A stretch of 64,000 nt of DNA from a virus, in the IMG/VR virus record IMGVR_UViG_3300027418_000290, positions 1 to 64,000 of that record. One strand, written 5' to 3'. The notes under the pieces were generated by a model. It was not told the DNA's origin, ran no database searches, and saw nothing but the letters and a program-made list of their open reading frames with translations. Position 1 is the first letter of the stretch; every line of letters starts with the position of its first letter. The translations under genes and the position numbers were made by a program. Shown piece after piece: positions 1 to 64,000 of the stretch.

Positions 1-1079
1 ATGGTGTTAATTCATTTAAAATAACCATAGATAAAAATGATGTATATGATTCATATTACTATCCAGTTAATGGTGAACTTCGACTAGTGAAGCGATCAAA
101 TTCAGCAATCAATCTATCATTTGAAGATATGGTTTATCCTATAAACTCATATGATACGTATTTTGATAACGTAGTAGCAGTACAGATTATAGAATTTATC
201 AATATGATAGAAGATAACGGTGGTGATGAAATTATGAAACAGATTGTTATCGGTATGGTAGATTACATGTTTACAGAACGACATGATCACGAATTGTCAA
301 TATTCAAGACAAGTTATATTGATGTGAACTTTACATATCGTCCATTGGCACAACATGCAGTATATCAAAGAGATTCATACCAAGATATGCTAGATTACAT
401 TAACGAAACAAAACCGTATCACGTTAAAGTTCGTAATGTGAAATCAAAGTATACATTAGAAGATGATATTATAAGTGATGTTTCAGAAGAACGCCACATT
501 GAAATAACAATGGACTTTGGTAACAACAGCAGATATAAACTTAACGTCCTTTCTGGTGAAGGAAACGATAATATAGCAGATGCGACTACAGGTGAGAATA
601 TCACAACAACGTATGATGCTGGTAAATTACTGCGTAATGACGTTGACTTGACTAGTGAACCTGATGGTTTTGATACTGGTTTTGTACAAGCATATGCGAA
701 TGACGCAGTTTTATTCAAAGAAGTAAATTGGACAGATGAAACTAGATTGACACTTGACAATTTGAAGTTTTATGTATATGATCAGTTTGGTAGAGGTTAT
801 ATTGTACACATAGGACAGACAGATACCGTAAGCAACGTATACGGTAACAAAATCGTAGTTAACGACGAAACTCTGTTTAGGTCTGCAAAGTCAAAAACAA
901 AGAGGCTAATTGCGCTTGAAAATGAGAACGGTCTTGAATTCATGATGTATGATAATTTATCTGGTGCAGAATTAAATATTTCGGACAGAGGCCTTTACAC
1001 AGGTCTTTATGGTAATTTCTCAAGCGGTGATGCAATATTTGTAGTAGATCATATTGAGACCATAACAGCTGGTAACTAA
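1..1079 (+). CDS. Virion structural protein, C-terminal part (5' end outside window)
   Basis: The reading frame is open from base 3, so the gene enters from the left. A GTG at base 87 is internal and is not the likely start. About 359 residues are visible. They contain a TKPYH-K-R segment of the kind found in large structural (baseplate or tail-associated) proteins of T4-like marine phages; that link is from memory and not from a search. The sequence is acidic and rich in Asp, Asn and Tyr, with no signal peptide or membrane segment. It is followed by other putative structural genes on the same strand. It ends at TAA 1077-1079. Confidence 0.6.
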   Translation, partial: GVNSFKITIDKNDVYDSYYYPVNGELRLVKRSNSAINLSFEDMVYPINSYDTYFDNVVAVQIIEFINMIEDNGGDEIMKQIVIGMVDYMFTERHDHELSIFKTSYIDVNFTYRPLAQHAVYQRDSYQDMLDYINETKPYHVKVRNVKSKYTLEDDIISDVSEERHIEITMDFGNNSRYKLNVLSGEGNDNIADATTGENITTTYDAGKLLRNDVDLTSEPDGFDTGFVQAYANDAVLFKEVNWTDETRLTLDNLKFYVYDQFGRGYIVHIGQTDTVSNVYGNKIVVNDETLFRSAKSKTKRLIALENENGLEFMMYDNLSGAELNISDRGLYTGLYGNFSSGDAIFVVDHIETITAGN

Positions 1080-1097
1080 ATGATAGATGCAAGAAAT

Positions 1098-1105
1098 GAT
1101 AAATA
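1098..1105 (+). promoter_or_regulatory. T4-type late promoter, GATAAATA variant
   Basis: GATAAATA lies 30 bases before the ATG at 1136, with a GGAG ribosome binding site at 1121-1124. It differs from the T4 late consensus TATAAATA only at the first base. It would drive the structural gene that follows. Confidence 0.4.
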
Positions 1106-1135
1106 TAATATAATGAAATCGGAGTAATTTTTTAG

Positions 1136-1798
1136 ATGTTTAACGAGAAAACAGAACCAAAAATCATTGGTGCTATTAAAATTTTTGATAAAGACACCGG
1201 TGAAGTGTTGGTTAAAAAGCGCAACGCAATACACCCAGGTAACATGGCGTATATCTTAGCATGTGCGCTAGGCGGAACACCTACCAGTATCAATCCAGGC
1301 GGCGCGACCCCATCTATAAATTGGATGGCATTCGGCAACGGTGGCTCAACATCTACTACGACTATCTCTTATAAATCACCTAACGTTTTTACAACTTATG
1401 ACCAGTATCCAATTATATCAAGTAACGCTACGCTATATAACAAAACATATCAGCAGGAGTTACTTGATACAACCGTATACTATCCTGGCCAAGAAGTTGA
1501 TCTGACGGAGACTATTCCAAACAGTACATCAAAGATAAAATTCAGAGTTGAAATGGATCATGCGCAAGTTTCTGCAATGACAGGCGAAACTACACCTGTA
1601 TCTGACAGTTCAACAGACGATGCCGCAATTGCGGCATTTACTTTTGATGAAATTGGTTTAATTTCAGGTGTGACAGTAAATGACGAATTGGACGAATCTA
1701 GATCACTTTTAGTGACACACGTGACATTTCACCCAGTGTTGCTATCAGCGAACAGAACAATAATTATAGAATATACGATAACAATACAACTTGGGTAA
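1136..1798 (+). CDS. Putative virion or tail-associated protein
   Basis: A 220-residue protein with no catalytic motif I recognise. It opens with a beta-rich domain (IIGAIKIFDKDTGEVLV), has Gly/Ser/Thr-rich stretches around residues 50-80, and ends in beta strands (IIIEYTITIQLG). This style is common in phage tail-fibre and baseplate accessory proteins. It is flanked by other structural-type genes on the same strand, and a hairpin follows directly after its stop. The GGAG sits 11 bases from the ATG, which is slightly long. The structural role is inferred from context and composition. Confidence 0.5.
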   Translation: MFNEKTEPKIIGAIKIFDKDTGEVLVKKRNAIHPGNMAYILACALGGTPTSINPGGATPSINWMAFGNGGSTSTTTISYKSPNVFTTYDQYPIISSNATLYNKTYQQELLDTTVYYPGQEVDLTETIPNSTSKIKFRVEMDHAQVSAMTGETTPVSDSSTDDAAIAAFTFDEIGLISGVTVNDELDESRSLLVTHVTFHPVLLSANRTIIIEYTITIQLG

Positions 1799-1821
1799 TA
1801 TGAGATCCGGAAACTCATATT
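1797..1821 (+). terminator. Terminator-like hairpin
   Basis: AATATGAG (1797-1804) and CTCATATT (1814-1821) form a perfect 8-bp stem around a 9-base loop. The stem is followed by ATCTTTT. It overlaps the stop codon of the upstream gene. The AT-rich stem makes it a weak intrinsic terminator or an mRNA 3'-end stabiliser. Confidence 0.5.
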
Positions 1822-1833
1822 ATCTTTTAAAAC

Positions 1834-1845
1834 TTGACTAGTCAA
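1834..1845. repeat. 12-bp perfect palindrome in a leader
   Basis: TTGACTAGTCAA is its own reverse complement. It lies between the 1797 hairpin and the GGGAG ribosome binding site of the gene at 1860. It could be a -35-like element, an operator or chance; no matching -10 is obvious. Confidence 0.25.
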
Positions 1846-1859
1846 AATGGGAGTACAAC

Positions 1860-2747
1860 ATGGCTGTTGGATCTACAATTTATTTCAATGATCTATCGAC
1901 GCTGCGCGATACAATGAATACAATACTTAATGGCAGCGCCGTTGGTTCAGGTTATAACCAGGGTCACGCGGTAGCGGCAAACCCAGCAACTGGCGATCTA
2001 ATCGATGATGCATATTATGATTCGCTTTACAGTGCTGCGGCAAAGATTGCTAACTTTTACAACATAACAAACCCATTCACCGCGGTGAATGCAGGTACAG
2101 TTGTATCATGGTCGCATTATGGATCAAACGCTGCATCATTTAATAGTACACTAACAACTCAACATGCGGCTCCTTGGACATACGCAGTTGACTGGGATAC
2201 GTCAGTTTCATCAGTTCTTTCCTCAAGTGTATCAAACTGGAATGCTGCACATACATTTGACTTTAACTTAACATTTAGTAGTACAGCACACATGAACTCA
2301 TGGTTCACAGCAGGTGGTGATATTAGAATTTCAGCATCACATAACAGTTCGGCAGACGCACAGGCAGCATCATGGCAGCAACTTTGCACCGAACTTGGTA
2401 CATTTGTGATAAGTGTACAACCAACAAATAGTACAAACGTAGACCTAGCAACAGTCAAAAAGTACAGTGAACTTGGTACATCATATGCGACTATTAAACA
2501 AGAGTATGCAAACGATACATATTATTCAATGAACACAATACAAGTTCAAGCATATAAATCTGCTACTGTTGTTTATGTTCGTGTAATTATTGACGATGCT
2601 CACGTTGGTGGTACTTATGGTACACAGACTGGTAGTGACATTGTATCTGGTACAACAACTGTTTCGGTTTCTTCAAGAACAACAAGTAACGCTACGGGTT
2701 CAGTAGTTATTGCGGCACCTACATACAACGTTACATCTAACCTATAA
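1860..2747 (+). CDS. Virion structural protein, paralogue A
   Basis: A 295-residue protein rich in Ala, Ser and Thr. It is a paralogue of the next gene: both open with a short hydrophobic strand followed by a helical segment with a central Gly-Tyr-x-Gln, both contain a 'F-F-N-TF ... WF/HFF-TGG-(D/E)-RI' block (about residues 140-160), and both end with a 'DDAH ... TG-D-V/YV-(S/A)-GT-TVS' block. Such pairs are typical of tail-fibre or adhesin-like virion proteins in large myoviruses. The ATG follows a GGGAG site, and the gene is transcribed with its paralogue. Structural role is inferred; no enzymatic motif is seen. Confidence 0.6.
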   Translation: MAVGSTIYFNDLSTLRDTMNTILNGSAVGSGYNQGHAVAANPATGDLIDDAYYDSLYSAAAKIANFYNITNPFTAVNAGTVVSWSHYGSNAASFNSTLTTQHAAPWTYAVDWDTSVSSVLSSSVSNWNAAHTFDFNLTFSSTAHMNSWFTAGGDIRISASHNSSADAQAASWQQLCTELGTFVISVQPTNSTNVDLATVKKYSELGTSYATIKQEYANDTYYSMNTIQVQAYKSATVVYVRVIIDDAHVGGTYGTQTGSDIVSGTTTVSVSSRTTSNATGSVVIAAPTYNVTSNL

Positions 2748-2765
2748 TTTTAAGAAGGAACTGTT

Positions 2766-3743
2766 ATGGCACCACAGAGTTACTACATCGGCGGGAAAAT
2801 AAGAGCATCAGACCTAAGTGCTTGGTACAACGATCTTAACAATATCGTTGGCGTCGGTGTTGGTGATTCTGGATATGGACAGTCACAACTGTACACAGAT
2901 GTTTCTCACATTATTCCGGGTTATAAGATAAAATCAGAAGATTGGGATCGTCTACTTGTAGTAATGCACCATGCGGCGAGACACCAAGGTACATCTATAA
3001 CAGTACCAACAGATGTTAACGACCCAGCTTTCCCAGGTATAAACAAAGTTATTGAAATTATTACTGACTTGGAATTCGATATGAATTCTATTATATCAAA
3101 TAAATTAAATGCTAACTTGGCATATATGACTCTTGCGGGTAATAAGTTAGCATCATCAAACACATACTATGATCCACAATCCGGTACTCCCACATGGACT
3201 GGTACTGTGTTTTATGAATTCAACGCGACATTCGCAGACGAAGATACACGCAGACACTTCTTTAATACGGGCGGAGAAGTGCGCATTGATAACTCTCTTA
3301 CAAATGTCGATATCTCTCATGCACAGTCTGTGGCTTGGGAAGAACTTATTTCAACAGTTGGTGTTATAAAATTTGCGATTAACACAACATCAAGTACTGG
3401 TGAAGTAGGTACACCTGGTCCTGGTTTTACGTCACTTACAACATCGTATGAACTTGTGTATACTAAAGGTGGTACTGCTGATTATGCGCAAAACCAAATC
3501 AACGTATATGCAAAACTTTCAGGTACAAACGAAATCGATTTCAAGATATCATTCGATGATGCACACCTCGCAGATAGCGGTACATGGGAGAACCCACCGG
3601 ACAGTGGTTCTTGGACCGGTACAGACTATGTTGCAGGTACATTAACTGTTAGTATCGGCGATCTATATGCAGACGATACAACAACAGATGGTGTTGCTCT
3701 TGCAAGTACTCTCCCAACATACTCACATATCACTGAACTTTAA
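2766..3743 (+). CDS. Virion structural protein, paralogue B
   Basis: A 325-residue protein, paralogous to its left neighbour. The shared block reads F-FNATF ... HFF-TGGEVRI around residues 145-175, and the shared C-terminal block has ISFDDAHL and TLTVSIG. It begins with MAPQSYYIGGK and has an AAGG-type ribosome binding site (AAGGA, 7 bases upstream of the ATG). It is the last gene of the left structural group; a sigma70-like promoter starts four bases after its stop. It is probably a virion or tail-associated protein. Whether it is displayed on the particle cannot be told from sequence. Confidence 0.6.
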   Translation: MAPQSYYIGGKIRASDLSAWYNDLNNIVGVGVGDSGYGQSQLYTDVSHIIPGYKIKSEDWDRLLVVMHHAARHQGTSITVPTDVNDPAFPGINKVIEIITDLEFDMNSIISNKLNANLAYMTLAGNKLASSNTYYDPQSGTPTWTGTVFYEFNATFADEDTRRHFFNTGGEVRIDNSLTNVDISHAQSVAWEELISTVGVIKFAINTTSSTGEVGTPGPGFTSLTTSYELVYTKGGTADYAQNQINVYAKLSGTNEIDFKISFDDAHLADSGTWENPPDSGSWTGTDYVAGTLTVSIGDLYADDTTTDGVALASTLPTYSHITEL

Positions 3744-3746
3744 TAG

Positions 3747-3775
3747 TTGACTTTCATTTAGATCGGTAGTATACT
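3747..3775 (+). promoter_or_regulatory. Sigma70-like promoter
   Basis: TTGACT (3747-3752), a 17-base spacer and TATACT (3770-3775), placed in the short gap between the structural genes and the gene at 3799. This is a near-consensus host-type (early) promoter. It suggests the genes from 3799 onward can be transcribed independently of the structural block. Confidence 0.65.
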
Positions 3776-3798
3776 CAAAGTAATATAGGAGTATAACT

Positions 3799-4170
3799 AT
3801 GGCTACAGATATCCCAACAGAAAAGCTAATGAAGCTAGAACGTGCGCTTGAAACATCAAACGCGATGCAGACATTCAACCTTGCAAAAAATAATTTAAAA
3901 GTTAAAACACAAAATCTTCTATCGTATTCACACAACGGTGGCATCTTCAAAGTAGATCAAGGTCTAATCTCATTCGTTAACTATGTTATTGAATCCGGTA
4001 AAGATACTGTTGTGATTCTAGATAAGAATGAAATTCCAATTAAGATTGAAAATCTTTCACAATTCTTGGAAGATATTTCAAGTCTATATTTCGAAGCAGT
4101 AAATGAATATTATAATGACTATGAAAAACTTCGTAGTTCACGTAAGATTGAAAAGGTACTAGAAATCTAA
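3799..4170 (+). CDS. Small phage protein of unknown function
   Basis: A 123-residue, mostly helical, soluble protein with no signal peptide and no recognised motif. The last 40 residues look like an amphipathic helix rich in charged residues (EYYNDYEKLRSSRKIEK). It has its own sigma70-like promoter just upstream and an AGGAG ribosome binding site before the ATG. Its TAA overlaps the ATG of the next gene by one base (TAATG), so it is translationally coupled to a glycosyltransferase-like gene. Function unknown. Confidence 0.65.
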   Translation: MATDIPTEKLMKLERALETSNAMQTFNLAKNNLKVKTQNLLSYSHNGGIFKVDQGLISFVNYVIESGKDTVVILDKNEIPIKIENLSQFLEDISSLYFEAVNEYYNDYEKLRSSRKIEKVLEI

Positions 4171-5036
4171 TGAGTAAAGGAATTCTCATATTTGCTAGAA
4201 ACAATAGCACTATAAAGTATGGAGAGATTGCCTGCCAGTGCGCTGGATTTGCAAAAGCGAATCTAAAAAAGTTTGATGAAATATGTTTAGTTACTGATCA
4301 AGAGACGTACAATTCTGCATCCACAGAGATTGATTTTTGGTTCGACAGAGTTATCATTCAAGAAAAGATTCTAGAAAATAACAAACGTATGTTCAAAGAC
4401 ACAACAGCATCGACACAGATTGATCAATTTTTTAATCTTGATCGTAGTATGGCATACCAACTTTCTCCATATGATGAAACTCTGATAATAGATGCAGACT
4501 ACTTTGTATTGAGTAATGCATTAGATAATGTTTGGGGCAGTGAAAATAATTTCATGATCAACAAAAAGTATCGTGATATTGCTGGAATTCACGATACAGA
4601 TGTTCATTACATTGATGAATTTACTATTCCTATGCATTGGGCAACTGTTATATATTTTAGAAAATCTGATATTGCTGAGGACATTTTTACGCTAGTAACT
4701 CATATAAAAGAACATTATCCATATTACAAAGATTTGTATAACTGTTCTGGTGGTATGTTTAGAAATGATTACGCGTTTAGTATCGCGTTGCATATATTGA
4801 ACGGAAATATGGATTCTAGTATACCAAGTTTACCTATTGAATATTTGAATAACAGTTTTGATACTGACGACATTTTTAGAGTGAATTCAACAAACGATAT
4901 TATCATGTTTTGTTCAAAGAAAGAAAATCGAAGCGAACATATACTTGGAAGATTTGTAAACACCGACATCCACATCATGAATAAGTATGCATTAAGTAGA
5001 CATTTGGATGAATTTAGAAAGGTGTTACATGACTAA
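4170..5036 (+). CDS. GT-A-like glycosyltransferase, DxD type (copy 1)
   Basis: A 288-residue protein with the pattern of nucleotide-sugar-dependent transferases. After an N-terminal Rossmann-like strand (GILIFARNN) it has DETLIIDADYFVL, giving an Asp-Ala-Asp (residues 108-110) that would bind the metal-nucleotide sugar. It closely resembles the next gene (DETIILDCDQVF), so the two are tandem paralogues. The likely role is sugar transfer to a glycan or virion protein; donor and acceptor are unknown. It starts in the TAATG junction with the upstream gene. It could also be a degenerate, non-catalytic relative. Confidence 0.6.
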   Translation: MSKGILIFARNNSTIKYGEIACQCAGFAKANLKKFDEICLVTDQETYNSASTEIDFWFDRVIIQEKILENNKRMFKDTTASTQIDQFFNLDRSMAYQLSPYDETLIIDADYFVLSNALDNVWGSENNFMINKKYRDIAGIHDTDVHYIDEFTIPMHWATVIYFRKSDIAEDIFTLVTHIKEHYPYYKDLYNCSGGMFRNDYAFSIALHILNGNMDSSIPSLPIEYLNNSFDTDDIFRVNSTNDIIMFCSKKENRSEHILGRFVNTDIHIMNKYALSRHLDEFRKVLHD

Positions 5037-5889
5037 AGGTTATATTGCTATTGCACAGAATAACGCGGAAACAGATTACTTAAATCTGACATATGCTATG
5101 GCGTTAAGTCTGAAAGCAACACAAAAAGAAAATGCAATATGTGTATGTGTTGACGAACAAACAAAAGCACTCATTACTGATAAACACCGAGAAGTATTTG
5201 ATCACATCGTGGACATCCCTTTCGGTGATCCCGCCATATATCAATTATGGAAAATTCAAAACAAATGGAAATATGCACATATGACTCCGTTTGATGAAAC
5301 CATTATTCTTGATTGTGACCAAGTATTTACTGGTAGCGTAGATCATTGGTGGAAGCATCTTGCACGTAAAGATGTTTGGGCGTGTACGAATGTCAAAACA
5401 TTTAGAGGCGAAAATGCAACAAGTGATTACTACCGAACCAAGTTTACAGAGTTGGATCTTCCTAATGTCTATAGTAATTTTACGTATTTTAAGAAGAATG
5501 AAAAAGGATTCGAATTCTTCAAGATGGTAGAACTCATTATGGAAAATTGGACTGTTTTCTATGATCAGTTCTTGAAAGGCAAAGGCCAGAATTGGATCAG
5601 CGCAGACGTTGCATATGCGCTTGCAATAAAACTACTTGACATCGAAAACGAAGTATGCGATTATGACATTAAGGATGTGCCTACATTCGTGCATATGAAA
5701 AGTTACATTCAAAACGTTAATCGTGCAAAGATCGACAGTGTATGGACAAAATCTATTACTAGTGATTTAGCAGATGACGGCACCGTGACTATTGGCAACT
5801 ATAAACAAAACTTGCCCGTACACTATGTCGAAAAAGACTGGATGACAGCGGAAAAAATAAAAGTATATGAGAGGCTATTAGGTATATGA
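5029..5889 (+). CDS. GT-A-like glycosyltransferase, DxD type (copy 2)
   Basis: A 286-residue paralogue of the upstream gene: GYIAIAQNN at the N-terminus, and DETIILDCDQVF with Asp-Cys-Asp at residues 95-97. I chose the ATG at 5029 over the in-frame ATG at 5008, because an AGGTG lies just ahead of it and the protein then aligns with its paralogue. It overlaps the upstream stop by 8 bases and the next gene by 4. The inferred role is glycosyl transfer in the cytoplasm; the acceptor is unknown. Confidence 0.6.
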   Translation: MTKGYIAIAQNNAETDYLNLTYAMALSLKATQKENAICVCVDEQTKALITDKHREVFDHIVDIPFGDPAIYQLWKIQNKWKYAHMTPFDETIILDCDQVFTGSVDHWWKHLARKDVWACTNVKTFRGENATSDYYRTKFTELDLPNVYSNFTYFKKNEKGFEFFKMVELIMENWTVFYDQFLKGKGQNWISADVAYALAIKLLDIENEVCDYDIKDVPTFVHMKSYIQNVNRAKIDSVWTKSITSDLADDGTVTIGNYKQNLPVHYVEKDWMTAEKIKVYERLLGI

Positions 5890-6464
5890 TCAGTCTAAAA
5901 GAAAAAGATGATAACACTAAAGCCAGAGTAGTTGTGTTTGGTACAGATGGTATTATAACAAAAATTTCAACAGTTGTGACAGGTGAAGAAACAAACTATG
6001 CATGGTTCGAGTTTGACACCATTAGACCATTTTTAACTGGTGAATATAAATTCTCTGACTATGTTGTTACTAAAACTAAGAACCCGCTTATATATCAGAT
6101 AACAAAGAAAAGTATTGACTTTAAATCCCGGTCATCTGAAAAACAAATACAAAAAGTAACAAAGAATGATGATCCAGAACTAACTATAAAGTTTGATGGC
6201 AAACGTCTTGAATTTACTTTAAACAAAAAACTTGTAGATGAAGCAAACGTTGTCAGTGGAAATGAAGTACTAATCGCAGGCAATGCGGTGCATCCATTTC
6301 ACATTACATTTAAGGATAAGCCCGATTTCATTCTAAAGACTGTGACTATACCATATACTGATCTATTTTGCGGCGAGACTGTATCTTTAGATTTTAACTA
6401 TGACCCGACTAAGATAAGTATATACACAAAAAAGTACTTCAATACATACTCTATGGAGCAATAA
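5886..6464 (+). CDS. Unknown beta-rich phage protein
   Basis: A 192-residue protein without recognisable catalytic motifs. It alternates short hydrophobic strands and charged turns, which suggests two beta-sandwich-like halves (about residues 1-75 and 90-190). No signal peptide or membrane helix is seen. The ATG overlaps the previous stop by 4 bases, and its TAA is immediately followed by the ATG of the next gene. This places it inside a translationally coupled group of glycosyltransferase-like genes. It could be an accessory or carbohydrate-binding protein, but nothing in the sequence proves that. Confidence 0.55.
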   Translation: MISLKEKDDNTKARVVVFGTDGIITKISTVVTGEETNYAWFEFDTIRPFLTGEYKFSDYVVTKTKNPLIYQITKKSIDFKSRSSEKQIQKVTKNDDPELTIKFDGKRLEFTLNKKLVDEANVVSGNEVLIAGNAVHPFHITFKDKPDFILKTVTIPYTDLFCGETVSLDFNYDPTKISIYTKKYFNTYSMEQ

Positions 6465-7442
6465 ATGACAAAGCTAGTTATAGGCGACTTGGACATATTT
6501 TATCTAAGCTATGATGAACCAAACAAAGAAGAACATTGGGCGAATCTTTTGCAAAAGTTCCCATACGCAAAGCGCGTAGATGGTGTAAAAGGTTTCGATA
6601 ACGCACATAAGGAATGCGCGAGACAAAGTGACACTGATCGTTTTATCACGATTGATGGTGATAACATCGTAGACGAAAAGTTCTTTAACATTGAATTATC
6701 ATTCCCAGAAGATACAGATTTGAAAAATTCTGTTATCTCTTGGAGTGCTAAAAACATCGTTAATGGTTTAGTATATGGTAATGGTGGTATCAAATGTTGG
6801 CCAGTAGACCTTGTACTAGAAATGCAAACACATGAAAATGCAGTTGACGAAACAAAGAAGGTTGACTTCTGTTGGGACCTGAACTATATTCAGATGAACA
6901 ATGTGTACTCAATGGTGTTCAATGCGGGCTCGCCATTCCAAGCATTCCGTGCAGGATATCGTGAAGGTGTAAAAATGTCCCTTGATGAAGGTAAAACTGT
7001 ACCAGCGGAAGACTTCAAGAAGCGCATATGGCCAAAGAACTATGAACGACTATTAACTTGGTGTAACGTTGGTTCGGATATTGAGAATGGAATTTGGGCA
7101 ATTTATGGTGCGCGGCTTGGTTGTTATGATGTAAACTTGAATCCAAACTTTGTTCTAGAGAATATCTCTAGTTACGATTGGTTCAAAGACTACTTTGAAA
7201 AACAAATTCTACCAGAGTTTGAAGGCGGCGAAGAAACTTGCATGAGAACAAAAGTGAAATGGGATTACGATAAACTTTATACTGCATGTCTTGATCTAGG
7301 TGACACATTATCTGATAAGATAGGTATGGAACTTTGTGACCCAACTACAGAATTGTCTGCGTTCTTTAAACGCGTTTATACGAATCCACCAAGAGTAATG
7401 AACCCACTGGCAACTGAAAAACAAACTGGCTGGGATAGGTAA
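6465..7442 (+). CDS. Single-domain GT-A-like protein (free-standing repeat unit)
   Basis: A 325-residue protein that matches the last repeat of the 938-residue protein at 46045. Both share 'FYLSY/FLSYNEP', a run ending in P-AKRV-GVKG-NAHK, an acidic core (here ITIDGDNIVDE, with Asp64-Gly-Asp66) and a later NGL/DLIYG-GG-K-P segment, followed by a WCNVGSD motif. The fold is probably GT-A with a DxD-type metal site. This is the simplest form of the repeated family in this genome. The likely activity is glycosyl transfer, inferred from the DxD and the neighbours. Confidence 0.6.
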   Translation: MTKLVIGDLDIFYLSYDEPNKEEHWANLLQKFPYAKRVDGVKGFDNAHKECARQSDTDRFITIDGDNIVDEKFFNIELSFPEDTDLKNSVISWSAKNIVNGLVYGNGGIKCWPVDLVLEMQTHENAVDETKKVDFCWDLNYIQMNNVYSMVFNAGSPFQAFRAGYREGVKMSLDEGKTVPAEDFKKRIWPKNYERLLTWCNVGSDIENGIWAIYGARLGCYDVNLNPNFVLENISSYDWFKDYFEKQILPEFEGGEETCMRTKVKWDYDKLYTACLDLGDTLSDKIGMELCDPTTELSAFFKRVYTNPPRVMNPLATEKQTGWDR

Positions 7443-7445
7443 TTA

Positions 7446-9263
7446 ATGGCTAATTATGACGACGATGCGGTCAATACACGCGTCAAGTTAAATCAGATAT
7501 CTCCATCTATGTGTATGGCGAAGTGGTTGCAAGTGAGTTTGCACTTACCACAGGGTCGTACACATAGTTGTTATCACCCTCCAACACATACCATCCCACT
7601 AGATGAACTACGTGCAAATCCAAACGCACTACATAATACCTCTTTCAAAATGCTTGAACGCAAACAAATGAAAGAAGGCAAAAGACCTGAGGGTTGTCAG
7701 TATTGCTGGAACGTAGAAGACGCACCAAATCCACCTGAAGGCGGCAGATTAAGTGATAGACATTATCGTTCTAGTGAATGGTGGGTACAAGAAGCATGGG
7801 ATGAAGTTGTTAATAACCCTTGGAACCATGACATATCTCCTAGATACGTTGAAGTAAATTTCAACCAAGCGTGTAACTTTAAATGTGCATACTGTTCTCC
7901 CCATTTGTCAACAGCATGGGAAGACGATATTAAACAGCATGGGGCTTTCAAGTTTTCAAATAACACCCGCCACAATGAAATTACAAGTTTAGAGAGAAGT
8001 GGCTTAATGCCGCTAAAACTTTCACAAAAAGAAAATCCTTATATTTCTGCATTTTGGGAATGGTGGCCTACTGTATATCCCAACTTGAAAATATTCCGTA
8101 TGACTGGCGGTGAACCTCTTATGGATAAAAACACATTTAAGGTGTTGGATTACATACGAGAAAACCCAAATCCAGAATTAGAGATATCTCTTACTACAAA
8201 TATGTGCCCACCAGACGATGCGCTGTTTGATAAGTTTATGGACAAAATTAAAAAACTTGAAGAACCTATTATTCCTGAAAAGAGCAACACCCGTGTTGAG
8301 TTTGATAAGAGTATATATTTGAAGCCACCAGTAGAGGGTAAACGTAAATTAGTATTTTACGTACAAGACCCAAAAGATGGTTCTGATTGGAAGACATGGG
8401 AACAGAAAGTTATCTATGAAACACTACAGGGTGTATTTGTGGAATCTATGGTCCCAAATACGAAAACAATAAAGTTTAAGGAAATCGAACAGACTTTCAC
8501 TGCATTAGGTCCATGTGATGACGAAGATGACCATAGTTTTGTGTATGCAGCCGACTATGTTCTGGATAAAGAATATAATGTGTGGGAACATCAATATGAG
8601 AACGTATACGTCAAGCACATCAGTGTTTTCATAAGTCTAGATTCTGTCGGAGAGCAAGCAGAATACATCCGTGATGGTTTAGATTTCGAAAAATTAAAAC
8701 GAAATGTTGACAGACTATTAAACGAAACACAACGTGTTAGTGTTACATTTATCAATACATTTAATATTCTAAGTATTCCTGGGTTGAAAGGTTTTCTAGA
8801 ATATATGTTAGAGTTAAGACGTAAGTTTGGATACCAACATCAATTCGACAACAAACATAGAAAACCCGGACAACGAGTTTGGTTTGACATACCATATTTG
8901 AGATATCCTGACTGGATTACGATACAACTTTGTGACCAAGATATGTTAGATACGATGCAAGAGTATATCGATTTCATGAAACAAAATGTGTTATCTAATG
9001 CTGATTATGGTTTGTCATATCATGGTTTTAAGAACTACGAAGTGTTGAAATTAGAACGAGATTTAGCTTGGGCAAAAACAGGTGATAAGCTCACTGAACA
9101 AGAACTAAGTGATAAACTAGTAAGATTTTACGATTACTTCAACGAATACGATAGACGTAGAAATAAAAACTTTTTAGAAACATTCCCAGAAATGACAGAT
9201 TTCTGGTTAGAAGCAAGAGAAGAACGAGAGATAAGATATGGGAAGAAAATACTGGGAAGGTGA
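7446..9263 (+). CDS. Twitch-type radical SAM enzyme with large internal insertion
   Basis: A 605-residue radical SAM protein. The CNFKCAYC motif puts the three cluster cysteines at 143, 147 and 150, and the SAM-binding GGEP is at 221-224. The N-terminal domain carries the 'AKW ... SC-HPP-H' and 'C-YCW-VED' cysteine/histidine pattern shared with the next gene. Relative to that paralogue it has about 115 extra residues (roughly 270-388) between barrel strands. It ends with a conserved 'F-E-FPEM' tail. It would use a [4Fe-4S] cluster and SAM to make a 5'-deoxyadenosyl radical; the substrate is unknown. It overlaps the next gene by 26 bases. Confidence 0.85.
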   Translation: MANYDDDAVNTRVKLNQISPSMCMAKWLQVSLHLPQGRTHSCYHPPTHTIPLDELRANPNALHNTSFKMLERKQMKEGKRPEGCQYCWNVEDAPNPPEGGRLSDRHYRSSEWWVQEAWDEVVNNPWNHDISPRYVEVNFNQACNFKCAYCSPHLSTAWEDDIKQHGAFKFSNNTRHNEITSLERSGLMPLKLSQKENPYISAFWEWWPTVYPNLKIFRMTGGEPLMDKNTFKVLDYIRENPNPELEISLTTNMCPPDDALFDKFMDKIKKLEEPIIPEKSNTRVEFDKSIYLKPPVEGKRKLVFYVQDPKDGSDWKTWEQKVIYETLQGVFVESMVPNTKTIKFKEIEQTFTALGPCDDEDDHSFVYAADYVLDKEYNVWEHQYENVYVKHISVFISLDSVGEQAEYIRDGLDFEKLKRNVDRLLNETQRVSVTFINTFNILSIPGLKGFLEYMLELRRKFGYQHQFDNKHRKPGQRVWFDIPYLRYPDWITIQLCDQDMLDTMQEYIDFMKQNVLSNADYGLSYHGFKNYEVLKLERDLAWAKTGDKLTEQELSDKLVRFYDYFNEYDRRRNKNFLETFPEMTDFWLEAREEREIRYGKKILGR

Positions 9264-10797
9264 AACCTTTCAACTATTCAAAGAACGTATGATCGATTCC
9301 GTTAGCGAGAGTTTTTGCGCAGCGAAATGGTACAATGCTACGATCTGGTTGGGACATGGGCAGACTGCAAGTTGTCACCACCCACCCGGTCACTGGATTC
9401 CGCTAGATGAATTAAAGGAAAACTTTACTGCTATCCACAACACAAAGCATAAAAAGAAAATGCGTAAGATGATGCAGGAAGGTGATCGACCAGCAGAATG
9501 CGAATACTGTTGGAAAGTTGAAGACATGGGCAGAAATAACATTTCTGACCGCGTGTATAAGACTGAAATCTTTACAGACGAAGATATCATCGCAGCAGGC
9601 GATATGCCTTGGGATGCAGATGTTGAACTTCGTACATTAGAAATTGCGTTTGACCGAGCATGTAACTTTAAATGCTCATATTGTAATCCGGCATTCAGCA
9701 GTGCATGGGTTAAAGATATCAATACATATGGTGCATATCAAAATATTCAGTCCGATGGGCGTGGACACTTTGTTGACACCGCGGAATGGGCAAAACCAAT
9801 AGCAGACAAAGAAGATAACAATCCATATATTCAAGCGTTTTGGAAATGGTGGGAATCAAGTCTATCTGACAACCTTGAAGAAATCCGTATCACTGGCGGC
9901 GAACCCATTATGCATACTGGTACTTGGAAACTGTTTGATTGGTTTGAAAAAAATCCAACACGCGGTAGAAATATGAGATTTGCAATCAACTCTAACTTGA
10001 ATCCAGAGACAAACAAGGTTCTTGATAAGATGATTGAAAAATCTTGGCATATACCTCATTTTGAAATTTATACATCTGCGGAAGCACATGGTAAAGGACA
10101 AGAGTACATACGTGATGGCATGGATTACGAATTCTGGAAATCTAATCTTCACCGTATTATGCGCGAGTCAAATGTAAAGAAAACAAACATGATGATGACT
10201 ATTAACTCATTGTGCCTTGATACTATTACTGACTTTATGGATGATATGTTAGAGTTTAGAAAAGAATATGGCAGAGAACGCGCACCTGTAATGTCTCTAA
10301 ACATTCTGCGTTTCCCATCATTCCAAAGTGCTGCAATTCTACCCGAACACATTAAAACACATTTCAAAAATAAAATTGAAGTTTGGTTTAATCAAGATGG
10401 ATTGCAACAGCAACTTCACGATGGTGAAAAGGCACAAATACAACGTCTTATTGATTATCTTGATGTTGTAAAAACACCACACCGTAATACCGCAGAAACC
10501 CCAAAACTATACAATGACTTTAAGACATTCTTTGCACAGTACGATATTCGTAGAGGGAAAAGTTTTAGAGATTCATTTAGTCCAATTTTTGTTGAATGGT
10601 TTGATAGTATAGAAGCAGATTCCCCTTCCGCAGAAGATATTCTAAGCAAGCGTATCGTTCTTAATAGTACAATATCCGATCACGATCCGGCAACTATGGA
10701 TGAGTATGAAGGTGGTGATGACGCGCATGAACAAAAGAAAACAGTAGGTGGATGGGATACTGAAACTGATTCTTTAGGTGGCGTAGTAGTAGAATAA
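9238..10797 (+). CDS. Twitch-type radical SAM enzyme, paralogue of upstream gene
   Basis: A 519-residue protein with CNFKCSYC (Cys142, 146, 149) and GGEP at 220-223. The N-terminal region repeats the upstream paralogue: CAAKW, SCHHPPGHWIPLDEL, then CEYCWKVED. It lacks the large insertion. The C-terminal 60 residues are acidic and low-complexity (EYEGGDDAHEQ and similar), which the paralogue lacks. I used the ATG at 9238, overlapping the upstream gene; an in-frame ATG at 9289 is an alternative that keeps all motifs. Radical SAM chemistry is certain from the motif; substrate unknown. Confidence 0.85.
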   Translation: MGRKYWEGETFQLFKERMIDSVSESFCAAKWYNATIWLGHGQTASCHHPPGHWIPLDELKENFTAIHNTKHKKKMRKMMQEGDRPAECEYCWKVEDMGRNNISDRVYKTEIFTDEDIIAAGDMPWDADVELRTLEIAFDRACNFKCSYCNPAFSSAWVKDINTYGAYQNIQSDGRGHFVDTAEWAKPIADKEDNNPYIQAFWKWWESSLSDNLEEIRITGGEPIMHTGTWKLFDWFEKNPTRGRNMRFAINSNLNPETNKVLDKMIEKSWHIPHFEIYTSAEAHGKGQEYIRDGMDYEFWKSNLHRIMRESNVKKTNMMMTINSLCLDTITDFMDDMLEFRKEYGRERAPVMSLNILRFPSFQSAAILPEHIKTHFKNKIEVWFNQDGLQQQLHDGEKAQIQRLIDYLDVVKTPHRNTAETPKLYNDFKTFFAQYDIRRGKSFRDSFSPIFVEWFDSIEADSPSAEDILSKRIVLNSTISDHDPATMDEYEGGDDAHEQKKTVGGWDTETDSLGGVVVE

Positions 10798-10812
10798 CAC
10801 AAGTGATGCAAG

Positions 10813-11427
10813 ATGAAAATTTTAATTTTAAATTCAATGGGAAGATCCGGTACCACGATGTTACAGGATGCAATTTCTACCGAATACAATCTTAGCAATC
10901 TAGGAGAATACCTTCGAGGTGACTATGATGAAAAATTGAAACATCTTGCATCTACCAATGATTGGGTTTGTAAATATTTTGTCGAATATGGTGATTCACG
11001 AAATCATCTAGACGATATAAGTTTTATAAATCCAGATTTGATTGTAGTAAATTATCGCAATGACTTGATTGAGCAATACCTCAGTTTTCAAATAAGTCTG
11101 TGCAATGACAAATGGAATTCTACCGATAAATTATCCTATAGCTCTTTTGAGATTAGCGATTTGCCAAACAGCATAGATTCGTTTTTTCACAGTATTATAT
11201 TATTTAAAAATATTATAGCTGCGTTAAAAAATGTTTATACCATAGAACAAGTTTCATACGAAGAAATAAGCACGGGTAAAATACCAGTTTCTATATTGAA
11301 ACACCCTCCAGTGTTCAATACGGTTAAGCAAAATACAATGCTAGAAAAAATAAATCTAGTAAAAAATTATAATCAAGTAAAAGACTACTGGGATGATAAA
11401 AACTATGAATATCATTTCTTCAACTAA
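10813..11427 (+). CDS. Sulfotransferase-family protein
   Basis: A 204-residue protein with both PAPS-binding signatures of sulfotransferases: an N-terminal 5'-phosphosulfate loop (NSMGRSGTTMLQ, residues 7-18) and a later 3'-phosphate motif (VVNYRND, around residues 78-84). It is shorter than typical cellular enzymes (about 250-300 residues). It would transfer sulfate from PAPS to a hydroxyl or amine of a glycan, fitting the surrounding sugar genes. Whether PAPS comes from the host cannot be told, as no PAPS synthesis gene is in this window. Its 3' end overlaps the next gene by 35 bases. Confidence 0.75.
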   Translation: MKILILNSMGRSGTTMLQDAISTEYNLSNLGEYLRGDYDEKLKHLASTNDWVCKYFVEYGDSRNHLDDISFINPDLIVVNYRNDLIEQYLSFQISLCNDKWNSTDKLSYSSFEISDLPNSIDSFFHSIILFKNIIAALKNVYTIEQVSYEEISTGKIPVSILKHPPVFNTVKQNTMLEKINLVKNYNQVKDYWDDKNYEYHFFN

Positions 11428-12508
11428 AATACACGCTGGTTCCCGCCCGACAATAATTTTAGATGGTGACAAGTTAATAGTCTCATTCGATACATATGAT
11501 CGCGAACATACCTGCTTAGTTTTACAAGATTTTATAGAAAACAATCGTTCAGACCATTTATATCTCACGATGTTTAATGTCACTGAGGCCTTTCTCAATA
11601 TGGATTCCGGTTTATATTTTAAACGTATAAATGATATAGCTTCAAAGGTAAAATATTCGGAGTTCATCAATTGCAATCTCATGGTAGGAGAACATGCAAG
11701 CTATTCATCGAAGTTTCTGTTAACCGACCCGCTCGTAATTGATAAGTTCACCTGTTATCCATATACATTTCTAAATCGAACAATCAACAACATTACCAGT
11801 ACATTATGTAAATCTCCAGATTATCATAATATCCGACCTTCTAAACATGCAATATGTTACAATGGTAATCCTATACTACCACGTGCAATGATACTGGATG
11901 GATTAGCAGAAATCGGTATGTTGAAAAATTTACATTACAGTTGGATGTTACGCACACGTATAACTGAAAATCTGTTTCAACTATACGATTATTATGTTAA
12001 AAATTTCGATTATAAGACAAAAGTAGTCCTAGATCATGATGACATATCGATTGGTATAAATCAAGATACCGTTGATGATTTTTTATATTTCAATGACAGT
12101 TTAATAGAGATAGGTGCCGAAACTAATCCAGAGCCGTATCAGTTGATCTACACCGAGAAAACTTGGAAGCCAATATTGTTAGGTAAATTTTTTCTTCTTT
12201 ATGCACATGCATGGTATTACGAAAACTTAGAAAAAATGGGGTTTCAACTATATGATGAAGTTTTTGATTATTCATTTGATCAAGAGTTTGATACTAATAA
12301 ACGTCTTAGTATGTATATCGATGAAGTTAAAAGATTATTATCTATACCTATAGAAGAATTACAACAACAGCTAATTGACATTAATCATAAAGTAATATAT
12401 AATAAAGAACTTGCCATCAAACTTAACACCAACACAAACGAATTAGTAAGTAAATATTCGTTTATGTCCCCAAACGTTATGAGGAACTCATTGCATGACA
12501 CTGAATAG
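11393..12508 (+). CDS. TEKT-type putative glycosyltransferase (copy 1)
   Basis: A 371-residue protein. The C-terminal half holds 'YTEKTWKPI-LGKFFLLYAH ... LEKMGFQLYDEVFDYSFD' (about residues 253-300), a signature shared with the genes at 16838 and 37377 in this window. A Glu/Lys-Pro-Ile block, then a 'GF' and an acidic 'D-S-D' box, is typical of a nucleotide-sugar-dependent transferase C-terminal domain, but I cannot assign a numbered GT family. The start is either 11393 or ATG 11405; no clear ribosome binding site decides. The gene overlaps the sulfotransferase and the next radical SAM gene. Confidence 0.5.
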   Translation: MIKTMNIISSTKIHAGSRPTIILDGDKLIVSFDTYDREHTCLVLQDFIENNRSDHLYLTMFNVTEAFLNMDSGLYFKRINDIASKVKYSEFINCNLMVGEHASYSSKFLLTDPLVIDKFTCYPYTFLNRTINNITSTLCKSPDYHNIRPSKHAICYNGNPILPRAMILDGLAEIGMLKNLHYSWMLRTRITENLFQLYDYYVKNFDYKTKVVLDHDDISIGINQDTVDDFLYFNDSLIEIGAETNPEPYQLIYTEKTWKPILLGKFFLLYAHAWYYENLEKMGFQLYDEVFDYSFDQEFDTNKRLSMYIDEVKRLLSIPIEELQQQLIDINHKVIYNKELAIKLNTNTNELVSKYSFMSPNVMRNSLHDTE

Positions 12509-13913
12509 AAAAATACCAATTTGGAAAAACGACGGTAGTTGTTCTTCTGATAGTCCAAATAAGACATTTTGTATGGCACCGTGGACTCATACATATATAT
12601 CTCCACAGGGTGAGCGGCGCATGTGCTGTGCGAGCAGGGAACAACACCAATTCCAAAAGCAATACATAGACGCCTCGAATGATGAAAAGTATGGTGAAGT
12701 CACAGAAAGTAAAACTGCTGCCGATGATTTTAATCCTCTCACTCTTGAGGAACATTGGAACTCTCCATACATGAGAGACATACGTAAGAAACTGATGGCG
12801 GGTGAAACTATACCACAATGTGATGTATGCAATGATGATATTTTGAGCCTTAGTTCGTATCGCAAATGGTTCACTGGCGTACTGTTCAAAGACAAGATAC
12901 AACAGGCATTTGATAGTACCGATGATGATGGGTACACTACCATGCCAACAATATCTTTTGATTATCGTTTTTCTAATTTATGCAACTTTAAGTGTCGCAT
13001 GTGCGGTGAACTTCTTAGTTCAAGCTGGGAAGCAGAAAAGAAAAAACACAATATGTGGAGTCCAGAGAATCAACCATTCATGCAGCATGATGTGAAAAGA
13101 AAAATGAATGCATTTCAAGTTAATGTTGTTGAACCTGAATTCAGAGCCGCAGTTGATGCCGGTATAGTAGAAGAAATTTATTGGGTCGGCGGCGAACCGT
13201 TAATGTATGATATACATTGGGAAACTCTGGAAAAAATGGTACAGAATGGATCTGCAAAGAATTGCTATTTGCGATACAATTCCAACTTGTCTCGCGTAAC
13301 GTACAAAGATAAAAATTTATATGACTATCTTCCACAATTTAAAAACTGGATGATGTGCGCAAGTATCGACGGTACAGGTAAGATTGTAGAATTCATTCGT
13401 AGTGGAATTGTATGGAAAGAATGGTTAGAAAACTTTAAGCAAGGTGTTGAACTTCCTAATGGCAAAGAACGTATGATACTAGACCTGACAATTACTGGTC
13501 CTGGTATGTTTGCACTAAAAGATTTGTTTGATCTATCACAAGAACTTGGAGTTCGGATAGAAACAAAGATGATGTTTGCCTTTCACCCAGATATTGTATT
13601 TTCTCCGTTTGCTTGGCCAAAAGAAATACTACATCGTATTATAGATGAAAATCTCGCATACATGGAACCACGTGCAACTAATCGTCAGATGACACTTATA
13701 AATACGCTTAAAGAAATGAAAAAGCGACAAACACATATGGAGCAATGGCCAGATACATGGCTTCAAGAAAGTAGAAACGGTAGAAGTTTTCAAGCACATC
13801 TTAGTGAAATACGCCAAGATAAACTTACAGGCATACCAACACTTGAAGAAATATATAAAGAACATGACACCGAACTTTATGAATGGTGGATGCGATATAA
13901 CGAACATAACTGA
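12495..13913 (+). CDS. Twitch-type radical SAM enzyme
   Basis: A 472-residue protein. CNFKCRMC places cluster cysteines at 163, 167 and 170; GGEP is at 232-235. An N-terminal 'FCMAPWTHTYISPQGERRMCC' block and a later C-VCN-D pair supply additional cysteines, the usual layout of the twitch-type family repeated through this window. The barrel core ends with 'SIDGTGKIVEFIRSG', the typical substrate-side strand. An upstream GAGG and the ATG at 12495 give a 14-base overlap with the previous gene. It pairs with the SGNH hydrolase-like gene directly downstream. Substrate unknown. Confidence 0.85.
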   Translation: MTLNRKIPIWKNDGSCSSDSPNKTFCMAPWTHTYISPQGERRMCCASREQHQFQKQYIDASNDEKYGEVTESKTAADDFNPLTLEEHWNSPYMRDIRKKLMAGETIPQCDVCNDDILSLSSYRKWFTGVLFKDKIQQAFDSTDDDGYTTMPTISFDYRFSNLCNFKCRMCGELLSSSWEAEKKKHNMWSPENQPFMQHDVKRKMNAFQVNVVEPEFRAAVDAGIVEEIYWVGGEPLMYDIHWETLEKMVQNGSAKNCYLRYNSNLSRVTYKDKNLYDYLPQFKNWMMCASIDGTGKIVEFIRSGIVWKEWLENFKQGVELPNGKERMILDLTITGPGMFALKDLFDLSQELGVRIETKMMFAFHPDIVFSPFAWPKEILHRIIDENLAYMEPRATNRQMTLINTLKEMKKRQTHMEQWPDTWLQESRNGRSFQAHLSEIRQDKLTGIPTLEEIYKEHDTELYEWWMRYNEHN

Positions 13914-13921
13914 GGTTGTAA

Positions 13922-14773
13922 ATGGAAGAATGGCGTAAAAATATAGGAGCGGATGATGAATATTTTTTAAATTCATGTCCGGTTGACACTTATGATAACC
14001 CAAATTTGGGATCGGAAAATAGAAGTATACGTGTTCGCTGGTATCCATCCGATAGCAAAGACAACTATATAGAATCTGGAAATGCATATACAATCGATAG
14101 TGTAGATTATGATTTAAATAAACATGGGTTTCGGTGTGACGAGTTCGATGACATACGTGATAGTAAAAATAAAAAACTGATTGTGTTCGGATGCAGTAAT
14201 ACTTTTGGTATAGGCTTACCTGAACATCATATTTGGCCATATGAAGTAAAAAGATTACTTGAAAAAAAATACAACGAGAAGATCGATTTAATAAATCTTG
14301 CTATGCCAGGTACTGGTTCGGACGATACAGTGCGCGTAATTAGTATGTTGGGTGACAGCTTTCATCCTAATTTTGTATGCTGCTTTACCCCACCTGTGTT
14401 TAGAAAAACTTATACTGACCATAGCGGTAAGATATTTAATTATTTGCTATCTAATCAATATAACAAAAATTATCATGACTCGGATTGGAAACGAGTAAAT
14501 TCTATCGGAGAAGCAATGGTGGATATATCTCCGCAATCTTTTTATTACGGTCAATATGTTGCAGAAAGTTTAGTTCGCACCTATGCAAAATTAAATAATG
14601 CCACCCATAAAATAATAACAACTGCACATTACTTGGATGATATGATTGCTACATATGACATAGATAAAAATGAAGGCCCATGGAAATCTAAAGCAAGAGA
14701 TTCTATGCACTACGGTAGACACTTTCATAAGATGTTGGCAATTAAATTTATAGAAGGTTTGTTTAATGAGTGA
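13922..14773 (+). CDS. SGNH hydrolase-like protein (copy 1)
   Basis: A 283-residue protein with SGNH/GDSL hallmarks: IVFGCSNTFGIG with the candidate nucleophile Ser92, a later glycine/asparagine block (NLAMPGTGSDD), and a C-terminal DSMH (Asp260, His263) as the possible catalytic Asp/His. These enzymes are esterases or acyl transferases; in glycan loci they often remove or add O-acetyl groups. It is preceded by a GAGG ribosome binding site and overlaps the next radical SAM gene by 8 bases. No signal peptide, so cytoplasmic. Activity is inferred. Confidence 0.65.
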   Translation: MEEWRKNIGADDEYFLNSCPVDTYDNPNLGSENRSIRVRWYPSDSKDNYIESGNAYTIDSVDYDLNKHGFRCDEFDDIRDSKNKKLIVFGCSNTFGIGLPEHHIWPYEVKRLLEKKYNEKIDLINLAMPGTGSDDTVRVISMLGDSFHPNFVCCFTPPVFRKTYTDHSGKIFNYLLSNQYNKNYHDSDWKRVNSIGEAMVDISPQSFYYGQYVAESLVRTYAKLNNATHKIITTAHYLDDMIATYDIDKNEGPWKSKARDSMHYGRHFHKMLAIKFIEGLFNE

Positions 14774-16010
14774 TACATTTTGCGTTTTACCATGGTTGCA
14801 TTTAGCATCGCACCCGCATGGGGGTATAACATTATGTTGCAATGCAAATCATGAATATGGTGTTTCTAGGTCTAGGAACAAAACATCAAACTCTAATAAC
14901 AACCCTCGCAGCACTGATGGTGATCAATTCCTTGATTTAAAAAATCAGAGCATACAAGAAATAATGAACGGTGATACCTTTAAAGAAGTTAGACTGCAAA
15001 TGCTAGAGGGTAAAAAACCATACGCATGTTTACGTTGCTACAAAGAAGAATCTATTGGTATTGTAAGCAAGCGTGTGAAAGAAAACAGAGAATATCCACA
15101 TTTTACAATTGAACAGGCAAAATCATTAACTGCACCAGACGGTACGATTGCCAATATAAATTTAGAATTTGTTGAACTTAGACTAGGTAACATTTGTAAT
15201 GTTAAATGTAGAACTTGCAACCCATGGAGTAGTTCAAAATGGATATCAGACTATCAAAAGTTAAGAGAAGAATATCCTGATCTGGGAGAATTCAATAAAG
15301 ATCACAACCAGTTTGATTGGCCAGAACAAGAGAAATTTTGGGAAGATTTGTTTGAGCATACAAAAGATGCAAAGGTATTTTACATCAATGGCGGTGAACC
15401 TACGTTGATTAAAGAACACTTCAAGTTCTTGCAACGGATGATCGATGCCGGTAGAACTAACGTATGTCTACGTTATAACATTAATATGACAAACATGAAT
15501 GAAGAAATCATAGAAATATGGAAACAGTTTGATGACATAGATATAGGTTTCAGCATCGATGATCTTAGTGACAGAAACGAATATATTAGAAATCCAACTA
15601 AATGGGAAGATGTTATGTCAACTGTTGATATGTTACTTCCACACAGATGTGATATACAATTCAGCATAACACAAACTGTTAGTTGGATGAACTTCCCATA
15701 TCTTGGTGAGTTCTATGAATGGGCAAGTGGCCTAGGTATATATGTACACCATAATATGGTTAACGATCCGAAAATATTCTCTCCTAATGTACTACCGTTA
15801 GAATATCGTAAAGATGTAATAAAAAGACTGTCAAACATATTACCTAATGACAAAATAAATGCATTAAGGCAGTTTGAACAAAACGAAACGGATATAGAAC
15901 TTTTACGCAGAGCAATAAACTACACCGATTCTTTAGACAGAATGCGCAGAGAAAAGTTCGATGTGGTGTTTCCAGAATTATCGTTTTTGAGAAAATTATA
16001 TGAAAAATGA
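14766..16010 (+). CDS. Twitch-type radical SAM enzyme
   Basis: A 414-residue radical SAM protein. CNVKCRTC gives Cys144, 148 and 151; GGEP starts at 209. N-terminal 'FCVLPWLHLASHPHGGITLCC' and 'C-RCYKEE' are the twitch-family cysteine blocks. A 'SIDDLSDRNEYIRNP' strand and a C-terminal 'F-VVFPELSF' tail match its paralogues. It overlaps the upstream SGNH gene by 8 bases and the downstream SGNH gene by 11, so radical SAM and SGNH genes alternate here in one translationally coupled run. Substrate unknown. Confidence 0.85.
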   Translation: MSDTFCVLPWLHLASHPHGGITLCCNANHEYGVSRSRNKTSNSNNNPRSTDGDQFLDLKNQSIQEIMNGDTFKEVRLQMLEGKKPYACLRCYKEESIGIVSKRVKENREYPHFTIEQAKSLTAPDGTIANINLEFVELRLGNICNVKCRTCNPWSSSKWISDYQKLREEYPDLGEFNKDHNQFDWPEQEKFWEDLFEHTKDAKVFYINGGEPTLIKEHFKFLQRMIDAGRTNVCLRYNINMTNMNEEIIEIWKQFDDIDIGFSIDDLSDRNEYIRNPTKWEDVMSTVDMLLPHRCDIQFSITQTVSWMNFPYLGEFYEWASGLGIYVHHNMVNDPKIFSPNVLPLEYRKDVIKRLSNILPNDKINALRQFEQNETDIELLRRAINYTDSLDRMRREKFDVVFPELSFLRKLYEK

Positions 16011-16869
16011 ATTTAGTTTTCTATCTGGTCCGGGCGGCAGGCGAGACATAGAACATAGTGAGAATCCAAATAGACATTGGTACAAAATAGATGACTTCTA
16101 TAACAATACCTTACAGACTAGATCGCAAATCACGAATTTAGATGAATTATATAATAAAAAGATTATAATCGTTGTTGGAGATAGTTTTACATTTGGAGAT
16201 GGCGTTTATTACATTGATACATATGCCCACCTTTTGCATACTGATTTCTTCAATAAAGAAGACTATGTAGTAATAAATGTAGGTGTACCGGGTATATCGA
16301 ATGACCGAATAATACAAATAACACAAAATTGGGTTAATGAATTTTCGTCCCAAATCGAATGTATAATTGTGGGAATGTCATTCTTATCTAGAAGATCATA
16401 CTTTTTTGATAACGAATATACGCGTGACCATAATAACGACATCTACACAATGGAAAAATCTGATGTGAATACATACAACTTTAATCCTTCTACGACAGTT
16501 CCGACAACTAGAAACGGTTTACCTATTCGTGATAAGTACAATGCGTTTCTGGAACTAAACACTCGTATAAATGATTACAGAGAGTTTGAAAAAAATTTAT
16601 TGCTATTAAAGTATATTTCAATAGTATACAACATAAAAATATATTGGTGGGGCTGGTTGAATTTAATGTTCACGAAACACGACAGAGAGTTTCTAATAAG
16701 TACATTTGATTTTAACACAATGAGATACATAAACGTAGATGATATAACCGACCAGTTAGAGACCATATCATCGGATGATCGACACTGGAATCCGCGCGGT
16801 CATCGCCGCGTAGCAGATTACATAATAAAGTTTTTAAATGATGACTACTGTAAACAATTCACTCTTTAG
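16000..16869 (+). CDS. SGNH hydrolase-like protein (copy 2)
   Basis: A 289-residue protein with VVGDSFTFGDG (candidate nucleophile Ser62), NVGVPGISNDR as the Gly/Asn block, and DDRHWNPRGH near the C-terminus (Asp259, His262). This is the clearest SGNH/GDSL catalytic pattern in the window. It is likely an esterase or acetyltransferase acting on a carbohydrate, by analogy with SGNH proteins in glycan loci. No signal peptide. It overlaps the radical SAM gene upstream and the putative glycosyltransferase downstream (32 bases). Confidence 0.75.
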   Translation: MKNEFSFLSGPGGRRDIEHSENPNRHWYKIDDFYNNTLQTRSQITNLDELYNKKIIIVVGDSFTFGDGVYYIDTYAHLLHTDFFNKEDYVVINVGVPGISNDRIIQITQNWVNEFSSQIECIIVGMSFLSRRSYFFDNEYTRDHNNDIYTMEKSDVNTYNFNPSTTVPTTRNGLPIRDKYNAFLELNTRINDYREFEKNLLLLKYISIVYNIKIYWWGWLNLMFTKHDREFLISTFDFNTMRYINVDDITDQLETISSDDRHWNPRGHRRVADYIIKFLNDDYCKQFTL

Positions 16870-18025
16870 AGGTACCGGAGATTCACCATGGTGGTATTAC
16901 ATGTCAAAGGTGTACAATTTGAATTTGGAATTCTCTGACGTTTCTCCTCTGTGTATCTATGAACCGAATATATCACAAGAGTTGGGCAATCACGGTATAA
17001 GCATTGTAAAAGACGGCAGCGTAGTAGATATACTACCTGACAATAGTAAAGTCATAATTAGCACGGTGCAGGAACCTATATCTGCCTTAGGTAAATTCAA
17101 ATATCATGAAAACGTAGATATACCTAATGTCTTGGTATCTAATGGCGCAAATACATCTAACGTGTGTTTTGTATCAGGTGACTTTTTCGTCAACGAATTC
17201 AACAATACTGATATGAAAACGTTTTTTGTTCCTGGGTGGAATCATTTATTCTGGGACGAAAAGGCAGAACCCATCGATTTACAAACTCGTTCATATGACC
17301 ATTTGTTTTTAAGTTTCAATCGTATACACAAGCCGCACAGAATGTATTTTATGTGCAGACTACATGAATTAAAACTCTTAGAACGTAACTTAGTTAGTTG
17401 TGCTGATATTATCGATGGTGAAACATTTGAGCAACATATGACTTGGATATACAATGACAAGAACGAATACCTTAACATATATGATCCAAACAATCTAATA
17501 GATATAGAAAAGTTGAAAAGTATTGCATCTGATATACAAACATCATTGCCGTATGTACTAGATGTATCGAACTTTCAAGAAAATGGATGTTTTGAAAGCG
17601 ATACATTTAATACTAGTTTACCATTCTATCAGAATAGCTTCATGAGTGTGATCACTGAAAGCAATGCTGTAGGTCCCGGATGCTATATATCGGAGGCTAT
17701 ATTTAGACCATTTGTTTTCATGCAGCCATTTTTAACAGTTGCGCAACCTAGAACTTTACAAGTGTTGCGAGAATGGGGGTTTGATGTATTTGATGACTTA
17801 TTTGACAATAGCTATGACTTAGAACCCGATATGTTTAAACGTACAGAGATGGTACTAGAACAAATACAAAAGTTTTCACAACTTACACCAGAACAACTTA
17901 AAAAAATAACACTTGATTTAGAACCAAGATTGTTGTATAATCATAACAGATATTACAGTAATGAATTCAAACAAATTAGTGCAAGTTATTTTAAAGATGT
18001 TTTGGCGTGGCTAGATGAAAAGTAA
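16838..18025 (+). CDS. TEKT-type putative glycosyltransferase (copy 2)
   Basis: A 395-residue protein. Its C-terminal third carries 'YISEAIFRPFVFMQPFL ... LREWGFDVFDDLFDNSYD', a divergent form of the block in the genes at 11393 and 37377: the Glu-Ala/Lys then Pro, then GF and an acidic NSYD box. The first half is unrelated at sight to known families. The likely role is transfer of a nucleotide sugar, inferred from the shared C-terminal block and neighbours. The start is 16838 or the next ATG at 16841. It overlaps the cupin gene by 11 bases. Confidence 0.5.
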   Translation: MMTTVNNSLFRGTGDSPWWYYMSKVYNLNLEFSDVSPLCIYEPNISQELGNHGISIVKDGSVVDILPDNSKVIISTVQEPISALGKFKYHENVDIPNVLVSNGANTSNVCFVSGDFFVNEFNNTDMKTFFVPGWNHLFWDEKAEPIDLQTRSYDHLFLSFNRIHKPHRMYFMCRLHELKLLERNLVSCADIIDGETFEQHMTWIYNDKNEYLNIYDPNNLIDIEKLKSIASDIQTSLPYVLDVSNFQENGCFESDTFNTSLPFYQNSFMSVITESNAVGPGCYISEAIFRPFVFMQPFLTVAQPRTLQVLREWGFDVFDDLFDNSYDLEPDMFKRTEMVLEQIQKFSQLTPEQLKKITLDLEPRLLYNHNRYYSNEFKQISASYFKDVLAWLDEK

Positions 18026-18401
18026 AAAACTATCACCTGACGTATTCGAGGACCATCGCGGAGTTATTCTTAGCTTTCCGCTTGATGTGAATGATTCACC
18101 TGTGGTCGAATACAACCTAATGATAACATTAAAAGGCGATGAGCGCGGTTATCACTATCATCCACATTTTGATGAGTACATGATAGTTGTTGATGGGGAA
18201 TGCTTATTCAAAGAATTTTCATCAGATGGTGATCACAAAGAAATGATAATGCGTGAAGGTGACAGCATTAAAATACCGACCGGCACTGCACATACATTTA
18301 CTGCATTAACTGATTTTAAATTTGTTAGTCTACTAACTAAGCGTTGGGATGACAGCGTTCCGCCAATTGTTAAAGTTAACAATAACGGAGAACCGTTATG
18401 A
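18015..18401 (+). CDS. Cupin protein, sugar isomerase/epimerase-like
   Basis: A 128-residue single-cupin protein. The first cupin motif reads RGYHYHPHFDEY, with metal ligands His47, His49 and Glu54 and a nearby His51; the second is around PTGTAHTF. Size and pattern fit small sugar cupins such as WxcM-like/FdtA-like isomerases or relatives of dTDP-4-dehydrorhamnose 3,5-epimerase. It heads the sugar-nucleotide module, sits between a glycosyltransferase-like gene and an unknown gene, and shares an ATGA overlap with the latter. Substrate unknown. Confidence 0.7.
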   Translation: MKSKKLSPDVFEDHRGVILSFPLDVNDSPVVEYNLMITLKGDERGYHYHPHFDEYMIVVDGECLFKEFSSDGDHKEMIMREGDSIKIPTGTAHTFTALTDFKFVSLLTKRWDDSVPPIVKVNNNGEPL

Positions 18402-19297
18402 TCAAGTATATGGATTTCATCGTTGGTATAACATTTAAGAATGGATATGAGGTATTCATACGTCCATACGATACCGAACTTAATAGAACGTTCATAGAAA
18501 AATCAAATTTTAAAAAATTAGATAAACCATTATATTATCAGCTAGACACAACATATGTTGGGTTTTCGGATAGACAAATATCTTTGATAGAGAACAAAGA
18601 AGAAATAAAAAAAGAAAGTATAGAACGAATCATAAAATCATTTAATGATCTAAATATGGAGTTACATCCTGCACTAGTTAGGGGCGAACTTACATTAGAA
18701 GATTGTAATGAAATACATCGTATCTTTACTACAAACTTTTTAGAGTTAAGACACAACCGACCTCCATCTGAAATAACAGTTTTGAATGAAACATTACAAG
18801 GTATTAATCACGGCGTTCATGATTATGAAAGTGTGTTACATAGTGAAAATTACATGGAATGCGACGAACTGCCTAGAACAATACTTGTGGGATATGAAAT
18901 ATGGGATCAAATGGGAGAGTTTGCGTACAACGTACCCAATACATATGATCGTACAGAACTAGCTGATTTATACGACCATGCTGATGTTTTTTACTGGGAT
19001 GATTGCAGGCTTGGTAGAAACTTTGCAACTGCTTGGTATATGGGCGATGATCCTATGGCTTGGGACGTTGCTGATATAGATGCAATTGTTCCTATTTTTA
19101 AACTAGGTAACAATAAGATAAAAAGACTTTATGGTGATACAAAATTTTTAGATTGGCTAGCAAAGGGTAACTATGATTTTACTGTACCATTCAAAGATTT
19201 ACCTTTTGGAAAAATCATAAATCCAATTGAATTCACTAATGAAACTGTTACTAATATGTACAGACCTACAGAGATAAAAATATATGAATCCATTTGA
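18398..19297 (+). CDS. Unknown protein in sugar-nucleotide module
   Basis: A 299-residue protein I do not recognise. Visible features: a helical region around residues 60-110 rich in Glu and Lys, an acidic stretch with several aromatic residues (YEIWDQMGEF, then DDCRLGRNFATAWYMGDD around 200-230), and no membrane segment. The ATG overlaps the cupin stop by 4 bases (ATGA), preceded by GGAG. Downstream it overlaps the DegT-like gene by 14 bases. It is certainly expressed with the module, but its function is unknown. Confidence 0.6.
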   Translation: MIKYMDFIVGITFKNGYEVFIRPYDTELNRTFIEKSNFKKLDKPLYYQLDTTYVGFSDRQISLIENKEEIKKESIERIIKSFNDLNMELHPALVRGELTLEDCNEIHRIFTTNFLELRHNRPPSEITVLNETLQGINHGVHDYESVLHSENYMECDELPRTILVGYEIWDQMGEFAYNVPNTYDRTELADLYDHADVFYWDDCRLGRNFATAWYMGDDPMAWDVADIDAIVPIFKLGNNKIKRLYGDTKFLDWLAKGNYDFTVPFKDLPFGKIINPIEFTNETVTNMYRPTEIKIYESI

Positions 19298-19892
19298 ATA
19301 CGTACATGAGTTTGAACGACAGGTAGCAGAATACGCAGGAGCACCTTATGGTATAGCAACCGACTGTTGCAGTCATGCTATATTCCTAAGTGCAATGTAT
19401 TACAAACTCAAACATGGTACTCCGGAAAAAGTCACACTTCCTACTCACACATATGTGAGTGCAGCAATGCAATTGCGCCATGCAGGTTACAATATCACAT
19501 TCGAAGATTTTGAATGGGAAGGTGCGTACACTATAGAACCTACAAATATTGTTGATGCTGCCCCACGCTTTACTAAAGGTATGTATGTTCCCGGAACATA
19601 CCACTGTGTGAGTTTTCAATATAAGAAAATTCTAAGTACAATTAAAGGCGGTATGATACTAACTGACGACGAAGAATTTTACAAATGGGCGCAACGTGCA
19701 ACACATGATGGAAGAGACATGTCGTTGCCATACGAACAAGATACAATAACGATGCTTGGATATCATATGTTTATGACACCAGAGACCGCATTAATGGGAC
19801 TCGAAAAGATGAAAACTATCCCAGACTTCAACAAAGATATTGCTGGTAGTTATACATACCCAGATATTAGCTATACAAATGGACTAAATTAA
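19284..19892 (+). CDS. DegT/DnrJ/EryC1-type aminotransferase, short form
   Basis: A 202-residue protein with the PLP-dependent sugar aminotransferase pattern: YGIATDCCSHAIFLSA near the N-terminus, PTHTYVSAAMQLRHAGY (about 50-66), and SFQYKKILSTIKGGMI, where Lys115 is the candidate Schiff-base lysine. The usual family length is about 370 residues, so the C-terminal half of the normal protein is missing. The gene is nevertheless intact in its own frame, with tidy overlaps on both sides. It may be a minimal sugar aminotransferase or a non-catalytic remnant. Either would act on a 4-keto or 3-keto sugar nucleotide. Confidence 0.65.
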   Translation: MNPFEYVHEFERQVAEYAGAPYGIATDCCSHAIFLSAMYYKLKHGTPEKVTLPTHTYVSAAMQLRHAGYNITFEDFEWEGAYTIEPTNIVDAAPRFTKGMYVPGTYHCVSFQYKKILSTIKGGMILTDDEEFYKWAQRATHDGRDMSLPYEQDTITMLGYHMFMTPETALMGLEKMKTIPDFNKDIAGSYTYPDISYTNGLN

Positions 19893-21085
19893 TGGCACAC
19901 ATAAAAGAAATAACAGAATGTCGCAGTTGCGGAAGCAGCGAGTTTACAACAGTATTCGATATGGGCGACTTGAAAATCAATGCGTTTATGGCAGAACCGA
20001 ATACAGATATTGGTACAGCACCGCTAACTTTGTTACATTGTTTTCATTGTGACCTAGTTCAACTGTCACATACAGTACGTGAAGAAGACCTTTATAAAAA
20101 TTATTGGTACCTAAGCAGACTTAATAAGAAGATTGTAGACAATCTACAAAGTATCACAGTTGCAGCACAGAAACATGTGTCACTTTCAGATGGTGATATC
20201 GTTTTAGATATTGGTGCCAATGATGGTACTCTGTTGAGTTTTTATTCAGAGAACGTGATCAAAGTAGGATGTGATCCTGCGCAAAATATCAAGAGCGAAC
20301 TTGAGAAAAACTGCGACATAACTATAAGTGATTTCTTTACTAAAGAAACTTATCGAAGCGCAGTAGGTAGCAAGAATGTAAAAGTTGTAACTACTATCGC
20401 TATGTTCTATGACCTAGACAATCCAAATAAATTTGTTCAAGATATCAAGAGCATCCTTGCAGATGACGGTCTGTGGATTTGTCAGCTTATGACTGCTAGA
20501 CCAATGCTTGATACAAACGATATCGGAAACGTAATCCATGAACATATCGAATACTATTCTTATAAAGCACTTGTGAATCTACTTGAACGTAATGGTCTAG
20601 AAATTTATGATCTAGTAGAAAACGATATTAATGGTGGTAGTTATCAGTTGTATATTCGTCATCTATCTCAAGGTTCTATGGAATTCGAAGAAGACTGTTC
20701 ACAAGAACGTTATGTTGAATGGCAGCGTAACATGGAAATCAACCGTGAGAAAACTATGAACTTCTTGCGAAGCGAAGTTGCAAATGGTAAAAAAGTGTAT
20801 ATCATGGGCGCAAGTACAAAAGGTAACACTATCATGCAGTACTACGGACTTGATGGCGATATCATTTCTGGCGCGGCAGAAATACACCCAGATAAGATAG
20901 GAAAATATCTTGTTGGTAGTAGTATACCAATTGTCCACGAAGATGAAGCAAAAGAAAAAGCAGATTACTTCTTGGTATTCCCATTCCACTTTAAAGACAT
21001 ATTTGTAAATAAGATTTTAAAGGATTGGATTACAGAGGGCGGCAAGCTAGTATTTTGTACACCAACATTTGAGGTAATCGGGTAA
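19892..21085 (+). CDS. Sugar C-methyltransferase (zinc-finger N-terminus)
   Basis: A 397-residue protein with the three-part layout of NDP-hexose C-methyltransferases: an N-terminal zinc site (CRSCGSS at 10-16, LHCFHC near 50), a Rossmann SAM-binding domain (VLDIGANDGTLL, Asp106 in motif I), and a C-terminal 'VYIMGASTKGNTIMQY' block typical of the family's second domain. It would methylate a ring carbon of a keto-deoxy sugar nucleotide. It overlaps the DegT-like gene and the TylF-type gene by one base each (TAATG), forming one coupled unit. Confidence 0.8.
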   Translation: MAHIKEITECRSCGSSEFTTVFDMGDLKINAFMAEPNTDIGTAPLTLLHCFHCDLVQLSHTVREEDLYKNYWYLSRLNKKIVDNLQSITVAAQKHVSLSDGDIVLDIGANDGTLLSFYSENVIKVGCDPAQNIKSELEKNCDITISDFFTKETYRSAVGSKNVKVVTTIAMFYDLDNPNKFVQDIKSILADDGLWICQLMTARPMLDTNDIGNVIHEHIEYYSYKALVNLLERNGLEIYDLVENDINGGSYQLYIRHLSQGSMEFEEDCSQERYVEWQRNMEINREKTMNFLRSEVANGKKVYIMGASTKGNTIMQYYGLDGDIISGAAEIHPDKIGKYLVGSSIPIVHEDEAKEKADYFLVFPFHFKDIFVNKILKDWITEGGKLVFCTPTFEVIG

Positions 21086-21840
21086 TGTTAAGTAAAGAAC
21101 CACATAGCGAGTTAAACAATCTATTTCGTCGCAATTGGTTGCGCGACGATCTAGAAACCATGTATACTATATCACCTATATCAACGATGAGTGCGTCTCG
21201 TATGCAAGCAGTCATGGATGCAATTCGATATGTAAAAGCAAAGGACATACCGGGAGACATCGTAGAATGTGGTGTATTCATGGGCGGTAACATTGCCCTC
21301 GCACTTGCAGAAATGTACAATTTGGATTTAGATAGAAAGTTTTGGGCATATGATACATTCGAAGGTGTACCCAGAAAAGAATTGATCGACACTGATAGAG
21401 AGATTGAAATACATAGCTCAGGTGCAGGAGAGAGTGTGGAACGTTGGTATAACGAAGAAGACCAATGGTGCTACTGTCCCAAAGATGGGGTAATAGAAAA
21501 TGTTGCCAATGTCATTCCAAAACTTATCCCAGACTTATACGATGCAAATCGTATGATCGACAAGAAAGTAAACTTTGTTGAAGGTTCAGTGTTAGATACT
21601 ATTCCTAATATACTACCAGAAAAAATATCGTTCATACGTTTAGATATGGACATTGCCGTACCAACTAAACATGCACTTGAACATTTGTGGGATTTAGTAT
21701 CAATAGGTGGGGTAATGCACATCGATGATTACAATATGTTTGGCGGAGTTCATGAAGCAGTAGATGAATTCTTTAAAGATAAATTTGTTTACATTCAAGA
21801 GATTGATTATGCTGCATCTGCTATTGTGAGGCTTTCGTAA
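21085..21840 (+). CDS. TylF/MycF-type O-methyltransferase
   Basis: A 251-residue SAM-dependent methyltransferase of the macrocin O-methyltransferase type. It has IVECGVFMGGNIALAL (about 59-74, the SAM loop), 'AYDTFEGVP', a metal-site region 'FIRLDMDIAVPTKHALEHLWDLV' near 183-205 (Asp residues likely bind Mg2+), and 'GGVMHIDDYNMFGG'. The typical role is O-methylation of a sugar. It lies between the C-methyltransferase and the thioredoxin-like gene in one coupled run. Confidence 0.8.
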   Translation: MLSKEPHSELNNLFRRNWLRDDLETMYTISPISTMSASRMQAVMDAIRYVKAKDIPGDIVECGVFMGGNIALALAEMYNLDLDRKFWAYDTFEGVPRKELIDTDREIEIHSSGAGESVERWYNEEDQWCYCPKDGVIENVANVIPKLIPDLYDANRMIDKKVNFVEGSVLDTIPNILPEKISFIRLDMDIAVPTKHALEHLWDLVSIGGVMHIDDYNMFGGVHEAVDEFFKDKFVYIQEIDYAASAIVRLS

Positions 21841-22367
21841 TGGTATTAAAAACAAGTGATAGTATGATTGGTAAAACTGCCAGATACATTGGTAATATGG
21901 AAGAGGGCGAAGTATGCCTAGTGATGATCATATGTAATCATTGTCCGTATGTTCTATTCAGAATGCCACAGATATCACAATTAGTTAAAGACTACAAAGA
22001 TTCGGTTCGTATAGTTGCAGTCAACAGTAACGATGCTTCACCAACAACAGAAGATTCACACCCAGAAGATGCCCCAGAGTTTATGCCAGAGTTCATAGAG
22101 GAATGGGATTTGCAATGTGATTATATATTTGATGAAGATCAAAGTATTGCAAAAGACTATGGTGCCGTATGTACACCAGAATTCTACGTTGTAGATAGAG
22201 AAGGTATTATAGTATATCACGGCGAATTAGACCCATCGCATATATCTAACAGATTAATGCCAACTGGAAGTAGTCTTCGTCACGCAATTGACTTGGCTCT
22301 AGTAAATAAAACTATCGATTGGGACCCTAACCCAAGTTTTGGATGTAGTGTAAAGTGGAAAAACTAA
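21840..22367 (+). CDS. Thioredoxin-like / AhpC-TSA family protein
   Basis: A 175-residue protein with IICNHCPYV (Cys32-x-x-Cys35) and a C-terminal SFGCSVKW cysteine. This is the hallmark of a thioredoxin-fold family related to thiol peroxidases and often found in bacteria. It probably handles disulfide exchange in the cytoplasm. Its link to a sugar module is unclear; it could keep an iron-sulfur or thiol enzyme reduced. The ATG overlaps the upstream stop (TAATGG), and it runs straight into the next gene. Confidence 0.75.
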   Translation: MVLKTSDSMIGKTARYIGNMEEGEVCLVMIICNHCPYVLFRMPQISQLVKDYKDSVRIVAVNSNDASPTTEDSHPEDAPEFMPEFIEEWDLQCDYIFDEDQSIAKDYGAVCTPEFYVVDREGIIVYHGELDPSHISNRLMPTGSSLRHAIDLALVNKTIDWDPNPSFGCSVKWKN

Positions 22368-23162
22368 ATGAAGATAGGTATAGTAGGAAGTGAAGGTGTA
22401 GTAGGTCGCGCATGTACTGCAGGCTTTGCGCGGCTTGGATACAATGTTATCAAGCATGATATTAGTTTAATGACTAAACTACTTTCTGTGTTAGAAGCAG
22501 AGATTGTTTTTATATGTGTGCCTACACCAAGCGATTCTACAGGGAAGTGCGACACCAGTATTGTAGAAAGCGTTGTTGCAGAATTGTATAGTTTAAACTA
22601 TACAGGGGTTGTAGCTATTAAATCTACAGTAGAACCGGGTACTACGCAACGATTGATAGAACAGTATGATGACCGTATTGTATTTGTTCCTGAGTTTTTA
22701 AAAGAACGAAGTGCGGAATATGACTTCGTGTTCGACCATAGACTTCTACTTGTCGGAACAGACAATGTAAATTACTACTACCTAGTACAGCGTTCACATG
22801 GTAACCTACCAAAAGATATTATGCGCGTGTCTCCGACAGAAGCAGAATTGATGAAGTATTATCACAATACATTCAATGCAACACGTATTGTGTTCGCCAA
22901 TGTTATGTATGAGATTGCAGAAAAAATGGGGGTGTCATATGACAAGATCAAGGAAGCGTTCTTGAAAAACAATGACATGCCAGATGAATATCTTGATGTA
23001 AAACCAGAACTGCGAGGTTATGGTGGAGCATGTCTACCAAAAGATGTTCTCGCAATGCAACGCGCTTGTGAACAACTTGGATTACCTCACCACCTATTTG
23101 AAGCAATAGATAAAGAGAACAGACTGTTTGAAACGACAGTATTTGATGGGATGAGAAAATGA
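22368..23162 (+). CDS. UDP-sugar dehydrogenase-like, truncated form
   Basis: A 264-residue protein. The N-terminal Rossmann domain begins IGIVGSEGVVGRA. A 'STVEPGT' block and the catalytic-type 'GGACLPKD' with Cys222 are both present. Family members are about 390-430 residues, so the C-terminal UDP-binding domain is missing. It ends 'GMRK' and the stop overlaps the next gene by 4 bases, so the short form looks deliberate. It may oxidise a UDP-sugar 6-hydroxyl if the missing domain is not essential, or act on a non-nucleotide substrate. Compare the full-length relative at 36148. Confidence 0.7.
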   Translation: MKIGIVGSEGVVGRACTAGFARLGYNVIKHDISLMTKLLSVLEAEIVFICVPTPSDSTGKCDTSIVESVVAELYSLNYTGVVAIKSTVEPGTTQRLIEQYDDRIVFVPEFLKERSAEYDFVFDHRLLLVGTDNVNYYYLVQRSHGNLPKDIMRVSPTEAELMKYYHNTFNATRIVFANVMYEIAEKMGVSYDKIKEAFLKNNDMPDEYLDVKPELRGYGGACLPKDVLAMQRACEQLGLPHHLFEAIDKENRLFETTVFDGMRK

Positions 23163-24049
23163 AAATACTTGTTACAGGCGCAGCGGGATTTATAGGCAAT
23201 GCGATAGCAAAAGAACTTAAAGGATCGGACCATGAAGTTATTTTAACTGATATACTCATGCCAGATGAATTACATGGTCATGCTTATACATACGCAGATT
23301 TAACAAATCAAGATGCAGTTAATAACTTACCGGATGTTGACGTTGTATATCACATGTGTGCATATAATAATACGGCACACTTCTATTCTAAACCAATGAG
23401 TGTCATTGATTCTACGCTTACCCCTACAATATACTTACTGCAACGTTATAAGTCAATAAAAAAATTCATATACGCAAGTAGCAGTGAGATATATGCAGGT
23501 GCTATACAACTCGGTATATCCGATATACCAACACCAGAAGTAAATGTAGGGATAATTAATGGCATTGACAACCCACGTTGGAGTTATGCAGGTAGTAAAC
23601 TCATGGGAGAAATACTAGTACACGCCGCGCACGTCGAGCATGGGCTAAATTATGCAATCATTCGTTATCACAACGTATACGGTAAACGCCAGAAAGCACA
23701 CTTTATACCAGAGTATGCAGAGCGTATACAAAACGATGACCGCACATTATACGGCGCGGATCAAACACGTGCATTCTTGTACATAGATGATGCTGCGAAA
23801 TTGACAGCCATGGTTGCAGACGTATTAGAAAATGATACTATACATATTGGTAACCCAAAAGAGATTACTATAAAACTGGTGGCGGCGATGATACGTGATA
23901 TTCTTTTAGTACATACCAAACCAGAATACAAAGATGCACCTGAAGGTAGTGTAGATAGAAGATGTGCAGATATTTCTAAACTATTAGAACTATTCCCAGA
24001 TTTTAAATTCACAGGGCTAGATGCGGGTCTTAGAAAAACTCTGCTATAA
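23159..24049 (+). CDS. SDR-type NDP-sugar epimerase/dehydratase
   Basis: A 296-residue extended SDR. The NAD-binding TGAAGFIG is at residues 6-13. 'SSSE' precedes YAGSK with Tyr143 and Lys147 as the catalytic pair. Late blocks NVYGKRQ and RAFLYIDDAA fit NDP-sugar epimerases or 4,6-dehydratases. It acts on the sugar nucleotide made by this module. It closes the module: its stop is four bases from a late promoter for the next radical SAM gene. Confidence 0.8.
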   Translation: MKILVTGAAGFIGNAIAKELKGSDHEVILTDILMPDELHGHAYTYADLTNQDAVNNLPDVDVVYHMCAYNNTAHFYSKPMSVIDSTLTPTIYLLQRYKSIKKFIYASSSEIYAGAIQLGISDIPTPEVNVGIINGIDNPRWSYAGSKLMGEILVHAAHVEHGLNYAIIRYHNVYGKRQKAHFIPEYAERIQNDDRTLYGADQTRAFLYIDDAAKLTAMVADVLENDTIHIGNPKEITIKLVAAMIRDILLVHTKPEYKDAPEGSVDRRCADISKLLELFPDFKFTGLDAGLRKTLL

Positions 24050-24052
24050 ATA
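24045..24052 (+). promoter_or_regulatory. T4-type late promoter 5 bases before ATG (leaderless)
   Basis: Perfect TATAAATA, then CGAAC, then the ATG at 24058. In T4-like late promoters transcription starts about 5-8 bases after this box, so the transcript would begin at or very near the start codon. No ribosome binding site is visible for the radical SAM gene. The same spacing occurs at 27248, 33472 and, on the other strand, 33475. Confidence 0.7.
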
Positions 24053-24057
24053 CGAAC

Positions 24058-25185
24058 ATGAAATGCCCACTAGTTACCAATCATCTAGAAATAAACTCAA
24101 GCGGCGAATTCAAACCGTGTTGTATTAGTTCGAAGCGATTTGCTATTGACAATAAGATAGCAAATGCAGATACCCATACCATAGATGATATAATACAACA
24201 CAGTGATCGTAACGAGTGGATTAAAAATTTTGATGCAAACTATGAAACTGATTGTAGACAATGCTATGAAGTAGAACGTAGTGGTGGTGAAAGTAAGCGC
24301 ATCAGAGAACTTAGAGATTGGCGAACTAACTATCATTTCAAATCTGATACATTGCAATCTCTTGATTTGAAGATGGGTAATACCTGTAATCTCGCTTGTG
24401 CAATATGCGCACCAGATAGCAGCAGTAAATGGGCATCAATATACAAACAACTTGGTTACGATACTGGTATACGACTACAACGTTGGCCAGAACGTGATGA
24501 ATTTTGGGAACAACTCAACCAACACGCCCAAAACATACAAAAGATAGAACTTGCTGGCGGCGAACCGTTTATGATTAAGAAGCAAGAAATACTAATCAAC
24601 TTCTTAATAGAACGAGACTTAGCAAAGAATATAGATATAACTTGGTTTACAAACTGTACTATATGGCCAGAGAATATTGTGAAGCACTTTGATAAGTTCA
24701 AACAAGTTCGTATAATGCTTAGTATCGACAATACGGGTGAACAATTCGAATACATACGATACCCTGCAAAATGGAATGAAGCATATGATATATTCTTGAA
24801 GTTCAAGGAGTTACATAGTCGCAAGATAGTAAATCTAGGCATATCACATTCTATAGGATTACTAAATGTATGGAGATTACCAGAGTTTCACGCGTGGTGC
24901 AGACAGCACGAAGTATCTGTATTCAACAATCTTATAATGAATCCACTAAGTGCAAAAGACTTACCGAAAGAGTTTAAATTGCGAGTAGCAGAAAAGTTGA
25001 GTAAGTGTAGCGACCCCTCATACCAACATAACCCAGTTGTTGGAGAAAACAATTGGCTCATACAGTTTATGATGGGAGACAGTGATAACAATCTACAGCA
25101 TCTCACTGAAAAAGTTATACCATCTCGTCCGACGATAGATATATATGAGGCGTTTCCTGAATTGAAAGGAATGTTAAATGTATGA
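24058..25185 (+). CDS. Twitch-type radical SAM enzyme
   Basis: A 375-residue protein with CNLACAIC (Cys110, 114, 117) and GGEP from residue 167. It is shorter at the N-terminus than its paralogues: it begins KCPLVTNHLEINSSGEFKPCC, so the usual FCxxPW block is missing or reshaped. A C-RQCYEVE pair follows. Downstream 'SIDNTGEQFEYIRYP' is the substrate-side strand. Its ATG lies five bases after a perfect T4-type late box with no ribosome binding site. It overlaps the next gene by 8 bases. Substrate unknown. Confidence 0.85.
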   Translation: MKCPLVTNHLEINSSGEFKPCCISSKRFAIDNKIANADTHTIDDIIQHSDRNEWIKNFDANYETDCRQCYEVERSGGESKRIRELRDWRTNYHFKSDTLQSLDLKMGNTCNLACAICAPDSSSKWASIYKQLGYDTGIRLQRWPERDEFWEQLNQHAQNIQKIELAGGEPFMIKKQEILINFLIERDLAKNIDITWFTNCTIWPENIVKHFDKFKQVRIMLSIDNTGEQFEYIRYPAKWNEAYDIFLKFKELHSRKIVNLGISHSIGLLNVWRLPEFHAWCRQHEVSVFNNLIMNPLSAKDLPKEFKLRVAEKLSKCSDPSYQHNPVVGENNWLIQFMMGDSDNNLQHLTEKVIPSRPTIDIYEAFPELKGMLNV

Positions 25186-25972
25186 TACTCTTTGGCTAGG
25201 TTGTTCACATAGTTCTGGTAGTTATTGTAAAGATACTGGAGAACTTATAGACCAATCTCATAGTATTCCATCCGTTCTTGCGACAAAACTAAATCAACGT
25301 TGGAAAAGCATTTCATTTCCAGGTGATGGGGTGATGAAATATGCAGAAGCAGTGAAGTTGCTTGATGAAAACAAGTTATTATCCAATTTTAGAAATATAA
25401 TCATACAGCGCACTTATGAGCCTCGTATGACGTTTTTTAATGATAGCGATTATATTTACGATAGAATACTAGAATACGTAAACGACCCAAATCGATTTGA
25501 AACTATTATATCAGTAAGACCACCAACCGAACGTACTTTTTCTCTTTTCGCACATCAGAACTACGATCAGTATCATTCTAAATTTGCAGGTAAAGAAATA
25601 GAATTAATAGATATGTTTGAAAATATATCTCACAGTGTTGATCCCAGAGAAAGCACCACAGAGACTACACAGTATCCAAGTCTTTGGGTTGATGTGCATT
25701 ATGATTATATAAAATATACTGCGGATAAAAACAATTGCAAATTGTATATGTTTGATTACGTGGGCAGTTTTAGAAACCAAAATCGTAGATGGAAAATTAA
25801 CAAACCATTTAAACGCACACTTATTAATGGTGATCAAGATTTTGTTTTCCACCATCTTACAGAACAAAATAGATTAGATTTGTTAGCGTCTGCACAGCAC
25901 CCTACACACGGTGCAGTTGATTTGCTGGTAGACATATTATATAAAGAGTTGAATGATGAAGAATATAAATGA
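25178..25972 (+). CDS. SGNH-like protein (copy 3), divergent
   Basis: A 264-residue protein opening with LWLGCSHSSG (candidate Ser10), then FPGDGV as a Gly block, and ending with 'AQHPTHGAVDLLVDIL', which resembles an Asp/His catalytic tail. The fit to SGNH hydrolases is weaker than for the copies at 13922 and 16000. It is sandwiched between two radical SAM genes with 8- and 20-base overlaps, repeating the radical SAM/SGNH pattern. The role, possibly acyl ester chemistry, is inferred from context. Confidence 0.5.
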   Translation: MYDTLWLGCSHSSGSYCKDTGELIDQSHSIPSVLATKLNQRWKSISFPGDGVMKYAEAVKLLDENKLLSNFRNIIIQRTYEPRMTFFNDSDYIYDRILEYVNDPNRFETIISVRPPTERTFSLFAHQNYDQYHSKFAGKEIELIDMFENISHSVDPRESTTETTQYPSLWVDVHYDYIKYTADKNNCKLYMFDYVGSFRNQNRRWKINKPFKRTLINGDQDFVFHHLTEQNRLDLLASAQHPTHGAVDLLVDILYKELNDEEYK

Positions 25973-27146
25973 CGCGTTTTGTATTGCACCATGGATGCAT
26001 ATGCATGTGGAACCAGATGGTGAAGTGCAACTATGCTGTGCATCAAACTGGAAACACGAACATCAGCGCAGTCTCGGCAATCTAAACGAAAGCAGCCCAG
26101 AAGAAATCTGGAATAACTCACAGTATCGTATGGTGCGTAAGAATATGCTAGAGGGTCGTAAGATGCCTCAGTATTGCTCACCTTGTTATGATCGTGAAGC
26201 AGGTGCTATTAACCAAACAGAGAGACAGCGTTTCAATCGCGAGTTTGCAAATACATTTGATTTAGTTCCTACTACACTGAGTGACGGTACACTAGATACA
26301 CTAAAGCTAAAGTATCTAGACATTCGATTTAACAATCTATGTAATCTAAAGTGTCGTACATGTGGTCCTGATTGGAGTACAAGCTGGGCAAACGAAATGG
26401 GTATTGAGAAGCCACTACTATACAACAACACGTGGCGTAAGTTACTACCGTATCTAGATCAATTAGAGAAAGTATACTTTGCTGGCGGTGAACCACTTAT
26501 GACCCCAGAACACTACGATTTCTTAGAACAACTTGTCGAGATTAACCCAAACATTGAATTGTTATACACATCAAACTTTAGTAGACTATCGCTAAAGAAC
26601 CGTCATGTGTTAGATTACTGGCCTAAGTTTAAACTTGTAAGTGCTATTGCTAGTATAGATCATTACGGTGAACATGCAGCATATGTTCGCACAGGCAGTG
26701 ACTATAATACGATAGTAAAAAATATAAAAGAGTTACAGAACGCCGGGCATCGCAACATTCAACCAGCAGTAACAAGTGTGTATTCTATATACAATGCAAC
26801 CCGTCTCGGTGATTTCGTTATTCGACTATTCGAAGACGGTGTTATACAAACTATGGATCAGATTGTATTCAACATACTGGTTAACCCAGATTATCAAATG
26901 GCAACAATTATACCAGAAAGTGCGCTAGAATTTGCTATAGCTAACACACAAAAAGGTATAGATTATCTGATATCACATGGGCACAACCCACAGAAATTAC
27001 AGAGCGCAATAGACTGGTTGACATCAAATTGGAACTATGATAAGATCAAATTCAACAAGTTTGTAGAATACAATCTAGACTTAGATACTAAGCGCGGCAC
27101 TGACTTCTATACTATGTATCCAGAGTTCGGCGAGTGTAGGGATTAG
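25953..27146 (+). CDS. Twitch-type radical SAM enzyme
   Basis: A 397-residue protein with CNLKCRTC (Cys130, 134, 137) and GGEP at residue 178. The N-terminal 'FCIAPWMHMHVEPDGEVQLCC' and 'C-PCYDRE' blocks give the twitch-family extra cysteines. 'SIDHYGEHAAYVRTG' marks the substrate-side strand; the tail reads 'DFYTMYPEF'. Start ATG 25953 or 25956, both after a GAAG. It is the last gene of the long run that starts near 7446. A GC-rich segment and a terminator-like hairpin follow. Confidence 0.85.
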   Translation: MMKNINDAFCIAPWMHMHVEPDGEVQLCCASNWKHEHQRSLGNLNESSPEEIWNNSQYRMVRKNMLEGRKMPQYCSPCYDREAGAINQTERQRFNREFANTFDLVPTTLSDGTLDTLKLKYLDIRFNNLCNLKCRTCGPDWSTSWANEMGIEKPLLYNNTWRKLLPYLDQLEKVYFAGGEPLMTPEHYDFLEQLVEINPNIELLYTSNFSRLSLKNRHVLDYWPKFKLVSAIASIDHYGEHAAYVRTGSDYNTIVKNIKELQNAGHRNIQPAVTSVYSIYNATRLGDFVIRLFEDGVIQTMDQIVFNILVNPDYQMATIIPESALEFAIANTQKGIDYLISHGHNPQKLQSAIDWLTSNWNYDKIKFNKFVEYNLDLDTKRGTDFYTMYPEFGECRD

Positions 27147-27190
27147 CGCCGCGCGGGGCGAAGTTCGAGCGGCACCAAGATAATCCCGGA
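27147..27190. other. GC-rich intergenic segment
   Basis: Right after a stop codon comes a stretch much richer in G and C (GCGCCGCGCGGGGCGA and similar) than the AT-rich surroundings. It has no ORF and no tRNA structure that I can build. It looks like foreign or structured DNA at the edge of the strand-switching cargo region. No function can be assigned. Confidence 0.3.
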
Positions 27191-27191
27191 A

Positions 27192-27212
27192 CAAGCCATC
27201 GGAGATGGCTTG
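27192..27212 (+). terminator. Terminator-like hairpin
   Basis: CAAGCCAT (27192-27199) pairs perfectly with ATGGCTTG (27205-27212) around a 5-base loop. Six Ts follow at 27223-27228, ten bases after the stem. The gap is long for an ideal intrinsic terminator, but the placement after a long gene run and before a late promoter fits one. Confidence 0.5.
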
Positions 27213-27247
27213 GTTAGGAAAATTTTTTGGAGCATTAAGTGCGCACT

Positions 27248-27255
27248 TATAAATA
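27248..27255 (+). promoter_or_regulatory. T4-type late promoter 5 bases before ATG (leaderless)
   Basis: Perfect TATAAATA, then TATCT, then the ATG at 27261. There is no ribosome binding site between box and ATG. The spacing is identical to the promoter at 24045. It also decides the start of the next gene: the ORF is open upstream to 27210, but the promoter lies inside that extension. Confidence 0.7.
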
Positions 27256-27260
27256 TATCT

Positions 27261-28520
27261 ATGGAACCTAAAGCAAACAATTCATTCTGTTACTATCCTT
27301 TCACCGCACTTGCCGTAAAACGTTGGGTACAGGGTAAGTTTTCACCTTTTCCATGCTGTAATTCTGGACATTTACTTAATGCAGAATGGGAATCAAATTT
27401 TCCCAAAAATGCTACCCTAGATGCTGCATTTCATTCAAAACCTATGAATGATCTTAGACAAGATATGTTAGCTAATCGTAAGCCTGATATATGTGGAGTA
27501 TGTTGGCGTAGAGAGAAACATTATGGAAGTTCTCCAAGATTGCATAGCGCACATATACTTAAAGGTAACACCATTGACATACACAATCCTCAACTACAAG
27601 TGTTAGATATTGGTACTGGAAATACCTGCAATTTAAGATGTAGAATGTGTACTCCATTTTCATCTAGTGAGTTGATGAAAGATAGAGACCAATTTGTAGA
27701 ACGTAATGTAAAGTATTGGAGAAGTTTTCCATATACTGACGAAATCTTAAAGAGTGAATCCATCAATAAGTTTGACAAAAACAATGAAGATTGGACCAGT
27801 ATATTTGACACCATTGAAAACTACACTTATATAAAAGCTAGTGGTGGAGAAACATTACTATCAAATCAGTTCATAGACTTCCTACAAAAATGTATAGATG
27901 AAGATCATGCCCAGAACATAATACTTCAAATTACTACAAATGCTACACAGTTGACGAAACCAAACATAGAGAGATTAAAGAAGTTCAAAGGGTTAGAGTT
28001 CATATTCTCTATAGATGGGATAGACAAGATATATGAATACATTAGATATCCACAATCGTTTGATAAGTTAGAACGCAGTATAGATAAATTCTTTGATAAC
28101 GGATTGATAAAAGGAACGCTAGACATAAACTATACACTCACAGTATATAATGTTCATGACATAGAAAACACGATAGACTGGGTTTACAAGTTGAGTAAGC
28201 GTTATGATACATTCATAAACTTTACAATAAGCAATGTGTTTCAAACAACACCCTTTGACATAAGTGGACTAACACCAGAGATACTACAACCTATATACGA
28301 TAGAGTTGTAGACTTAGAGGGTTACTATAGGGAACAGATTAATCTGAATACAGTAGAGGGCATCAATCATATAGCACGATGTATAGAACAGGGTGTAGAT
28401 ACCAAGATGAGGGATAAGTTTATATACTTAACACATGAGTTCGATAAGAACAGGGATCAATGCTATTCAGACTATGTACATCCCATACTAGCGGCGTATA
28501 TAGAGGCGAATACGGTATAG
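27261..28520 (+). CDS. Twitch-type radical SAM enzyme (GGET variant)
   Basis: A 419-residue protein with CNLRCRMC (Cys123, 127, 130). The SAM-binding motif is GGET (195-198), where paralogues have GGEP. N-terminal 'FCYYPFTALAVKR ... PCCNSG' and 'C-VCWRRE' are the extra cysteine blocks. I started it at 27261, because a T4-type late box sits just before that ATG; the open frame to 27210 would add 17 residues with no family match. It heads the strand-switching region and uses noticeably more ATA (Ile) and TTA/CTA codons than the leftmost genes. Substrate unknown. Confidence 0.8.
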   Translation: MEPKANNSFCYYPFTALAVKRWVQGKFSPFPCCNSGHLLNAEWESNFPKNATLDAAFHSKPMNDLRQDMLANRKPDICGVCWRREKHYGSSPRLHSAHILKGNTIDIHNPQLQVLDIGTGNTCNLRCRMCTPFSSSELMKDRDQFVERNVKYWRSFPYTDEILKSESINKFDKNNEDWTSIFDTIENYTYIKASGGETLLSNQFIDFLQKCIDEDHAQNIILQITTNATQLTKPNIERLKKFKGLEFIFSIDGIDKIYEYIRYPQSFDKLERSIDKFFDNGLIKGTLDINYTLTVYNVHDIENTIDWVYKLSKRYDTFINFTISNVFQTTPFDISGLTPEILQPIYDRVVDLEGYYREQINLNTVEGINHIARCIEQGVDTKMRDKFIYLTHEFDKNRDQCYSDYVHPILAAYIEANTV

Positions 28521-28525
28521 GGGTA

Positions 28526-28626
28526 AGTTGAGGCATAGTGTTACGGAAAACCAAAAAAATGCTTGCGGGATGGCCTCAGATTCGCGGAGTATAGCACCTG
28601 AAAAATAAAAGTTCAACTCTTTTTTT
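28526..28626 (+). ncRNA. Possible structured leader with alternative stems
   Basis: The 127-base gap holds two overlapping inverted repeats: AGTTGA (28526-28531) with TCAACT (28613-28618), and TGAGGC (28529-28534) with GCCTCA (28573-28578). They share TGA, so only one stem can form at a time. The outer stem is followed by T7 (28620-28626), as in attenuators. The loops are long and stems short, so this is weak evidence. Confidence 0.25.
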
Positions 28627-28647
28627 ACTAGAAGTGGAAAAAATATT

Positions 28648-29853
28648 ATGAAAGATTCTGAAAATTTTTGTATACTACCATGGGTTCATATGCATATATG
28701 GCCTAACGGTACTACCTATCCTTGCTGTTTAGCTACGAATGACTACGTGATAGGGGATACGAATACACACTCTATGCTAGAGATATGGAATAGTCCTAAG
28801 CAACGTATGCTACGCAAGAACATAATGAGTGGTAAGCCTACGAGTGGGTGTACACGTTGTTATGAACACGAAGCTAATGGTATACGTAGTATGAGACAGA
28901 ATATGAATAATGACTATGCACATCATTATGATAGAGTAGACTTAACATACCCAGATGGTAGCTTAGATGATATACATATGGCTTATCTAGATATACGCTT
29001 CTCTAATATATGTAACATGCGTTGTCGTACATGTGGCCCTGAACTATCCAGTGGATGGGTAGATGATGCTGTAAAGACTGGTAGATATCGTGCAGATCAA
29101 CCTAAGATATTAAAGATAAAGCCTACACTAGCAGAATTCTGGGAGGATGTAGAACCATGGATAGGCAGTGTAGAACGTATATACTTTGCTGGTGGTGAGC
29201 CGCTGATTATGGATGAACACTATAAGATCCTAGAGCATTTGATTTCGATAGGTAAAACAGATATACCTATAGCATACAATACTAACTTTTCTCGCTTGAC
29301 ATACAAGAGCCATGATGTTATAGAGTTATGGCGGCAGTTTAGTGATATTACAGTAGGTGCCTCACTAGATGCTAAAGGTAATCGCGCTGAGTATATGCGT
29401 AAGGGTACAGTATGGGCTGACATCTGTGCTAACCGTGAACGTATGATACGTGAAGTCCCACATGTAAAGTTTATGATTAGTTCGACAGTAAGTGCTTATA
29501 ATGTGATGACTATAACTGAATTTTGGGATGATTGGATTACACGTGGATGGGTTGATCCTCTACAGATAGATGTGAATATGTTGCTATTCCCTGAACATCA
29601 TCGTTTACAAGTGCTGCCAGAAGGTTTGCGTAACATTGCTAAAGATCGTATTGGGGAATATATCGAGCGGTGGGGTATACTAGAACGTGATGATAATGGT
29701 AGAACTAGTAGTGGATTACTTGGGTTAGTACGTGCGTTAGATGGTAGTGAAAAGGGTTGGTTTAAGTTCTGTCATAAGAATGTAGCGTTAGATGCTATAC
29801 GCGGTGAGAGTTTCTATACTGTATTCCCAGAGTTCATGCCCTATGCGCTTTAG
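28648..29853 (+). CDS. Twitch-type radical SAM enzyme
   Basis: A 401-residue protein. CNMRCRTC has Cys122, 126, 129; GGEP starts at 182. 'FCILPWVHMHIWPNGTTYPCC' and 'C-RCYEHEA' are the N-terminal cysteine blocks. 'SLDAKGNRAEYMRKG' and a final 'F-VFPEF' match the family. It resembles the enzyme at 25953 in several blocks, so the two are close paralogues. It ends convergent with the minus-strand gene at 29850, overlapping by 4 bases. Substrate unknown. Confidence 0.85.
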   Translation: MKDSENFCILPWVHMHIWPNGTTYPCCLATNDYVIGDTNTHSMLEIWNSPKQRMLRKNIMSGKPTSGCTRCYEHEANGIRSMRQNMNNDYAHHYDRVDLTYPDGSLDDIHMAYLDIRFSNICNMRCRTCGPELSSGWVDDAVKTGRYRADQPKILKIKPTLAEFWEDVEPWIGSVERIYFAGGEPLIMDEHYKILEHLISIGKTDIPIAYNTNFSRLTYKSHDVIELWRQFSDITVGASLDAKGNRAEYMRKGTVWADICANRERMIREVPHVKFMISSTVSAYNVMTITEFWDDWITRGWVDPLQIDVNMLLFPEHHRLQVLPEGLRNIAKDRIGEYIERWGILERDDNGRTSSGLLGLVRALDGSEKGWFKFCHKNVALDAIRGESFYTVFPEFMPYAL

Positions 29854-30752
29854 TAAAGTTGTACACCGCGATTGTTTAACACAAGACGTTCCCAACCTTG
29901 ATTAACCCATACATTTTGATTGTAGTCTAGTATTTCTTCTACAGTCATATCAGGGGTACATCCATCACGATATATAGCGGAGTGTAGTGTAAACTGCCCA
30001 TGTTGTGGTGGTAACGGTTTACACTTTAAACCATGTACTACAACATCATGTAATGTTTCTTCGAACAATGAATCGTCTATGCGTGGTGTGCTGAAACGTT
30101 TTAACATCTGATCTAAGTAATGATCCCCTATCATAGGGAATGCCCAAGATGCAGTAGCGTAACGCGCAACAAACCATGTATCATTCACAGCGGTGTTTTC
30201 AAATACACCATTGAAGTAAATTTGCCTACGGTTGATATGGCCAAATGGGTCTACATTCTTTCTAGTATGAAACTCGGGTACTAGATCGTAACGCCATTTA
30301 ACGACATGACTATAACTTGTACCAGTACTGGTTGCATACTCTAACATAGCTTTACTTGCGTGACTTACGGAGTATGCTTGTGAGAGATAACCGATACCCA
30401 TAAGGTCACGGTTTTTACCCCAATTATTATAATGAGTTTCGTACAAATCTATTAACTCATGATATGAAGTTACAGTTGAGTATCTAGGTTGTAGTACACT
30501 TACATCAGTTAGTGGTACAGGTTTAATGCGTTCCCGTAACCAATTTGATGGTATATTGCCGGTCTTTAAGTTTGATCTGATTGATGCCCATTCTTCGTTA
30601 TCATCTATTACGATATCATCAGCGGTTTGATGACAAAAGAAATCCACATCATATCCACTGTTGCCCAACCCCTTGAATTGTTCTACAATACGAGGTGCGG
30701 TGTCAGCAATCGTGCGAGTTCTACCAGTCATTAATACAGCAATCTTTTTCAT
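29850..30752 (-). CDS. KWR-type putative glycosyltransferase (copy 1)
   Basis: A 300-residue protein that starts KKIAVLMTGRTRT and has 'YSHVVKWRYDLVPEF' in the middle. This (V)KWR-(Y/W)-DL signature and the N-terminal IAVL-TGR block are shared with genes at 32524 and 43429, defining a three-member family. By analogy with surface-glycan proteins carrying a YD-VVK-R-DL block it is probably a glycosyltransferase, but I cannot assign a GT family. I used the ATG at 30752 over one at 30788, because the divergent late promoter sits just upstream. It is convergent with the upstream radical SAM gene. Confidence 0.55.
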   Translation of the reverse strand: MKKIAVLMTGRTRTIADTAPRIVEQFKGLGNSGYDVDFFCHQTADDIVIDDNEEWASIRSNLKTGNIPSNWLRERIKPVPLTDVSVLQPRYSTVTSYHELIDLYETHYNNWGKNRDLMGIGYLSQAYSVSHASKAMLEYATSTGTSYSHVVKWRYDLVPEFHTRKNVDPFGHINRRQIYFNGVFENTAVNDTWFVARYATASWAFPMIGDHYLDQMLKRFSTPRIDDSLFEETLHDVVVHGLKCKPLPPQHGQFTLHSAIYRDGCTPDMTVEEILDYNQNVWVNQGWERLVLNNRGVQLY

Positions 30753-30757
30753 ATATG

Positions 30758-30773
30758 TATTTAGTACTAAATA
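30758..30773. promoter_or_regulatory. Palindromic bidirectional late-promoter-like site
   Basis: TATTTAGTACTAAATA is a perfect 16-base palindrome. Each strand reads CTAAATA, a variant of the T4-like late box. On the minus strand the box is 5 bases from the ATG of the gene at 30752; on the plus strand it is 6 bases from the ATG at 30780. One element thus serves both divergent genes, with near-leaderless starts. Confidence 0.6.
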
Positions 30774-30779
30774 TGGATA

Positions 30780-31490
30780 ATGATACATGAATTTAAGACT
30801 GGACGCAGTGGTTCTACAGTTGCATTAATCGCATATGGGAACGGTACTGCTATACACAAAACTAATGTACGGAATGCTGAGAAGGTGGTAGAGTTGATGC
30901 GTAACTCACCGCTACCAACACCAGTGGTATATGAATATACTGATAGTTCTATTACACTAGAGTATATACCTGGTATCCCTATGCGTAAGCACATCTATAC
31001 TATGAACAAGAGTGAACTAGACCGTACTGTTGGGATATTGCGTGACTATATAAGTGATTGTCTCGCAAAGTCTACTCCCTATGATTATAGTGCTGAGATT
31101 GCTGCTAAAGAGTCGAGTACCGGATACCAGGCGCGAATCACCAATCCAGTCTTCCCCAAATACAATATACACGGTGATTTGACAATTGACAACCTTTTAT
31201 GTTATGAAGGTAAAATATATTTCATAGACTATAACTATACTGAATTAGATTCCATATACTTTGATGTAAATAAACTACGACAAGACTTAGATGGGCTGTG
31301 GTTCGCACGTAATCATACCCCCAATGTAACTGTTAAGATGAACTTAAACTATATCAAGCGACATCTAGACTGTGCATTTCCGGGAATGTTCCGTGATGAT
31401 CTTTACAGATTTCAGTTAAGTCGTATACTCCCCTATGTGAGTGGAGCAGAACATGAGTTCATAATGAGAGAAATAAAACGATGCGAGTAA
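30780..31490 (+). CDS. APH/choline-kinase-fold small-molecule kinase
   Basis: A 236-residue protein with the kinase catalytic loop HGDLTIDN (His131 to Asn138; Asp133 catalytic) and a metal-binding IDYNYTE (Asp150) in place of DFG. This is the aminoglycoside-phosphotransferase/choline-kinase family pattern. It overlaps a nucleotidyltransferase gene by 10 bases; kinase plus nucleotidyltransferase is how LicA/LicC-type pathways make an activated headgroup, although the real substrate could be a sugar. Its ATG is 6 bases after a late-type box. It is shorter than typical family members. Confidence 0.75.
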   Translation: MIHEFKTGRSGSTVALIAYGNGTAIHKTNVRNAEKVVELMRNSPLPTPVVYEYTDSSITLEYIPGIPMRKHIYTMNKSELDRTVGILRDYISDCLAKSTPYDYSAEIAAKESSTGYQARITNPVFPKYNIHGDLTIDNLLCYEGKIYFIDYNYTELDSIYFDVNKLRQDLDGLWFARNHTPNVTVKMNLNYIKRHLDCAFPGMFRDDLYRFQLSRILPYVSGAEHEFIMREIKRCE

Positions 31491-32527
31491 TTGTGCCATG
31501 CGCTGGACGCAGTAGTAGATTCCCTAATACTAGACCTAAATATTTGTTAACAATGCCAGACGGAGAATTGATGCTACAACATGTAGTACGCAATTGGATA
31601 GAAGATTATCCGGTAACTGTTGTAATAAATCGTGAACACGAAGAACAGTATCGTGTAATAGATATTATAGAAAGAATATGGGGGAAACTAGTAAGTGTGC
31701 ATATAGTTGAACACTATACTAATGGTCCTGCTGAAACTATATATGAGACTGTTAAAGCGTGGGATGACACACCGTTCTATGTGCAGGACTGTGATAGTTT
31801 GTTTAATATTAAACTACCTGCCGTTAATCGTAACTTTGTAGCGCACGTAGACCTAAATGATTATCCTACTCTAACTAACATTGCTGCTAAGAGTTTTGTT
31901 ACACTACACGAAGAACTGCTTTCAAACATTGTAGAGAAGCGATTGATTAGTGACAACGTATGTGTGGGAGGTTATGGGTTTCATAGTTCATATGGGTATA
32001 GACATCACTATGAACTGTTAGTAGAACGTCAAGGTAAAGATTCTGAACTATTCATATCACATGTTATCAAAACAATGATGGAAAACGGTTGCATATTCGG
32101 TGGGGTTCGTGCTATAAACTACTTAGATTGTGGTACATACGAATCATTTATAGAGAATCAGAAACGTCATGCCACTATATTCTGTGACCTTGATGGAGTA
32201 GTATTCTATAATCAATCACGATACTTTGAGAACAACTATTCTATAGAACCTAAACTAAAGCCACAGGCAGTGTCATTCTTATTGGGTAAGCAAGAGAACG
32301 GTGCGCATATAGTGTTCACTACCGCCAGACCTAGTGGCGCTGCTGGCATAACTGAGGCTGCATTAGGTGCGGCCGGGTTTAAAGATTATAGAATACTATA
32401 CGATCTACCACATGCCCCACGTATGTTAATCAATGATGTGAGTGCATCTAACCCATGGCCTAGTGCTATAGCTATTAACTCACCACGTGATGATGACGAT
32501 TACTGGAAAGCTGTACAAGAACGTTAA
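31481..32527 (+). CDS. Nucleotidyltransferase fused to HAD phosphatase
   Basis: A 348-residue two-domain protein. The N-terminal domain has the nucleotidyltransferase loop VPCAGRSSRFP (residues 4-14) with a following 'RPKYLL', as in sugar-phosphate or choline-phosphate nucleotidyltransferases. From about residue 230 comes a HAD domain: FCDLDGVVF (Asp236, Asp238), then FTTARPSG, then a late LINDV. The fusion suggests that one protein both activates and dephosphorylates related phosphorylated substrates. Coupled to the kinase upstream, it looks like part of an activated-headgroup or sugar pathway. Substrate unknown. Confidence 0.75.
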   Translation: MRVIVPCAGRSSRFPNTRPKYLLTMPDGELMLQHVVRNWIEDYPVTVVINREHEEQYRVIDIIERIWGKLVSVHIVEHYTNGPAETIYETVKAWDDTPFYVQDCDSLFNIKLPAVNRNFVAHVDLNDYPTLTNIAAKSFVTLHEELLSNIVEKRLISDNVCVGGYGFHSSYGYRHHYELLVERQGKDSELFISHVIKTMMENGCIFGGVRAINYLDCGTYESFIENQKRHATIFCDLDGVVFYNQSRYFENNYSIEPKLKPQAVSFLLGKQENGAHIVFTTARPSGAAGITEAALGAAGFKDYRILYDLPHAPRMLINDVSASNPWPSAIAINSPRDDDDYWKAVQER

Positions 32528-33462
32528 CCACCATAGCCTTCATTAGATATACTATGATCTGGTGGTATGTCTTGTCTAAACAGTCGCAAGTATTCATCTA
32601 GTTCGCCATCATTTAGTTCAAAGAAATCACCCCGCACACTGACATTGGGTCTTACAAAGTTATCTGAAATTAAACCAGCAATTTTGTCGCATTCTGTGAC
32701 TAATCTATGCAAATTGTTTTGTGCGATGTACTGTAGAAATGCTGCTTCTAAGTATATACCGCGACTATCGCCTGTACGAGTTGCAGCATATACATCGGTA
32801 TGAACAGTCTTGAATAACGGTATTGCAGATGAATTAAATCCAAACCAACGATCATTATTACCATCAATTAGTAATCCACCTATCTGATATGGTATATCAC
32901 AGAGTATTGCAGGTGGTGAAGTCTTTTTAAAGAAGAACTGTTGTGCCTTTGCGATAAATGATGTTGGGGTATCTTGTAAATGTTCTACAACTAAATCTGC
33001 GAATGCTTTATAGTTAATCAACAGATCATAACGCCATCTGACTATCATATCGTAATTTGCAAGATCATATTCATGTAGTACACGTTGTAATCCCCAAAAC
33101 TGTGCAGTTAAGTTTACATAAGGTATGAAATGATCGCGGTCTTCGTCAAATCCTTCTGCGCTATGCATATCACTAAACGAACTGCGAACTATACCTTTAG
33201 TATAAGGCCTTAGCGCAGTTACGGTGCGCTCTTGTAATTCTGGTGATTCGTCTGGTAAATGCTCTGTTAACGACAGAGACTTGAATACTGTACCACCATC
33301 CCAAACCCTAGGGAATTTACTATGATCATTCCACAAATGCAAGTAATAATCAACCGCCACGCCACGTCTACGCAATTCATCAAACGCTCCATACAGTGCA
33401 TCATAGTTCTCACTACGTGCATTACACAGTCCAACAAATACTACAGCTATACGTTTCTTCAT
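32524..33462 (-). CDS. KWR-type putative glycosyltransferase (copy 2)
   Basis: A 312-residue protein starting KKRIAVVFVGLCNARS, with 'YDMIVRWRYDLL' as the family block, and no predicted membrane segment. It is a paralogue of genes at 29850 and 43429 and is likely a glycosyltransferase. The ATG at 33462 is five bases after a T4-type late box on the minus strand, and its stop is convergent (4-base overlap) with the nucleotidyltransferase-HAD gene. Function is inferred from the shared block and neighbours. Confidence 0.55.
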   Translation of the reverse strand: MKKRIAVVFVGLCNARSENYDALYGAFDELRRRGVAVDYYLHLWNDHSKFPRVWDGGTVFKSLSLTEHLPDESPELQERTVTALRPYTKGIVRSSFSDMHSAEGFDEDRDHFIPYVNLTAQFWGLQRVLHEYDLANYDMIVRWRYDLLINYKAFADLVVEHLQDTPTSFIAKAQQFFFKKTSPPAILCDIPYQIGGLLIDGNNDRWFGFNSSAIPLFKTVHTDVYAATRTGDSRGIYLEAAFLQYIAQNNLHRLVTECDKIAGLISDNFVRPNVSVRGDFFELNDGELDEYLRLFRQDIPPDHSISNEGYGG

Positions 33463-33467
33463 AATAA

Positions 33468-33479
33468 TATTTATAAATA
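33468..33479. promoter_or_regulatory. Palindromic bidirectional late promoter
   Basis: TATTTATAAATA reads as TATAAATA on both strands: plus 33472-33479 and minus 33475-33468. On the plus strand the box is 5 bases from the ATG at 33485; on the minus strand it is 5 bases from the ATG at 33462. Two perfect late boxes thus overlap as a palindrome and drive divergent genes that share the same leaderless spacing. Confidence 0.75.
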
Positions 33480-33484
33480 TGGTT

Positions 33485-34393
33485 ATGATCGAATATGCTT
33501 ATATAGAAACCACCAATCACTGTAACCTACAATGCTCATTCTGCAATAGACATGAGGTTATAGGGCCACTACAACACATGCCATTACAACGGTTTACAAG
33601 ATTAATGGAAAGGCTTAAGGATCATCCTATACATACAGCCAAACTAATGGGTATGGGGGAACCATTCATGCATCCACAATTCGATAAGATTACTAGTACA
33701 TTTAAGGAATACTTTCCCGAATCATTCTTAATCTCCGCTACTAACTGTCAATATACCCTATCACAAGCACCATGGTTCGTCAACTCCCTAAAGCATATTG
33801 ATATGTTATATCTATCTATAGATGGGTATCAAGAAACATATGAACGATTCCGTCCACCAAGCAAGTGGAATAAACTAATAAAGTTCTTAGATGAATTATC
33901 TACAGTAGATAGACACAATTGTCGTATAGTGGTTAATTATGTAGTAAATCCAGGCAATGTAGATGATATTGAACCAGTATATCATGACATCGTATTAAAA
34001 TATAATCTAGCTGAATTACGTCTTAACATAGCACAAGACTGGAGTCAAGATAAAAACATGACGGGCGGGTATACCCCAGAACAACTAGAATATCTAAAAG
34101 GTTGGGATTCCGCTATACAGGGTAAAAGTGAATGGGATTATGATCAATGCTTCTGGGTAAAGAACGGTTTATACACTACTGTAGAGGGTAGAGTTCTAGC
34201 ATGTTGTATGAATACTGGTGCGAAAGAATTTGGGAATATATTTTCGGATACTATAGAGAATATTCATGGTGATCTAGAATTCATGAGAGTTAAACATGGG
34301 TGTGCCACTAATAAGCCAACTGAACACTGTGCTAACTGTTCATATAAAGAATTGGTCCCTATACTGAAAGAACTGGGTATCCATCGTGCCTAA
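33485..34393 (+). CDS. Radical SAM/SPASM enzyme
   Basis: A 302-residue protein. The cluster motif is at the extreme N-terminus: CNLQCSFC (Cys13, 17, 20). MGMGEPFM near residue 55 is the SAM-binding block. The C-terminal SPASM-type cysteine set is Cys222, 240, 241, about 272, 282 and 285 (last pair CANC), which would hold auxiliary iron-sulfur clusters. SPASM enzymes often modify peptides or proteins, but some act on small molecules. I chose the ATG at 33485, five bases after the late box, over the overlapping ATG at 33479. It is unlike the twitch-type family in this window. Confidence 0.8.
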   Translation: MIEYAYIETTNHCNLQCSFCNRHEVIGPLQHMPLQRFTRLMERLKDHPIHTAKLMGMGEPFMHPQFDKITSTFKEYFPESFLISATNCQYTLSQAPWFVNSLKHIDMLYLSIDGYQETYERFRPPSKWNKLIKFLDELSTVDRHNCRIVVNYVVNPGNVDDIEPVYHDIVLKYNLAELRLNIAQDWSQDKNMTGGYTPEQLEYLKGWDSAIQGKSEWDYDQCFWVKNGLYTTVEGRVLACCMNTGAKEFGNIFSDTIENIHGDLEFMRVKHGCATNKPTEHCANCSYKELVPILKELGIHRA

Positions 34394-35477
34394 AATAAAT
34401 CCACATATTCTAAACGTAGAACGTCATAGGGCTCCCTATAGTCCAGTGGATCGCGTACGGTTACATGCAAGTGAACGGGATGTCCCATTCTCAGATGAGT
34501 TGATGAGTGCGTTCTACAGTCGTTTAGATACCCATACGGTGAGTTATTATCCGAATACAGATAGTGGATATAGTGAACTATCACGTTTTTGTGGACATAA
34601 TAAGAAACATTTAACTCTATATGAAGGATCCGATCGTGCTATACGGGATATCTTTACAGTATACGGTATACCGAATAGTGAATGTATTATGATGGACCCA
34701 TGCTTTCCCATGTATTCCGTATACGCTGTTATGCATGGTTTAACGGTTAAAAGTATTCCAAACACGGTGGCCGTGTGGCCTAAATGGTTAGATGGGGTTT
34801 CTACAAGTATAAAAAAGGGTATAGACACGGTGGCCGACTGGCCTAAAAGGCCTTTCGATATTTTAATTAATTCTATTAATTCTAATACCTCTATAGTGAT
34901 ACTGTCTAATCCCGGTACTCCCTACGGAGAGTTATATAGTTATTCCGAATTAATTCATTTAATTTCCGTATGTGAGGGATTTAATTGTTTATTAGTTATA
35001 GATGAAGCCTATATAGAGTTTGCCGCTACTAGCAGTTTAGAGTGGAGTGCTATAGCGAGTGATAGTTGTATTGTTATACGTACTCTTAGTAAGGGATATG
35101 GGAGCGCCGGTATACGTATTGGGTATACTATTAGTAGTGAATTGAATAGGGATTTATTATCCCGTGTGAGTAGTATGAATGTTATTAGTGCTCCGGCTGT
35201 TGTGTGGTTATCTATAGTGAATGATTATAGAAGTGAATTCGATAGTTATATATTATCCGTTATTACACACAGAGCTAGTATTGAGCATACGTGTAGATTG
35301 CGTGGTATTCCCTATATAGTGGGTAAGACTAACTTTGTGCATTTGGGATTTAGTTTTAGTGATAGATTTATTACGCGGCCAGTATTGATAGATGGGGTTG
35401 AGTATACACGATTATCGGTACCGGGATGTAGTAATAGTATGCGTATGTTATTGGGAGAATTAAATGCGTTGGCGTAG
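34386..35477 (+). CDS. HisC-like class I/II aminotransferase
   Basis: A 363-residue PLP enzyme: SNPGTPYGELYS, then VIDEAYIEF (PLP contacts), then TLSKGYGSAGIRIGY with Lys236 as the Schiff-base lysine. The best family match is the histidinol-phosphate aminotransferase type; related enzymes also use threonine-phosphate or sugar substrates. It starts with GTG at 34386, overlapping the upstream stop by 8 bases. Residues about 127-155 hold a repeated TVA-WPK block (34764-34852) that looks like a small internal duplication. Its codon use favours AGT, ATA and TAT strongly. Confidence 0.75.
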   Translation: MPKINPHILNVERHRAPYSPVDRVRLHASERDVPFSDELMSAFYSRLDTHTVSYYPNTDSGYSELSRFCGHNKKHLTLYEGSDRAIRDIFTVYGIPNSECIMMDPCFPMYSVYAVMHGLTVKSIPNTVAVWPKWLDGVSTSIKKGIDTVADWPKRPFDILINSINSNTSIVILSNPGTPYGELYSYSELIHLISVCEGFNCLLVIDEAYIEFAATSSLEWSAIASDSCIVIRTLSKGYGSAGIRIGYTISSELNRDLLSRVSSMNVISAPAVVWLSIVNDYRSEFDSYILSVITHRASIEHTCRLRGIPYIVGKTNFVHLGFSFSDRFITRPVLIDGVEYTRLSVPGCSNSMRMLLGELNALA

Positions 35478-36129
35478 ACTGTTTACATTTGGATGTTCTT
35501 ATACAGAATATTATTGGGAAACATGGGCTGATATTATAGGGCGAGATTTGGGTATACCGTACTATAATTATGGATTAAGTGGTTGTGGTAATAGTTTAAT
35601 TGCACATCGTATGTTAGAAGCAGATATAGAACATGGTTTGAGTTCTGACGATTTAATATTAGTAAATTGGACTAGCTGGTGGAGAGAAGATCGTGTTAAT
35701 CCGCGAGGGGATTGGTTGGTACGTGGTCACATCTTTAATAACCCACATTATTCGGGTGAATTTATTAAACGTTATTGGAACACATATAATGATACTGCAA
35801 AGAATGCTGGTGCGATAATTAGTAGCAATCGTGCATTTCCAATTGTGTTTCAGTCTCACATGACTGATTATGAAATAGATGATTACGCCGATGCTTTGAA
35901 AAGTTTTTCTACATTGGTTTCTGCATTACCAGAAAAACATTTATTTGATGTTTCAAATAATTCTAAATTTGGCGGTACTAGTGCAGATGCGCACCCAGAT
36001 ATATTATGTCATTTAAATCATGCTATTAAAATTTATGATTATTGCGGGTTAACTATGTCAGAGGAAACTGTAGAATGGTGTAATGCGCGACAAGAAGAAC
36101 TAATAAATAGAAATAAGAAAAAAACTTAA
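35464..36129 (+). CDS. SGNH-like protein (copy 4)
   Basis: A 221-residue protein starting RRLFTFGCSYTE (candidate Ser12), with 'NYGLSGCGNS' as the Gly/Asn block and DAHPDI (Asp175, His177) as the possible Asp/His pair. The spacing fits SGNH hydrolases, though the last motif is less canonical. It overlaps the HisC-like gene by 14 bases, after a GGGAG site. No signal peptide. The expected role is acyl ester chemistry on a sugar; inferred. Confidence 0.6.
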   Translation: MRWRRLFTFGCSYTEYYWETWADIIGRDLGIPYYNYGLSGCGNSLIAHRMLEADIEHGLSSDDLILVNWTSWWREDRVNPRGDWLVRGHIFNNPHYSGEFIKRYWNTYNDTAKNAGAIISSNRAFPIVFQSHMTDYEIDDYADALKSFSTLVSALPEKHLFDVSNNSKFGGTSADAHPDILCHLNHAIKIYDYCGLTMSEETVEWCNARQEELINRNKKKT

Positions 36130-36147
36130 AATAACGGAGAGTATTGA

Positions 36148-37377
36148 ATGAGTAAAATTGGATTTATTGGCGTTGGTAAACTAGGCATGCCCTGTGCAGA
36201 AACGGTTGCACGTAAGGGACATGATACGAAAGGTTACGATGTAGCACCACGTAGCAGTGAACATATCACAGTGGTGAATTCAATTGAAGAACTTGTACAT
36301 GATCGTGATATTGTGTTTATTGCAGTACCTACACCACATGATCCTCTTTACGATGGCAATGCTCCAACTGCACATTTAGAGCCAAAAGACTTTGATTATT
36401 CTATTGTGCGAGAATGTATCATTGAAGCAAACAAACATATGAATTCTAGTCAATTACTAGTATTAATTAGTACAGTTTTGCCGGGAACAACTCGCCGTGA
36501 ATTTATTAAACATATTACTAACCCACGATTTGTTTATAACCCATATTTAATTGCGATGGGTTCGGTTGCATGGGATATGGTAAATCCAGAGATGGTTATG
36601 ATCGGTACGCAAGATGGCGATGCTAATGGTGATGCGCGTGAATTAACTGATTTCTATCGTACAATTATGGAAAATGATCCTCGCTATGTAGTAGGTACTT
36701 GGGACGAATGCGAAGCAATTAAAGTATTTTACAATACATTTATTTCCGCTAAAATCGGTCTTGTTAATATGATTCAAGATGTTGCAGAGGCGCAAGGTAA
36801 TATTAATGTTGACGTAGTTACTGATGCACTAGCACAATCAACAATGCGTATTATGGGACCACAGTATATGAAAGCCGGTATGGGAGATGGCGGCGGTTGT
36901 CACCCACGTGATAATATTGCACTACGATATATGGCAAGTGAATTAAATCTAGGCTATGATTTATTTGATTCGATTATGGGCGCACGTGAAATTCAAGCAA
37001 AGAATATTGCAAAGCGTCTTGCATATTATGCAACAAAGCATTCACTGCCAGTTGTTATTCACGGCAAAGCATACAAGCCAAATGTCCCATATGTCGAGGG
37101 CAGCTATTCTATGTTAATCGGCAGCTATCTAGATGAAAGGGGCATTCATCATTATTATGTTGATCCATTGACAGGTGATACTGTTATTCCTTCTGGACCA
37201 GCTGTATTTTTAATGGCTCACAGTGCGTCAACTACATATGAATATACTGGAAATACGCACGAAGATAAATTGTATTGTGAAATTCCACAAGGTTCAATTG
37301 TCATTGACCCATGGCGTAAATTCGAAAAAGTGGATGGCATTACTGTTTATCATTATGGAAATTCGAGACAGAATTAA
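36148..37377 (+). CDS. Nucleotide-sugar 6-dehydrogenase (UDP-Glc/GDP-Man DH family)
   Basis: A 409-residue, full-length protein. NAD-binding IGFIGVGKLGMP (GxGxxG at 8-13). 'STVLPGT' near residue 115. Catalytic GDGGGCHPRDN with Cys251. A C-terminal domain follows (GKAYKPNVPYVEGSYS, VDPLTGD), which would bind the nucleotide. It would oxidise the 6-hydroxyl of a UDP- or GDP-sugar to the uronic acid. Ribosome binding site CGGAG. It overlaps the next gene by one base (TAATG). It is distinct from the truncated relative at 22368. Confidence 0.85.
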   Translation: MSKIGFIGVGKLGMPCAETVARKGHDTKGYDVAPRSSEHITVVNSIEELVHDRDIVFIAVPTPHDPLYDGNAPTAHLEPKDFDYSIVRECIIEANKHMNSSQLLVLISTVLPGTTRREFIKHITNPRFVYNPYLIAMGSVAWDMVNPEMVMIGTQDGDANGDARELTDFYRTIMENDPRYVVGTWDECEAIKVFYNTFISAKIGLVNMIQDVAEAQGNINVDVVTDALAQSTMRIMGPQYMKAGMGDGGGCHPRDNIALRYMASELNLGYDLFDSIMGAREIQAKNIAKRLAYYATKHSLPVVIHGKAYKPNVPYVEGSYSMLIGSYLDERGIHHYYVDPLTGDTVIPSGPAVFLMAHSASTTYEYTGNTHEDKLYCEIPQGSIVIDPWRKFEKVDGITVYHYGNSRQN

Positions 37378-38600
37378 TGATTTTTCAAATTGATAAACTA
37401 ATTGATAACCTAAAAAATAATAATTGGAATTATTTTTGGGATAGAATTAATATTGATGAATATGTCGCCAGACCTACAGCAATTTATATATACGCCGGGG
37501 GTAATGGTGACCTAGAATATGTACACATGCCATATAATAAATTTTTTCAAGATTTTATGGAAAAATACAAATTAAAGATTACCAGTGAATTAAATAGAGA
37601 GATAAGAACAGGTAAAATATTTGAAAGACCTATAGTTTTTCAAACATGTGAAGGTTTTACATTAGAAGAAAATACTCAATTTATAAGAGATATTTTAAAT
37701 GAATATACAGATAAAATACCGGATATTTTTAATAGAGTTATATTAATTCATTCAAGTTTTAACCATTCACTTGATACATATAGAGTTAATAACGTTATAA
37801 GACTTCACGATATTGTATTCACCTTTGTTTATCTTGCAGGCAAATACCCTAAATATTTTGTTGATAAAGATTATAGTATAATACCAACAGAAAAAAGTTT
37901 TAAAAAAATATTCGGATGTTTTATTACCAGAAATGCATATGATAGGGTAAAAATATACTATCATATAATTAAAAACTATAAAAATGATAGTGTTGCATAT
38001 TGTCATAGTTCAGAAATACAAAAAGCATTAAATGATATATTTGATGATTATGACATTGATCAACACACAAATCATGATATGGTAAAAGTAAATCAAAATA
38101 TTGACAATTTAAATAAAACCTATCAACAGTTTGTAATAACCGATTTACAAGAAAAAATGAAAGACGTATTTGTTGATGTTATTAGTGAAACTGTATTTTT
38201 TGAGGATAATAATGTTTGGGTTACAGAAAAAACAGTTACACCTATAACACTTGGTTTACCTTTTATTATTTCATCAACCTCTGGAATTTATGAGTTGTTA
38301 CATTATTTGGGATTTAAAACATTTTCAGATTTTTGGGACGAATCATTTGACGCTGAGACTGATCATATAGAACGTAATAAAAAATTTTTGAATACATTAG
38401 ATTATATAGCAGAAACATATAATACCGAAGAAAAAAGAAAAGAAGCATACAAAAAGATGCTTCCAATTCTAGAACATAATCGCCAGCGTATGATTTATTT
38501 TTTTGAAAACCCAAGAGAAGTGTTAGGTTATATCAAACACACAGATAAAGCAATTGCAGAATTAGAATCTATATTAAAATCCGCATATCCAAATAGTTAA
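37377..38600 (+). CDS. TEKT-type putative glycosyltransferase (copy 3)
   Basis: A 407-residue protein with 'WVTEKTVTPITLGLPFIISS ... LHYLGFKTFSDFWDESFD' in the C-terminal half, the block shared with genes at 11393 and 16838. It is very AT-rich. An N-terminal half without recognised motif precedes it. It is probably a nucleotide-sugar-dependent transferase; the acceptor is unknown. It starts in the TAATG junction with the sugar dehydrogenase, which suggests a uronic acid donor. It ends convergent with the minus-strand gene, overlapping by 4 bases. Confidence 0.55.
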   Translation: MIFQIDKLIDNLKNNNWNYFWDRINIDEYVARPTAIYIYAGGNGDLEYVHMPYNKFFQDFMEKYKLKITSELNREIRTGKIFERPIVFQTCEGFTLEENTQFIRDILNEYTDKIPDIFNRVILIHSSFNHSLDTYRVNNVIRLHDIVFTFVYLAGKYPKYFVDKDYSIIPTEKSFKKIFGCFITRNAYDRVKIYYHIIKNYKNDSVAYCHSSEIQKALNDIFDDYDIDQHTNHDMVKVNQNIDNLNKTYQQFVITDLQEKMKDVFVDVISETVFFEDNNVWVTEKTVTPITLGLPFIISSTSGIYELLHYLGFKTFSDFWDESFDAETDHIERNKKFLNTLDYIAETYNTEEKRKEAYKKMLPILEHNRQRMIYFFENPREVLGYIKHTDKAIAELESILKSAYPNS

Positions 38601-39364
38601 TCTCTGCGTTCAATATCGTCTTCTGTTAGTTTATCTCCCATCCAAACTTCAATTACTTTAGCAGGAGTTTCTCCAACATTTACTGCTTTGTGCCAGCATA
38701 ATGCAGGTATATCAAAACTGTTTCCTTGTGGAACAATAAATGTTTGTTTGCCTTCATCATCTTCTACTGTTATTTCAATGACGCCTTCAATAACATGCCA
38801 GTGTTCACTACGATTAAAATGGCGCTGATCACTCAAAGATTTACCTGCTTCAAATTCTAGTTCTTTTACTTGCCAACCGGGACCTTTATGTAGAACGGTA
38901 TAAATGCCCCATGCACGTTCGGTCTTTGGTTTACTCCAGTTTTCAAGTATCCAAGACGAACTATTCATCTTTCGTGAACCGCCTACTTTCCAAGCAAATT
39001 CAACATCTTTATTATCGTGAAATGTTTTAAACTCTGGTACGTTTGTGTTAACGCGGTCTCCGCCATTTGCAAAGACTACTTTCCACTTAGATCCTTTAGT
39101 TGATAGAACTTGCATAATAGCGGCACATGCAGTGCCATCATCGTCGTTGAACCCTATAACTTCATCAACCATTTCTAAGTGTTTGATAATATTTGCACGT
39201 TCCTCAAACGACATAAATGGTCTACCCTTTTTTCGAGTAAGCCAAGCGTCACTATTCACACCTACAATTAGATGGTCTCCCAACTCTTTGGCAGCTTTGA
39301 AATATTCGATATGTCCTGAATGCAGTGGGTCAAACCCACCAGTCACTAAAACTACTTTACTCAT
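38597..39364 (-). CDS. Cytidylyltransferase-cupin fusion
   Basis: A 255-residue two-domain protein. The N-terminal domain has GGFDPLHSGHIEYF (HSGH at 15-18), the nucleotidyl-transfer motif of cytidylyltransferases such as RfaE/HldE-type and glycerol-phosphate enzymes. The C-terminal domain (about 145-255) is a cupin of the phosphomannose-isomerase type II kind (GWQVKELEFEAGK, then HFNRSEHWHVIEG). The combination suggests making and isomerising an activated sugar. It overlaps the upstream radical SAM gene by 8 bases, so the two are co-expressed from the minus strand. Confidence 0.8.
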   Translation of the reverse strand: MSKVVLVTGGFDPLHSGHIEYFKAAKELGDHLIVGVNSDAWLTRKKGRPFMSFEERANIIKHLEMVDEVIGFNDDDGTACAAIMQVLSTKGSKWKVVFANGGDRVNTNVPEFKTFHDNKDVEFAWKVGGSRKMNSSSWILENWSKPKTERAWGIYTVLHKGPGWQVKELEFEAGKSLSDQRHFNRSEHWHVIEGVIEITVEDDEGKQTFIVPQGNSFDIPALCWHKAVNVGETPAKVIEVWMGDKLTEDDIERRD

Positions 39365-40556
39365 TATTCACCTCAACAAATGGTTTTGTACGTTCCCATA
39401 GCCATGGGTTGAATTCACCCCAATGCTCATTTCGTATTCTATTCACTGCGGCATCGGTGTTGACAAAATGTTTAAAGTCGCCTGTCTCATTTAATTCGTT
39501 CAGCATCCACTTGAATATAGAATAACCTGGGTAGTTGTCTGATATAGAATTTAAATATTCTGCTACTTCTTTTTTAACTTCGTCTGGTAGATTTCTAGGT
39601 AGCATCCAATCAGGACCATCCGCCATAACATAATGTGTCCAGCGCATTCCCTTTTGTAGTGAATAATCAATCAACTCGTGGAACGAATTACAGTTGTAGA
39701 TAGATGCAACACTATGGAAACTGATAGTGGTTTTGCTCTTAGTTGCTTTGCGAGTTTTTTCCCACTCCAAGAACCAATCAACTACTTCCTCTACTCTCTG
39801 CCAAGAACTACCTTTGCGTAGAAAATCGTTCAACTTACCATAACTGTCTACACTCAATTGCACGTTGACTTCTTTGCATTGATTTAGTAGACCGGTCAAT
39901 TCTTCGTTTGGGGTAGTTGTGGTATTTGTTGCAATAAGTATCTTTAATTCAGGTAGATTACATTTCTTTAGAACACTAATGAATTTCTCTTGCTCCATCA
40001 GAGGTTCGCCGCCGATCATTTTGATAAACTTTAGATTACTTAAATCGTAGTCTTCAATGATACTATTCTTTGCGACAACACCACGTCTTGGTTCGCCGCC
40101 CCATCCTAGCTTTTTAGCATCTGCGTACCAGTTTGTACTTAATTCAGGTCCGCACATACGACATCTGTTATTGCATACGTTACTCAGTGCAAGGTCGATG
40201 TTTGTTAGATAGTGATAATCTCTGTTTGAATTTTCTGCAAATTCAGCAGCATCAGGAATACCAAAGTTAATGAAAGGAGATGAAATGTCAGTACGCATAC
40301 TGCTACCAGAAATTTCTTCGTCGCGATAACAGCTTGCACAACCTGGGTGCGCTTCATCGTTGCGCATCTTTTCACGAAGATCAACCATGAAAGGGTGATT
40401 GAATGGATCAGGGTGATCAATTCTTAAATCTTCTGGTACTTCTTCTTGTCTGAAATAACAACATGGAAAAATCCCACCATCTGGTCTAATAGCCAGATGA
40501 TGGAATGGAAGTGGACATGCGTGTTTATGTTTTATTTGGAAATTTCTGTCTGCCAT
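39357..40556 (-). CDS. Twitch-type radical SAM enzyme
   Basis: A 399-residue protein with CNNRCRMC (Cys128, 132, 135) and GGEP from residue 182. N-terminal 'ACPLPFHHLAIRPDGGIFPCC' and 'C-SCYRDEE' blocks match the twitch family. It is the only radical SAM gene on the minus strand here. A CATAAATA late box and AGGA ribosome binding site lie upstream, so it has a normal leader of about 20 bases. It overlaps the downstream cytidylyltransferase-cupin gene by 8 bases. Substrate unknown. Confidence 0.85.
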   Translation of the reverse strand: MADRNFQIKHKHACPLPFHHLAIRPDGGIFPCCYFRQEEVPEDLRIDHPDPFNHPFMVDLREKMRNDEAHPGCASCYRDEEISGSSMRTDISSPFINFGIPDAAEFAENSNRDYHYLTNIDLALSNVCNNRCRMCGPELSTNWYADAKKLGWGGEPRRGVVAKNSIIEDYDLSNLKFIKMIGGEPLMEQEKFISVLKKCNLPELKILIATNTTTTPNEELTGLLNQCKEVNVQLSVDSYGKLNDFLRKGSSWQRVEEVVDWFLEWEKTRKATKSKTTISFHSVASIYNCNSFHELIDYSLQKGMRWTHYVMADGPDWMLPRNLPDEVKKEVAEYLNSISDNYPGYSIFKWMLNELNETGDFKHFVNTDAAVNRIRNEHWGEFNPWLWERTKPFVEVNNE

Positions 40557-40582
40557 AATAAGTCCTATATTATATACGAACT

Positions 40583-40590
40583 TATTTATG
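40583..40590 (-). promoter_or_regulatory. T4-type late promoter, CATAAATA variant
   Basis: CATAAATA on the minus strand, 26 bases before the ATG at 40556, with AGGA between. This is the leader-bearing class of late promoter, like those at 1098, 42671, 51899 and 54226. It overlaps the stop of the upstream minus-strand gene. Confidence 0.45.
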
Positions 40591-41380
40591 CAAACTTTAC
40601 GTAGTTCAAACGAGTTTCTTTGATATCAGGTTCGCGCCATACTGTTTCGAAACTCTTTACTTTCGCGTTGATTTTGAATACGCCAGTGTGGTTTGCAATT
40701 GATTCTTTGGAAGTAAAGAAAGAAACACGATTGCCGTCAATAGTGATAGCAGATACATTATAGCCTCCGTATTGTTCTGATTTACGTTTGTTGATAATTT
40801 CAATCTCAGTGTCGATTACACCACCAGCGGCGCCGATGTGTGCGCTCAGTGCGCTACGATCCCGAAGCGATTTTGATTCTTCTTCGCGCTTATCATAGAA
40901 TGGCACGTATGCGACGATTCCGATATCTGAATAACTTACTTCGTCTTTTGCGATGAAACCATGAACACCGCGCTCAAACTCATTCATATTATCACTCAAA
41001 ACTTTGAACATGAATTCAAGTTCGAGCCGTGCAATAATATCACGCGCCTGTTCGATTAGTTTTTCACTGATTTGACCAGGGAATGACAGCAGTGCAGCAA
41101 TTGTGATACTACGATTAGAATCGCGTTTCATAAGATAGCGAGTACTTTCAGTCCCGTCTATATTCATGTGTGTGATATATTCATTTACCGGACTTGTGGC
41201 TTTGATATATTCACCATCATTGAAATCTATTGCCAACAAAGCGGCGGCAAGAGCCACTTCTTTCGGATGCTTTTTTTCTTTAAAATCTTGCAGTTCAGTA
41301 TAGTGGTAACTATCTAAACAAGTATCAAAGCGTCCAAAATACTTAACGCCGCGTTCTCCTGGGATATGATCCATACTCAT
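40586..41380 (-). CDS. Unknown phage protein
   Basis: A 264-residue soluble protein with no motif I recognise. Two similar starts are possible (41380 and 41374). The sequence mixes helices (for example KLIEQARDIIARLELEFMFKVL around 110-130) with beta strands near the C-terminus (VSAITIDGNRVSFF). It follows three small genes on the same strand and may belong to the early operon driven by the promoter at 41900. Function unknown. Confidence 0.55.
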   Translation of the reverse strand: MSMDHIPGERGVKYFGRFDTCLDSYHYTELQDFKEKKHPKEVALAAALLAIDFNDGEYIKATSPVNEYITHMNIDGTESTRYLMKRDSNRSITIAALLSFPGQISEKLIEQARDIIARLELEFMFKVLSDNMNEFERGVHGFIAKDEVSYSDIGIVAYVPFYDKREEESKSLRDRSALSAHIGAAGGVIDTEIEIINKRKSEQYGGYNVSAITIDGNRVSFFTSKESIANHTGVFKINAKVKSFETVWREPDIKETRLNYVKFA

Positions 41381-41384
41381 TGTT

Positions 41385-41591
41385 TTACTCGCAATCTATT
41401 GTCTTATTTACTTCACATTCAAGATAGTAGATATCTTCATAATATGAACCAAGAATAGTGTCACGTTCTATTTGAACAATTGCTAACCACTGTCCTACGC
41501 GAACCGGATCAGTTACGAATACAGCAGATGTAACAGTTACAAACGTAACAGCAGCGATAATAACAAGGTCACGAACATTCGAAAGATTCAT
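41385..41591 (-). CDS. Small membrane-anchored protein
   Basis: A 68-residue protein with one hydrophobic segment, about residues 9-28 (LVIIAAVTFVTVTSAVFV), and a polar acidic tail with two cysteines (LECEVNKTIDCE). It is probably an inner-membrane or membrane-tethered protein with the tail on one side. It sits between two other minus-strand genes with 2-4 base gaps, so it is one operon. Function unknown. Confidence 0.6.
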   Translation of the reverse strand: MNLSNVRDLVIIAAVTFVTVTSAVFVTDPVRVGQWLAIVQIERDTILGSYYEDIYYLECEVNKTIDCE

Positions 41592-41593
41592 GA

Positions 41594-41869
41594 TTACACC
41601 CGAATTTTGTTAATGTTACGGAGATCAGCATCGTGATCGTCAACAATCTTCCCCGAAGGGAAGTAGAAGCGACGAGAACCGTTGCCTTCAATTTGATCGG
41701 TGTCGAGATAGCGATAACCACGATAGTTACCAGTTTCAAACAGAATAGCTTCCATCAGCGCACAAACACCTTCGCGTTCATCAGCAGTGGTGTTTTCAGC
41801 AGCGAGGAACGAGTTTGCCATACGCAGAATTTTGCCAACTTCAACAGTCTTACGAGCAACTTTAGCCAT
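41594..41869 (-). CDS. Small phage protein of unknown function
   Basis: A 91-residue protein, rich in charged residues and mostly helical (KTVEVGKILRMANSFL, then EREGVCALMEAILF), with a YRYLDTDQIE segment. The ATG follows a GGAG-type site and the sigma70-like promoter at 41900-41927. No enzymatic motif. Function unknown; it is a typical small early gene. Confidence 0.6.
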   Translation of the reverse strand: MAKVARKTVEVGKILRMANSFLAAENTTADEREGVCALMEAILFETGNYRGYRYLDTDQIEGNGSRRFYFPSGKIVDDHDADLRNINKIRV

Positions 41870-41899
41870 TGTGAGTCTCCTTCTCTTGACTACAGTATT

Positions 41900-41927
41900 A
41901 ATATAGCATGATTCGTGTGATTGTCAA
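41900..41927 (-). promoter_or_regulatory. Sigma70-like promoter with CGAAT element
   Basis: On the minus strand: TTGACA (41927-41922), a 16-base spacer, TATATT (41905-41900). The spacer holds ACGAATCATGC, shared with the promoter at 42244 and partly with those at 42500 and 42640. It drives the genes at 41594-41869 and, in series, 41385 and 40586. Confidence 0.75.
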
Positions 41928-41930
41928 GAA

Positions 41931-42215
41931 TTAAAAACCAATACTTTCACCATTTGCAATCTTTTCTACATAAGAAGAACCAAGAGTGCAGAGTTTAATT
42001 TCATCGCGCTTACCGCCAGCAGCAACACATTCGTCAACCATTTTGTTTGCCGCTTCCTGCATCATACGAGTGAAGCGTTGCTGATCTGCCACAGTGAGCG
42101 AACGGAACATGTCCGCCATCGTGCTTTCAAAGTAGCCTGCAGCGTATGCATGTGAGCCGTATACTTGACGACTGGCGTCGCTGAAGTCTTTTGCGTATTC
42201 TTTAAAGTCCTGCAT
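41931..42215 (-). CDS. Small phage protein of unknown function
   Basis: A 94-residue helical protein with repeats of charged and aromatic residues (DFKEYAKDFSDASRQVYGSHAYAAGYFEST). A C-terminal helix precedes 'LCTLGSSYVEKIANGE'. It is next to, and independent of, the operon at 41594, with its own promoter at 42244. Function unknown. Confidence 0.55.
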   Translation of the reverse strand: MQDFKEYAKDFSDASRQVYGSHAYAAGYFESTMADMFRSLTVADQQRFTRMMQEAANKMVDECVAAGGKRDEIKLCTLGSSYVEKIANGESIGF

Positions 42216-42243
42216 AGTGTGTCCTCTCTCTGACTACTCTATT

Positions 42244-42271
42244 AATATAGCATGATTCGTTGTATTGTCAA
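42244..42271 (-). promoter_or_regulatory. Sigma70-like promoter with CGAAT element
   Basis: Minus strand: TTGACA (42271-42266), 16-base spacer, TATATT (42249-42244). Nearly identical to the promoter at 41900 across spacer and flanks (CTTGACA ... ACGAATCATGC ... TATATTAAT). It drives the gene at 42215. Confidence 0.75.
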
Positions 42272-42274
42272 GAA

Positions 42275-42472
42275 TTAATCGAATGCTACCTTGACAACAT
42301 TGCCATCTGGATCGAACATAGTGCTTACACGACCTTTGCATTTGCTGCTAGTCCGGCAACGCCACCAACTGTCAGCTTGGTCCTGAGTGTCAACAAATAC
42401 AGAACTCCACTCAAGAACCCCACTTGGGTTCTCGGCATTTGGACGATTGTATTGTGCGCGGAGTTCCCACAT
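42275..42472 (-). CDS. Small phage protein of unknown function
   Basis: A 65-residue basic-acidic protein with several Trp residues (ELRAQYNRP, then ADSWWRCRTSSKCKGRVSTMF) and two cysteines. A short beta-rich C-terminus (MFDPDGNVVKVAF) follows. It lies directly downstream of the promoter at 42500-42528 with a GAGAGAG leader. Function unknown; the compact fold could be a small inhibitor, but that is speculation. Confidence 0.5.
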   Translation of the reverse strand: MWELRAQYNRPNAENPSGVLEWSSVFVDTQDQADSWWRCRTSSKCKGRVSTMFDPDGNVVKVAFD

Positions 42473-42499
42473 GTTTAACTCTCTCTTGATTACAAGACA

Positions 42500-42528
42500 G
42501 TTATATAGTGATTCGTTTTAACTGTCAA
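42500..42528 (-). promoter_or_regulatory. Sigma70-like promoter
   Basis: Minus strand: TTGACA (42528-42523), 17-base spacer containing AACGAATCAC, TATAAC (42505-42500). It shares the CGAAT element with the other minus-strand promoters here. It drives the gene at 42275-42472. Confidence 0.7.
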
Positions 42529-42531
42529 CTA

Positions 42532-42606
42532 TTAAAATGGTGGATCTTCTGGTACTTTATCTTCCAACTTTCCACTCATAATGTCCCACACACGTTGCTT
42601 TTCCAT
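42532..42606 (-). CDS. Very small ORF (24 codons), tentative
   Basis: An ATG at 42606 opens a 24-codon frame, stop TAA at 42534-42532. The frame stays open further upstream to about 42663 without another start, and reads as a plausible charged peptide (for example MEKQRVWDIM). The promoter at 42640-42667 is just upstream, but no good ribosome binding site is visible. It could be a real micro-protein, or a remnant. Confidence 0.3.
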   Translation of the reverse strand: MEKQRVWDIMSGKLEDKVPEDPPF

Positions 42607-42639
42607 ATGTTCAACATAATGAGAGCGACGACCGTCCTT

Positions 42640-42667
42640 GATATATGAACATTCGTGCGATTGTCAA
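42640..42667 (-). promoter_or_regulatory. Sigma70-like promoter with CGAAT element
   Basis: Minus strand: TTGACA (42667-42662), 16-base spacer containing CACGAATG, TATATC (42645-42640). This is the fourth member of the repeated promoter family. The only gene it can reach nearby is the tentative 24-codon ORF and then 42275. Confidence 0.6.
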
Positions 42668-42670
42668 GTA

Positions 42671-42678
42671 GATAAATA
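42671..42678 (+). promoter_or_regulatory. T4-type late promoter, GATAAATA variant
   Basis: GATAAATA 25 bases before the ATG at 42704, with an AGGAG ribosome binding site. It lies almost on top of the minus-strand early promoter at 42640-42667, so this gap holds opposing early and late signals. Confidence 0.5.
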
Positions 42679-42703
42679 AAGTTAGAAGTTAATAGGAGTT
42701 ACT

Positions 42704-43429
42704 ATGTTATACGCAAATGGATGCAGTTTTACATACGGTACAGGTCTTGCACTAAAAGATAAAGCATGGCCTTTTGAACTAGCAGAGTTGTTAGGTTTCG
42801 ATAGAACAGAAACAGTCACGGAAGCACAACGAGGCGTGTCAAATCAATACATTGTACGCAATACGATCACGACAGTTAGTGAACTTATACAGAATGGTAA
42901 GAAGCCATTTGTTGCTATTGGGCTAACTGCACCCAGTAGACGCGAACATTTTATAAAGGAAAAGAATATTCTAATTCACAATATTCCTGCACATGAGTAT
43001 CATGGTAACATTATGTTAGATGAACAAACAAACAGAGATTTAGATTTGTTTAACACTCTATACATGAAACATTTCTGGTCACCAGTTTATGACTTTCATA
43101 CATACTTGATGCATGTGGTACAGATACAAAACTTCTGCAAACAGAATGATCTAGAGTATGTTATATTCAATAGTTTGAACTTGACTCCAAATCTTCTTGA
43201 ACCTACTAAGTTTACAGAACTTTGTGAGCAAGCGGACATGGGTCCGGTACTTGCACAATTAGATATGACACATATATATGAACAGCAGACATTCTTTACA
43301 TACATGCACGACAACGAACTGTTCTTTGACCAAGAAGGCGATGAACGATACATGCATCCAAATGAACAAGCACACAGTGAGTGGGCAAAGATCATATTCG
43401 ATGATATCGAAAACACACGGAACATGTAA
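42704..43429 (+). CDS. SGNH-like protein (copy 5)
   Basis: A 241-residue protein with LYANGCSFTYGTG (candidate Ser8) at the N-terminus, a SNQYIVRN block as Gly/Asn element, and YMHPNEQAH near the C-terminus, a plausible catalytic His. The SGNH assignment is moderate, as no clean Asp/His pair is visible. It has a leader with late box and AGGAG. It overlaps the KWR-type gene by one base (TAATG). Confidence 0.55.
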   Translation: MLYANGCSFTYGTGLALKDKAWPFELAELLGFDRTETVTEAQRGVSNQYIVRNTITTVSELIQNGKKPFVAIGLTAPSRREHFIKEKNILIHNIPAHEYHGNIMLDEQTNRDLDLFNTLYMKHFWSPVYDFHTYLMHVVQIQNFCKQNDLEYVIFNSLNLTPNLLEPTKFTELCEQADMGPVLAQLDMTHIYEQQTFFTYMHDNELFFDQEGDERYMHPNEQAHSEWAKIIFDDIENTRNM

Positions 43430-44331
43430 TGCGTATTGCGGTCCTACTCACTGGTAGAATATTAGTTGATGTGGCAGGCCGTATACGCGAATGCTTCCCG
43501 GGAGCAGATTTCTATGGTCATACTTGGAGCGATGACGTTTCTCCAATAAAACTATCTGATATTATTGAAGAACACGTAACTAAAAATACAAAAGAACCTA
43601 TGAATGCGTCACCGGAGTTGTGGAAAAAACATATTAAAGTTAACAACAATGTACATTTAGTTGAAAATTATAAATTTGTAAAAGGTATGGCATTAACTAG
43701 TTACAATGAATTGATAGACGACTATAGCAATATACAGCAACACATACCAGAAGGATGTTCGCCGTATTATATATCGCTTATGTCCCAGTTTTTAAGTTTG
43801 AAGTATGCGTTATCAGAACTTAAAAAAAGTTCTAAACAGTATGATATAGTAGTCAAATGGAGATGGGATTTAGTTGGTAATACGGATATGAGTGAATTCC
43901 TGTCAGCACAATTAGAAAATTTTGACGGTATGATGGTACCATGGCATGTAAAAGATGAGTGTGCCAAAGAGGCACTTGATAGATTAAATAGTTTGGACAA
44001 TGTGTCAATGAATTATATGCCTGAGCGAACTGGAGAAACTTGGTTTGCGTTAAAATGGAAAGATTTACATTTACTTGATACATTTTATAAGTCTTACAGT
44101 GATGTACTATTAGAGCGTATTCAATATGACAAACATAGTCCAGATGCAGAAGGTTATTTTGCACTAATGCTAAGTAGGAACAATATTAAAACAGCAGTGG
44201 CAGGACATGACCAAGGTATATGGTGTGATATCGTAAGACCGTATCATCCAAAAGACGTAGACGTTTTAGAATTAAAAGATGTAATACACAATGCTTGGTT
44301 TCAGGGAATAATAGATTTAGAAAAAAACTAA
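43429..44331 (+). CDS. KWR-type putative glycosyltransferase (copy 3)
   Basis: A 300-residue protein with IAVLLTGRILVD at the N-terminus and YDIVVKWRWDLVG in the middle. It shares both blocks with genes at 29850 and 32524. It is probably a glycosyltransferase of unassigned family. It is coupled to the SGNH-like gene upstream by a TAATG overlap, a pair that fits sugar transfer plus acyl modification. Confidence 0.55.
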   Translation: MRIAVLLTGRILVDVAGRIRECFPGADFYGHTWSDDVSPIKLSDIIEEHVTKNTKEPMNASPELWKKHIKVNNNVHLVENYKFVKGMALTSYNELIDDYSNIQQHIPEGCSPYYISLMSQFLSLKYALSELKKSSKQYDIVVKWRWDLVGNTDMSEFLSAQLENFDGMMVPWHVKDECAKEALDRLNSLDNVSMNYMPERTGETWFALKWKDLHLLDTFYKSYSDVLLERIQYDKHSPDAEGYFALMLSRNNIKTAVAGHDQGIWCDIVRPYHPKDVDVLELKDVIHNAWFQGIIDLEKN

Positions 44332-44364
44332 GTATGGACTACTCTATAATTAAGGAGAATAGTA

Positions 44365-44487
44365 ATGAAACTATTGAATAAAATATGGGAAATTATCACA
44401 TACCCATATACAGAATATAAACGAAAAAAAGCACTAAAGGCGCGTATTGAAGAACTACGAAAGCGTGATCCATTTATCTACAAATAA
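44365..44487 (+). CDS. Small basic protein, 40 residues
   Basis: A 40-codon gene with an AAGGAG ribosome binding site 8 bases before the ATG. It is very basic and helical (EYKRKKALKARIEELRKR) with a hydrophobic N-terminal segment (LLNKIWEIITYPY), ending DPFIYK. It is packed between two real genes with a good ribosome binding site, so I regard it as real. An amphipathic or membrane-surface peptide is likely. Function unknown. Confidence 0.6.
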   Translation: MKLLNKIWEIITYPYTEYKRKKALKARIEELRKRDPFIYK

Positions 44488-44496
44488 GAGAAACGA

Positions 44497-46005
44497 ATGA
44501 GAATATTAGGTATTTCTGGCGCGTTGAATCATGACGCAGCCGTTTCAGTGATTGAAGATGGTAAGATACTATTTGCATCACACAGTGAACGCTACAGTAA
44601 GATCAAGAATGATGCATTGTTAAACGATGGTATCATCAATGAAGCGTTGTCATATGGTAAGCCAGACCGTATTGCTTGGTTTGAGCGACCATTAAAGAAG
44701 AAGTACCGTCAGTTTCTAGCTGGACAATACGAACTTGCATTCGCAGGAAGTGAGTGGCCTAAATGGTATTTAAATAAAAACTTCCCGCAGTTGAATGGTA
44801 TCAAGATAGACTATCAAGATCACCACTACACTCACGCCGCAAGTGGTTACTATACGAGTGATTTCGATGATGCATGTGTTGTTGTGATAGATTCAATAGG
44901 TGAGTTTGAAACTCTTACTATATGGCATGCCGAGGGTGAGCGTATGACTAAGATTTTCTCTCAAGAATATCCACATTCAATTGGTCTTTGGTATAGTGCA
45001 ATGACACAGCGTTTGGGATTGAAACCACAAGAAGATGAATACATTCTTATGGGTATGGCAGCGTATGGGGATAGCCGTAGGTTCTTCAAAGAAATTGTAG
45101 ACGAATTCATACTTGTTGAGGGTATAGGATACTCACCGGAAACATACTTCAAACACAATCTTCATCGTGGGTGTTTGTGGTGGAAGCCAGAGTTAACGAG
45201 TGAGCAAGACTTGTTCGACATTGCTGCTGGTACACAAGCAGTGTACGAATATCTATTAAAGAACATCATTGCATGGTGTGTTAGAAACATTCCAAGCAGA
45301 AATCTTGTGATGATGGGCGGCTGTGCGCTAAACTGTAGCGCAAACTCAAAGATCACATATCAATATGATAATGTGTGGATCATGCCAAATCCGGGAGATG
45401 CTGGTAGTTGTATCGGTGCGTCACAACAATACTTTGATGATAGAATCAAGTGGGAAACTCCTTATCTAGGACATGAGATTAAAGGTCTATATCCTGTACA
45501 GAAAAGTTTAGAAGCATTGCTACGCGGAGAGATTATTGGTATCGCAAATGGTCGTGCAGAGTTTGGTCCACGTGCGCTAGGTAACCGCACTCTTACGGCA
45601 GATCCACGCGGGGACGATATTAAAGATCGTATGAATGAAATCAAACGTAGACAAAAGTTCCGTCCTTTTGCTCCAATGATTCTAGAAGAACATGTTCACG
45701 AATACTTTGATATGCCACGACACATAAACGAATCACCATATATGCAGTTTGTTGCAACATGTAGATTCCCAGAACTGTTCCCAGCAATCATACACAAAGA
45801 TGGAACATCACGCGTACAGACCGTCAATCGTGAGCAACATCCGGGTCTGTATGAACTGCTAACGAAGTTCTACGAAGCGACAGGATGTCCTATCCTAGTC
45901 AATACATCACTGAATATCAAAGGAATGCCGATAGTCAATGACGAACAAGACGCAGAAGATTTTGCGAAGCACTATGGCATTTCAGTCTTTACATCCGACG
46001 AATAA
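44497..46005 (+). CDS. Carbamoyltransferase (NodU/CmcH/TobZ family)
   Basis: A 502-residue protein with the family motifs: ILGISGALNHDAAVSVIEDG at the N-terminus (the ASKHA-type loop), HHYTHA (109-114, metal/carbamoyl site), MGGCALNC around 273-280, and FGPRALGNRTL from 356. The length suits the kind with a C-terminal extension domain. It would move a carbamoyl group, via carbamoyl-AMP from carbamoyl phosphate and ATP, to a sugar hydroxyl. This is a natural partner for the sugar enzymes. A sigma70-like promoter sits at its 3' end. Confidence 0.85.
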   Translation: MRILGISGALNHDAAVSVIEDGKILFASHSERYSKIKNDALLNDGIINEALSYGKPDRIAWFERPLKKKYRQFLAGQYELAFAGSEWPKWYLNKNFPQLNGIKIDYQDHHYTHAASGYYTSDFDDACVVVIDSIGEFETLTIWHAEGERMTKIFSQEYPHSIGLWYSAMTQRLGLKPQEDEYILMGMAAYGDSRRFFKEIVDEFILVEGIGYSPETYFKHNLHRGCLWWKPELTSEQDLFDIAAGTQAVYEYLLKNIIAWCVRNIPSRNLVMMGGCALNCSANSKITYQYDNVWIMPNPGDAGSCIGASQQYFDDRIKWETPYLGHEIKGLYPVQKSLEALLRGEIIGIANGRAEFGPRALGNRTLTADPRGDDIKDRMNEIKRRQKFRPFAPMILEEHVHEYFDMPRHINESPYMQFVATCRFPELFPAIIHKDGTSRVQTVNREQHPGLYELLTKFYEATGCPILVNTSLNIKGMPIVNDEQDAEDFAKHYGISVFTSDE

Positions 46006-46016
46006 TCTGTTATAAT
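45988..46016 (+). promoter_or_regulatory. Sigma70-like promoter, extended -10
   Basis: TTTACA (45988-45993), 17-base spacer containing CGAAT, TATAAT (46011-46016), preceded by TGT so it is an extended -10. It drives the large repeat protein at 46045, which has an AAGGAC ribosome binding site. Confidence 0.7.
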
Positions 46017-46044
46017 ACAAGAAAATGAAACTATAAGGACAACT

Positions 46045-48861
46045 ATGGCCTACGACGGATTTTACCTAACATACAAAAACGATAGAGAGACGAATGATCG
46101 TTTCGACCGCGTTTCTGGGGATTACCCAAACTTCAAACTAGTAAAAATCAATCTTGAAGACATGAGCAATCCAAAGATTGTTGACGCCGTGATGAAGATT
46201 GCGTCACTTGTGAATACTAAACACTTTTGGGTTATTGATCCAGAGGTAGTACCAGGCGACGACTTTGATTTTAGTTACACTGCGACCGAATACGATGAAA
46301 TGTATACGCAGCTTTGGAATGCAGATGAACGTGATATGTTCAAGCAAGTAGTAGGTGTAAAACTTTTCAACCGTCTTGATGTTCTAAACAAAGGCAGAGA
46401 GTATGTAGAAGATGCATACTATATGCGCGACGAATTTAAACTACATGAAAAAACTTTAACATATTCTCCAACAAAAGAGACGTATGATATTTTCTATTGG
46501 AAACGTAACTTTGGTAACGAGAACTTAAAGAAACTAAAAGCACGACATGATAATATCAATATTGTCATGGGTGAAAACATTATGCAGGTTCATGAAAAGT
46601 GTCGTGCGGTAGCGCGTACTGATTTCTACTATCTTGTATATCCTGATACAGATGTGAACGAAGATTTTGATTTCAGTTACAATTTCGAATTTGGATTAGA
46701 TAAAGAAAATCAAAAAGTTGCGCTATGGCAAAAAGTAAATCCAGTAACCGGATATGCTAGAGAGTATCACGGCATTGGTCTATTCCCGACACAACGTGAC
46801 ATGTTTGATGAAACCGCGTACAAAAAGTTTTACTTCAAAAAGGATGGGGTGTATGATGTACATCCTGCGTCGAAAGACATACCGTTTGAGCAACATCGTG
46901 TTGGTAGAATTGCAGAAATGGATGCAATGCTTGTACATGCGGTTGACACTGAAATGTTTTGGATGATTGATGAACAAGTAGAACCTTATCAAGACTTAAT
47001 TGATGAATTCTATCCTTTCAGTTATGACAGAGATAAGATTCATAACTTTAATGTAAAACTACCTAATGGTAAGATTGTAAGAAACGGTGTGCGTCTTATC
47101 CCTAAAAACTATGATATGGATTTGCAGAAAGACATGGACATGGTAATGGGTGAAATGCAACCATTTGATATCGTACACGGCAGATCAGTTGAGGAATGTA
47201 TATCTAAATCAAAAACTCACAGATTTTGGATGGTCAACCCAGACCTAGATACAGTACAAGATATCAATAAACTAATCGATGAAATTGGAGTTCCTGATCT
47301 ATATGATATGGACTCCACTCAGATTTGGTCTTTTGCAGATATCAAAGGTGAGCGTGTTGGCTATGGCGGTCTTGCTCTATCAAGCAAGGCATATAACAAA
47401 TATAATCTTTTACTAAAAGACGATATTATGATGAAGATACCAGAAGTGACACGTATCAAAGTTATTAAAACTCGTGATCCGTATCAAGCATATGTGCAAG
47501 CGGCAGGTGAAACATTCTATTGGGTAGTTGACACAATTGTTGAACTATTGGATGATTTCAAGTTCGACTACTATCCTGATATATTCAATATCGAAAACGT
47601 ATTTGCATTTGCAAACGAATCTACAAACGAAACGACCACAGGTACATCTGGTGTGTATCTAGTTCACAGACCACATCTATCTATCTATGAGTTATCAGAA
47701 CGCGACTTCTCTTTTGATAGATTTAAAAATATGATATTCATTGATAAACCTGCAAGTAAAACAGTAGGCTATCCTGTATTTTATTTTGATGAAGGTCTAT
47801 ACAAAGAGAACACTGATTACTATAAGCAGTATGACTTTGTTGAAATTATAGACGCCACTGACGTTGGAGCAGCATACTTAAAAGCAGCAGAACTAGCACC
47901 TATGGGGTATTTCTGGGCGATAGATAATGATGTCAGAGTTAAAGACATGAACTTTGACCGCTCGTTCTATATTGACAAGTTTCATAAATCACACTTCCAC
48001 ATGTGGCCAAAGGAAAACCCATACACTGGATTCGTACATCAATTTGGTGGATTGAAACTTATACCAGCAGAAGCAATCAAAGAACTCAAACCAGACGCAG
48101 ACAAAATTCGTAAGATGAATTTCAAAAACAAGCGTCCAGTAAGAGCAAAGACCCCACCATCTGCGGATATTCCGTATGATGTTGTGTTCCTAAGTTACAA
48201 CGAACCTTTTGCAGATGCTAATTACGAGAAACTATTACAGCGTGTACCAAATGCAAAACGCGTTCACGGTGTAAAGGGTATCTTTAACGCACACAAACAA
48301 GCAGCGGAGTTAGCCGATACACGTATGTTCTATGTTGTTGATGCGGACGCGATACTGTTAGATGAATTTAATATTGAATACATGCCAACGATTTGGGACG
48401 AGGATATCGTGCATACTTGGAAGTCTAAGAACCCAATTAACGACTTGATCTATGGTTATGGTGGACTAAAATTATTCCCAACAAAACTTTTACGTGAAGC
48501 AACAGATTGGCATATCGACTTTACAACGTCTATCAGCGAAAAATTTAAACCAATGCCAACAGCAGCGAACTACACTGCATTCAATACAGATCCCTTTAAC
48601 ACATGGAAGTCGGCATTCCGTGAATGTACTAAACTAGCGTCAAGTATTATTCAGCGAAGCAAAGTTGATGAAAACAAAGAGCGTCTAGATATTTGGTGTA
48701 ACGTCGGATCAGACAGACCATTCGGTGAAGACGCCATCAACGGCGCACGTGATGGTAGAAAGTTTGGCATTGCAAATGCAGATAATCCAGATGAACTATC
48801 AAAGATTAACGACTTTGAATGGTTGAAAGCAACATTTGAGGAAAAATACAATGGTAAGTGA
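46045..48861 (+). CDS. Seven-repeat GT-A-like protein
   Basis: A 938-residue protein built of about seven repeats of the domain found singly at 6465. Each has a hydrophobic-acidic core; these are at about residues 60, 195, 305, 393, 490, 621 and 760 (for example HFWVIDPEV, FYYLVYPDTD, FWMIDEQVE, FWMVNPDLD, FYWVVDTIV, YFWAIDNDV, FYVVDADAI). Only the last repeat has the clear DADA (DxD-like) pattern and the C-terminal block with WCNVGSD seen in the free-standing protein. The other copies may be structural or sugar-binding. Glycosyltransferase activity is inferred for the last unit. Own promoter at 45988. Confidence 0.65.
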   Translation: MAYDGFYLTYKNDRETNDRFDRVSGDYPNFKLVKINLEDMSNPKIVDAVMKIASLVNTKHFWVIDPEVVPGDDFDFSYTATEYDEMYTQLWNADERDMFKQVVGVKLFNRLDVLNKGREYVEDAYYMRDEFKLHEKTLTYSPTKETYDIFYWKRNFGNENLKKLKARHDNINIVMGENIMQVHEKCRAVARTDFYYLVYPDTDVNEDFDFSYNFEFGLDKENQKVALWQKVNPVTGYAREYHGIGLFPTQRDMFDETAYKKFYFKKDGVYDVHPASKDIPFEQHRVGRIAEMDAMLVHAVDTEMFWMIDEQVEPYQDLIDEFYPFSYDRDKIHNFNVKLPNGKIVRNGVRLIPKNYDMDLQKDMDMVMGEMQPFDIVHGRSVEECISKSKTHRFWMVNPDLDTVQDINKLIDEIGVPDLYDMDSTQIWSFADIKGERVGYGGLALSSKAYNKYNLLLKDDIMMKIPEVTRIKVIKTRDPYQAYVQAAGETFYWVVDTIVELLDDFKFDYYPDIFNIENVFAFANESTNETTTGTSGVYLVHRPHLSIYELSERDFSFDRFKNMIFIDKPASKTVGYPVFYFDEGLYKENTDYYKQYDFVEIIDATDVGAAYLKAAELAPMGYFWAIDNDVRVKDMNFDRSFYIDKFHKSHFHMWPKENPYTGFVHQFGGLKLIPAEAIKELKPDADKIRKMNFKNKRPVRAKTPPSADIPYDVVFLSYNEPFADANYEKLLQRVPNAKRVHGVKGIFNAHKQAAELADTRMFYVVDADAILLDEFNIEYMPTIWDEDIVHTWKSKNPINDLIYGYGGLKLFPTKLLREATDWHIDFTTSISEKFKPMPTAANYTAFNTDPFNTWKSAFRECTKLASSIIQRSKVDENKERLDIWCNVGSDRPFGEDAINGARDGRKFGIANADNPDELSKINDFEWLKATFEEKYNGK

Positions 48862-49804
48862 TATTCGCGCACGCCGCGCAGCAAGAGCAAATAAAAAGAC
48901 TATTAAATCTAACGAAGAATTGTATGCGTCATTTGATGACACATCATTTCAAGATGAAATAGAATATACTACAGGTCCAGCGGTTGAAGAAGTAGTCAAC
49001 GATGACACTTTAATGCTAAAAAATGCAATGAATAACGCCGGTGAAAACATTGTACCATATGATTACGTCAGAATGGCAAACACTTATTCTAAGATTAACG
49101 TTGAACAACAGTTGGGCAGCTATAGAAATGCTATGGAATTTTTAGCACACATTCAGCTTGCAGAGAATGATACTATTGTTAAACGTTTGCAAGATTTGAT
49201 TTACAACTATCCAAACTTTGATGTAAGTAGTTTTGTAAACACATCCGAAGCAAAGCTATACTCATGGGTTGTTAGTACAATGCGACATACACTTGGAAGA
49301 AAATATCTTGGTGCAGTTTATGTACTAGGTGGTGGTATCGGCATTCTGCCGGCAATGTTGCTTGATGCTGAAATGAACATCGAAACTATCAGAAACTTCG
49401 ATATCAACGGTGCGTGTCAATTTATTGCAGATGAAATGATGCAACGGGAAGTATTAGCAGACTGGAAGTTTAAATCCAGTACACAAGATATGTATGATAT
49501 CGATTACGCTAAACATATCTTTATTACTAGATTACAGAACGGTGTTTTAAGCGCGCCATTTAGTGAAATACCCGGTACTATTATTAATACAAACGTAAGC
49601 CATTTGCATCATCCGATGGATTGGTACAACATGTTGCCTGACATGCGCAGAGTTATTATAGTAGGCGAAACCGATCCTAGCTTACCAAACCCATTCCCGA
49701 ATTCACAAACGTTCAATAAAAAATTCCCAATGTCGTTTGAAATCTATACTGGTGTTCTTACTGTCGGTGACAAGCAATACTATATGAAAATAGGTCACAA
49801 ATAA
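48851..49804 (+). CDS. Rossmann-fold, SAM-methyltransferase-like protein (copy 1)
   Basis: A 317-residue protein. After a basic N-terminus (SDIRARRAARANKK) and a helical region it has VYVLGGGIGILPAMLLDA with a following NFDI, the SAM-binding shape, and TIINTNVSHL later. I started it at ATG 48851 behind GAGG; an upstream TTG is unlikely. It resembles the next gene in layout (VYVCAGWYGVLAAL ... SFDIDPS). It is likely a class I methyltransferase, target unknown. It overlaps the repeat protein by 11 bases. Confidence 0.55.
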   Translation: MVSDIRARRAARANKKTIKSNEELYASFDDTSFQDEIEYTTGPAVEEVVNDDTLMLKNAMNNAGENIVPYDYVRMANTYSKINVEQQLGSYRNAMEFLAHIQLAENDTIVKRLQDLIYNYPNFDVSSFVNTSEAKLYSWVVSTMRHTLGRKYLGAVYVLGGGIGILPAMLLDAEMNIETIRNFDINGACQFIADEMMQREVLADWKFKSSTQDMYDIDYAKHIFITRLQNGVLSAPFSEIPGTIINTNVSHLHHPMDWYNMLPDMRRVIIVGETDPSLPNPFPNSQTFNKKFPMSFEIYTGVLTVGDKQYYMKIGHK

Positions 49805-49807
49805 AAT

Positions 49808-50803
49808 ATGAATGCATCTGATCTAATCAACCGTTATGCAATGTTATACGGTGACAAGTTCCCAACTATACGGGAACTTGAACGTGCAATAAACTCAAGC
49901 GAACTGTCAAGTGTGTTTAAGCTAGTAGCAGATGCTACATCCTCAGAAGAAAAAGCACAATTGATTAACGATTTGCGTAACATAACAATTGAACGTCCAA
50001 ACATACATTTACTTTTCAGACTTATGGAAGCAATTGATCCAGACAATGAAAAGATAGAATTGTTGCGACATAACATTGTATTGAAATCTAAGATACACGA
50101 AACTATTGACGAAGTGACTATGGGACAATACTTGATTCCATCTGGTATCAGACGACTAACCAGTAAGTTTGATGGTCCTGCACTTACTGATGCTCTTAGT
50201 CAAGGACAGATTGAAAGTAAACTGTGGCTTGTTAATACTGTTGCAGAACTAGACTTGGACTTGGGAAAGATGGTATATGTCTGTGCAGGTTGGTACGGTG
50301 TTCTAGCAGCGTTGATGTTTGAACGTATATCAAATCGCTTTGGTAAAGTATACAGCTTTGATATTGATCCAAGCACAGAGAACCCAGCCGATCAGTTGAA
50401 TAAAGAGTATGTTGAAGTTAGCAGTAGGTTCAAAGCAATCGTAAAAGATATTCATGAACTTACGTATAAGAATGAAATACACGATGTAATTTATTACAAG
50501 TATCACACCGAACAGTCTTATGAAATCAATATGACTGAGGTTGAAGCAGACGATGTTACTTGTGTAATCAATACGTCCTGTGAACACGTTGAGAACTTTG
50601 AAGAATGGTGGGATAATATTCCAAAAGGTATGCGTGTGATTATGCAGAACAACAACTTTGTAGAACATGACGATCACACTGTGGTAAATACAATCAAAAG
50701 TGAACAGCGGTGGGTAGACAAACTAAACGTTTCGAAGTTACTATATCGTGGAACACTATCTCTCCCCAAATATAATCGCTTCATGGTAATGGGAATAAAA
50801 TAA
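49808..50803 (+). CDS. Rossmann-fold, SAM-methyltransferase-like protein (copy 2)
   Basis: A 331-residue protein. A long N-terminal helical half (to about 140) is followed by VYVCAGWYGVLAALMFE (SAM loop), YSFDIDPS (motif II), and CVINTSCEHVENFEEW. The last is a typical methyltransferase central-strand motif. It is paralogous in plan to the gene at 48851, from which it is separated by three bases. It overlaps the next radical SAM gene by one base (TAATG). Substrate unknown. Confidence 0.6.
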   Translation: MNASDLINRYAMLYGDKFPTIRELERAINSSELSSVFKLVADATSSEEKAQLINDLRNITIERPNIHLLFRLMEAIDPDNEKIELLRHNIVLKSKIHETIDEVTMGQYLIPSGIRRLTSKFDGPALTDALSQGQIESKLWLVNTVAELDLDLGKMVYVCAGWYGVLAALMFERISNRFGKVYSFDIDPSTENPADQLNKEYVEVSSRFKAIVKDIHELTYKNEIHDVIYYKYHTEQSYEINMTEVEADDVTCVINTSCEHVENFEEWWDNIPKGMRVIMQNNNFVEHDDHTVVNTIKSEQRWVDKLNVSKLLYRGTLSLPKYNRFMVMGIK

Positions 50804-51900
50804 TGATTTACGGACACAATGGATACAAAGATGTGCGCGTAGTACACTTAGAAATTACAGAAAAATGTCAGGCAACTTGTCCTATGTGTGACAGAAATCA
50901 GAACGGCGGCGCAGACAATCCAAATTTGGGATTACATGAACTAAAACTTGATGATATCAAGCAGATCATGCATCCAGAATTTGTTCAACAACTTGATCGT
51001 ATTTACATGTGCGGTAACTTTGGTGATCCTATTGTAGCAACCGATACTCTTGAAGTATTCGATTACTTTCGTTCACAGAAGAAAGAATTGACTCTTGGTA
51101 TGAATACGAATGGCGGCGCAAAGAAACCAGAATGGTGGGCTGAACTTGCAAAAGTATTAGGTAACTGGAGTTATGTAAAGTTTTCGTTTGATGGTTTGGG
51201 AGATACTAACCATATGTATCGTCAAGGTGTTAACTGGGATATTGCGATTGAAAATGCACAAGCGTTTATAGATGCTGGCGGCAAAGCACATTGGGATTAT
51301 TTGATATTTGAACATAACGAACACCAAGTAGAAAAAGCCAGAGCAATGAGTGAAGCCATGGGGTTTCAAAAGTTTATTCCAAAGAAGACAGGTCGTTTCT
51401 TTTCGACTATGAGAGTAGCAGGTAAAGACACCCACCAAGCAGTTAATCGCAAGGGCGAAGAAAAGCAATTACTTTCAAAACCAAAAGAAGTGAAGTATCA
51501 AAACAAAGAGATTGGTAAGATTGAAGAACTAACATCAAAGTATGGTTCTTTGGAAAAATACTTTGACAATGTTGAGATATCATGTAAAGTTGCAGCAGAG
51601 AAGAATATGTATCTAAGTGCAGAAGGGTTGGTTCTTCCGTGCTGTTGGGTCGCAGGTAACATGTATAAGTGGTGGCAGAAGCCGGGTGAAAATCAAGTGT
51701 GGGAACTAATTCAACAAAGTGGCGGCAAAGATGTATTCGATGCAAAGAAACACGGCATTGCTGGTGTAATGAACAATGAATATTTTTCTTATCGACTAGA
51801 GGAATCTTGGAACAAACCAAATACACATGCAGGCAAGCCGATGGTATGTTCGCAAAAATGTGGTAAAGAGTTTGATGCATTTGCAGCACAATTTAAATAA
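50803..51900 (+). CDS. Radical SAM/SPASM-like enzyme
   Basis: A 365-residue protein with CQATCPMC near the N-terminus (Cys22, 26, 29). 'YMCGNFGDPIV' replaces the usual GGEP block. Extra cysteines lie near the C-terminus (EISCKVAAEKN, LPCCWVAGN, VCSQKCGKEF), the SPASM-type auxiliary set. It is a paralogue of the gene at 55106 (same GDP block and C-terminal cysteines). It starts in a TAATG junction with the upstream methyltransferase-like gene. Substrate unknown. Confidence 0.8.
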   Translation: MIYGHNGYKDVRVVHLEITEKCQATCPMCDRNQNGGADNPNLGLHELKLDDIKQIMHPEFVQQLDRIYMCGNFGDPIVATDTLEVFDYFRSQKKELTLGMNTNGGAKKPEWWAELAKVLGNWSYVKFSFDGLGDTNHMYRQGVNWDIAIENAQAFIDAGGKAHWDYLIFEHNEHQVEKARAMSEAMGFQKFIPKKTGRFFSTMRVAGKDTHQAVNRKGEEKQLLSKPKEVKYQNKEIGKIEELTSKYGSLEKYFDNVEISCKVAAEKNMYLSAEGLVLPCCWVAGNMYKWWQKPGENQVWELIQQSGGKDVFDAKKHGIAGVMNNEYFSYRLEESWNKPNTHAGKPMVCSQKCGKEFDAFAAQFK

Positions 51901-51906
51901 TAAATA
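51899..51906 (+). promoter_or_regulatory. T4-type late promoter, AATAAATA variant
   Basis: AATAAATA 28 bases before the ATG at 51935, with AAAGGCG between. This is the leader-bearing class of late promoter. It differs from the consensus only at the first base. Confidence 0.4.
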
Positions 51907-51934
51907 AGTGCAGATATAATAAAGGCGAATATTA

Positions 51935-53365
51935 ATGACAAAATATAAAGGTATCAACGGAATGGAGGATCTACCATCTCCGACATTCTGTATTCTTCCA
52001 TGGGTGCATCTGAGTACAAGACCTGACGGATCAATGCGAGTGTGTTGTACAGCTAACGCAAGTAGTGTGGGTCCAACAAATGATAAAGAACATGGAGGAC
52101 AAGTAGGTATTCTTAAAGACGAAGAAGGTCGCCCTAACAACCTAAACGTTAGTGACTTTAAGTCTAGTTGGAATAGTTCCTATATGAAAAACGTGCGTAA
52201 GCAAATGCTAAACGGTGAGCAACCTCCTAGCTGCATCAAATGTTATAAAGAGGAAGCAGCAGGTCACAATTCTAAGCGTATGTGGGAAACACACTATTGG
52301 AGTCAACGAACAGATGTTGAGCAACTAGTAGCAGATACCGATGAAGACGGAAGTGTACCACCACAGCTTGCATATATTGATTTGCGTTTCGGTACAAAAT
52401 GTCAGCTTGCATGTGTCATGTGTTCGCCGCATGATAGTTCTGGTTGGATTAAAGATCATAGTAAGATTTTTCCACTTGTCAAGAACGAATCGCTAAAAGA
52501 AACAATGCAGTGGAAAGATAAAGGTTCTACTAACGGTAGTTCCTACAACTGGCATAAACAGAACCCAGTATTTTGGGAACAGTTTTATGAACAGATCCCT
52601 AACATGCAACAGCTATACTTTGCTGGCGGAGAAGCACTTATCATAGAAGAACACTACGAAATTCTAGAAGAATGCATCCGTCAAGGACATGCAAAGAACT
52701 TGGAACTTCGTTATAACTCTAACGCAGTTGAATGGCGTGAAGACTTGTTTGAACTGTGGTCTCATTTTAAACTTGTACGTTTCCATTATTCAGTAGATAG
52801 CATTCATGAAATGAACGACTACATACGTTACCCAAGTGAGTGGAAACGCACAGAAGAAGTATTCAGAATACTTGATAACACAGAGGATCACGTAGAGGTC
52901 ACAGTGGCGTGTGCAGTACAAGCATTGAACATTTACTACCTACCAGACTTTATCAAGTGGAAACTTGAACAAGGGTTTAAGAAGATCAACATGTGGCCAT
53001 TCGGCGCAGGTGGTGTGAACTATCACTTTGTATATCACCCACCGCATTTGAATGTAAAAGTACTCCCAGAATGGTTCAAGGCAGAAACTCGTAAGAAGTA
53101 TGAAGAATTTTATCCTTGGTGGAAAGCAAACTGGGAGAAAGGCGTCCCAGAATGGCACAAAGGTAAAGTGACTTATGAACAATGGGAACAAGCAGGATAT
53201 GGACTAAAGCGTCTTGAAGGTATGTTGCAGTTTATGGAAAGTGAGGACTGGAGCAATCGTCTTCCCGAAATGAAAGAGTACCTAGCTCTATGTGATCGCC
53301 AACGTAATGTAAGTTTCAGTGCGACATTCCCAGAAATGGCAGACATATTTAAGGATGTAGAATAA
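51935..53365 (+). CDS. Twitch-type radical SAM enzyme (GGEA variant)
   Basis: A 476-residue protein with CQLACVMC (Cys156, 160, 163). The SAM-binding block is GGEA (231-234) where most paralogues have GGEP. N-terminal 'FCILPWVHLSTRPDGSMRVCC' and 'C-KCYKEEA' are the extra cysteine blocks. 'SVDSIHEMNDYIRYP' and 'F-ATFPEMA' match the family. It overlaps the PP-loop ATPase gene by one base, so the two are coupled. Substrate unknown. Confidence 0.8.
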   Translation: MTKYKGINGMEDLPSPTFCILPWVHLSTRPDGSMRVCCTANASSVGPTNDKEHGGQVGILKDEEGRPNNLNVSDFKSSWNSSYMKNVRKQMLNGEQPPSCIKCYKEEAAGHNSKRMWETHYWSQRTDVEQLVADTDEDGSVPPQLAYIDLRFGTKCQLACVMCSPHDSSGWIKDHSKIFPLVKNESLKETMQWKDKGSTNGSSYNWHKQNPVFWEQFYEQIPNMQQLYFAGGEALIIEEHYEILEECIRQGHAKNLELRYNSNAVEWREDLFELWSHFKLVRFHYSVDSIHEMNDYIRYPSEWKRTEEVFRILDNTEDHVEVTVACAVQALNIYYLPDFIKWKLEQGFKKINMWPFGAGGVNYHFVYHPPHLNVKVLPEWFKAETRKKYEEFYPWWKANWEKGVPEWHKGKVTYEQWEQAGYGLKRLEGMLQFMESEDWSNRLPEMKEYLALCDRQRNVSFSATFPEMADIFKDVE

Positions 53366-54225
53366 TGGCTGTAGAATTTTCATTACAGGAATTAAAAGAA
53401 CTGTATTTGAGTGATGAATTTATAAAAATATATGATGATGCATTTTCTGGTTTTCCCGGATCCCCCAAGTATCCTGAAATATTAGAGATTGACGGGTTCC
53501 CTGTTCATTTTGATCCAAACGCAGAAATGATAAATGTGTCATTCAGTGGTGGTGCCGACAGTAGTATGTTGACCGTTTTGCTGGCAAAGTTAATACAAAA
53601 ATACAAGTTAAAAACAAAAATAACACCAGTATACATGGCGCGTTTTACATACTCTAAGCCTTGGTTAGAACCAATGGCATTGGATGTATACAATTATATA
53701 AAGAATATGTTTCCGGATATCATTCAAGATATACAAACAGGTTTTATTCCCGAAATCTTTGAAACAACAGATTTCACTTTCAAATACGAAAAGCAATATG
53801 AAGATTTCCCCAAAGAAGCAGGCCTAGATGCAATTTATGCTGGTTCATTCGGTGTATATATGGTGAAAAAGTTAGGTGCATCAAGAACATATTCTGGTAC
53901 AACAATGAACCCGCCTCCAATAAATGAAGATGCGGAGATAATACCTTTCAGAGAAGAAGAAGTAATTATGTCTACCAATCATTGGGTGATTGGTCCATTT
54001 CATATTAATCCCCTTGGTTATTTACGTAAAGACTTTACTATGGCAATGTACGAAAAGTATGATTTATATGACTTATTAAAACTTACTCGCAGTTGCGAGG
54101 TCAATCTAGTAGGATTGGGCGAAGACTACAAGTATGTGGATGGTGTATATCCACCGGAGTGCGGTCATTGTTTTTTCTGTCTAGAGAAAAAATGGGGAAT
54201 AGAAAATATGGGAAAATTCTTGTAA
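53365..54225 (+). CDS. PP-loop ATPase, QueC-like C-terminal cysteines (copy 1)
   Basis: A 286-residue protein. The PP-loop SGGADSS (61-67) marks an ATP-pyrophosphatase fold that adenylates a substrate. The C-terminal part has RSCE and then ECGHCFFC (Cys266, 269, 272), a possible zinc site arranged as in 7-cyano-7-deazaguanine synthase. It is a paralogue of the gene at 57661. I do not call it QueC: the middle of the protein differs, and no QueD, QueE or FolE partner is here. It probably forms a nitrile, amide or thio bond on an acid. It is coupled to a radical SAM enzyme. Confidence 0.7.
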   Translation: MAVEFSLQELKELYLSDEFIKIYDDAFSGFPGSPKYPEILEIDGFPVHFDPNAEMINVSFSGGADSSMLTVLLAKLIQKYKLKTKITPVYMARFTYSKPWLEPMALDVYNYIKNMFPDIIQDIQTGFIPEIFETTDFTFKYEKQYEDFPKEAGLDAIYAGSFGVYMVKKLGASRTYSGTTMNPPPINEDAEIIPFREEEVIMSTNHWVIGPFHINPLGYLRKDFTMAMYEKYDLYDLLKLTRSCEVNLVGLGEDYKYVDGVYPPECGHCFFCLEKKWGIENMGKFL

Positions 54226-54233
54226 AATAAATA
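54226..54233 (+). promoter_or_regulatory. T4-type late promoter, AATAAATA variant
   Basis: AATAAATA followed by CGAAT, 24 bases before the ATG at 54258, with AAAGGC between. It starts at the stop codon of the PP-loop gene. Confidence 0.4.
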
Positions 54234-54257
54234 CGAATATAATTCTAAAGGCATACC

Positions 54258-55106
54258 ATGAGTGACAGAACATACCGAATAGTAACTGAAATAAAAAATA
54301 ACGAAGATTTTATAAAAATTAATTCTGCGTTTGATTCTAAGTACAATACACAAACGTATTATGCAGAATTGACCCTTATGGAAATCTGGGACAATTTCAT
54401 GGTAAAAAATCATATAGATAATATATGGTGCGGCGATACTCATAATATGTTTGTCAATTTTTTAATCGATAAAAAAGTTGAGAGAATATTTAAGGATAAA
54501 AACATCACTAGAATTAGGTTATCAGACCCTGACTTAGACGAAGATGATGTGCGGAAACTATATGCATTGTACTTGTTGAAAATGGATTTGATTGGAGGGG
54601 GTACTATTCATGATCCGATTTGTATCTCGGCATTCCCAAATGGTTCGCACCCAATACATCCCGGAACGTCGAGAATGCTACTGGCAGCAGAAGTAGATCA
54701 GAGGGTTCCAGTCATATTAACAAATTACAACGACACTCTAAATTACGATTGCGCTGACAAATTAATACCGATAGAACAAATGTCTTTTGATTTTGAAGAT
54801 AAAGGTTTTATATTTGTGGAAGACTACACTGACGATCCAAACCATCCAAAAGGGGATGCGTATTTTTCTGCGGCAAAGACACCAGTTGAAAATAATATAT
54901 CGGTTAATTACAAGGAAATAATAAACGTTTCAAATGATTATCAAATGTATAATCATCCAAAAACACATGCTAAAAAGGACATAGAGTTTGTATTCAAGAG
55001 AAAACGACTTTACATAGATGGTATGGTAGTTGCTGAATTTAGAGACGTTGGACCATATCATCGATGGTTTGTTACGATGCAAGATCAGAGGCTAATAGAA
55101 TTATAA
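54258..55106 (+). CDS. Unknown protein with HPGTSR block
   Basis: A 282-residue protein. A central 'DPICISAFPNGSHPIHPGTSRMLLAAEV' shape with HPGTSR is reminiscent of ParB/Sulfiredoxin-like nucleotide-binding proteins, but I do not see a full motif set. The C-terminal half is beta-rich (IEFVFKRKRLYIDGMVVAEF). It lies between a PP-loop ATPase and a radical SAM gene, with a TAATG overlap into the latter. It could supply an accessory activity for either. Function unknown. Confidence 0.5.
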   Translation: MSDRTYRIVTEIKNNEDFIKINSAFDSKYNTQTYYAELTLMEIWDNFMVKNHIDNIWCGDTHNMFVNFLIDKKVERIFKDKNITRIRLSDPDLDEDDVRKLYALYLLKMDLIGGGTIHDPICISAFPNGSHPIHPGTSRMLLAAEVDQRVPVILTNYNDTLNYDCADKLIPIEQMSFDFEDKGFIFVEDYTDDPNHPKGDAYFSAAKTPVENNISVNYKEIINVSNDYQMYNHPKTHAKKDIEFVFKRKRLYIDGMVVAEFRDVGPYHRWFVTMQDQRLIEL

Positions 55107-56191
55107 TGTCAATAATGAATAGAATTGATAAAATAGAACTTGAGATAACTAGCGATTGTAATGCTCTGTGTCCCGGGTGCGCTAGAACGCAACATTTGGA
55201 TAAAATAACAGTGCAAGATTTTGTTCTTGAAGATTTGAAGCGTATATTACCTACAAGAGAATATATTGATGGGAAGATATTCAAATTCTGTGGTGTTCTG
55301 GGTGATCCTGCTGCAAACGTAGAATGTCTTCCAATGGTAAAATATCTAGTGGAGAATGGAGGTTGGTGCCAGTTGAGTACAAATGGTGGAATTCAACCTG
55401 CTGCTTGGTGGAGAGAGTTGGGTGAACTGTCAGCTAGAACAAATAGTGTTGACGTTTCATTTTGTATTGATGGCCACGAAGAAACAAACCACATCTATCG
55501 TGTTGGTACAAAATTTAGTACAATAGATAGAAACATTCAGGCATATAGTGACGGTGGTAACGGTATTGCATCTGCGACTTGGATTTATATTGTTTTTGAT
55601 CACAACGAACATGAACTAGATAAAGCGAGAGAACACGCAGAAAGACTTGGATTCAAGTTTGCAACTCGTACAGGTATGCGCAACAGCTATCACAACTGGG
55701 TTTCTGTCACTAAAAAGAAAGATAAAGAAACCAAGAAGATTGTAGAGGAAGTTAAGACCATTACAACAACTGGTGCGAAGGAACACTCAAAGAAAAAAGA
55801 AGTTGAAAAGATTGATCAATTCATTAAAGCCTACAGTAAAGGTAAAGAGATAGATCAAGAAAAGAAACTAGAAATGATTAAGAGTATCACCTGCAAGATG
55901 ATACACGAAGCAGAGATATTCATTGCAGCAGATCAAACAGTATGGCCTTGCTGTTTCTTACATGATAGCGCAGTAAAAAATCAAGATGCAATTAACGATA
56001 AACTTGCACAGTTTGGTGATAACTGGAATAGTCTAAAGCATCATACACTTGAAGAAATACTGTCCCACGTTTGGTTTAGACAATTGATAAGACTAAGTTG
56101 GGATCCAGAACATGAAATGCATTTGAAACGTTGCGTAAGAAGTTGTGCATCTAATAAAGCATATCAAAACGAAATAAATTATGAATCTTGA
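55106..56191 (+). CDS. Radical SAM/SPASM-like enzyme
   Basis: A 361-residue protein with CNALCPGC (Cys18, 22, 25). 'FCGVLGDPAANVE' is the equivalent of its paralogue's GNFGDP block. C-terminal cysteines (SITCKMIHE, WPCCFLHD, RCVRSCASN) are SPASM-like. A charged lysine-rich loop lies around residues 205-250 (KKKDKETKK). I placed the start at the ATG overlapping the upstream stop (TAATG), not an earlier in-frame GTG/ATG extension. Its stop overlaps the -35 of the next promoter. Substrate unknown. Confidence 0.8.
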   Translation: MSIMNRIDKIELEITSDCNALCPGCARTQHLDKITVQDFVLEDLKRILPTREYIDGKIFKFCGVLGDPAANVECLPMVKYLVENGGWCQLSTNGGIQPAAWWRELGELSARTNSVDVSFCIDGHEETNHIYRVGTKFSTIDRNIQAYSDGGNGIASATWIYIVFDHNEHELDKAREHAERLGFKFATRTGMRNSYHNWVSVTKKKDKETKKIVEEVKTITTTGAKEHSKKKEVEKIDQFIKAYSKGKEIDQEKKLEMIKSITCKMIHEAEIFIAADQTVWPCCFLHDSAVKNQDAINDKLAQFGDNWNSLKHHTLEEILSHVWFRQLIRLSWDPEHEMHLKRCVRSCASNKAYQNEINYES

Positions 56192-56216
56192 CATTTCAAG
56201 AACAATCGCGTATAAT
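56188..56216 (+). promoter_or_regulatory. Consensus sigma70-like promoter
   Basis: TTGACA (56188-56193), a 17-base spacer and TATAAT (56211-56216): perfect -35 and -10 hexamers. The -35 overlaps the stop codon of the upstream gene. This is the strongest host-type promoter in the window and decides the start of the next gene at 56239. Confidence 0.85.
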
Positions 56217-56238
56217 AGAGACTAAAGAGAGATTATTA

Positions 56239-57657
56239 ATGGCAAATGAATCAATACCATGTTTCTATAGTTTTCATGGTCTAAACTATAAAAACGGATA
56301 TGTAACCACATGTCCGACTCAAACAGACCAATTCTATCTCATTGAAGGTAGAGAAAACCTACCATCTAATATATTCAATTCTCCAGGTTTCAGATTGCAT
56401 CGCAAAGAAATGGTTGCAGGACAATGGTCTGAAGGTTGCCATTTGTGTGAAGAAAATGAACGTTGCAATCTACGTTCCATGCGACATGATTTCACTGCGG
56501 GTCAATGTGATCCAAAACAGTATACAGTGTTTGAAGGTATTCCAACAGACATGTACAACTATGAAACAGGCGAAATGGATTTTGCTGGATTGCGACATGT
56601 TGAAATACGTTTTAATAATAGTTGCAACATGGCGTGTTTACATTGCGACCAAGTATACTCTAGTGGTTGGGAAACGAAATTAAAATCTTACGAACCAACT
56701 GAACTAGATCATAAGCACGGTCTGCATCAGATAACTGGTCTACGCCACACTGACCGACAAGGTAACAAACTACCAAGAATTGATTTAAAAATGGATGAAG
56801 TCGAAATGATCATTCGTGATCTAAATGAAAACTTCCCAAATATTATGAAGATTGATTTCTCTGGTGGCGAAGTACTAAAACAAAAGCAATTTTTCCTTGC
56901 ACTTGATCTACTTGCTGAACACCCTAATGCAAAGAATATGGAAATATTCTTCTATACAAACTTTAACGCGGACTTCGATCCAGTTTCACTTTCGGAAAAG
57001 CTATCTAAATTTAGAAATCTGTCATTGAACATTTCAGTTGATGCTGGTAGAAATATGTATTCATATTTCAGAGACGGGTCTTGGGATAAACTTGTAGAAA
57101 ATTTAAACAAGTTTATGTCAGTACACAAGAAACCATCGAATATAAAGACTATAATTACAACATCGATTTATCAAGTGTTAGGAATTGTAGATGTGTTTCA
57201 ATCTCTAATGACCCTTGATGTTGATATTATCGACTGGGCGCCAGTGCAATCACCTAGACAATTAAATCCAGCGTTAATAACTTTACACCATAGAGATTAT
57301 ATTGTTGCAGAGTTTGATAAGGTAAAGAAACTTATCTATGAAAACAGGTCCCGCAGGAACAATGAAATAAAACAAGGTAAAAAACTGAGAGGCTTTTTCT
57401 ACAGCGGTGACAAACCAAGTTACGATGAATTATCCCATTCTTTAGATCGTTCCCTTAAAGAAATGTCACAGTACGTATTATCGGGTGTAATTCAAGATGA
57501 AGCAAATTGGGAAGCATTTTTACACTATGCAGGTACTGTAGATGGAATATTCAAAAAAGATTTTAACCAATCTGCATTTAAAGACTTTAGATTAATAAAG
57601 ACGCCAGAAGGCAATCAGTTACAGCGTTTAACAAACGGACCAGAGACACAGGAGTAA
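56239..57657 (+). CDS. Radical SAM enzyme (GGEV variant)
   Basis: A 472-residue protein with CNMACLHC (Cys129, 133, 136) and GGEV from residue 209 (GGEP in most others). N-terminal 'CFYSFHGLNYKNGYVTTC' and 'C-LCEENERC' keep the cysteine pattern but diverge from FCxxPW. 'SVDAGRNMYSYFRDG' is the substrate-side strand. I used ATG 56239, because the frame upstream to 56188 lies inside the consensus promoter. It is separated from the second PP-loop gene by three bases, so they are coupled. Substrate unknown. Confidence 0.8.
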   Translation: MANESIPCFYSFHGLNYKNGYVTTCPTQTDQFYLIEGRENLPSNIFNSPGFRLHRKEMVAGQWSEGCHLCEENERCNLRSMRHDFTAGQCDPKQYTVFEGIPTDMYNYETGEMDFAGLRHVEIRFNNSCNMACLHCDQVYSSGWETKLKSYEPTELDHKHGLHQITGLRHTDRQGNKLPRIDLKMDEVEMIIRDLNENFPNIMKIDFSGGEVLKQKQFFLALDLLAEHPNAKNMEIFFYTNFNADFDPVSLSEKLSKFRNLSLNISVDAGRNMYSYFRDGSWDKLVENLNKFMSVHKKPSNIKTIITTSIYQVLGIVDVFQSLMTLDVDIIDWAPVQSPRQLNPALITLHHRDYIVAEFDKVKKLIYENRSRRNNEIKQGKKLRGFFYSGDKPSYDELSHSLDRSLKEMSQYVLSGVIQDEANWEAFLHYAGTVDGIFKKDFNQSAFKDFRLIKTPEGNQLQRLTNGPETQE

Positions 57658-57660
57658 ATC

Positions 57661-58668
57661 ATGGGTAAAATTAGCCTAGACAAAATTAATGCACTATACG
57701 AAAAGTTCCCATATACATTGGGAGATGACACATCGCATTCACGTGTTGTCATTGAAAATATTATTCAAGATGAATACGATACGCTTATGAATTCAAAAGA
57801 TGAAATTATGCAGGGCGACATGCGACAGAATTTAGCAATGACACAGTTTCATATGACACAAAAGTTCAAAGAGCATCTTTACAGTGTTGGATTGAAAACA
57901 CACATTGTAGACGGTCTCGCGATACCTATTAACCCATCATGGAGACGTGTCGGTCTTGACCTTTCGGGTGGAGCAGATAGTGCTGCAATGGCTCTTGTGT
58001 TGTGTAAGATAATTGAAGAAAACAATTATGACATTAAAATTGAAATTATAACATTTATGCGTTGTTGGGAGACACGCCCATGGCAGTTTGACATTGCATT
58101 GCGTGTATATAATGAGTTGAAAGCTCGATTCCCAAATATTATTGGTGAACGACACCTAACATTTATTCCGCCGCAGATTGAACATGGTGCAATCGGTCCA
58201 TTGACACATCCGTCACTGCAAGGTTCATCAGGTGATCAAGTAATCGTATACACATACAACAGATTTATGGCGCACAATTTAAAACTTGATGCAGTATATA
58301 ATGCAACAACAAAGAACCCAACAGTTGACACCCCCACCGAAGATCGTATGAAAACCCGCGATGTCAACGAAGAAGATATAGAAATTAATCAGCTTGCGTA
58401 TGTATCCGACAATGGTGTTAACTGGGCTTTAGAACCATTGCGTCTAGTTGAAAAAGACTGGGTATTACAACAGTACCTAAACAACAACGAAATCGCGTTG
58501 TTTAACGCAACAAGAAGTTGTGAAGGTGATTGCAATCATCCCAATCTAATGGGTATGGATGCCAAGTGGTATCAAATGCACGGTAACCCAGACAACGTGC
58601 CCGAATGCGGTGATTGTTTCTGGTGTCAAGAACGCAATTGGGCAAAGCAACAGTTAGGAATTTCGTAA
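57661..58668 (+). CDS. PP-loop ATPase, QueC-like C-terminal cysteines (copy 2)
   Basis: A 335-residue protein. PP-loop SGGADSA (102-108). C-terminal RSCEGDCNHP (Cys287, 291), then ECGDCFWC (Cys316, 319, 322). It is a paralogue of the gene at 53365, with a longer N-terminus and middle. GGAG ribosome binding site before the ATG. It is placed between two radical SAM genes. The likely chemistry is adenylation of an acid followed by attack of a nitrogen or sulfur nucleophile. Substrate unknown; not enough is present to call it QueC. Confidence 0.7.
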   Translation: MGKISLDKINALYEKFPYTLGDDTSHSRVVIENIIQDEYDTLMNSKDEIMQGDMRQNLAMTQFHMTQKFKEHLYSVGLKTHIVDGLAIPINPSWRRVGLDLSGGADSAAMALVLCKIIEENNYDIKIEIITFMRCWETRPWQFDIALRVYNELKARFPNIIGERHLTFIPPQIEHGAIGPLTHPSLQGSSGDQVIVYTYNRFMAHNLKLDAVYNATTKNPTVDTPTEDRMKTRDVNEEDIEINQLAYVSDNGVNWALEPLRLVEKDWVLQQYLNNNEIALFNATRSCEGDCNHPNLMGMDAKWYQMHGNPDNVPECGDCFWCQERNWAKQQLGIS

Positions 58669-58671
58669 TAG

Positions 58672-59991
58672 ATGTCTAAGACTTTTTGTCCTATTCCTTG
58701 GATGTTTATGGCAGCACGTTCTAACGGAGATGTTAGAGTGTGCTGTCAAGCCAATGTAACAAAGAATAAAGGTGTTATCAGAAAACCGGATGGAACAGCA
58801 TATAATGCTGGTAGAGACGATTTAGTTGAGTCTCGCAATGCTGAAATGATGAAGGCAATGCGAGTAAACATGCTAAACGGAATCTGGAGTGAAGAATGTG
58901 GACGTTGCAGAAGTGAAGAAGAAAACGGTTTAGACTCACGCAGAAAATACGAAATAGACAAGAAGATGTATTCGTTTGAACGTGCAGTAAATGAAACTGC
59001 GGAAGATGGTACAATTGATGTTGACAAAACAGAAATCATGTTCTACGATTTGCGCTTCGGTAATTTCTGTAATCTAAAGTGTCGCATGTGTGGTCCAACT
59101 GATAGTGACTCTTGGTACGACGATTACATGAAACTAACAGGAACTGATTCATTTTGGGAAACAAGTGGACCAGTTAAGATTTATCCTAAAGGTAATAAGC
59201 TAGTAGCAGATGGTTACGACTGGCCTAACTATGAACCTTTCTGGGAATTCTTGGAAAAGAATGCAAAGAATATCAAACACGTATATTTTGCAGGCGGTGA
59301 ACCAATGTTAATTGAGCGTCACTATGATTTTCTTGAACGTTGTGTTGATCAAGGTGTTGCAAAAAACATTGTTATAGAGTATAATACAAATATGAGTACT
59401 CTACCAACACGCGTAACGGAATTATGGAAGAACTTTAAAATGGTTCAGATAGGTGCAAGTGTTGATGGTATGGGACCTGTTCTAGAATATCAACGTAATC
59501 CAGCAAAATGGGATAAGACGCTTCGAAATCTAAAGACTGTAGATGGTTTGCCAATGAATATCATGTCTTGGTTGGCTGTTACTGTTACAGCATATAATGT
59601 TAATCATCTTATTGACTTTATGAAATGGAAATTACAAGAGAGTGAATTCAAGCGTATAAGCTCAACAAAGAAACGTCCTATAATGACGCACCATGTAGCG
59701 CATCACCCAAAGCATCTAAATATACGTGTTCTACCCGACAAGATGAAATCTGAACTTACACAGAAGTATGAAGATTTTGTTGTCTGGGTTGAAGAACAGG
59801 GATTCCCAGAATATGTAATTGAGGCTGCCAAACACGCACGTGATAGCATATGTAGTTATATGAATAGCGATTCATATCACGCCGATCATTGGGATGAGTT
59901 TGTAGACTATACTAATAAATTAGATAAAATAAGAAACGAAAGTTTGATTGAAGTCGAACCTATGTTTAAGGAATATATAAATGAGTTTTGA
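58672..59991 (+). CDS. Twitch-type radical SAM enzyme
   Basis: A 439-residue protein with CNLKCRMC (Cys133, 137, 140) and GGEP from residue 208. N-terminal 'FCPIPWMFMAARSNGDVRVCC' and 'C-RCRSEE' blocks match the twitch family. 'SVDGMGPVLEYQRNP' is the substrate-side strand. It follows the second PP-loop gene after three bases and overlaps the next radical SAM gene by 11. Substrate unknown. Confidence 0.85.
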   Translation: MSKTFCPIPWMFMAARSNGDVRVCCQANVTKNKGVIRKPDGTAYNAGRDDLVESRNAEMMKAMRVNMLNGIWSEECGRCRSEEENGLDSRRKYEIDKKMYSFERAVNETAEDGTIDVDKTEIMFYDLRFGNFCNLKCRMCGPTDSDSWYDDYMKLTGTDSFWETSGPVKIYPKGNKLVADGYDWPNYEPFWEFLEKNAKNIKHVYFAGGEPMLIERHYDFLERCVDQGVAKNIVIEYNTNMSTLPTRVTELWKNFKMVQIGASVDGMGPVLEYQRNPAKWDKTLRNLKTVDGLPMNIMSWLAVTVTAYNVNHLIDFMKWKLQESEFKRISSTKKRPIMTHHVAHHPKHLNIRVLPDKMKSELTQKYEDFVVWVEEQGFPEYVIEAAKHARDSICSYMNSDSYHADHWDEFVDYTNKLDKIRNESLIEVEPMFKEYINEF

Positions 59992-61252
59992 TACAGTTGA
60001 CCTATTAACTGGCGATATCTTTCAGGTATCATGGGACCTTGGGCGCAGATGCAACTACGACTGTAGTTATTGCCCAGTACACAGACACGACAATTTTAGT
60101 CCACATGCAACATTGCAAGAGTTGAAGAACAGTACAGACTTCTTGTTCAAGTACATGGACACCTATCTAGAACATAGAACACTAAAGGGTGCAAGTATTA
60201 GCTTCACCGGTGGTGAACCTACTGTAAACCCTAACTTTATTCCATTCATTGAATATCTTAAAAAAGCATATGCAGAACAATATGCAGATCGTTGGGATTC
60301 CTCATTTGCTTTAACAAGCAACGGTGCAATGAGTAAGAAGATGGCTAATGCTGTTATCGAACATTTCCATCACATCACTGTTAGCTATCATGCAGAAAGT
60401 GATGACAAGCTAAAGAAGCAAGTGCGTGATCGTATTCTACAGTTCCATGAAGCAATGCATAGCAATCCTGAAGGCTTCTTCTCAGTGTCGGTAAACGTTA
60501 TGTTTCACGCACAATACTTTGATGAATGTGTTGACCTTTGCAGATTCCTAGAGAAGCACAGCGTCAAATATGTTCCTCGTGTTATTGGCGAAGAACCAGA
60601 AAGTCCAAGCGATCAAGCACACCGTTATAATGATGCACAAATCCAATGGATGAAAGATTACTGGAATGACAAGAACGCTGCATTGAACGATCCTACACCA
60701 AAAGATGTACAGATTGAATCACAACATGCAGTGACACAAGTTAATACTGAAGGTAAGTCAGAACCAAAGAAACTTGCTATGACTATTGGTCGTCCTTGCT
60801 GCGGATCACGCGAAATGTGTCTATCTAGTCAAGGTGATACTCGTAAGAGTACATTCGTTAATTTCAGAAACTTCAAGGGTTGGCATTGTTCTGTTAACTG
60901 GTTTTTCCTACACCTTGAACAACAGACTGATAGTGTATACCATCACCAAACGTGTCAAGCTAAATTTGATCAAACTAGAGGTCGTTTAGGTAAGATTAGT
61001 GAAGGTGATAAGATTATAGATAAGTTAAAAGAACAACTTGCAGCAAAAGAAATGCCAACTGTTATCTGCCCAAAGCAAACATGCGGTTGTGGTCTTTGCG
61101 CACCAAAGAGTGCATTTAAAGAAAAGTATTTTGAAACACTAGATCGTCATATTGTAGATATGTCAATCTTTGATAACAGTAAGAACGAAGTGAGTAAAGT
61201 TACTCCACTAATTCCCGGCGTAAACTTTGAAATGGATAGCGATATTCTATGA
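59981..61252 (+). CDS. Radical SAM enzyme with C-terminal cysteine cluster
   Basis: A 423-residue protein with CNYDCSYC (Cys24, 28, 31) and GGEP from residue 77. A second cysteine group is in the middle (PCCGSREMC, Cys273, 274, 280) and a third near the C-terminus (CPKQTCGCGLC, Cys363, 368, 370, 373), likely auxiliary clusters. It is a paralogue of the next gene; both share the SVSW/QVSWDLG-R-CNY start. It overlaps both neighbours (11 and 4 bases). Substrate unknown. Confidence 0.8.
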   Translation: MSFDTVDLLTGDIFQVSWDLGRRCNYDCSYCPVHRHDNFSPHATLQELKNSTDFLFKYMDTYLEHRTLKGASISFTGGEPTVNPNFIPFIEYLKKAYAEQYADRWDSSFALTSNGAMSKKMANAVIEHFHHITVSYHAESDDKLKKQVRDRILQFHEAMHSNPEGFFSVSVNVMFHAQYFDECVDLCRFLEKHSVKYVPRVIGEEPESPSDQAHRYNDAQIQWMKDYWNDKNAALNDPTPKDVQIESQHAVTQVNTEGKSEPKKLAMTIGRPCCGSREMCLSSQGDTRKSTFVNFRNFKGWHCSVNWFFLHLEQQTDSVYHHQTCQAKFDQTRGRLGKISEGDKIIDKLKEQLAAKEMPTVICPKQTCGCGLCAPKSAFKEKYFETLDRHIVDMSIFDNSKNEVSKVTPLIPGVNFEMDSDIL

Positions 61253-62430
61253 CAAAAGAAATTCAAAAAGATGCAAACTACTGGTCACAATATGATTTCA
61301 CTGAAATTCCATATCATGACTTAGTTAAAGTAGGACAGCGTACACTTTTATATAGAGATTTGTTTTCGGTGTCATGGTTGCTAGGTCGTTTCTGTAACTA
61401 CAAGTGTTCTTATTGTTGGCCTTATGCTCGTTCTGATCGTAAAGACCATCGCCCAACAGAACTATGTTTAGCGACAATTGATGAAATAAAGAGGCAAGCC
61501 CGTGACAATGGTTTCAATAGTTTTCACTTTAGTCTTTCTGGGGGTGAGCCTACGTTTCACCCAGGATACCTTGACATTCTTAGACACCTTGCTGATGATG
61601 TTGGCAATACTAACTATACTTCTGTACATATGACAACAAACATGTCACGTAATTTAAAGTGGCATCAGGAATATTGTGATACAGTTGCAGCATTTCACCG
61701 TGCAAGTATCACTGCGTCATATCATAGCGAATATGCGAAGAAAGATGAATTTGCAGATAAACTTCTATTCTGTATGGAACACGATGTTCAAGTGACAATC
61801 AATATGGTTCTTGTTCCTGAATGGTTTGATCGTGACTGGGAGAACGCAATGTACTTCCACAATCGTGGTATCAACGTTACACTAAAGCCACAGTCTGATC
61901 CCACTGCATCATTCGTGGTTAAAGGTTATACAGACGAACAACTTGCTATCATGCGCAATGGTATGCCGCAACGCGCATATACTGATGAAATTCAAAAAGA
62001 AACTGGGGTGAAAGTTGTAAGACCTAAACCACACAAAAGCCTATGGACGATGGATGCAGAAAACGGTGACGACAAAAATGTTCCACCGATTATGCAAGTT
62101 GAGTTTGAGGATTCGACTGGTAAGAAATGGTATATGGATCAAGCAGAACGCTTCAATGCCTTTAACTTCAACAAGTTCAAAGGTTGGGAGTGTACAAGTG
62201 GGTTTAAGGGTATTGTTATTCGTGAACCAGATGGAACAATCAAACGTTCATATAGTTGTTCTGACCGACCACTTGGTTTCGTTGAGGGTGGGTTCAGACT
62301 TTTCGACTCGCCAAGACCATGTATCTCAGATAGTTGTGTATCAAGTGCAGACAGTAAGATACCAAAACGGGCACCGGGCGCGCAAGTGCCAATCTATCCC
62401 GGAGATCAAAGTTTTAAGTTCGGAATATAA
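61249..62430 (+). CDS. Radical SAM enzyme with C-terminal cysteine cluster
   Basis: A 393-residue protein with CNYKCSYC (Cys49, 53, 56) and GGEP from residue 98. Later cysteines (WECTSGF, SCSDRPLG, CISDSCVSS) suggest extra iron-sulfur clusters. It is paralogous to the upstream gene (VSWLLGRFCNYKCSYC against VSWDLGRRCNYDCSYC). It is the last gene of the plus-strand run and ends six bases before a strong terminator. Substrate unknown. Confidence 0.8.
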   Translation: MTKEIQKDANYWSQYDFTEIPYHDLVKVGQRTLLYRDLFSVSWLLGRFCNYKCSYCWPYARSDRKDHRPTELCLATIDEIKRQARDNGFNSFHFSLSGGEPTFHPGYLDILRHLADDVGNTNYTSVHMTTNMSRNLKWHQEYCDTVAAFHRASITASYHSEYAKKDEFADKLLFCMEHDVQVTINMVLVPEWFDRDWENAMYFHNRGINVTLKPQSDPTASFVVKGYTDEQLAIMRNGMPQRAYTDEIQKETGVKVVRPKPHKSLWTMDAENGDDKNVPPIMQVEFEDSTGKKWYMDQAERFNAFNFNKFKGWECTSGFKGIVIREPDGTIKRSYSCSDRPLGFVEGGFRLFDSPRPCISDSCVSSADSKIPKRAPGAQVPIYPGDQSFKFGI

Positions 62431-62436
62431 GACAAT

Positions 62437-62461
62437 AAAAAACCCGCTTACGCGGGTTTTT
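62437..62461. terminator. Strong bidirectional intrinsic terminator
   Basis: AAAAAA-CCCGC-TTAC-GCGGG-TTTTT: a GC-rich 5-6 bp stem with a 4-base loop, an A run before and a T run after. Read on either strand it gives a hairpin plus U-tract. It separates the convergent radical SAM gene (plus) and thyA (minus). Confidence 0.9.
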
Positions 62462-62463
62462 CT

Positions 62464-63348
62464 TTACACTGCCATTTCTGCTTTAATAAACGGGTGTGGG
62501 TCATACCCAACAATCTCAAAATCATCCATCGTAAAATCATCAATATTTTTAACATTTGGATTAATTTTTAGTTCAGGAAACAGACGTATATCCTCTGCCC
62601 GTGACAACTGTTCCTCAATGGCATTTTTATGGTTCATATAGATATGAGCATCACCGATTGTGTGAACAAACTCGCCAACCTTCAGATCACAAACTTGTGC
62701 AATCATATGTGTTAGTAGAGCATATGATGCAATGTTGAACGGAACACCTAGAAACAAATCTGCACTACGTTGATATAGATTGCAAGACAGTTCGCCATCG
62801 TTGTTGACATAAAACTGTGAGAATGTATGACACGGCGGGAGCGCCATAGCATCGATATCAGACACGTTCCAAGCACTTAGAATATGACGGCGTGACTGAG
62901 GATTTGTTTTAATCTGTTCGATTAGTTTAGCAAGTTGGTCAATGCCATTCCAGTTACGCCACTGAACGCCATATACAGGTCCTAACTTCTTAACTGTGTC
63001 TGTGTTCTCATATCCTAGAGCAACCCCCTGTGCGTCTGCATTCGCAGTCCAAATAGTAGTTTTGCCTACAAGTTCTTCTCTTGGCTTTCCATAATGAATT
63101 TCAGCAAGTCTACGTTCATCGTCAGAACCCTCAATGAACCAAAGCAATTCACTTGCTACTGCATTGAAGTTTACTTTCTTTGTTGTAAGTAGGGGAAACC
63201 CACGGTTTAAATCAAATATGAGCCATGCCATAAAACGTGACTTTGTTCCTACACCTGTTCGTTCTTGATCACGAACTTCACCTGTATCTAGTACAGTATA
63301 CAGAAGGTCAAGGTAATCACCTTCTGCCCAGATTGATTTTGTTGTCAT
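62464..63348 (-). CDS. thyA: Thymidylate synthase
   Basis: A 294-residue classical (ThyA-type) thymidylate synthase, making dTMP from dUMP with methylenetetrahydrofolate. Cys173 in ALPPCHTF is the nucleophile. 'RTGVGTKSRF' holds the phosphate-binding Arg, and QRSADLFLGVPFNIASYA is the folate/dUMP-binding block. The start is ATG 63348, not 63363, because the GGAGG just upstream of 63348 is its ribosome binding site and the ATG overlaps the folA stop by one base. It supplies dTMP for phage replication with the DHFR upstream. Confidence 0.95.
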   Translation of the reverse strand: MTTKSIWAEGDYLDLLYTVLDTGEVRDQERTGVGTKSRFMAWLIFDLNRGFPLLTTKKVNFNAVASELLWFIEGSDDERRLAEIHYGKPREELVGKTTIWTANADAQGVALGYENTDTVKKLGPVYGVQWRNWNGIDQLAKLIEQIKTNPQSRRHILSAWNVSDIDAMALPPCHTFSQFYVNNDGELSCNLYQRSADLFLGVPFNIASYALLTHMIAQVCDLKVGEFVHTIGDAHIYMNHKNAIEEQLSRAEDIRLFPELKINPNVKNIDDFTMDDFEIVGYDPHPFIKAEMAV

Positions 63349-63866
63349 TAGTTTGCCTCCCATATTGAAAATTGTATTCCCGGACCACTACGTGTTGCAG
63401 CTTCCGAGGTTGAGCTAACTATGCTCTTGTTCTCTATGTATTTGCTGATGTCACAAAATGTATCACAACGGTACTTACCATGTATGTCAGTTAGATATAC
63501 TCTATCGCAAATTTTGTATGCAGCATCGTATAGCGTTTTACCACCTGTAATGAACACTTCTCGTCCTGGGTGACGGAACTCAATTGATAACAGAATGTCT
63601 TCTATTTTATCGTGAGTTGGGTCGTAGGTGTCAAACACACCTGGAAAGTTGAACATATTTTGGGAGGATACAACATATTTTATTGCGTTGTCGCTGTTAT
63701 GATAGTATGTGCCCGAACTTCTCCACGTGTTCGATCCCATAACGACGACATTACCTTCAGTTATTTTCTGAAAGTATTTCATGTCTTTATCGTTCTTTGG
63801 CCATGGTAGACCATTCTTATAACCTATGCCGCCGTTTTCATCGGCAGCAATAATCATATTAATCAT
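63348..63866 (-). CDS. folA: Dihydrofolate reductase
   Basis: A 172-residue DHFR reducing dihydrofolate with NADPH. It begins IIAADENGGIGYKNGLPWP, keeps NDKDMKYFQKITEGNVVVMGSNTWRS (NADPH and substrate contacts) and VFITGGKTLYDAA. The start could be ATG 63866 or 63857, the latter beginning at MIIAADE, the usual DHFR N-terminus. It is coupled to thyA by a TAATG overlap and to the gene upstream on the minus strand by a short overlap. It is a typical phage thymidylate pair. Confidence 0.95.
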   Translation of the reverse strand: MINMIIAADENGGIGYKNGLPWPKNDKDMKYFQKITEGNVVVMGSNTWRSSGTYYHNSDNAIKYVVSSQNMFNFPGVFDTYDPTHDKIEDILLSIEFRHPGREVFITGGKTLYDAAYKICDRVYLTDIHGKYRCDTFCDISKYIENKSIVSSTSEAATRSGPGIQFSIWEAN

Positions 63867-64000
63867 TCTTTTTCTTATATTGTGCTTGGAAATGTGCGCT
63901 TAGAATTTGCTTTACGTTAAACGCAACATTGTTTTGAATTGCAGGCATATCGATGAACACTTCAATGTCTTCGATCCTGTCAAATTGTTCCACTAGTTTG
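63859..64000 (-). CDS. Unknown protein, C-terminal part (gene runs off right edge)
   Basis: The minus-strand frame is open from the window end at 64000 to TAA at 63861-63859. The last 46 residues include IEDIEVFIDMPAIQNNVAFNV and a basic tail (AQYKKKND). Its stop overlaps the folA start region, so it is the upstream gene of the folA-thyA operon. No motif can be recognised from this fragment. Confidence 0.6.
   Translation of the reverse strand, partial: KLVEQFDRIEDIEVFIDMPAIQNNVAFNVKQILSAHFQAQYKKKND

Follow-up and report, generated by a model that had tools for sequence, protein, structure and literature searches.

Phages rich in radical SAM (rSAM) genes have been known since 2010. The Campylobacter phages CP220 and CPt10 encode 11 and 12 rSAM proteins, partly clustered, a number that the authors judged highly unusual, and cassette exchange has been described for Campylobacter phages (PMC2853527). 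The T4-like TARA_ERS488813_N000010 (183 kb) has 12 rSAM genes in one environmental genome, and the available sections of that report treat them only as Fe-S proteins (PMC5332604). In pelagimyophages, rSAM cassettes lie within a host-recognition cluster (PMC7029224). Viral ahbD genes have been said to need further investigation (PMC9301287). A recurring core of rSAM genes with a partner enzyme is not described in the available parts of the accounts that we examined.

The DNA analysed here (the window) is a stretch of 64,000 nucleotides from IMG/VR record IMGVR_UViG_3300027418_000290 and contains an rSAM island in two parts. It belongs to a phage of 342 kb whose capsid gene is of T4 type. The window sequence is also present within a 342,181-base contig carrying the T4 Gp23 capsid gene, and a Gp23-type major capsid protein (PF07068) was matched in two contigs of this phage, G002 and G003, at E of about 1e-81. 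PF07068 matched 15 of 21 records, 14 of them above the cut-off. The contig ends overlap by 126 bp from the second base on by BLAST; the exact-match terminal-repeat test gave 0. Bacterial contamination or a mis-called virus is ruled out by the capsid gene, the 99.995% identical stretch in longer contigs and the contig-end overlap.

The first-pass annotation had reported seventeen rSAM genes with a CX3CX2C motif, and this was borne out. The motif is found in 17/17 genes, and all are free of internal stops, which rules out pseudogenes and frameshifts in most copies. PF04055 matched 17 places in the record, all inside the window (E 7.5e-17 to 2.5e-4). Its Pfam cut-off was passed by 14 genes, one of these only together with its in-frame neighbours, and missed by 51935, 55064 and 9238. 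Both 51935 and 9238 pass the cut-off of NF033640 (N_Twi_rSAM, the NCBIfam "twitch domain-containing radical SAM protein" model; curated cut-off 170 bits) instead. The 55064 gene falls below both cut-offs, and its assignment is supported by PF04055 at E 9.5e-6, by rSAM NCBIfam models at E 4.5e-9 to 2.7e-8, by the CX3CX2C motif and by similarity to 50803. Twelve window rSAMs belong to NF033640, with 191.7 to 423.7 bits; 33479, 50803, 55064, 59981 and 61249 scored 33.2 to 65.7 bits. The name and listing of this model carry no function, and these five rSAMs lie outside the family. As the annotation had stated, three genes (33479, 50803 and 55064) have SPASM-like C-terminal cysteines and two (59981 and 61249) another cysteine layout. 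Its N-terminal FCxxPW...CC block, claimed for most copies, proved looser: xCxxPW occurs in 6/17 and CC within the first 60 residues in 9/17, the second cysteine being replaced in 7446, 9238 and 56188. The ahbD model gives weak matches to some of the window rSAMs. Matches to viperin were weak and confined to the rSAM core, and a viperin-type defence function was rejected. Gene starts follow the list of open reading frames except where an upstream start was available (27210/27261, 33479/33485, 55064/55106 and 56188/56239).

The island consists of a right part (46-62.4 kb), which is a recurring core, and a left part (7.4-41 kb), which is an accessory arm with sugar-nucleotide genes. Genes are on the plus strand unless noted. 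The left arm contains rSAM genes of NF033640 at 7446..9263 (302.8 bits), 9238..10797 (306.1 bits), 12495..13913 (320.6 bits), 14766..16010 (367.8 bits), 24058..25185 (247.3 bits), 25953..27146 (337 bits), 27261..28520 (252.1 bits), 28648..29853 (383.9 bits) and, on the minus strand, 39357..40556 (238.2 bits), together with the SPASM-like gene at 33479..34393, which is under the NF033640 cut-off. Sugar-type genes at 18015..24049 encode a cupin, DegT (202 aa), a C-methyltransferase, TylF, AhpC/TSA, a UDP-sugar dehydrogenase (264 aa) and an epimerase. They are accompanied by an NTP_transf_3-type nucleotidyltransferase (31481..32527), a second UDP-sugar dehydrogenase (36148..37377) and, on the minus strand at 38597..39364, a cytidylyltransferase-like protein and a mannose-6-phosphate isomerase-type cupin.

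The core contains seven rSAM genes: 50803..51900 (SPASM-like C-terminus), 51935..53365 (NF033640, 423.7 bits), 55064..56191 (SPASM-like, a paralog of 50803), 56188..57657 (191.7 bits), 58672..59991 (369.7 bits), 59981..61252 (other cysteine layout, a paralog of 61249) and 61249..62430 (other cysteine layout). Between them lie two genes that had been overlooked, 53365..54225 and its paralog 57661..58668, which encode QueC-fold PP-loop proteins. Upstream are a NodU-type carbamoyltransferase (44497..46005), a 938-aa protein (46045..48861) with a weak glycosyltransferase-2 match (E 0.0026, under the cut-off), and the paralogs 48836..49804 and 49808..50803. The latter has a class I methyltransferase-like C-terminal domain, and N-terminal repeats in relatives. 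Its structure model shows the class I methyltransferase fold in the C-terminal half and is of low quality in the N-terminal half (mean pLDDT 69.6); a search of solved structures with its sequence profile gave no match. All genes from 44497 through 61249 lie on one strand, and neighbours overlap or are at most 39 bp apart. The C-terminal part of 46045 is 35% identical to the single-domain protein of 6465..7442; such genes precede the core in relatives. In relatives, counterparts of two related proteins (4170 and 5008, at 4170..5889) are found between the tail-side genes and the core; a 5008 homolog is present in 23/77 relative loci.

We compared this core with virus loci picked with rSAM 51935 (80 of 218 loci kept) or 61249 (80 of 229 kept), the two sets having 10 contigs in common; gene calls in all compared loci were mechanical. 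The core recurs downstream of 2766/3799/4170/5008/6465-like genes, i.e. after tail-side genes. The 51935 protein has a median identity of 82.5% over 77 relative loci picked with it, and the best 80 of the virus loci picked with 61249 have it at 67-86% identity, copies from this phage excepted. A relative of 50803 at 45% identity or more is present in 37 of 39 fully flanked loci, and 56188 relatives often adjoin a QueC-like gene. The rSAMs of whole records were counted in 26/80 cases from the first set and 14/80 from the second. Among these 40 records, three of which are this phage, 39 have at least five rSAMs, at least one being given by the selection; PF04055 counts range from 1 to 22, and record G039 has a 61249 ortholog as its lone rSAM. 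Relatives are thus rSAM-rich and share neighbours, rather than carrying few copies in unrelated surroundings. The "substantial private pathway" of the first-pass annotation is therefore substantial, given the recurring gene order and the strongly conserved core enzymes, but it is not private, as 39/40 records have at least five rSAMs and bacteria carry NF033640 copies.

A phylogenetic tree was built with 90/176 virus and 40/72 bacterial representatives. In it, the core rSAMs 51935, 58672 and 56188 cluster among phage copies and separately from most of the sampled bacterial ones. The nearest relatives of four left-arm rSAMs are bacterial chromosomal copies. The nearest tree row of 7446 is a bacterial chromosomal copy (locus L093); 9238 shares up to 52% identity with bacterial copies of L093, 12495 shares 46% with those of L093 and L119, and 14766 groups with a bacterial copy in L093. 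The 28648 gene falls among bacterial copies with support 85, 27261 groups with phage copies, and relatives of 39357 at about 45-55% identity sit in the core stretch of other phages. Bacterial genomes also carry several NF033640 copies (27 of 79 bacterial loci taken).

The structure model of 53365 gave QueC 2pg3 as the top Foldseek match (E 1e-7). VIA returned Z 14.0 to QueC 3bl5 (rmsd 3.9, 183 residues aligned), and Z 12.5, 12.3 and 12.1 to QatC, Cap9 and LarE. The 53365 protein, a putative ligase, carries SGGADS and SCE..CGHCFFC. We collected 128 QueC-like genes by the loop and the C-terminal cysteine set, some from contigs present twice, giving 85 distinct sequences. SGGxDS is present in 85/85 by this choice, and CE..CxxCxxC, with loose spacing, in 84/85. 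The motifs of canonical QueC (PF06508 cluster 1; definitions from PMC13329287), YxQxHxxE, YxDC (for YPDC) and C(x)8CxxCxxC, were each found in 0/85, and VPxRN in 1/85. Y/FxQ(x)5E and YxDC of Cap9 (type IV CBASS) were each found in 0/85; PFx4K described for Cap9, taking F, L, Y or W in the second position, was found in 80/85. The QatC zinc pattern C(x)19CGxCxxRR and CxxC(x)6CxC of WbpG-type N-sugar amidotransferases (PF06508 cluster 5) were both found in 0/85, the latter counting against a glycoconjugate substrate.

An rSAM gene adjoins 122/128 QueC-like genes as compared to 292/999 other genes of the same loci. Within the rSAM span only, the values are 108/112 and 173/220. Loci were also picked by QueC-like proteins (the best 80 of at least 410, with a seed alignment from loci near rSAMs), and here rSAMs were adjacent to 64/78 QueC-like genes vs. 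218/452 other genes. Because 20 of these 80 contigs overlapped the earlier sets, we recounted the other 60, of which 59 had a gene call: an rSAM was found in 59/59 loci, adjacent in 45/59 vs. 183/414 other genes. The pairing occurs in 0/77 bacterial loci. The core thus pairs rSAM genes with a distinct phage group of QueC-fold PP-loop proteins.

The identity of other neighbours was surveyed in a random draw of 140 of 401 non-redundant core neighbours in relatives, one being left out. The 139 neighbours included 13 Asp/Arg hydroxylases, which are the commonest, 5 QueC, 3 desaturases and 3 nitroreductases, a composition that counts against a glycoconjugate substrate; 0/139 match a glycosyltransferase family at E 1e-4. 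The glycan chemistry suggested by the first-pass annotation fits the left arm, with its UDP-sugar dehydrogenases, epimerase, DegT, C-methyltransferase, TylF and nucleotidyltransferases, and is weak around the core in relatives. In bacteria, 85 of 123 neighbours of NF033640 genes from 24 hand-picked loci out of 79 were examined, poor or antisense-looking ORFs and two genomes being dropped. Glycosyltransferase 2 is matched by 2/85; these neighbours are not glycan-specific, which also counts against a glycoconjugate, and no clear theme emerges among the families listed (25 of 85).

We tentatively favor, at somewhat short of an even chance, a modular tailoring pathway that makes an unusual group and links it by an amide, most likely to a glycoconjugate of the virion or host surface. 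Through radical chemistry, the rSAMs would make a small building block or oxidise it. The QueC-like proteins, by analogy to what the literature describes for QueC and Cap9, may activate a carboxylate with ATP to give an amide (or nitrile), and the methyl-, carbamoyl- and glycosyltransferase-like proteins could complete and attach the product. The target would most likely be a glycoconjugate of the virion or infected-cell surface, because in relatives the core comes after tail-side genes and because this phage has sugar-nucleotide genes of its own. The two UDP-sugar dehydrogenases could provide sugar acids, and the SAM synthetase of the phage may contribute to the SAM supply of the rSAMs. SAM synthetase is encoded in 10/20 records, including this phage, and does not track the island: it is present in G039 (1 rSAM) and absent in G028, G030 and G031 (14-19 rSAMs). 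On the side of the glycoconjugate are also the left-arm sugar genes, the genes near the tail fibre of Pelagibacter phage Mosig EXVC030M, and matches of a profile (11 of the 12 window NF033640 rSAMs plus 51935 orthologs) to cytosylglucuronate decarboxylase (rSAM core, E 1.5e-6) and BtrN (auxiliary domain, E 0.001). FolE, QueE and TGT-like genes of the same phages point elsewhere.

Those genes, which the first-pass annotation lacked, bring in 7-deazaguanine. FolE, QueD and QueE would make 7-carboxy-7-deazaguanine, the QueC-like proteins would join it to ammonia or to rSAM-made amines, and a TGT/DpdA-like protein would insert the base into phage DNA, or else a protein would be conjugated in the manner of Cap9. 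We consider this rather unlikely. Elsewhere in its genome, this phage encodes FolE, QueD, QueE and a TGT-like 520-aa DSGGYQ protein. Its QueE matches the QueE-like phrog_2076 at E 1.4e-51 and PDB 6nhl at E 3.3e-4. Among related records, QueE is found in 17/20, the TGT-like gene in 17/20, FolE in 15/19 and QueD in 10/19; this phage accounts for two of the records, and by coordinates and scores others look like near copies, for example G030/G032 and G027/G040. A search for canonical QueC (PF06508) at E 0.1 gave no match in this phage, the cut-off being passed in 1/20 records (E 1.1e-6 over 74 residues). The QueC-like proteins, with their QueC fold and frequent PFx4K-like and CE..CxxCxxC patterns, would act in its place. 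In G030, QueE and QueD directly flank an rSAM that has an N-terminal SPASM match, but this rSAM is distant from those of the window (23% at best, to 33479). Two rSAMs of Vibrio phage QD01 resemble 28648 (21%) and are found one gene away from a QueC-like gene. QueD of CP220 is about 6 kb from an rSAM cluster, and CP220-group phages were reported to be rich in dADG (PMC6884629). Against this are the canonical motifs absent from all or nearly all of the 85 QueC-like proteins, the distance of QueE, FolE and the TGT-like gene from the core (about 15-22 kb, with QueD far away), and QueC-like genes and rSAMs that outnumber the needs of one base. The TGT-like assignment is based on a DSGGFQ-type motif that we take to be a DpdA/TGT mark. 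DSGG(F/Y)Q is present in 11/11 sampled relatives as well as in the protein of this phage, whose profile had 0 matches to solved structures at E 1, 0 Pfam families over the cut-off and 0 PHROG. Moreover, G007 (15 rSAMs) and G041 (10 rSAMs) have none of FolE, QueD, QueE and the TGT-like gene, although these records may be incomplete.

It is also conceivable, if unlikely, that the QueE-QueC logic has become a repeatedly copied module, in which an rSAM supplies a carboxylate or amine that is coupled to a partner by its own QueC-fold ligase. Together with FolE, QueD, QueE and the TGT-like protein of the phage, this would yield conjugated 7-deazaguanines of a new class in phage DNA, or else nucleobases joined to protein, made by a virus and not by a defence system.

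Modification of a peptide or protein seems doubtful. Here rSAMs and Asp/Arg hydroxylases would alter side chains of a virion protein or ribosomal-type peptide, and QueC-like proteins would cap N-termini or carboxylates. The hydroxylases are the commonest sampled neighbours (13/139) and the core comes after tail-side genes. The best match of the rSAM profile among solved structures is the peptide enzyme SkfB (E 1.5e-9), which also counts against a glycoconjugate, and RiPP maturase models gave many weak matches, far under their cut-offs. However, the ORFs of at least 90 aa include no recognisable gene for a precursor peptide. Met-Gly N-termini, considered as marks of Cap9-like substrates, were found in 5/59 genes near QueC-like genes vs. 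3/398 far from them, but these cases have a second start and include rSAMs and SGNH-like genes, and start choice explains them best.

Hypervariable cargo without one common pathway, in which each phage gathers rSAM cassettes altering its host differently, is improbable. In its favor, homologs of 21 of the 24 left-arm genes other than rSAMs are absent from the virus loci compared, which reach 10 kb from core genes (this also counts against the glycoconjugate reading), PF04055 counts range from 1 to 22, G039 has the 61249 ortholog alone, and cassette exchange is described for Campylobacter phages (PMC2853527) and rSAM cassettes for pelagimyophages (PMC7029224). Against it, gene order in the core is repeated among relatives, and identity across many contigs is about 82% for 51935 and 70% for 61249, so that at least the core is not random cargo.

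With the tailoring pathway as the preferred reading, phages of this kind appear to run their own unusual chemistry. Similar to this phage, CP220 has genes annotated as nucleotide-diphospho-sugar transferases, and QueD near an rSAM cluster. The CP220/CPt10 cluster differs in a putative amidinotransferase, and shows weak similarity to window 50803 (21%). About 8-13 kb from its putative tail fibre gene, Mosig EXVC030M has rSAM-motif genes, a methyltransferase, a sugar aminotransferase and a carbamoyltransferase (the window NodU-type protein is 33% identical to one of Mosig), with Asp/Arg hydroxylases also near the fibre gene. It differs in having two rSAM-motif genes among the genes tested, and no QueC-like pattern in the 16 genes covered of the 25 annotated in the stretch. 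In an annotated-phage library, weak relatives were found for 51935 (2 records), 50803 (4) and 28648 (20), and none for 87, 46045 and 57661. No published report of the rSAM/QueC-like pairing was found in the open-access literature, and in the available text of PMC13329287 linkage to queD/queE (PF04055) was not seen in major PF06508 clusters except canonical QueC. As far as the accessible parts of PMC13329287, PMC13279940 and PMC11996544 describe the QueC superfamily (QueC, QatC, Cap9 and WbpG), the phage proteins share its fold class, SGGxDS loop and C-terminal cysteine set, and often a PFx4K-like stretch as in Cap9. They differ in lacking YxQxHxxE, YxDC and the C(x)8 spacing, and in being linked to rSAMs. 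Our finding may bear on the viral "queC" and "ahbD" genes of virome surveys. In comparison with the earlier accounts examined, a core can be named here, with two very conserved rSAMs (51935 and 61249) and an rSAM-tied QueC-fold group, and these are concrete enzymes to express.

The 68,644-base record matched the radical SAM (rSAM) family PF04055 in 17 places, every one inside the window, and 14 of these 17 genes reached the Pfam cut-off. The first-pass annotation had counted seventeen rSAM genes with a CX3CX2C motif, and all 17 carry both the motif and a PF04055 match; it had also raised frameshifts as a concern, and none of the 17 contains an internal stop codon. Twelve passed the cut-off (170 bits) of NF033640, an NCBIfam model named after the twitch domain. 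Genes 33479, 50803, 55064, 59981 and 61249 (named by their start in the window) did not reach it, and their cysteine layouts agree with those first described. The N-terminal FCxxPW...CC block said to be shared by most copies is strict in some only (xCxxPW in 6/17, CC in 9/17). A profile built from 11 of the 12 NF033640-passing window proteins together with 51935 orthologs matched, through its N-terminal block, the auxiliary domain of BtrN (E 0.001). Possible SGNH hydrolases, recognized by eye, are interspersed among the rSAM genes (13922, 16000, 25178, 35464 and 42704); among the five, a GDSL match was obtained for 16000 alone (weak and below cut-off), and 42704 matches DUF6071.

Three contigs, of 47,636, 245,963 and 342,181 bases, match the window at 99.995% identity over 21.4 kb. 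The two termini of the largest one fall at window 28471-30470 and 30345-32343, an overlap of 126 bp, so this contig, which has a T4-type Gp23 capsid gene, probably represents an entire genome that is circularly permuted. We found 5 to 22 PF04055 matches per record in 26 virus records (three of them this phage) and 1 to 20 in a second set of 14. The idea that relatives might carry few rSAMs did not hold up: at least 5 matches were present in 39 of these 40 records, all of which had been chosen with an rSAM, so that one match per record is given. The sole match in record G039 is a 61249 ortholog, an argument against 61249 having to act jointly with the remaining island genes. This ortholog (L240:9971-11098, 74% identical) lies between kinase-like and nitroreductase-like genes, with ClpX-like and ClpS-like genes close by (all by eye). 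Genes of this phage type also occur on two contigs of the "Rickettsiales bacterium MED657" assembly, one (L164) with tail-side genes and the other (L144) with tail-side genes and relatives of 50803 (53%) and 51935 (63%). Since the latter contig and one IMG/VR contig are both 46,940 bases long, a phage was probably binned into that assembly.

In relatives, tail-side genes (2766, 3799, 4170, 5008 and 6465 types) are followed by a second 6465/46045-type gene, 49808, rSAM 50803, in many cases 55064, and then by rSAM 51935 and genes of the QueC-like, 56188, 58672, 59981 and 61249 types. Gaps and additional paralogs in this core (46-62.4 kb of the window) differ between phages. Among 39 loci fully flanked by 10 kb on either side, with relatives counted above identity limits, 50803 has a relative in 37, 49808 in 30, 55064, 59981 and 61249 in 25 each, 57661 in 21, 56188 in 19, 58672 in 16, 53365 in 13 and 46045 in 7. 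Median identity, for matches covering >60% in 77 relative loci chosen with 51935, was 82.5% for 51935 itself (77 matches), 70% for 61249 (50), 61% for 59981 (42) and 53% for both 50803 (75) and 55064 (73). In L021, L045, L069 and similar loci, the tail-side genes lead to the core with no left-arm gene between, and in the window about 39 kb separate 6465 from 46045; we therefore infer that the left arm (7.4-41 kb) is an insertion or local expansion. Homologs of 21 of its 24 non-rSAM genes were not found in 160 virus loci, which extend at most 10 kb beyond core genes. Ahead of a methyltransferase-like domain, relatives of 49808 (49808-50803 in the window) carry tandem DLRKAV.E.NLHSIFRL-type repeats at the N-terminus, varying in number from phage to phage. 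The 938-aa protein at 46045-48861 apparently has repeated domains (by eye), and its C-terminal part is related to 6465. After the island, on the opposite strand, lie thymidylate synthase-like and dihydrofolate reductase-like genes (62464-63866, by eye); a 62464 homolog is likewise downstream of the core in 6 relative loci.

Two core proteins, 53365 and 57661, contain SGGxDS and a C-terminal SCE...CxxCxxC set. An AlphaFold2 model of 53365 (pLDDT 85, from 21 sequences) had QueC as its best Foldseek match (E 1e-7), and its VIA Z scores were 14.0 for QueC, 12.5 for QatC, 12.3 for Cap9 and 12.1 for LarE. As QueC leads the other PP-loop enzymes by a Z of about 2, the predicted fold class can be taken as firm, unlike the subfamily. 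At the sequence level, the window proteins matched QueC families weakly or not at all (53365 with phrog_1550, E 0.0085), and PF06508 had no match in this phage. Accessory relatives matched PF06508 in 5 of 139 sampled neighbours (best E 1.1e-7) and phrog_1550 with a best E of 5.3e-9. Using QueC-superfamily motifs from PMC13329287, we found YxQxHxxE, YxDC and C(x)8CxxCxxC each in 0/85 distinct QueC-like sequences and VPxRN in one; a PFx4K-like stretch was present in 80/85 and CE..CxxCxxC, with loose spacing, in 84/85. Because of fold, sequence matches and motif counts, these proteins look like members of the QueC superfamily, yet not canonical QueC, Cap9, QatC or WbpG.

The QueC-like genes are paired with rSAM genes: 122 of 128 adjoin one (120 under a stricter rule), versus 292 of 999 for the remaining genes of those loci. 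When only genes lying between the outermost rSAMs are counted, the figures are 108/112 and 173/220, respectively. At loci chosen by QueC-like proteins, an rSAM was present in 78/78 and adjacent in 64/78, versus 218/452 other genes; for new contigs only (60 outside the earlier sets, 59 with a gene call) it was present in 59/59 and adjacent in 45/59, versus 183/414. By motif, a QueC-like gene was found in 0/77 bacterial NF033640 loci. Cultured Vibrio phage QD01 (L281:5992-9655) has two 28648-similar rSAMs next to two further genes, one phosphoribosyltransferase-like and the other QueC-like but divergent (phrog_1550 E 4.9e-43).

A tree of 142 NF033640-type proteins (12 from the window, 90 of 176 virus and 40 of 72 bacterial representatives) was built by a quick method. 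Window 12495 grouped with copies in L093 and L119 (support 100), 9238 with L093 and L092 copies (100), and 14766 and 7446 each with an L093 copy (100 and 88). Gene 28648 was placed among bacterial copies (support 85), 24058 formed a long branch, and 51935, 58672, 56188, 39357 and 27261 clustered with phage copies. By record title, L093 and L119 are Bacteriovoracaceae and L092 is Oligoflexia, all of which we take to be Bdellovibrionota. The L093 assembly has eight NF033640-type genes within 12 kb (6031-18027), with two other ORFs interspersed and bounding genes of chromosomal appearance (by eye). NF033640 matches, some below cut-off, occurred in 27/27 bacterial genomes, all selected for a copy already found there, at 1 to 32 per genome.

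Gene content, order, conservation, fold and linkage of the island are matters of observation; as to its chemistry, the rSAMs may make a chemical group that the QueC-like proteins would join to a target through an amide link. According to PMC13279940, enzymes of the QueC type use ATP to activate a carboxylate, to which ammonia or an amine is then added; PMC13329287 places WbpG in the same superfamily, with a role in O-antigen synthesis. We tentatively favor a glycoconjugate as the target. The left-arm sugar genes (including UDP-sugar dehydrogenases, an epimerase, DegT and nucleotidyltransferases), the position of the core after tail-side genes and a stretch of Pelagibacter phage Mosig EXVC030M all point to it.

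A 7-deazaguanine conjugate is a more doubtful target, suggested by FolE, QueD, QueE and TGT-like genes elsewhere in the phage and in related records. The 342-kb genome encodes QueE, FolE, QueD, a SAM synthetase (E 1.8e-103 for the best PDB match) and a 520-aa protein with DSGGYQ, presumably the TGT family motif and the basis of our TGT-like label; this protein matched no solved structure. In related records, two of which are this phage and some others apparently near copies, TGT-like genes occur in 17/20, QueE in 17/20, FolE in 15/19, QueD in 10/19 and SAM synthetase in 10/20. Records G007 and G041 have islands and lack FolE, QueD, QueE and the TGT-like gene. The presence of SAM synthetase does not follow rSAM number: G039, with one rSAM, has the gene, and G028, G030 and G031, with 14-19 rSAMs, are without it. 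Since the PF06508 cut-off was reached in 1/20 related records, over 74 residues (E 1.1e-6), no canonical QueC was seen in the 20 by this model. Record G030 has, between QueE and QueD, an rSAM whose N-terminal part matches SPASM.

Peptides or proteins are an unlikely target; in their favor are SkfB, the solved structure that matched best, and the Asp/Arg hydroxylases, commonest among sampled neighbours. Mixed cargo is more improbable still.

Searches of the open-access literature gave no report of a core that recurs in this way, of the phage group of QueC-like proteins or of its pairing with rSAMs. A 2026 PF06508 survey (PMC13329287) states that queD/queE linkage is not seen in its major clusters other than canonical QueC. 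rSAM richness in phages is itself known: earlier reports describe 11 rSAMs in CP220 and 12 in CPt10 (PMC2853527), another 12 in one T4-like environmental genome (PMC5332604) and rSAM cassettes in pelagimyophages (PMC7029224).
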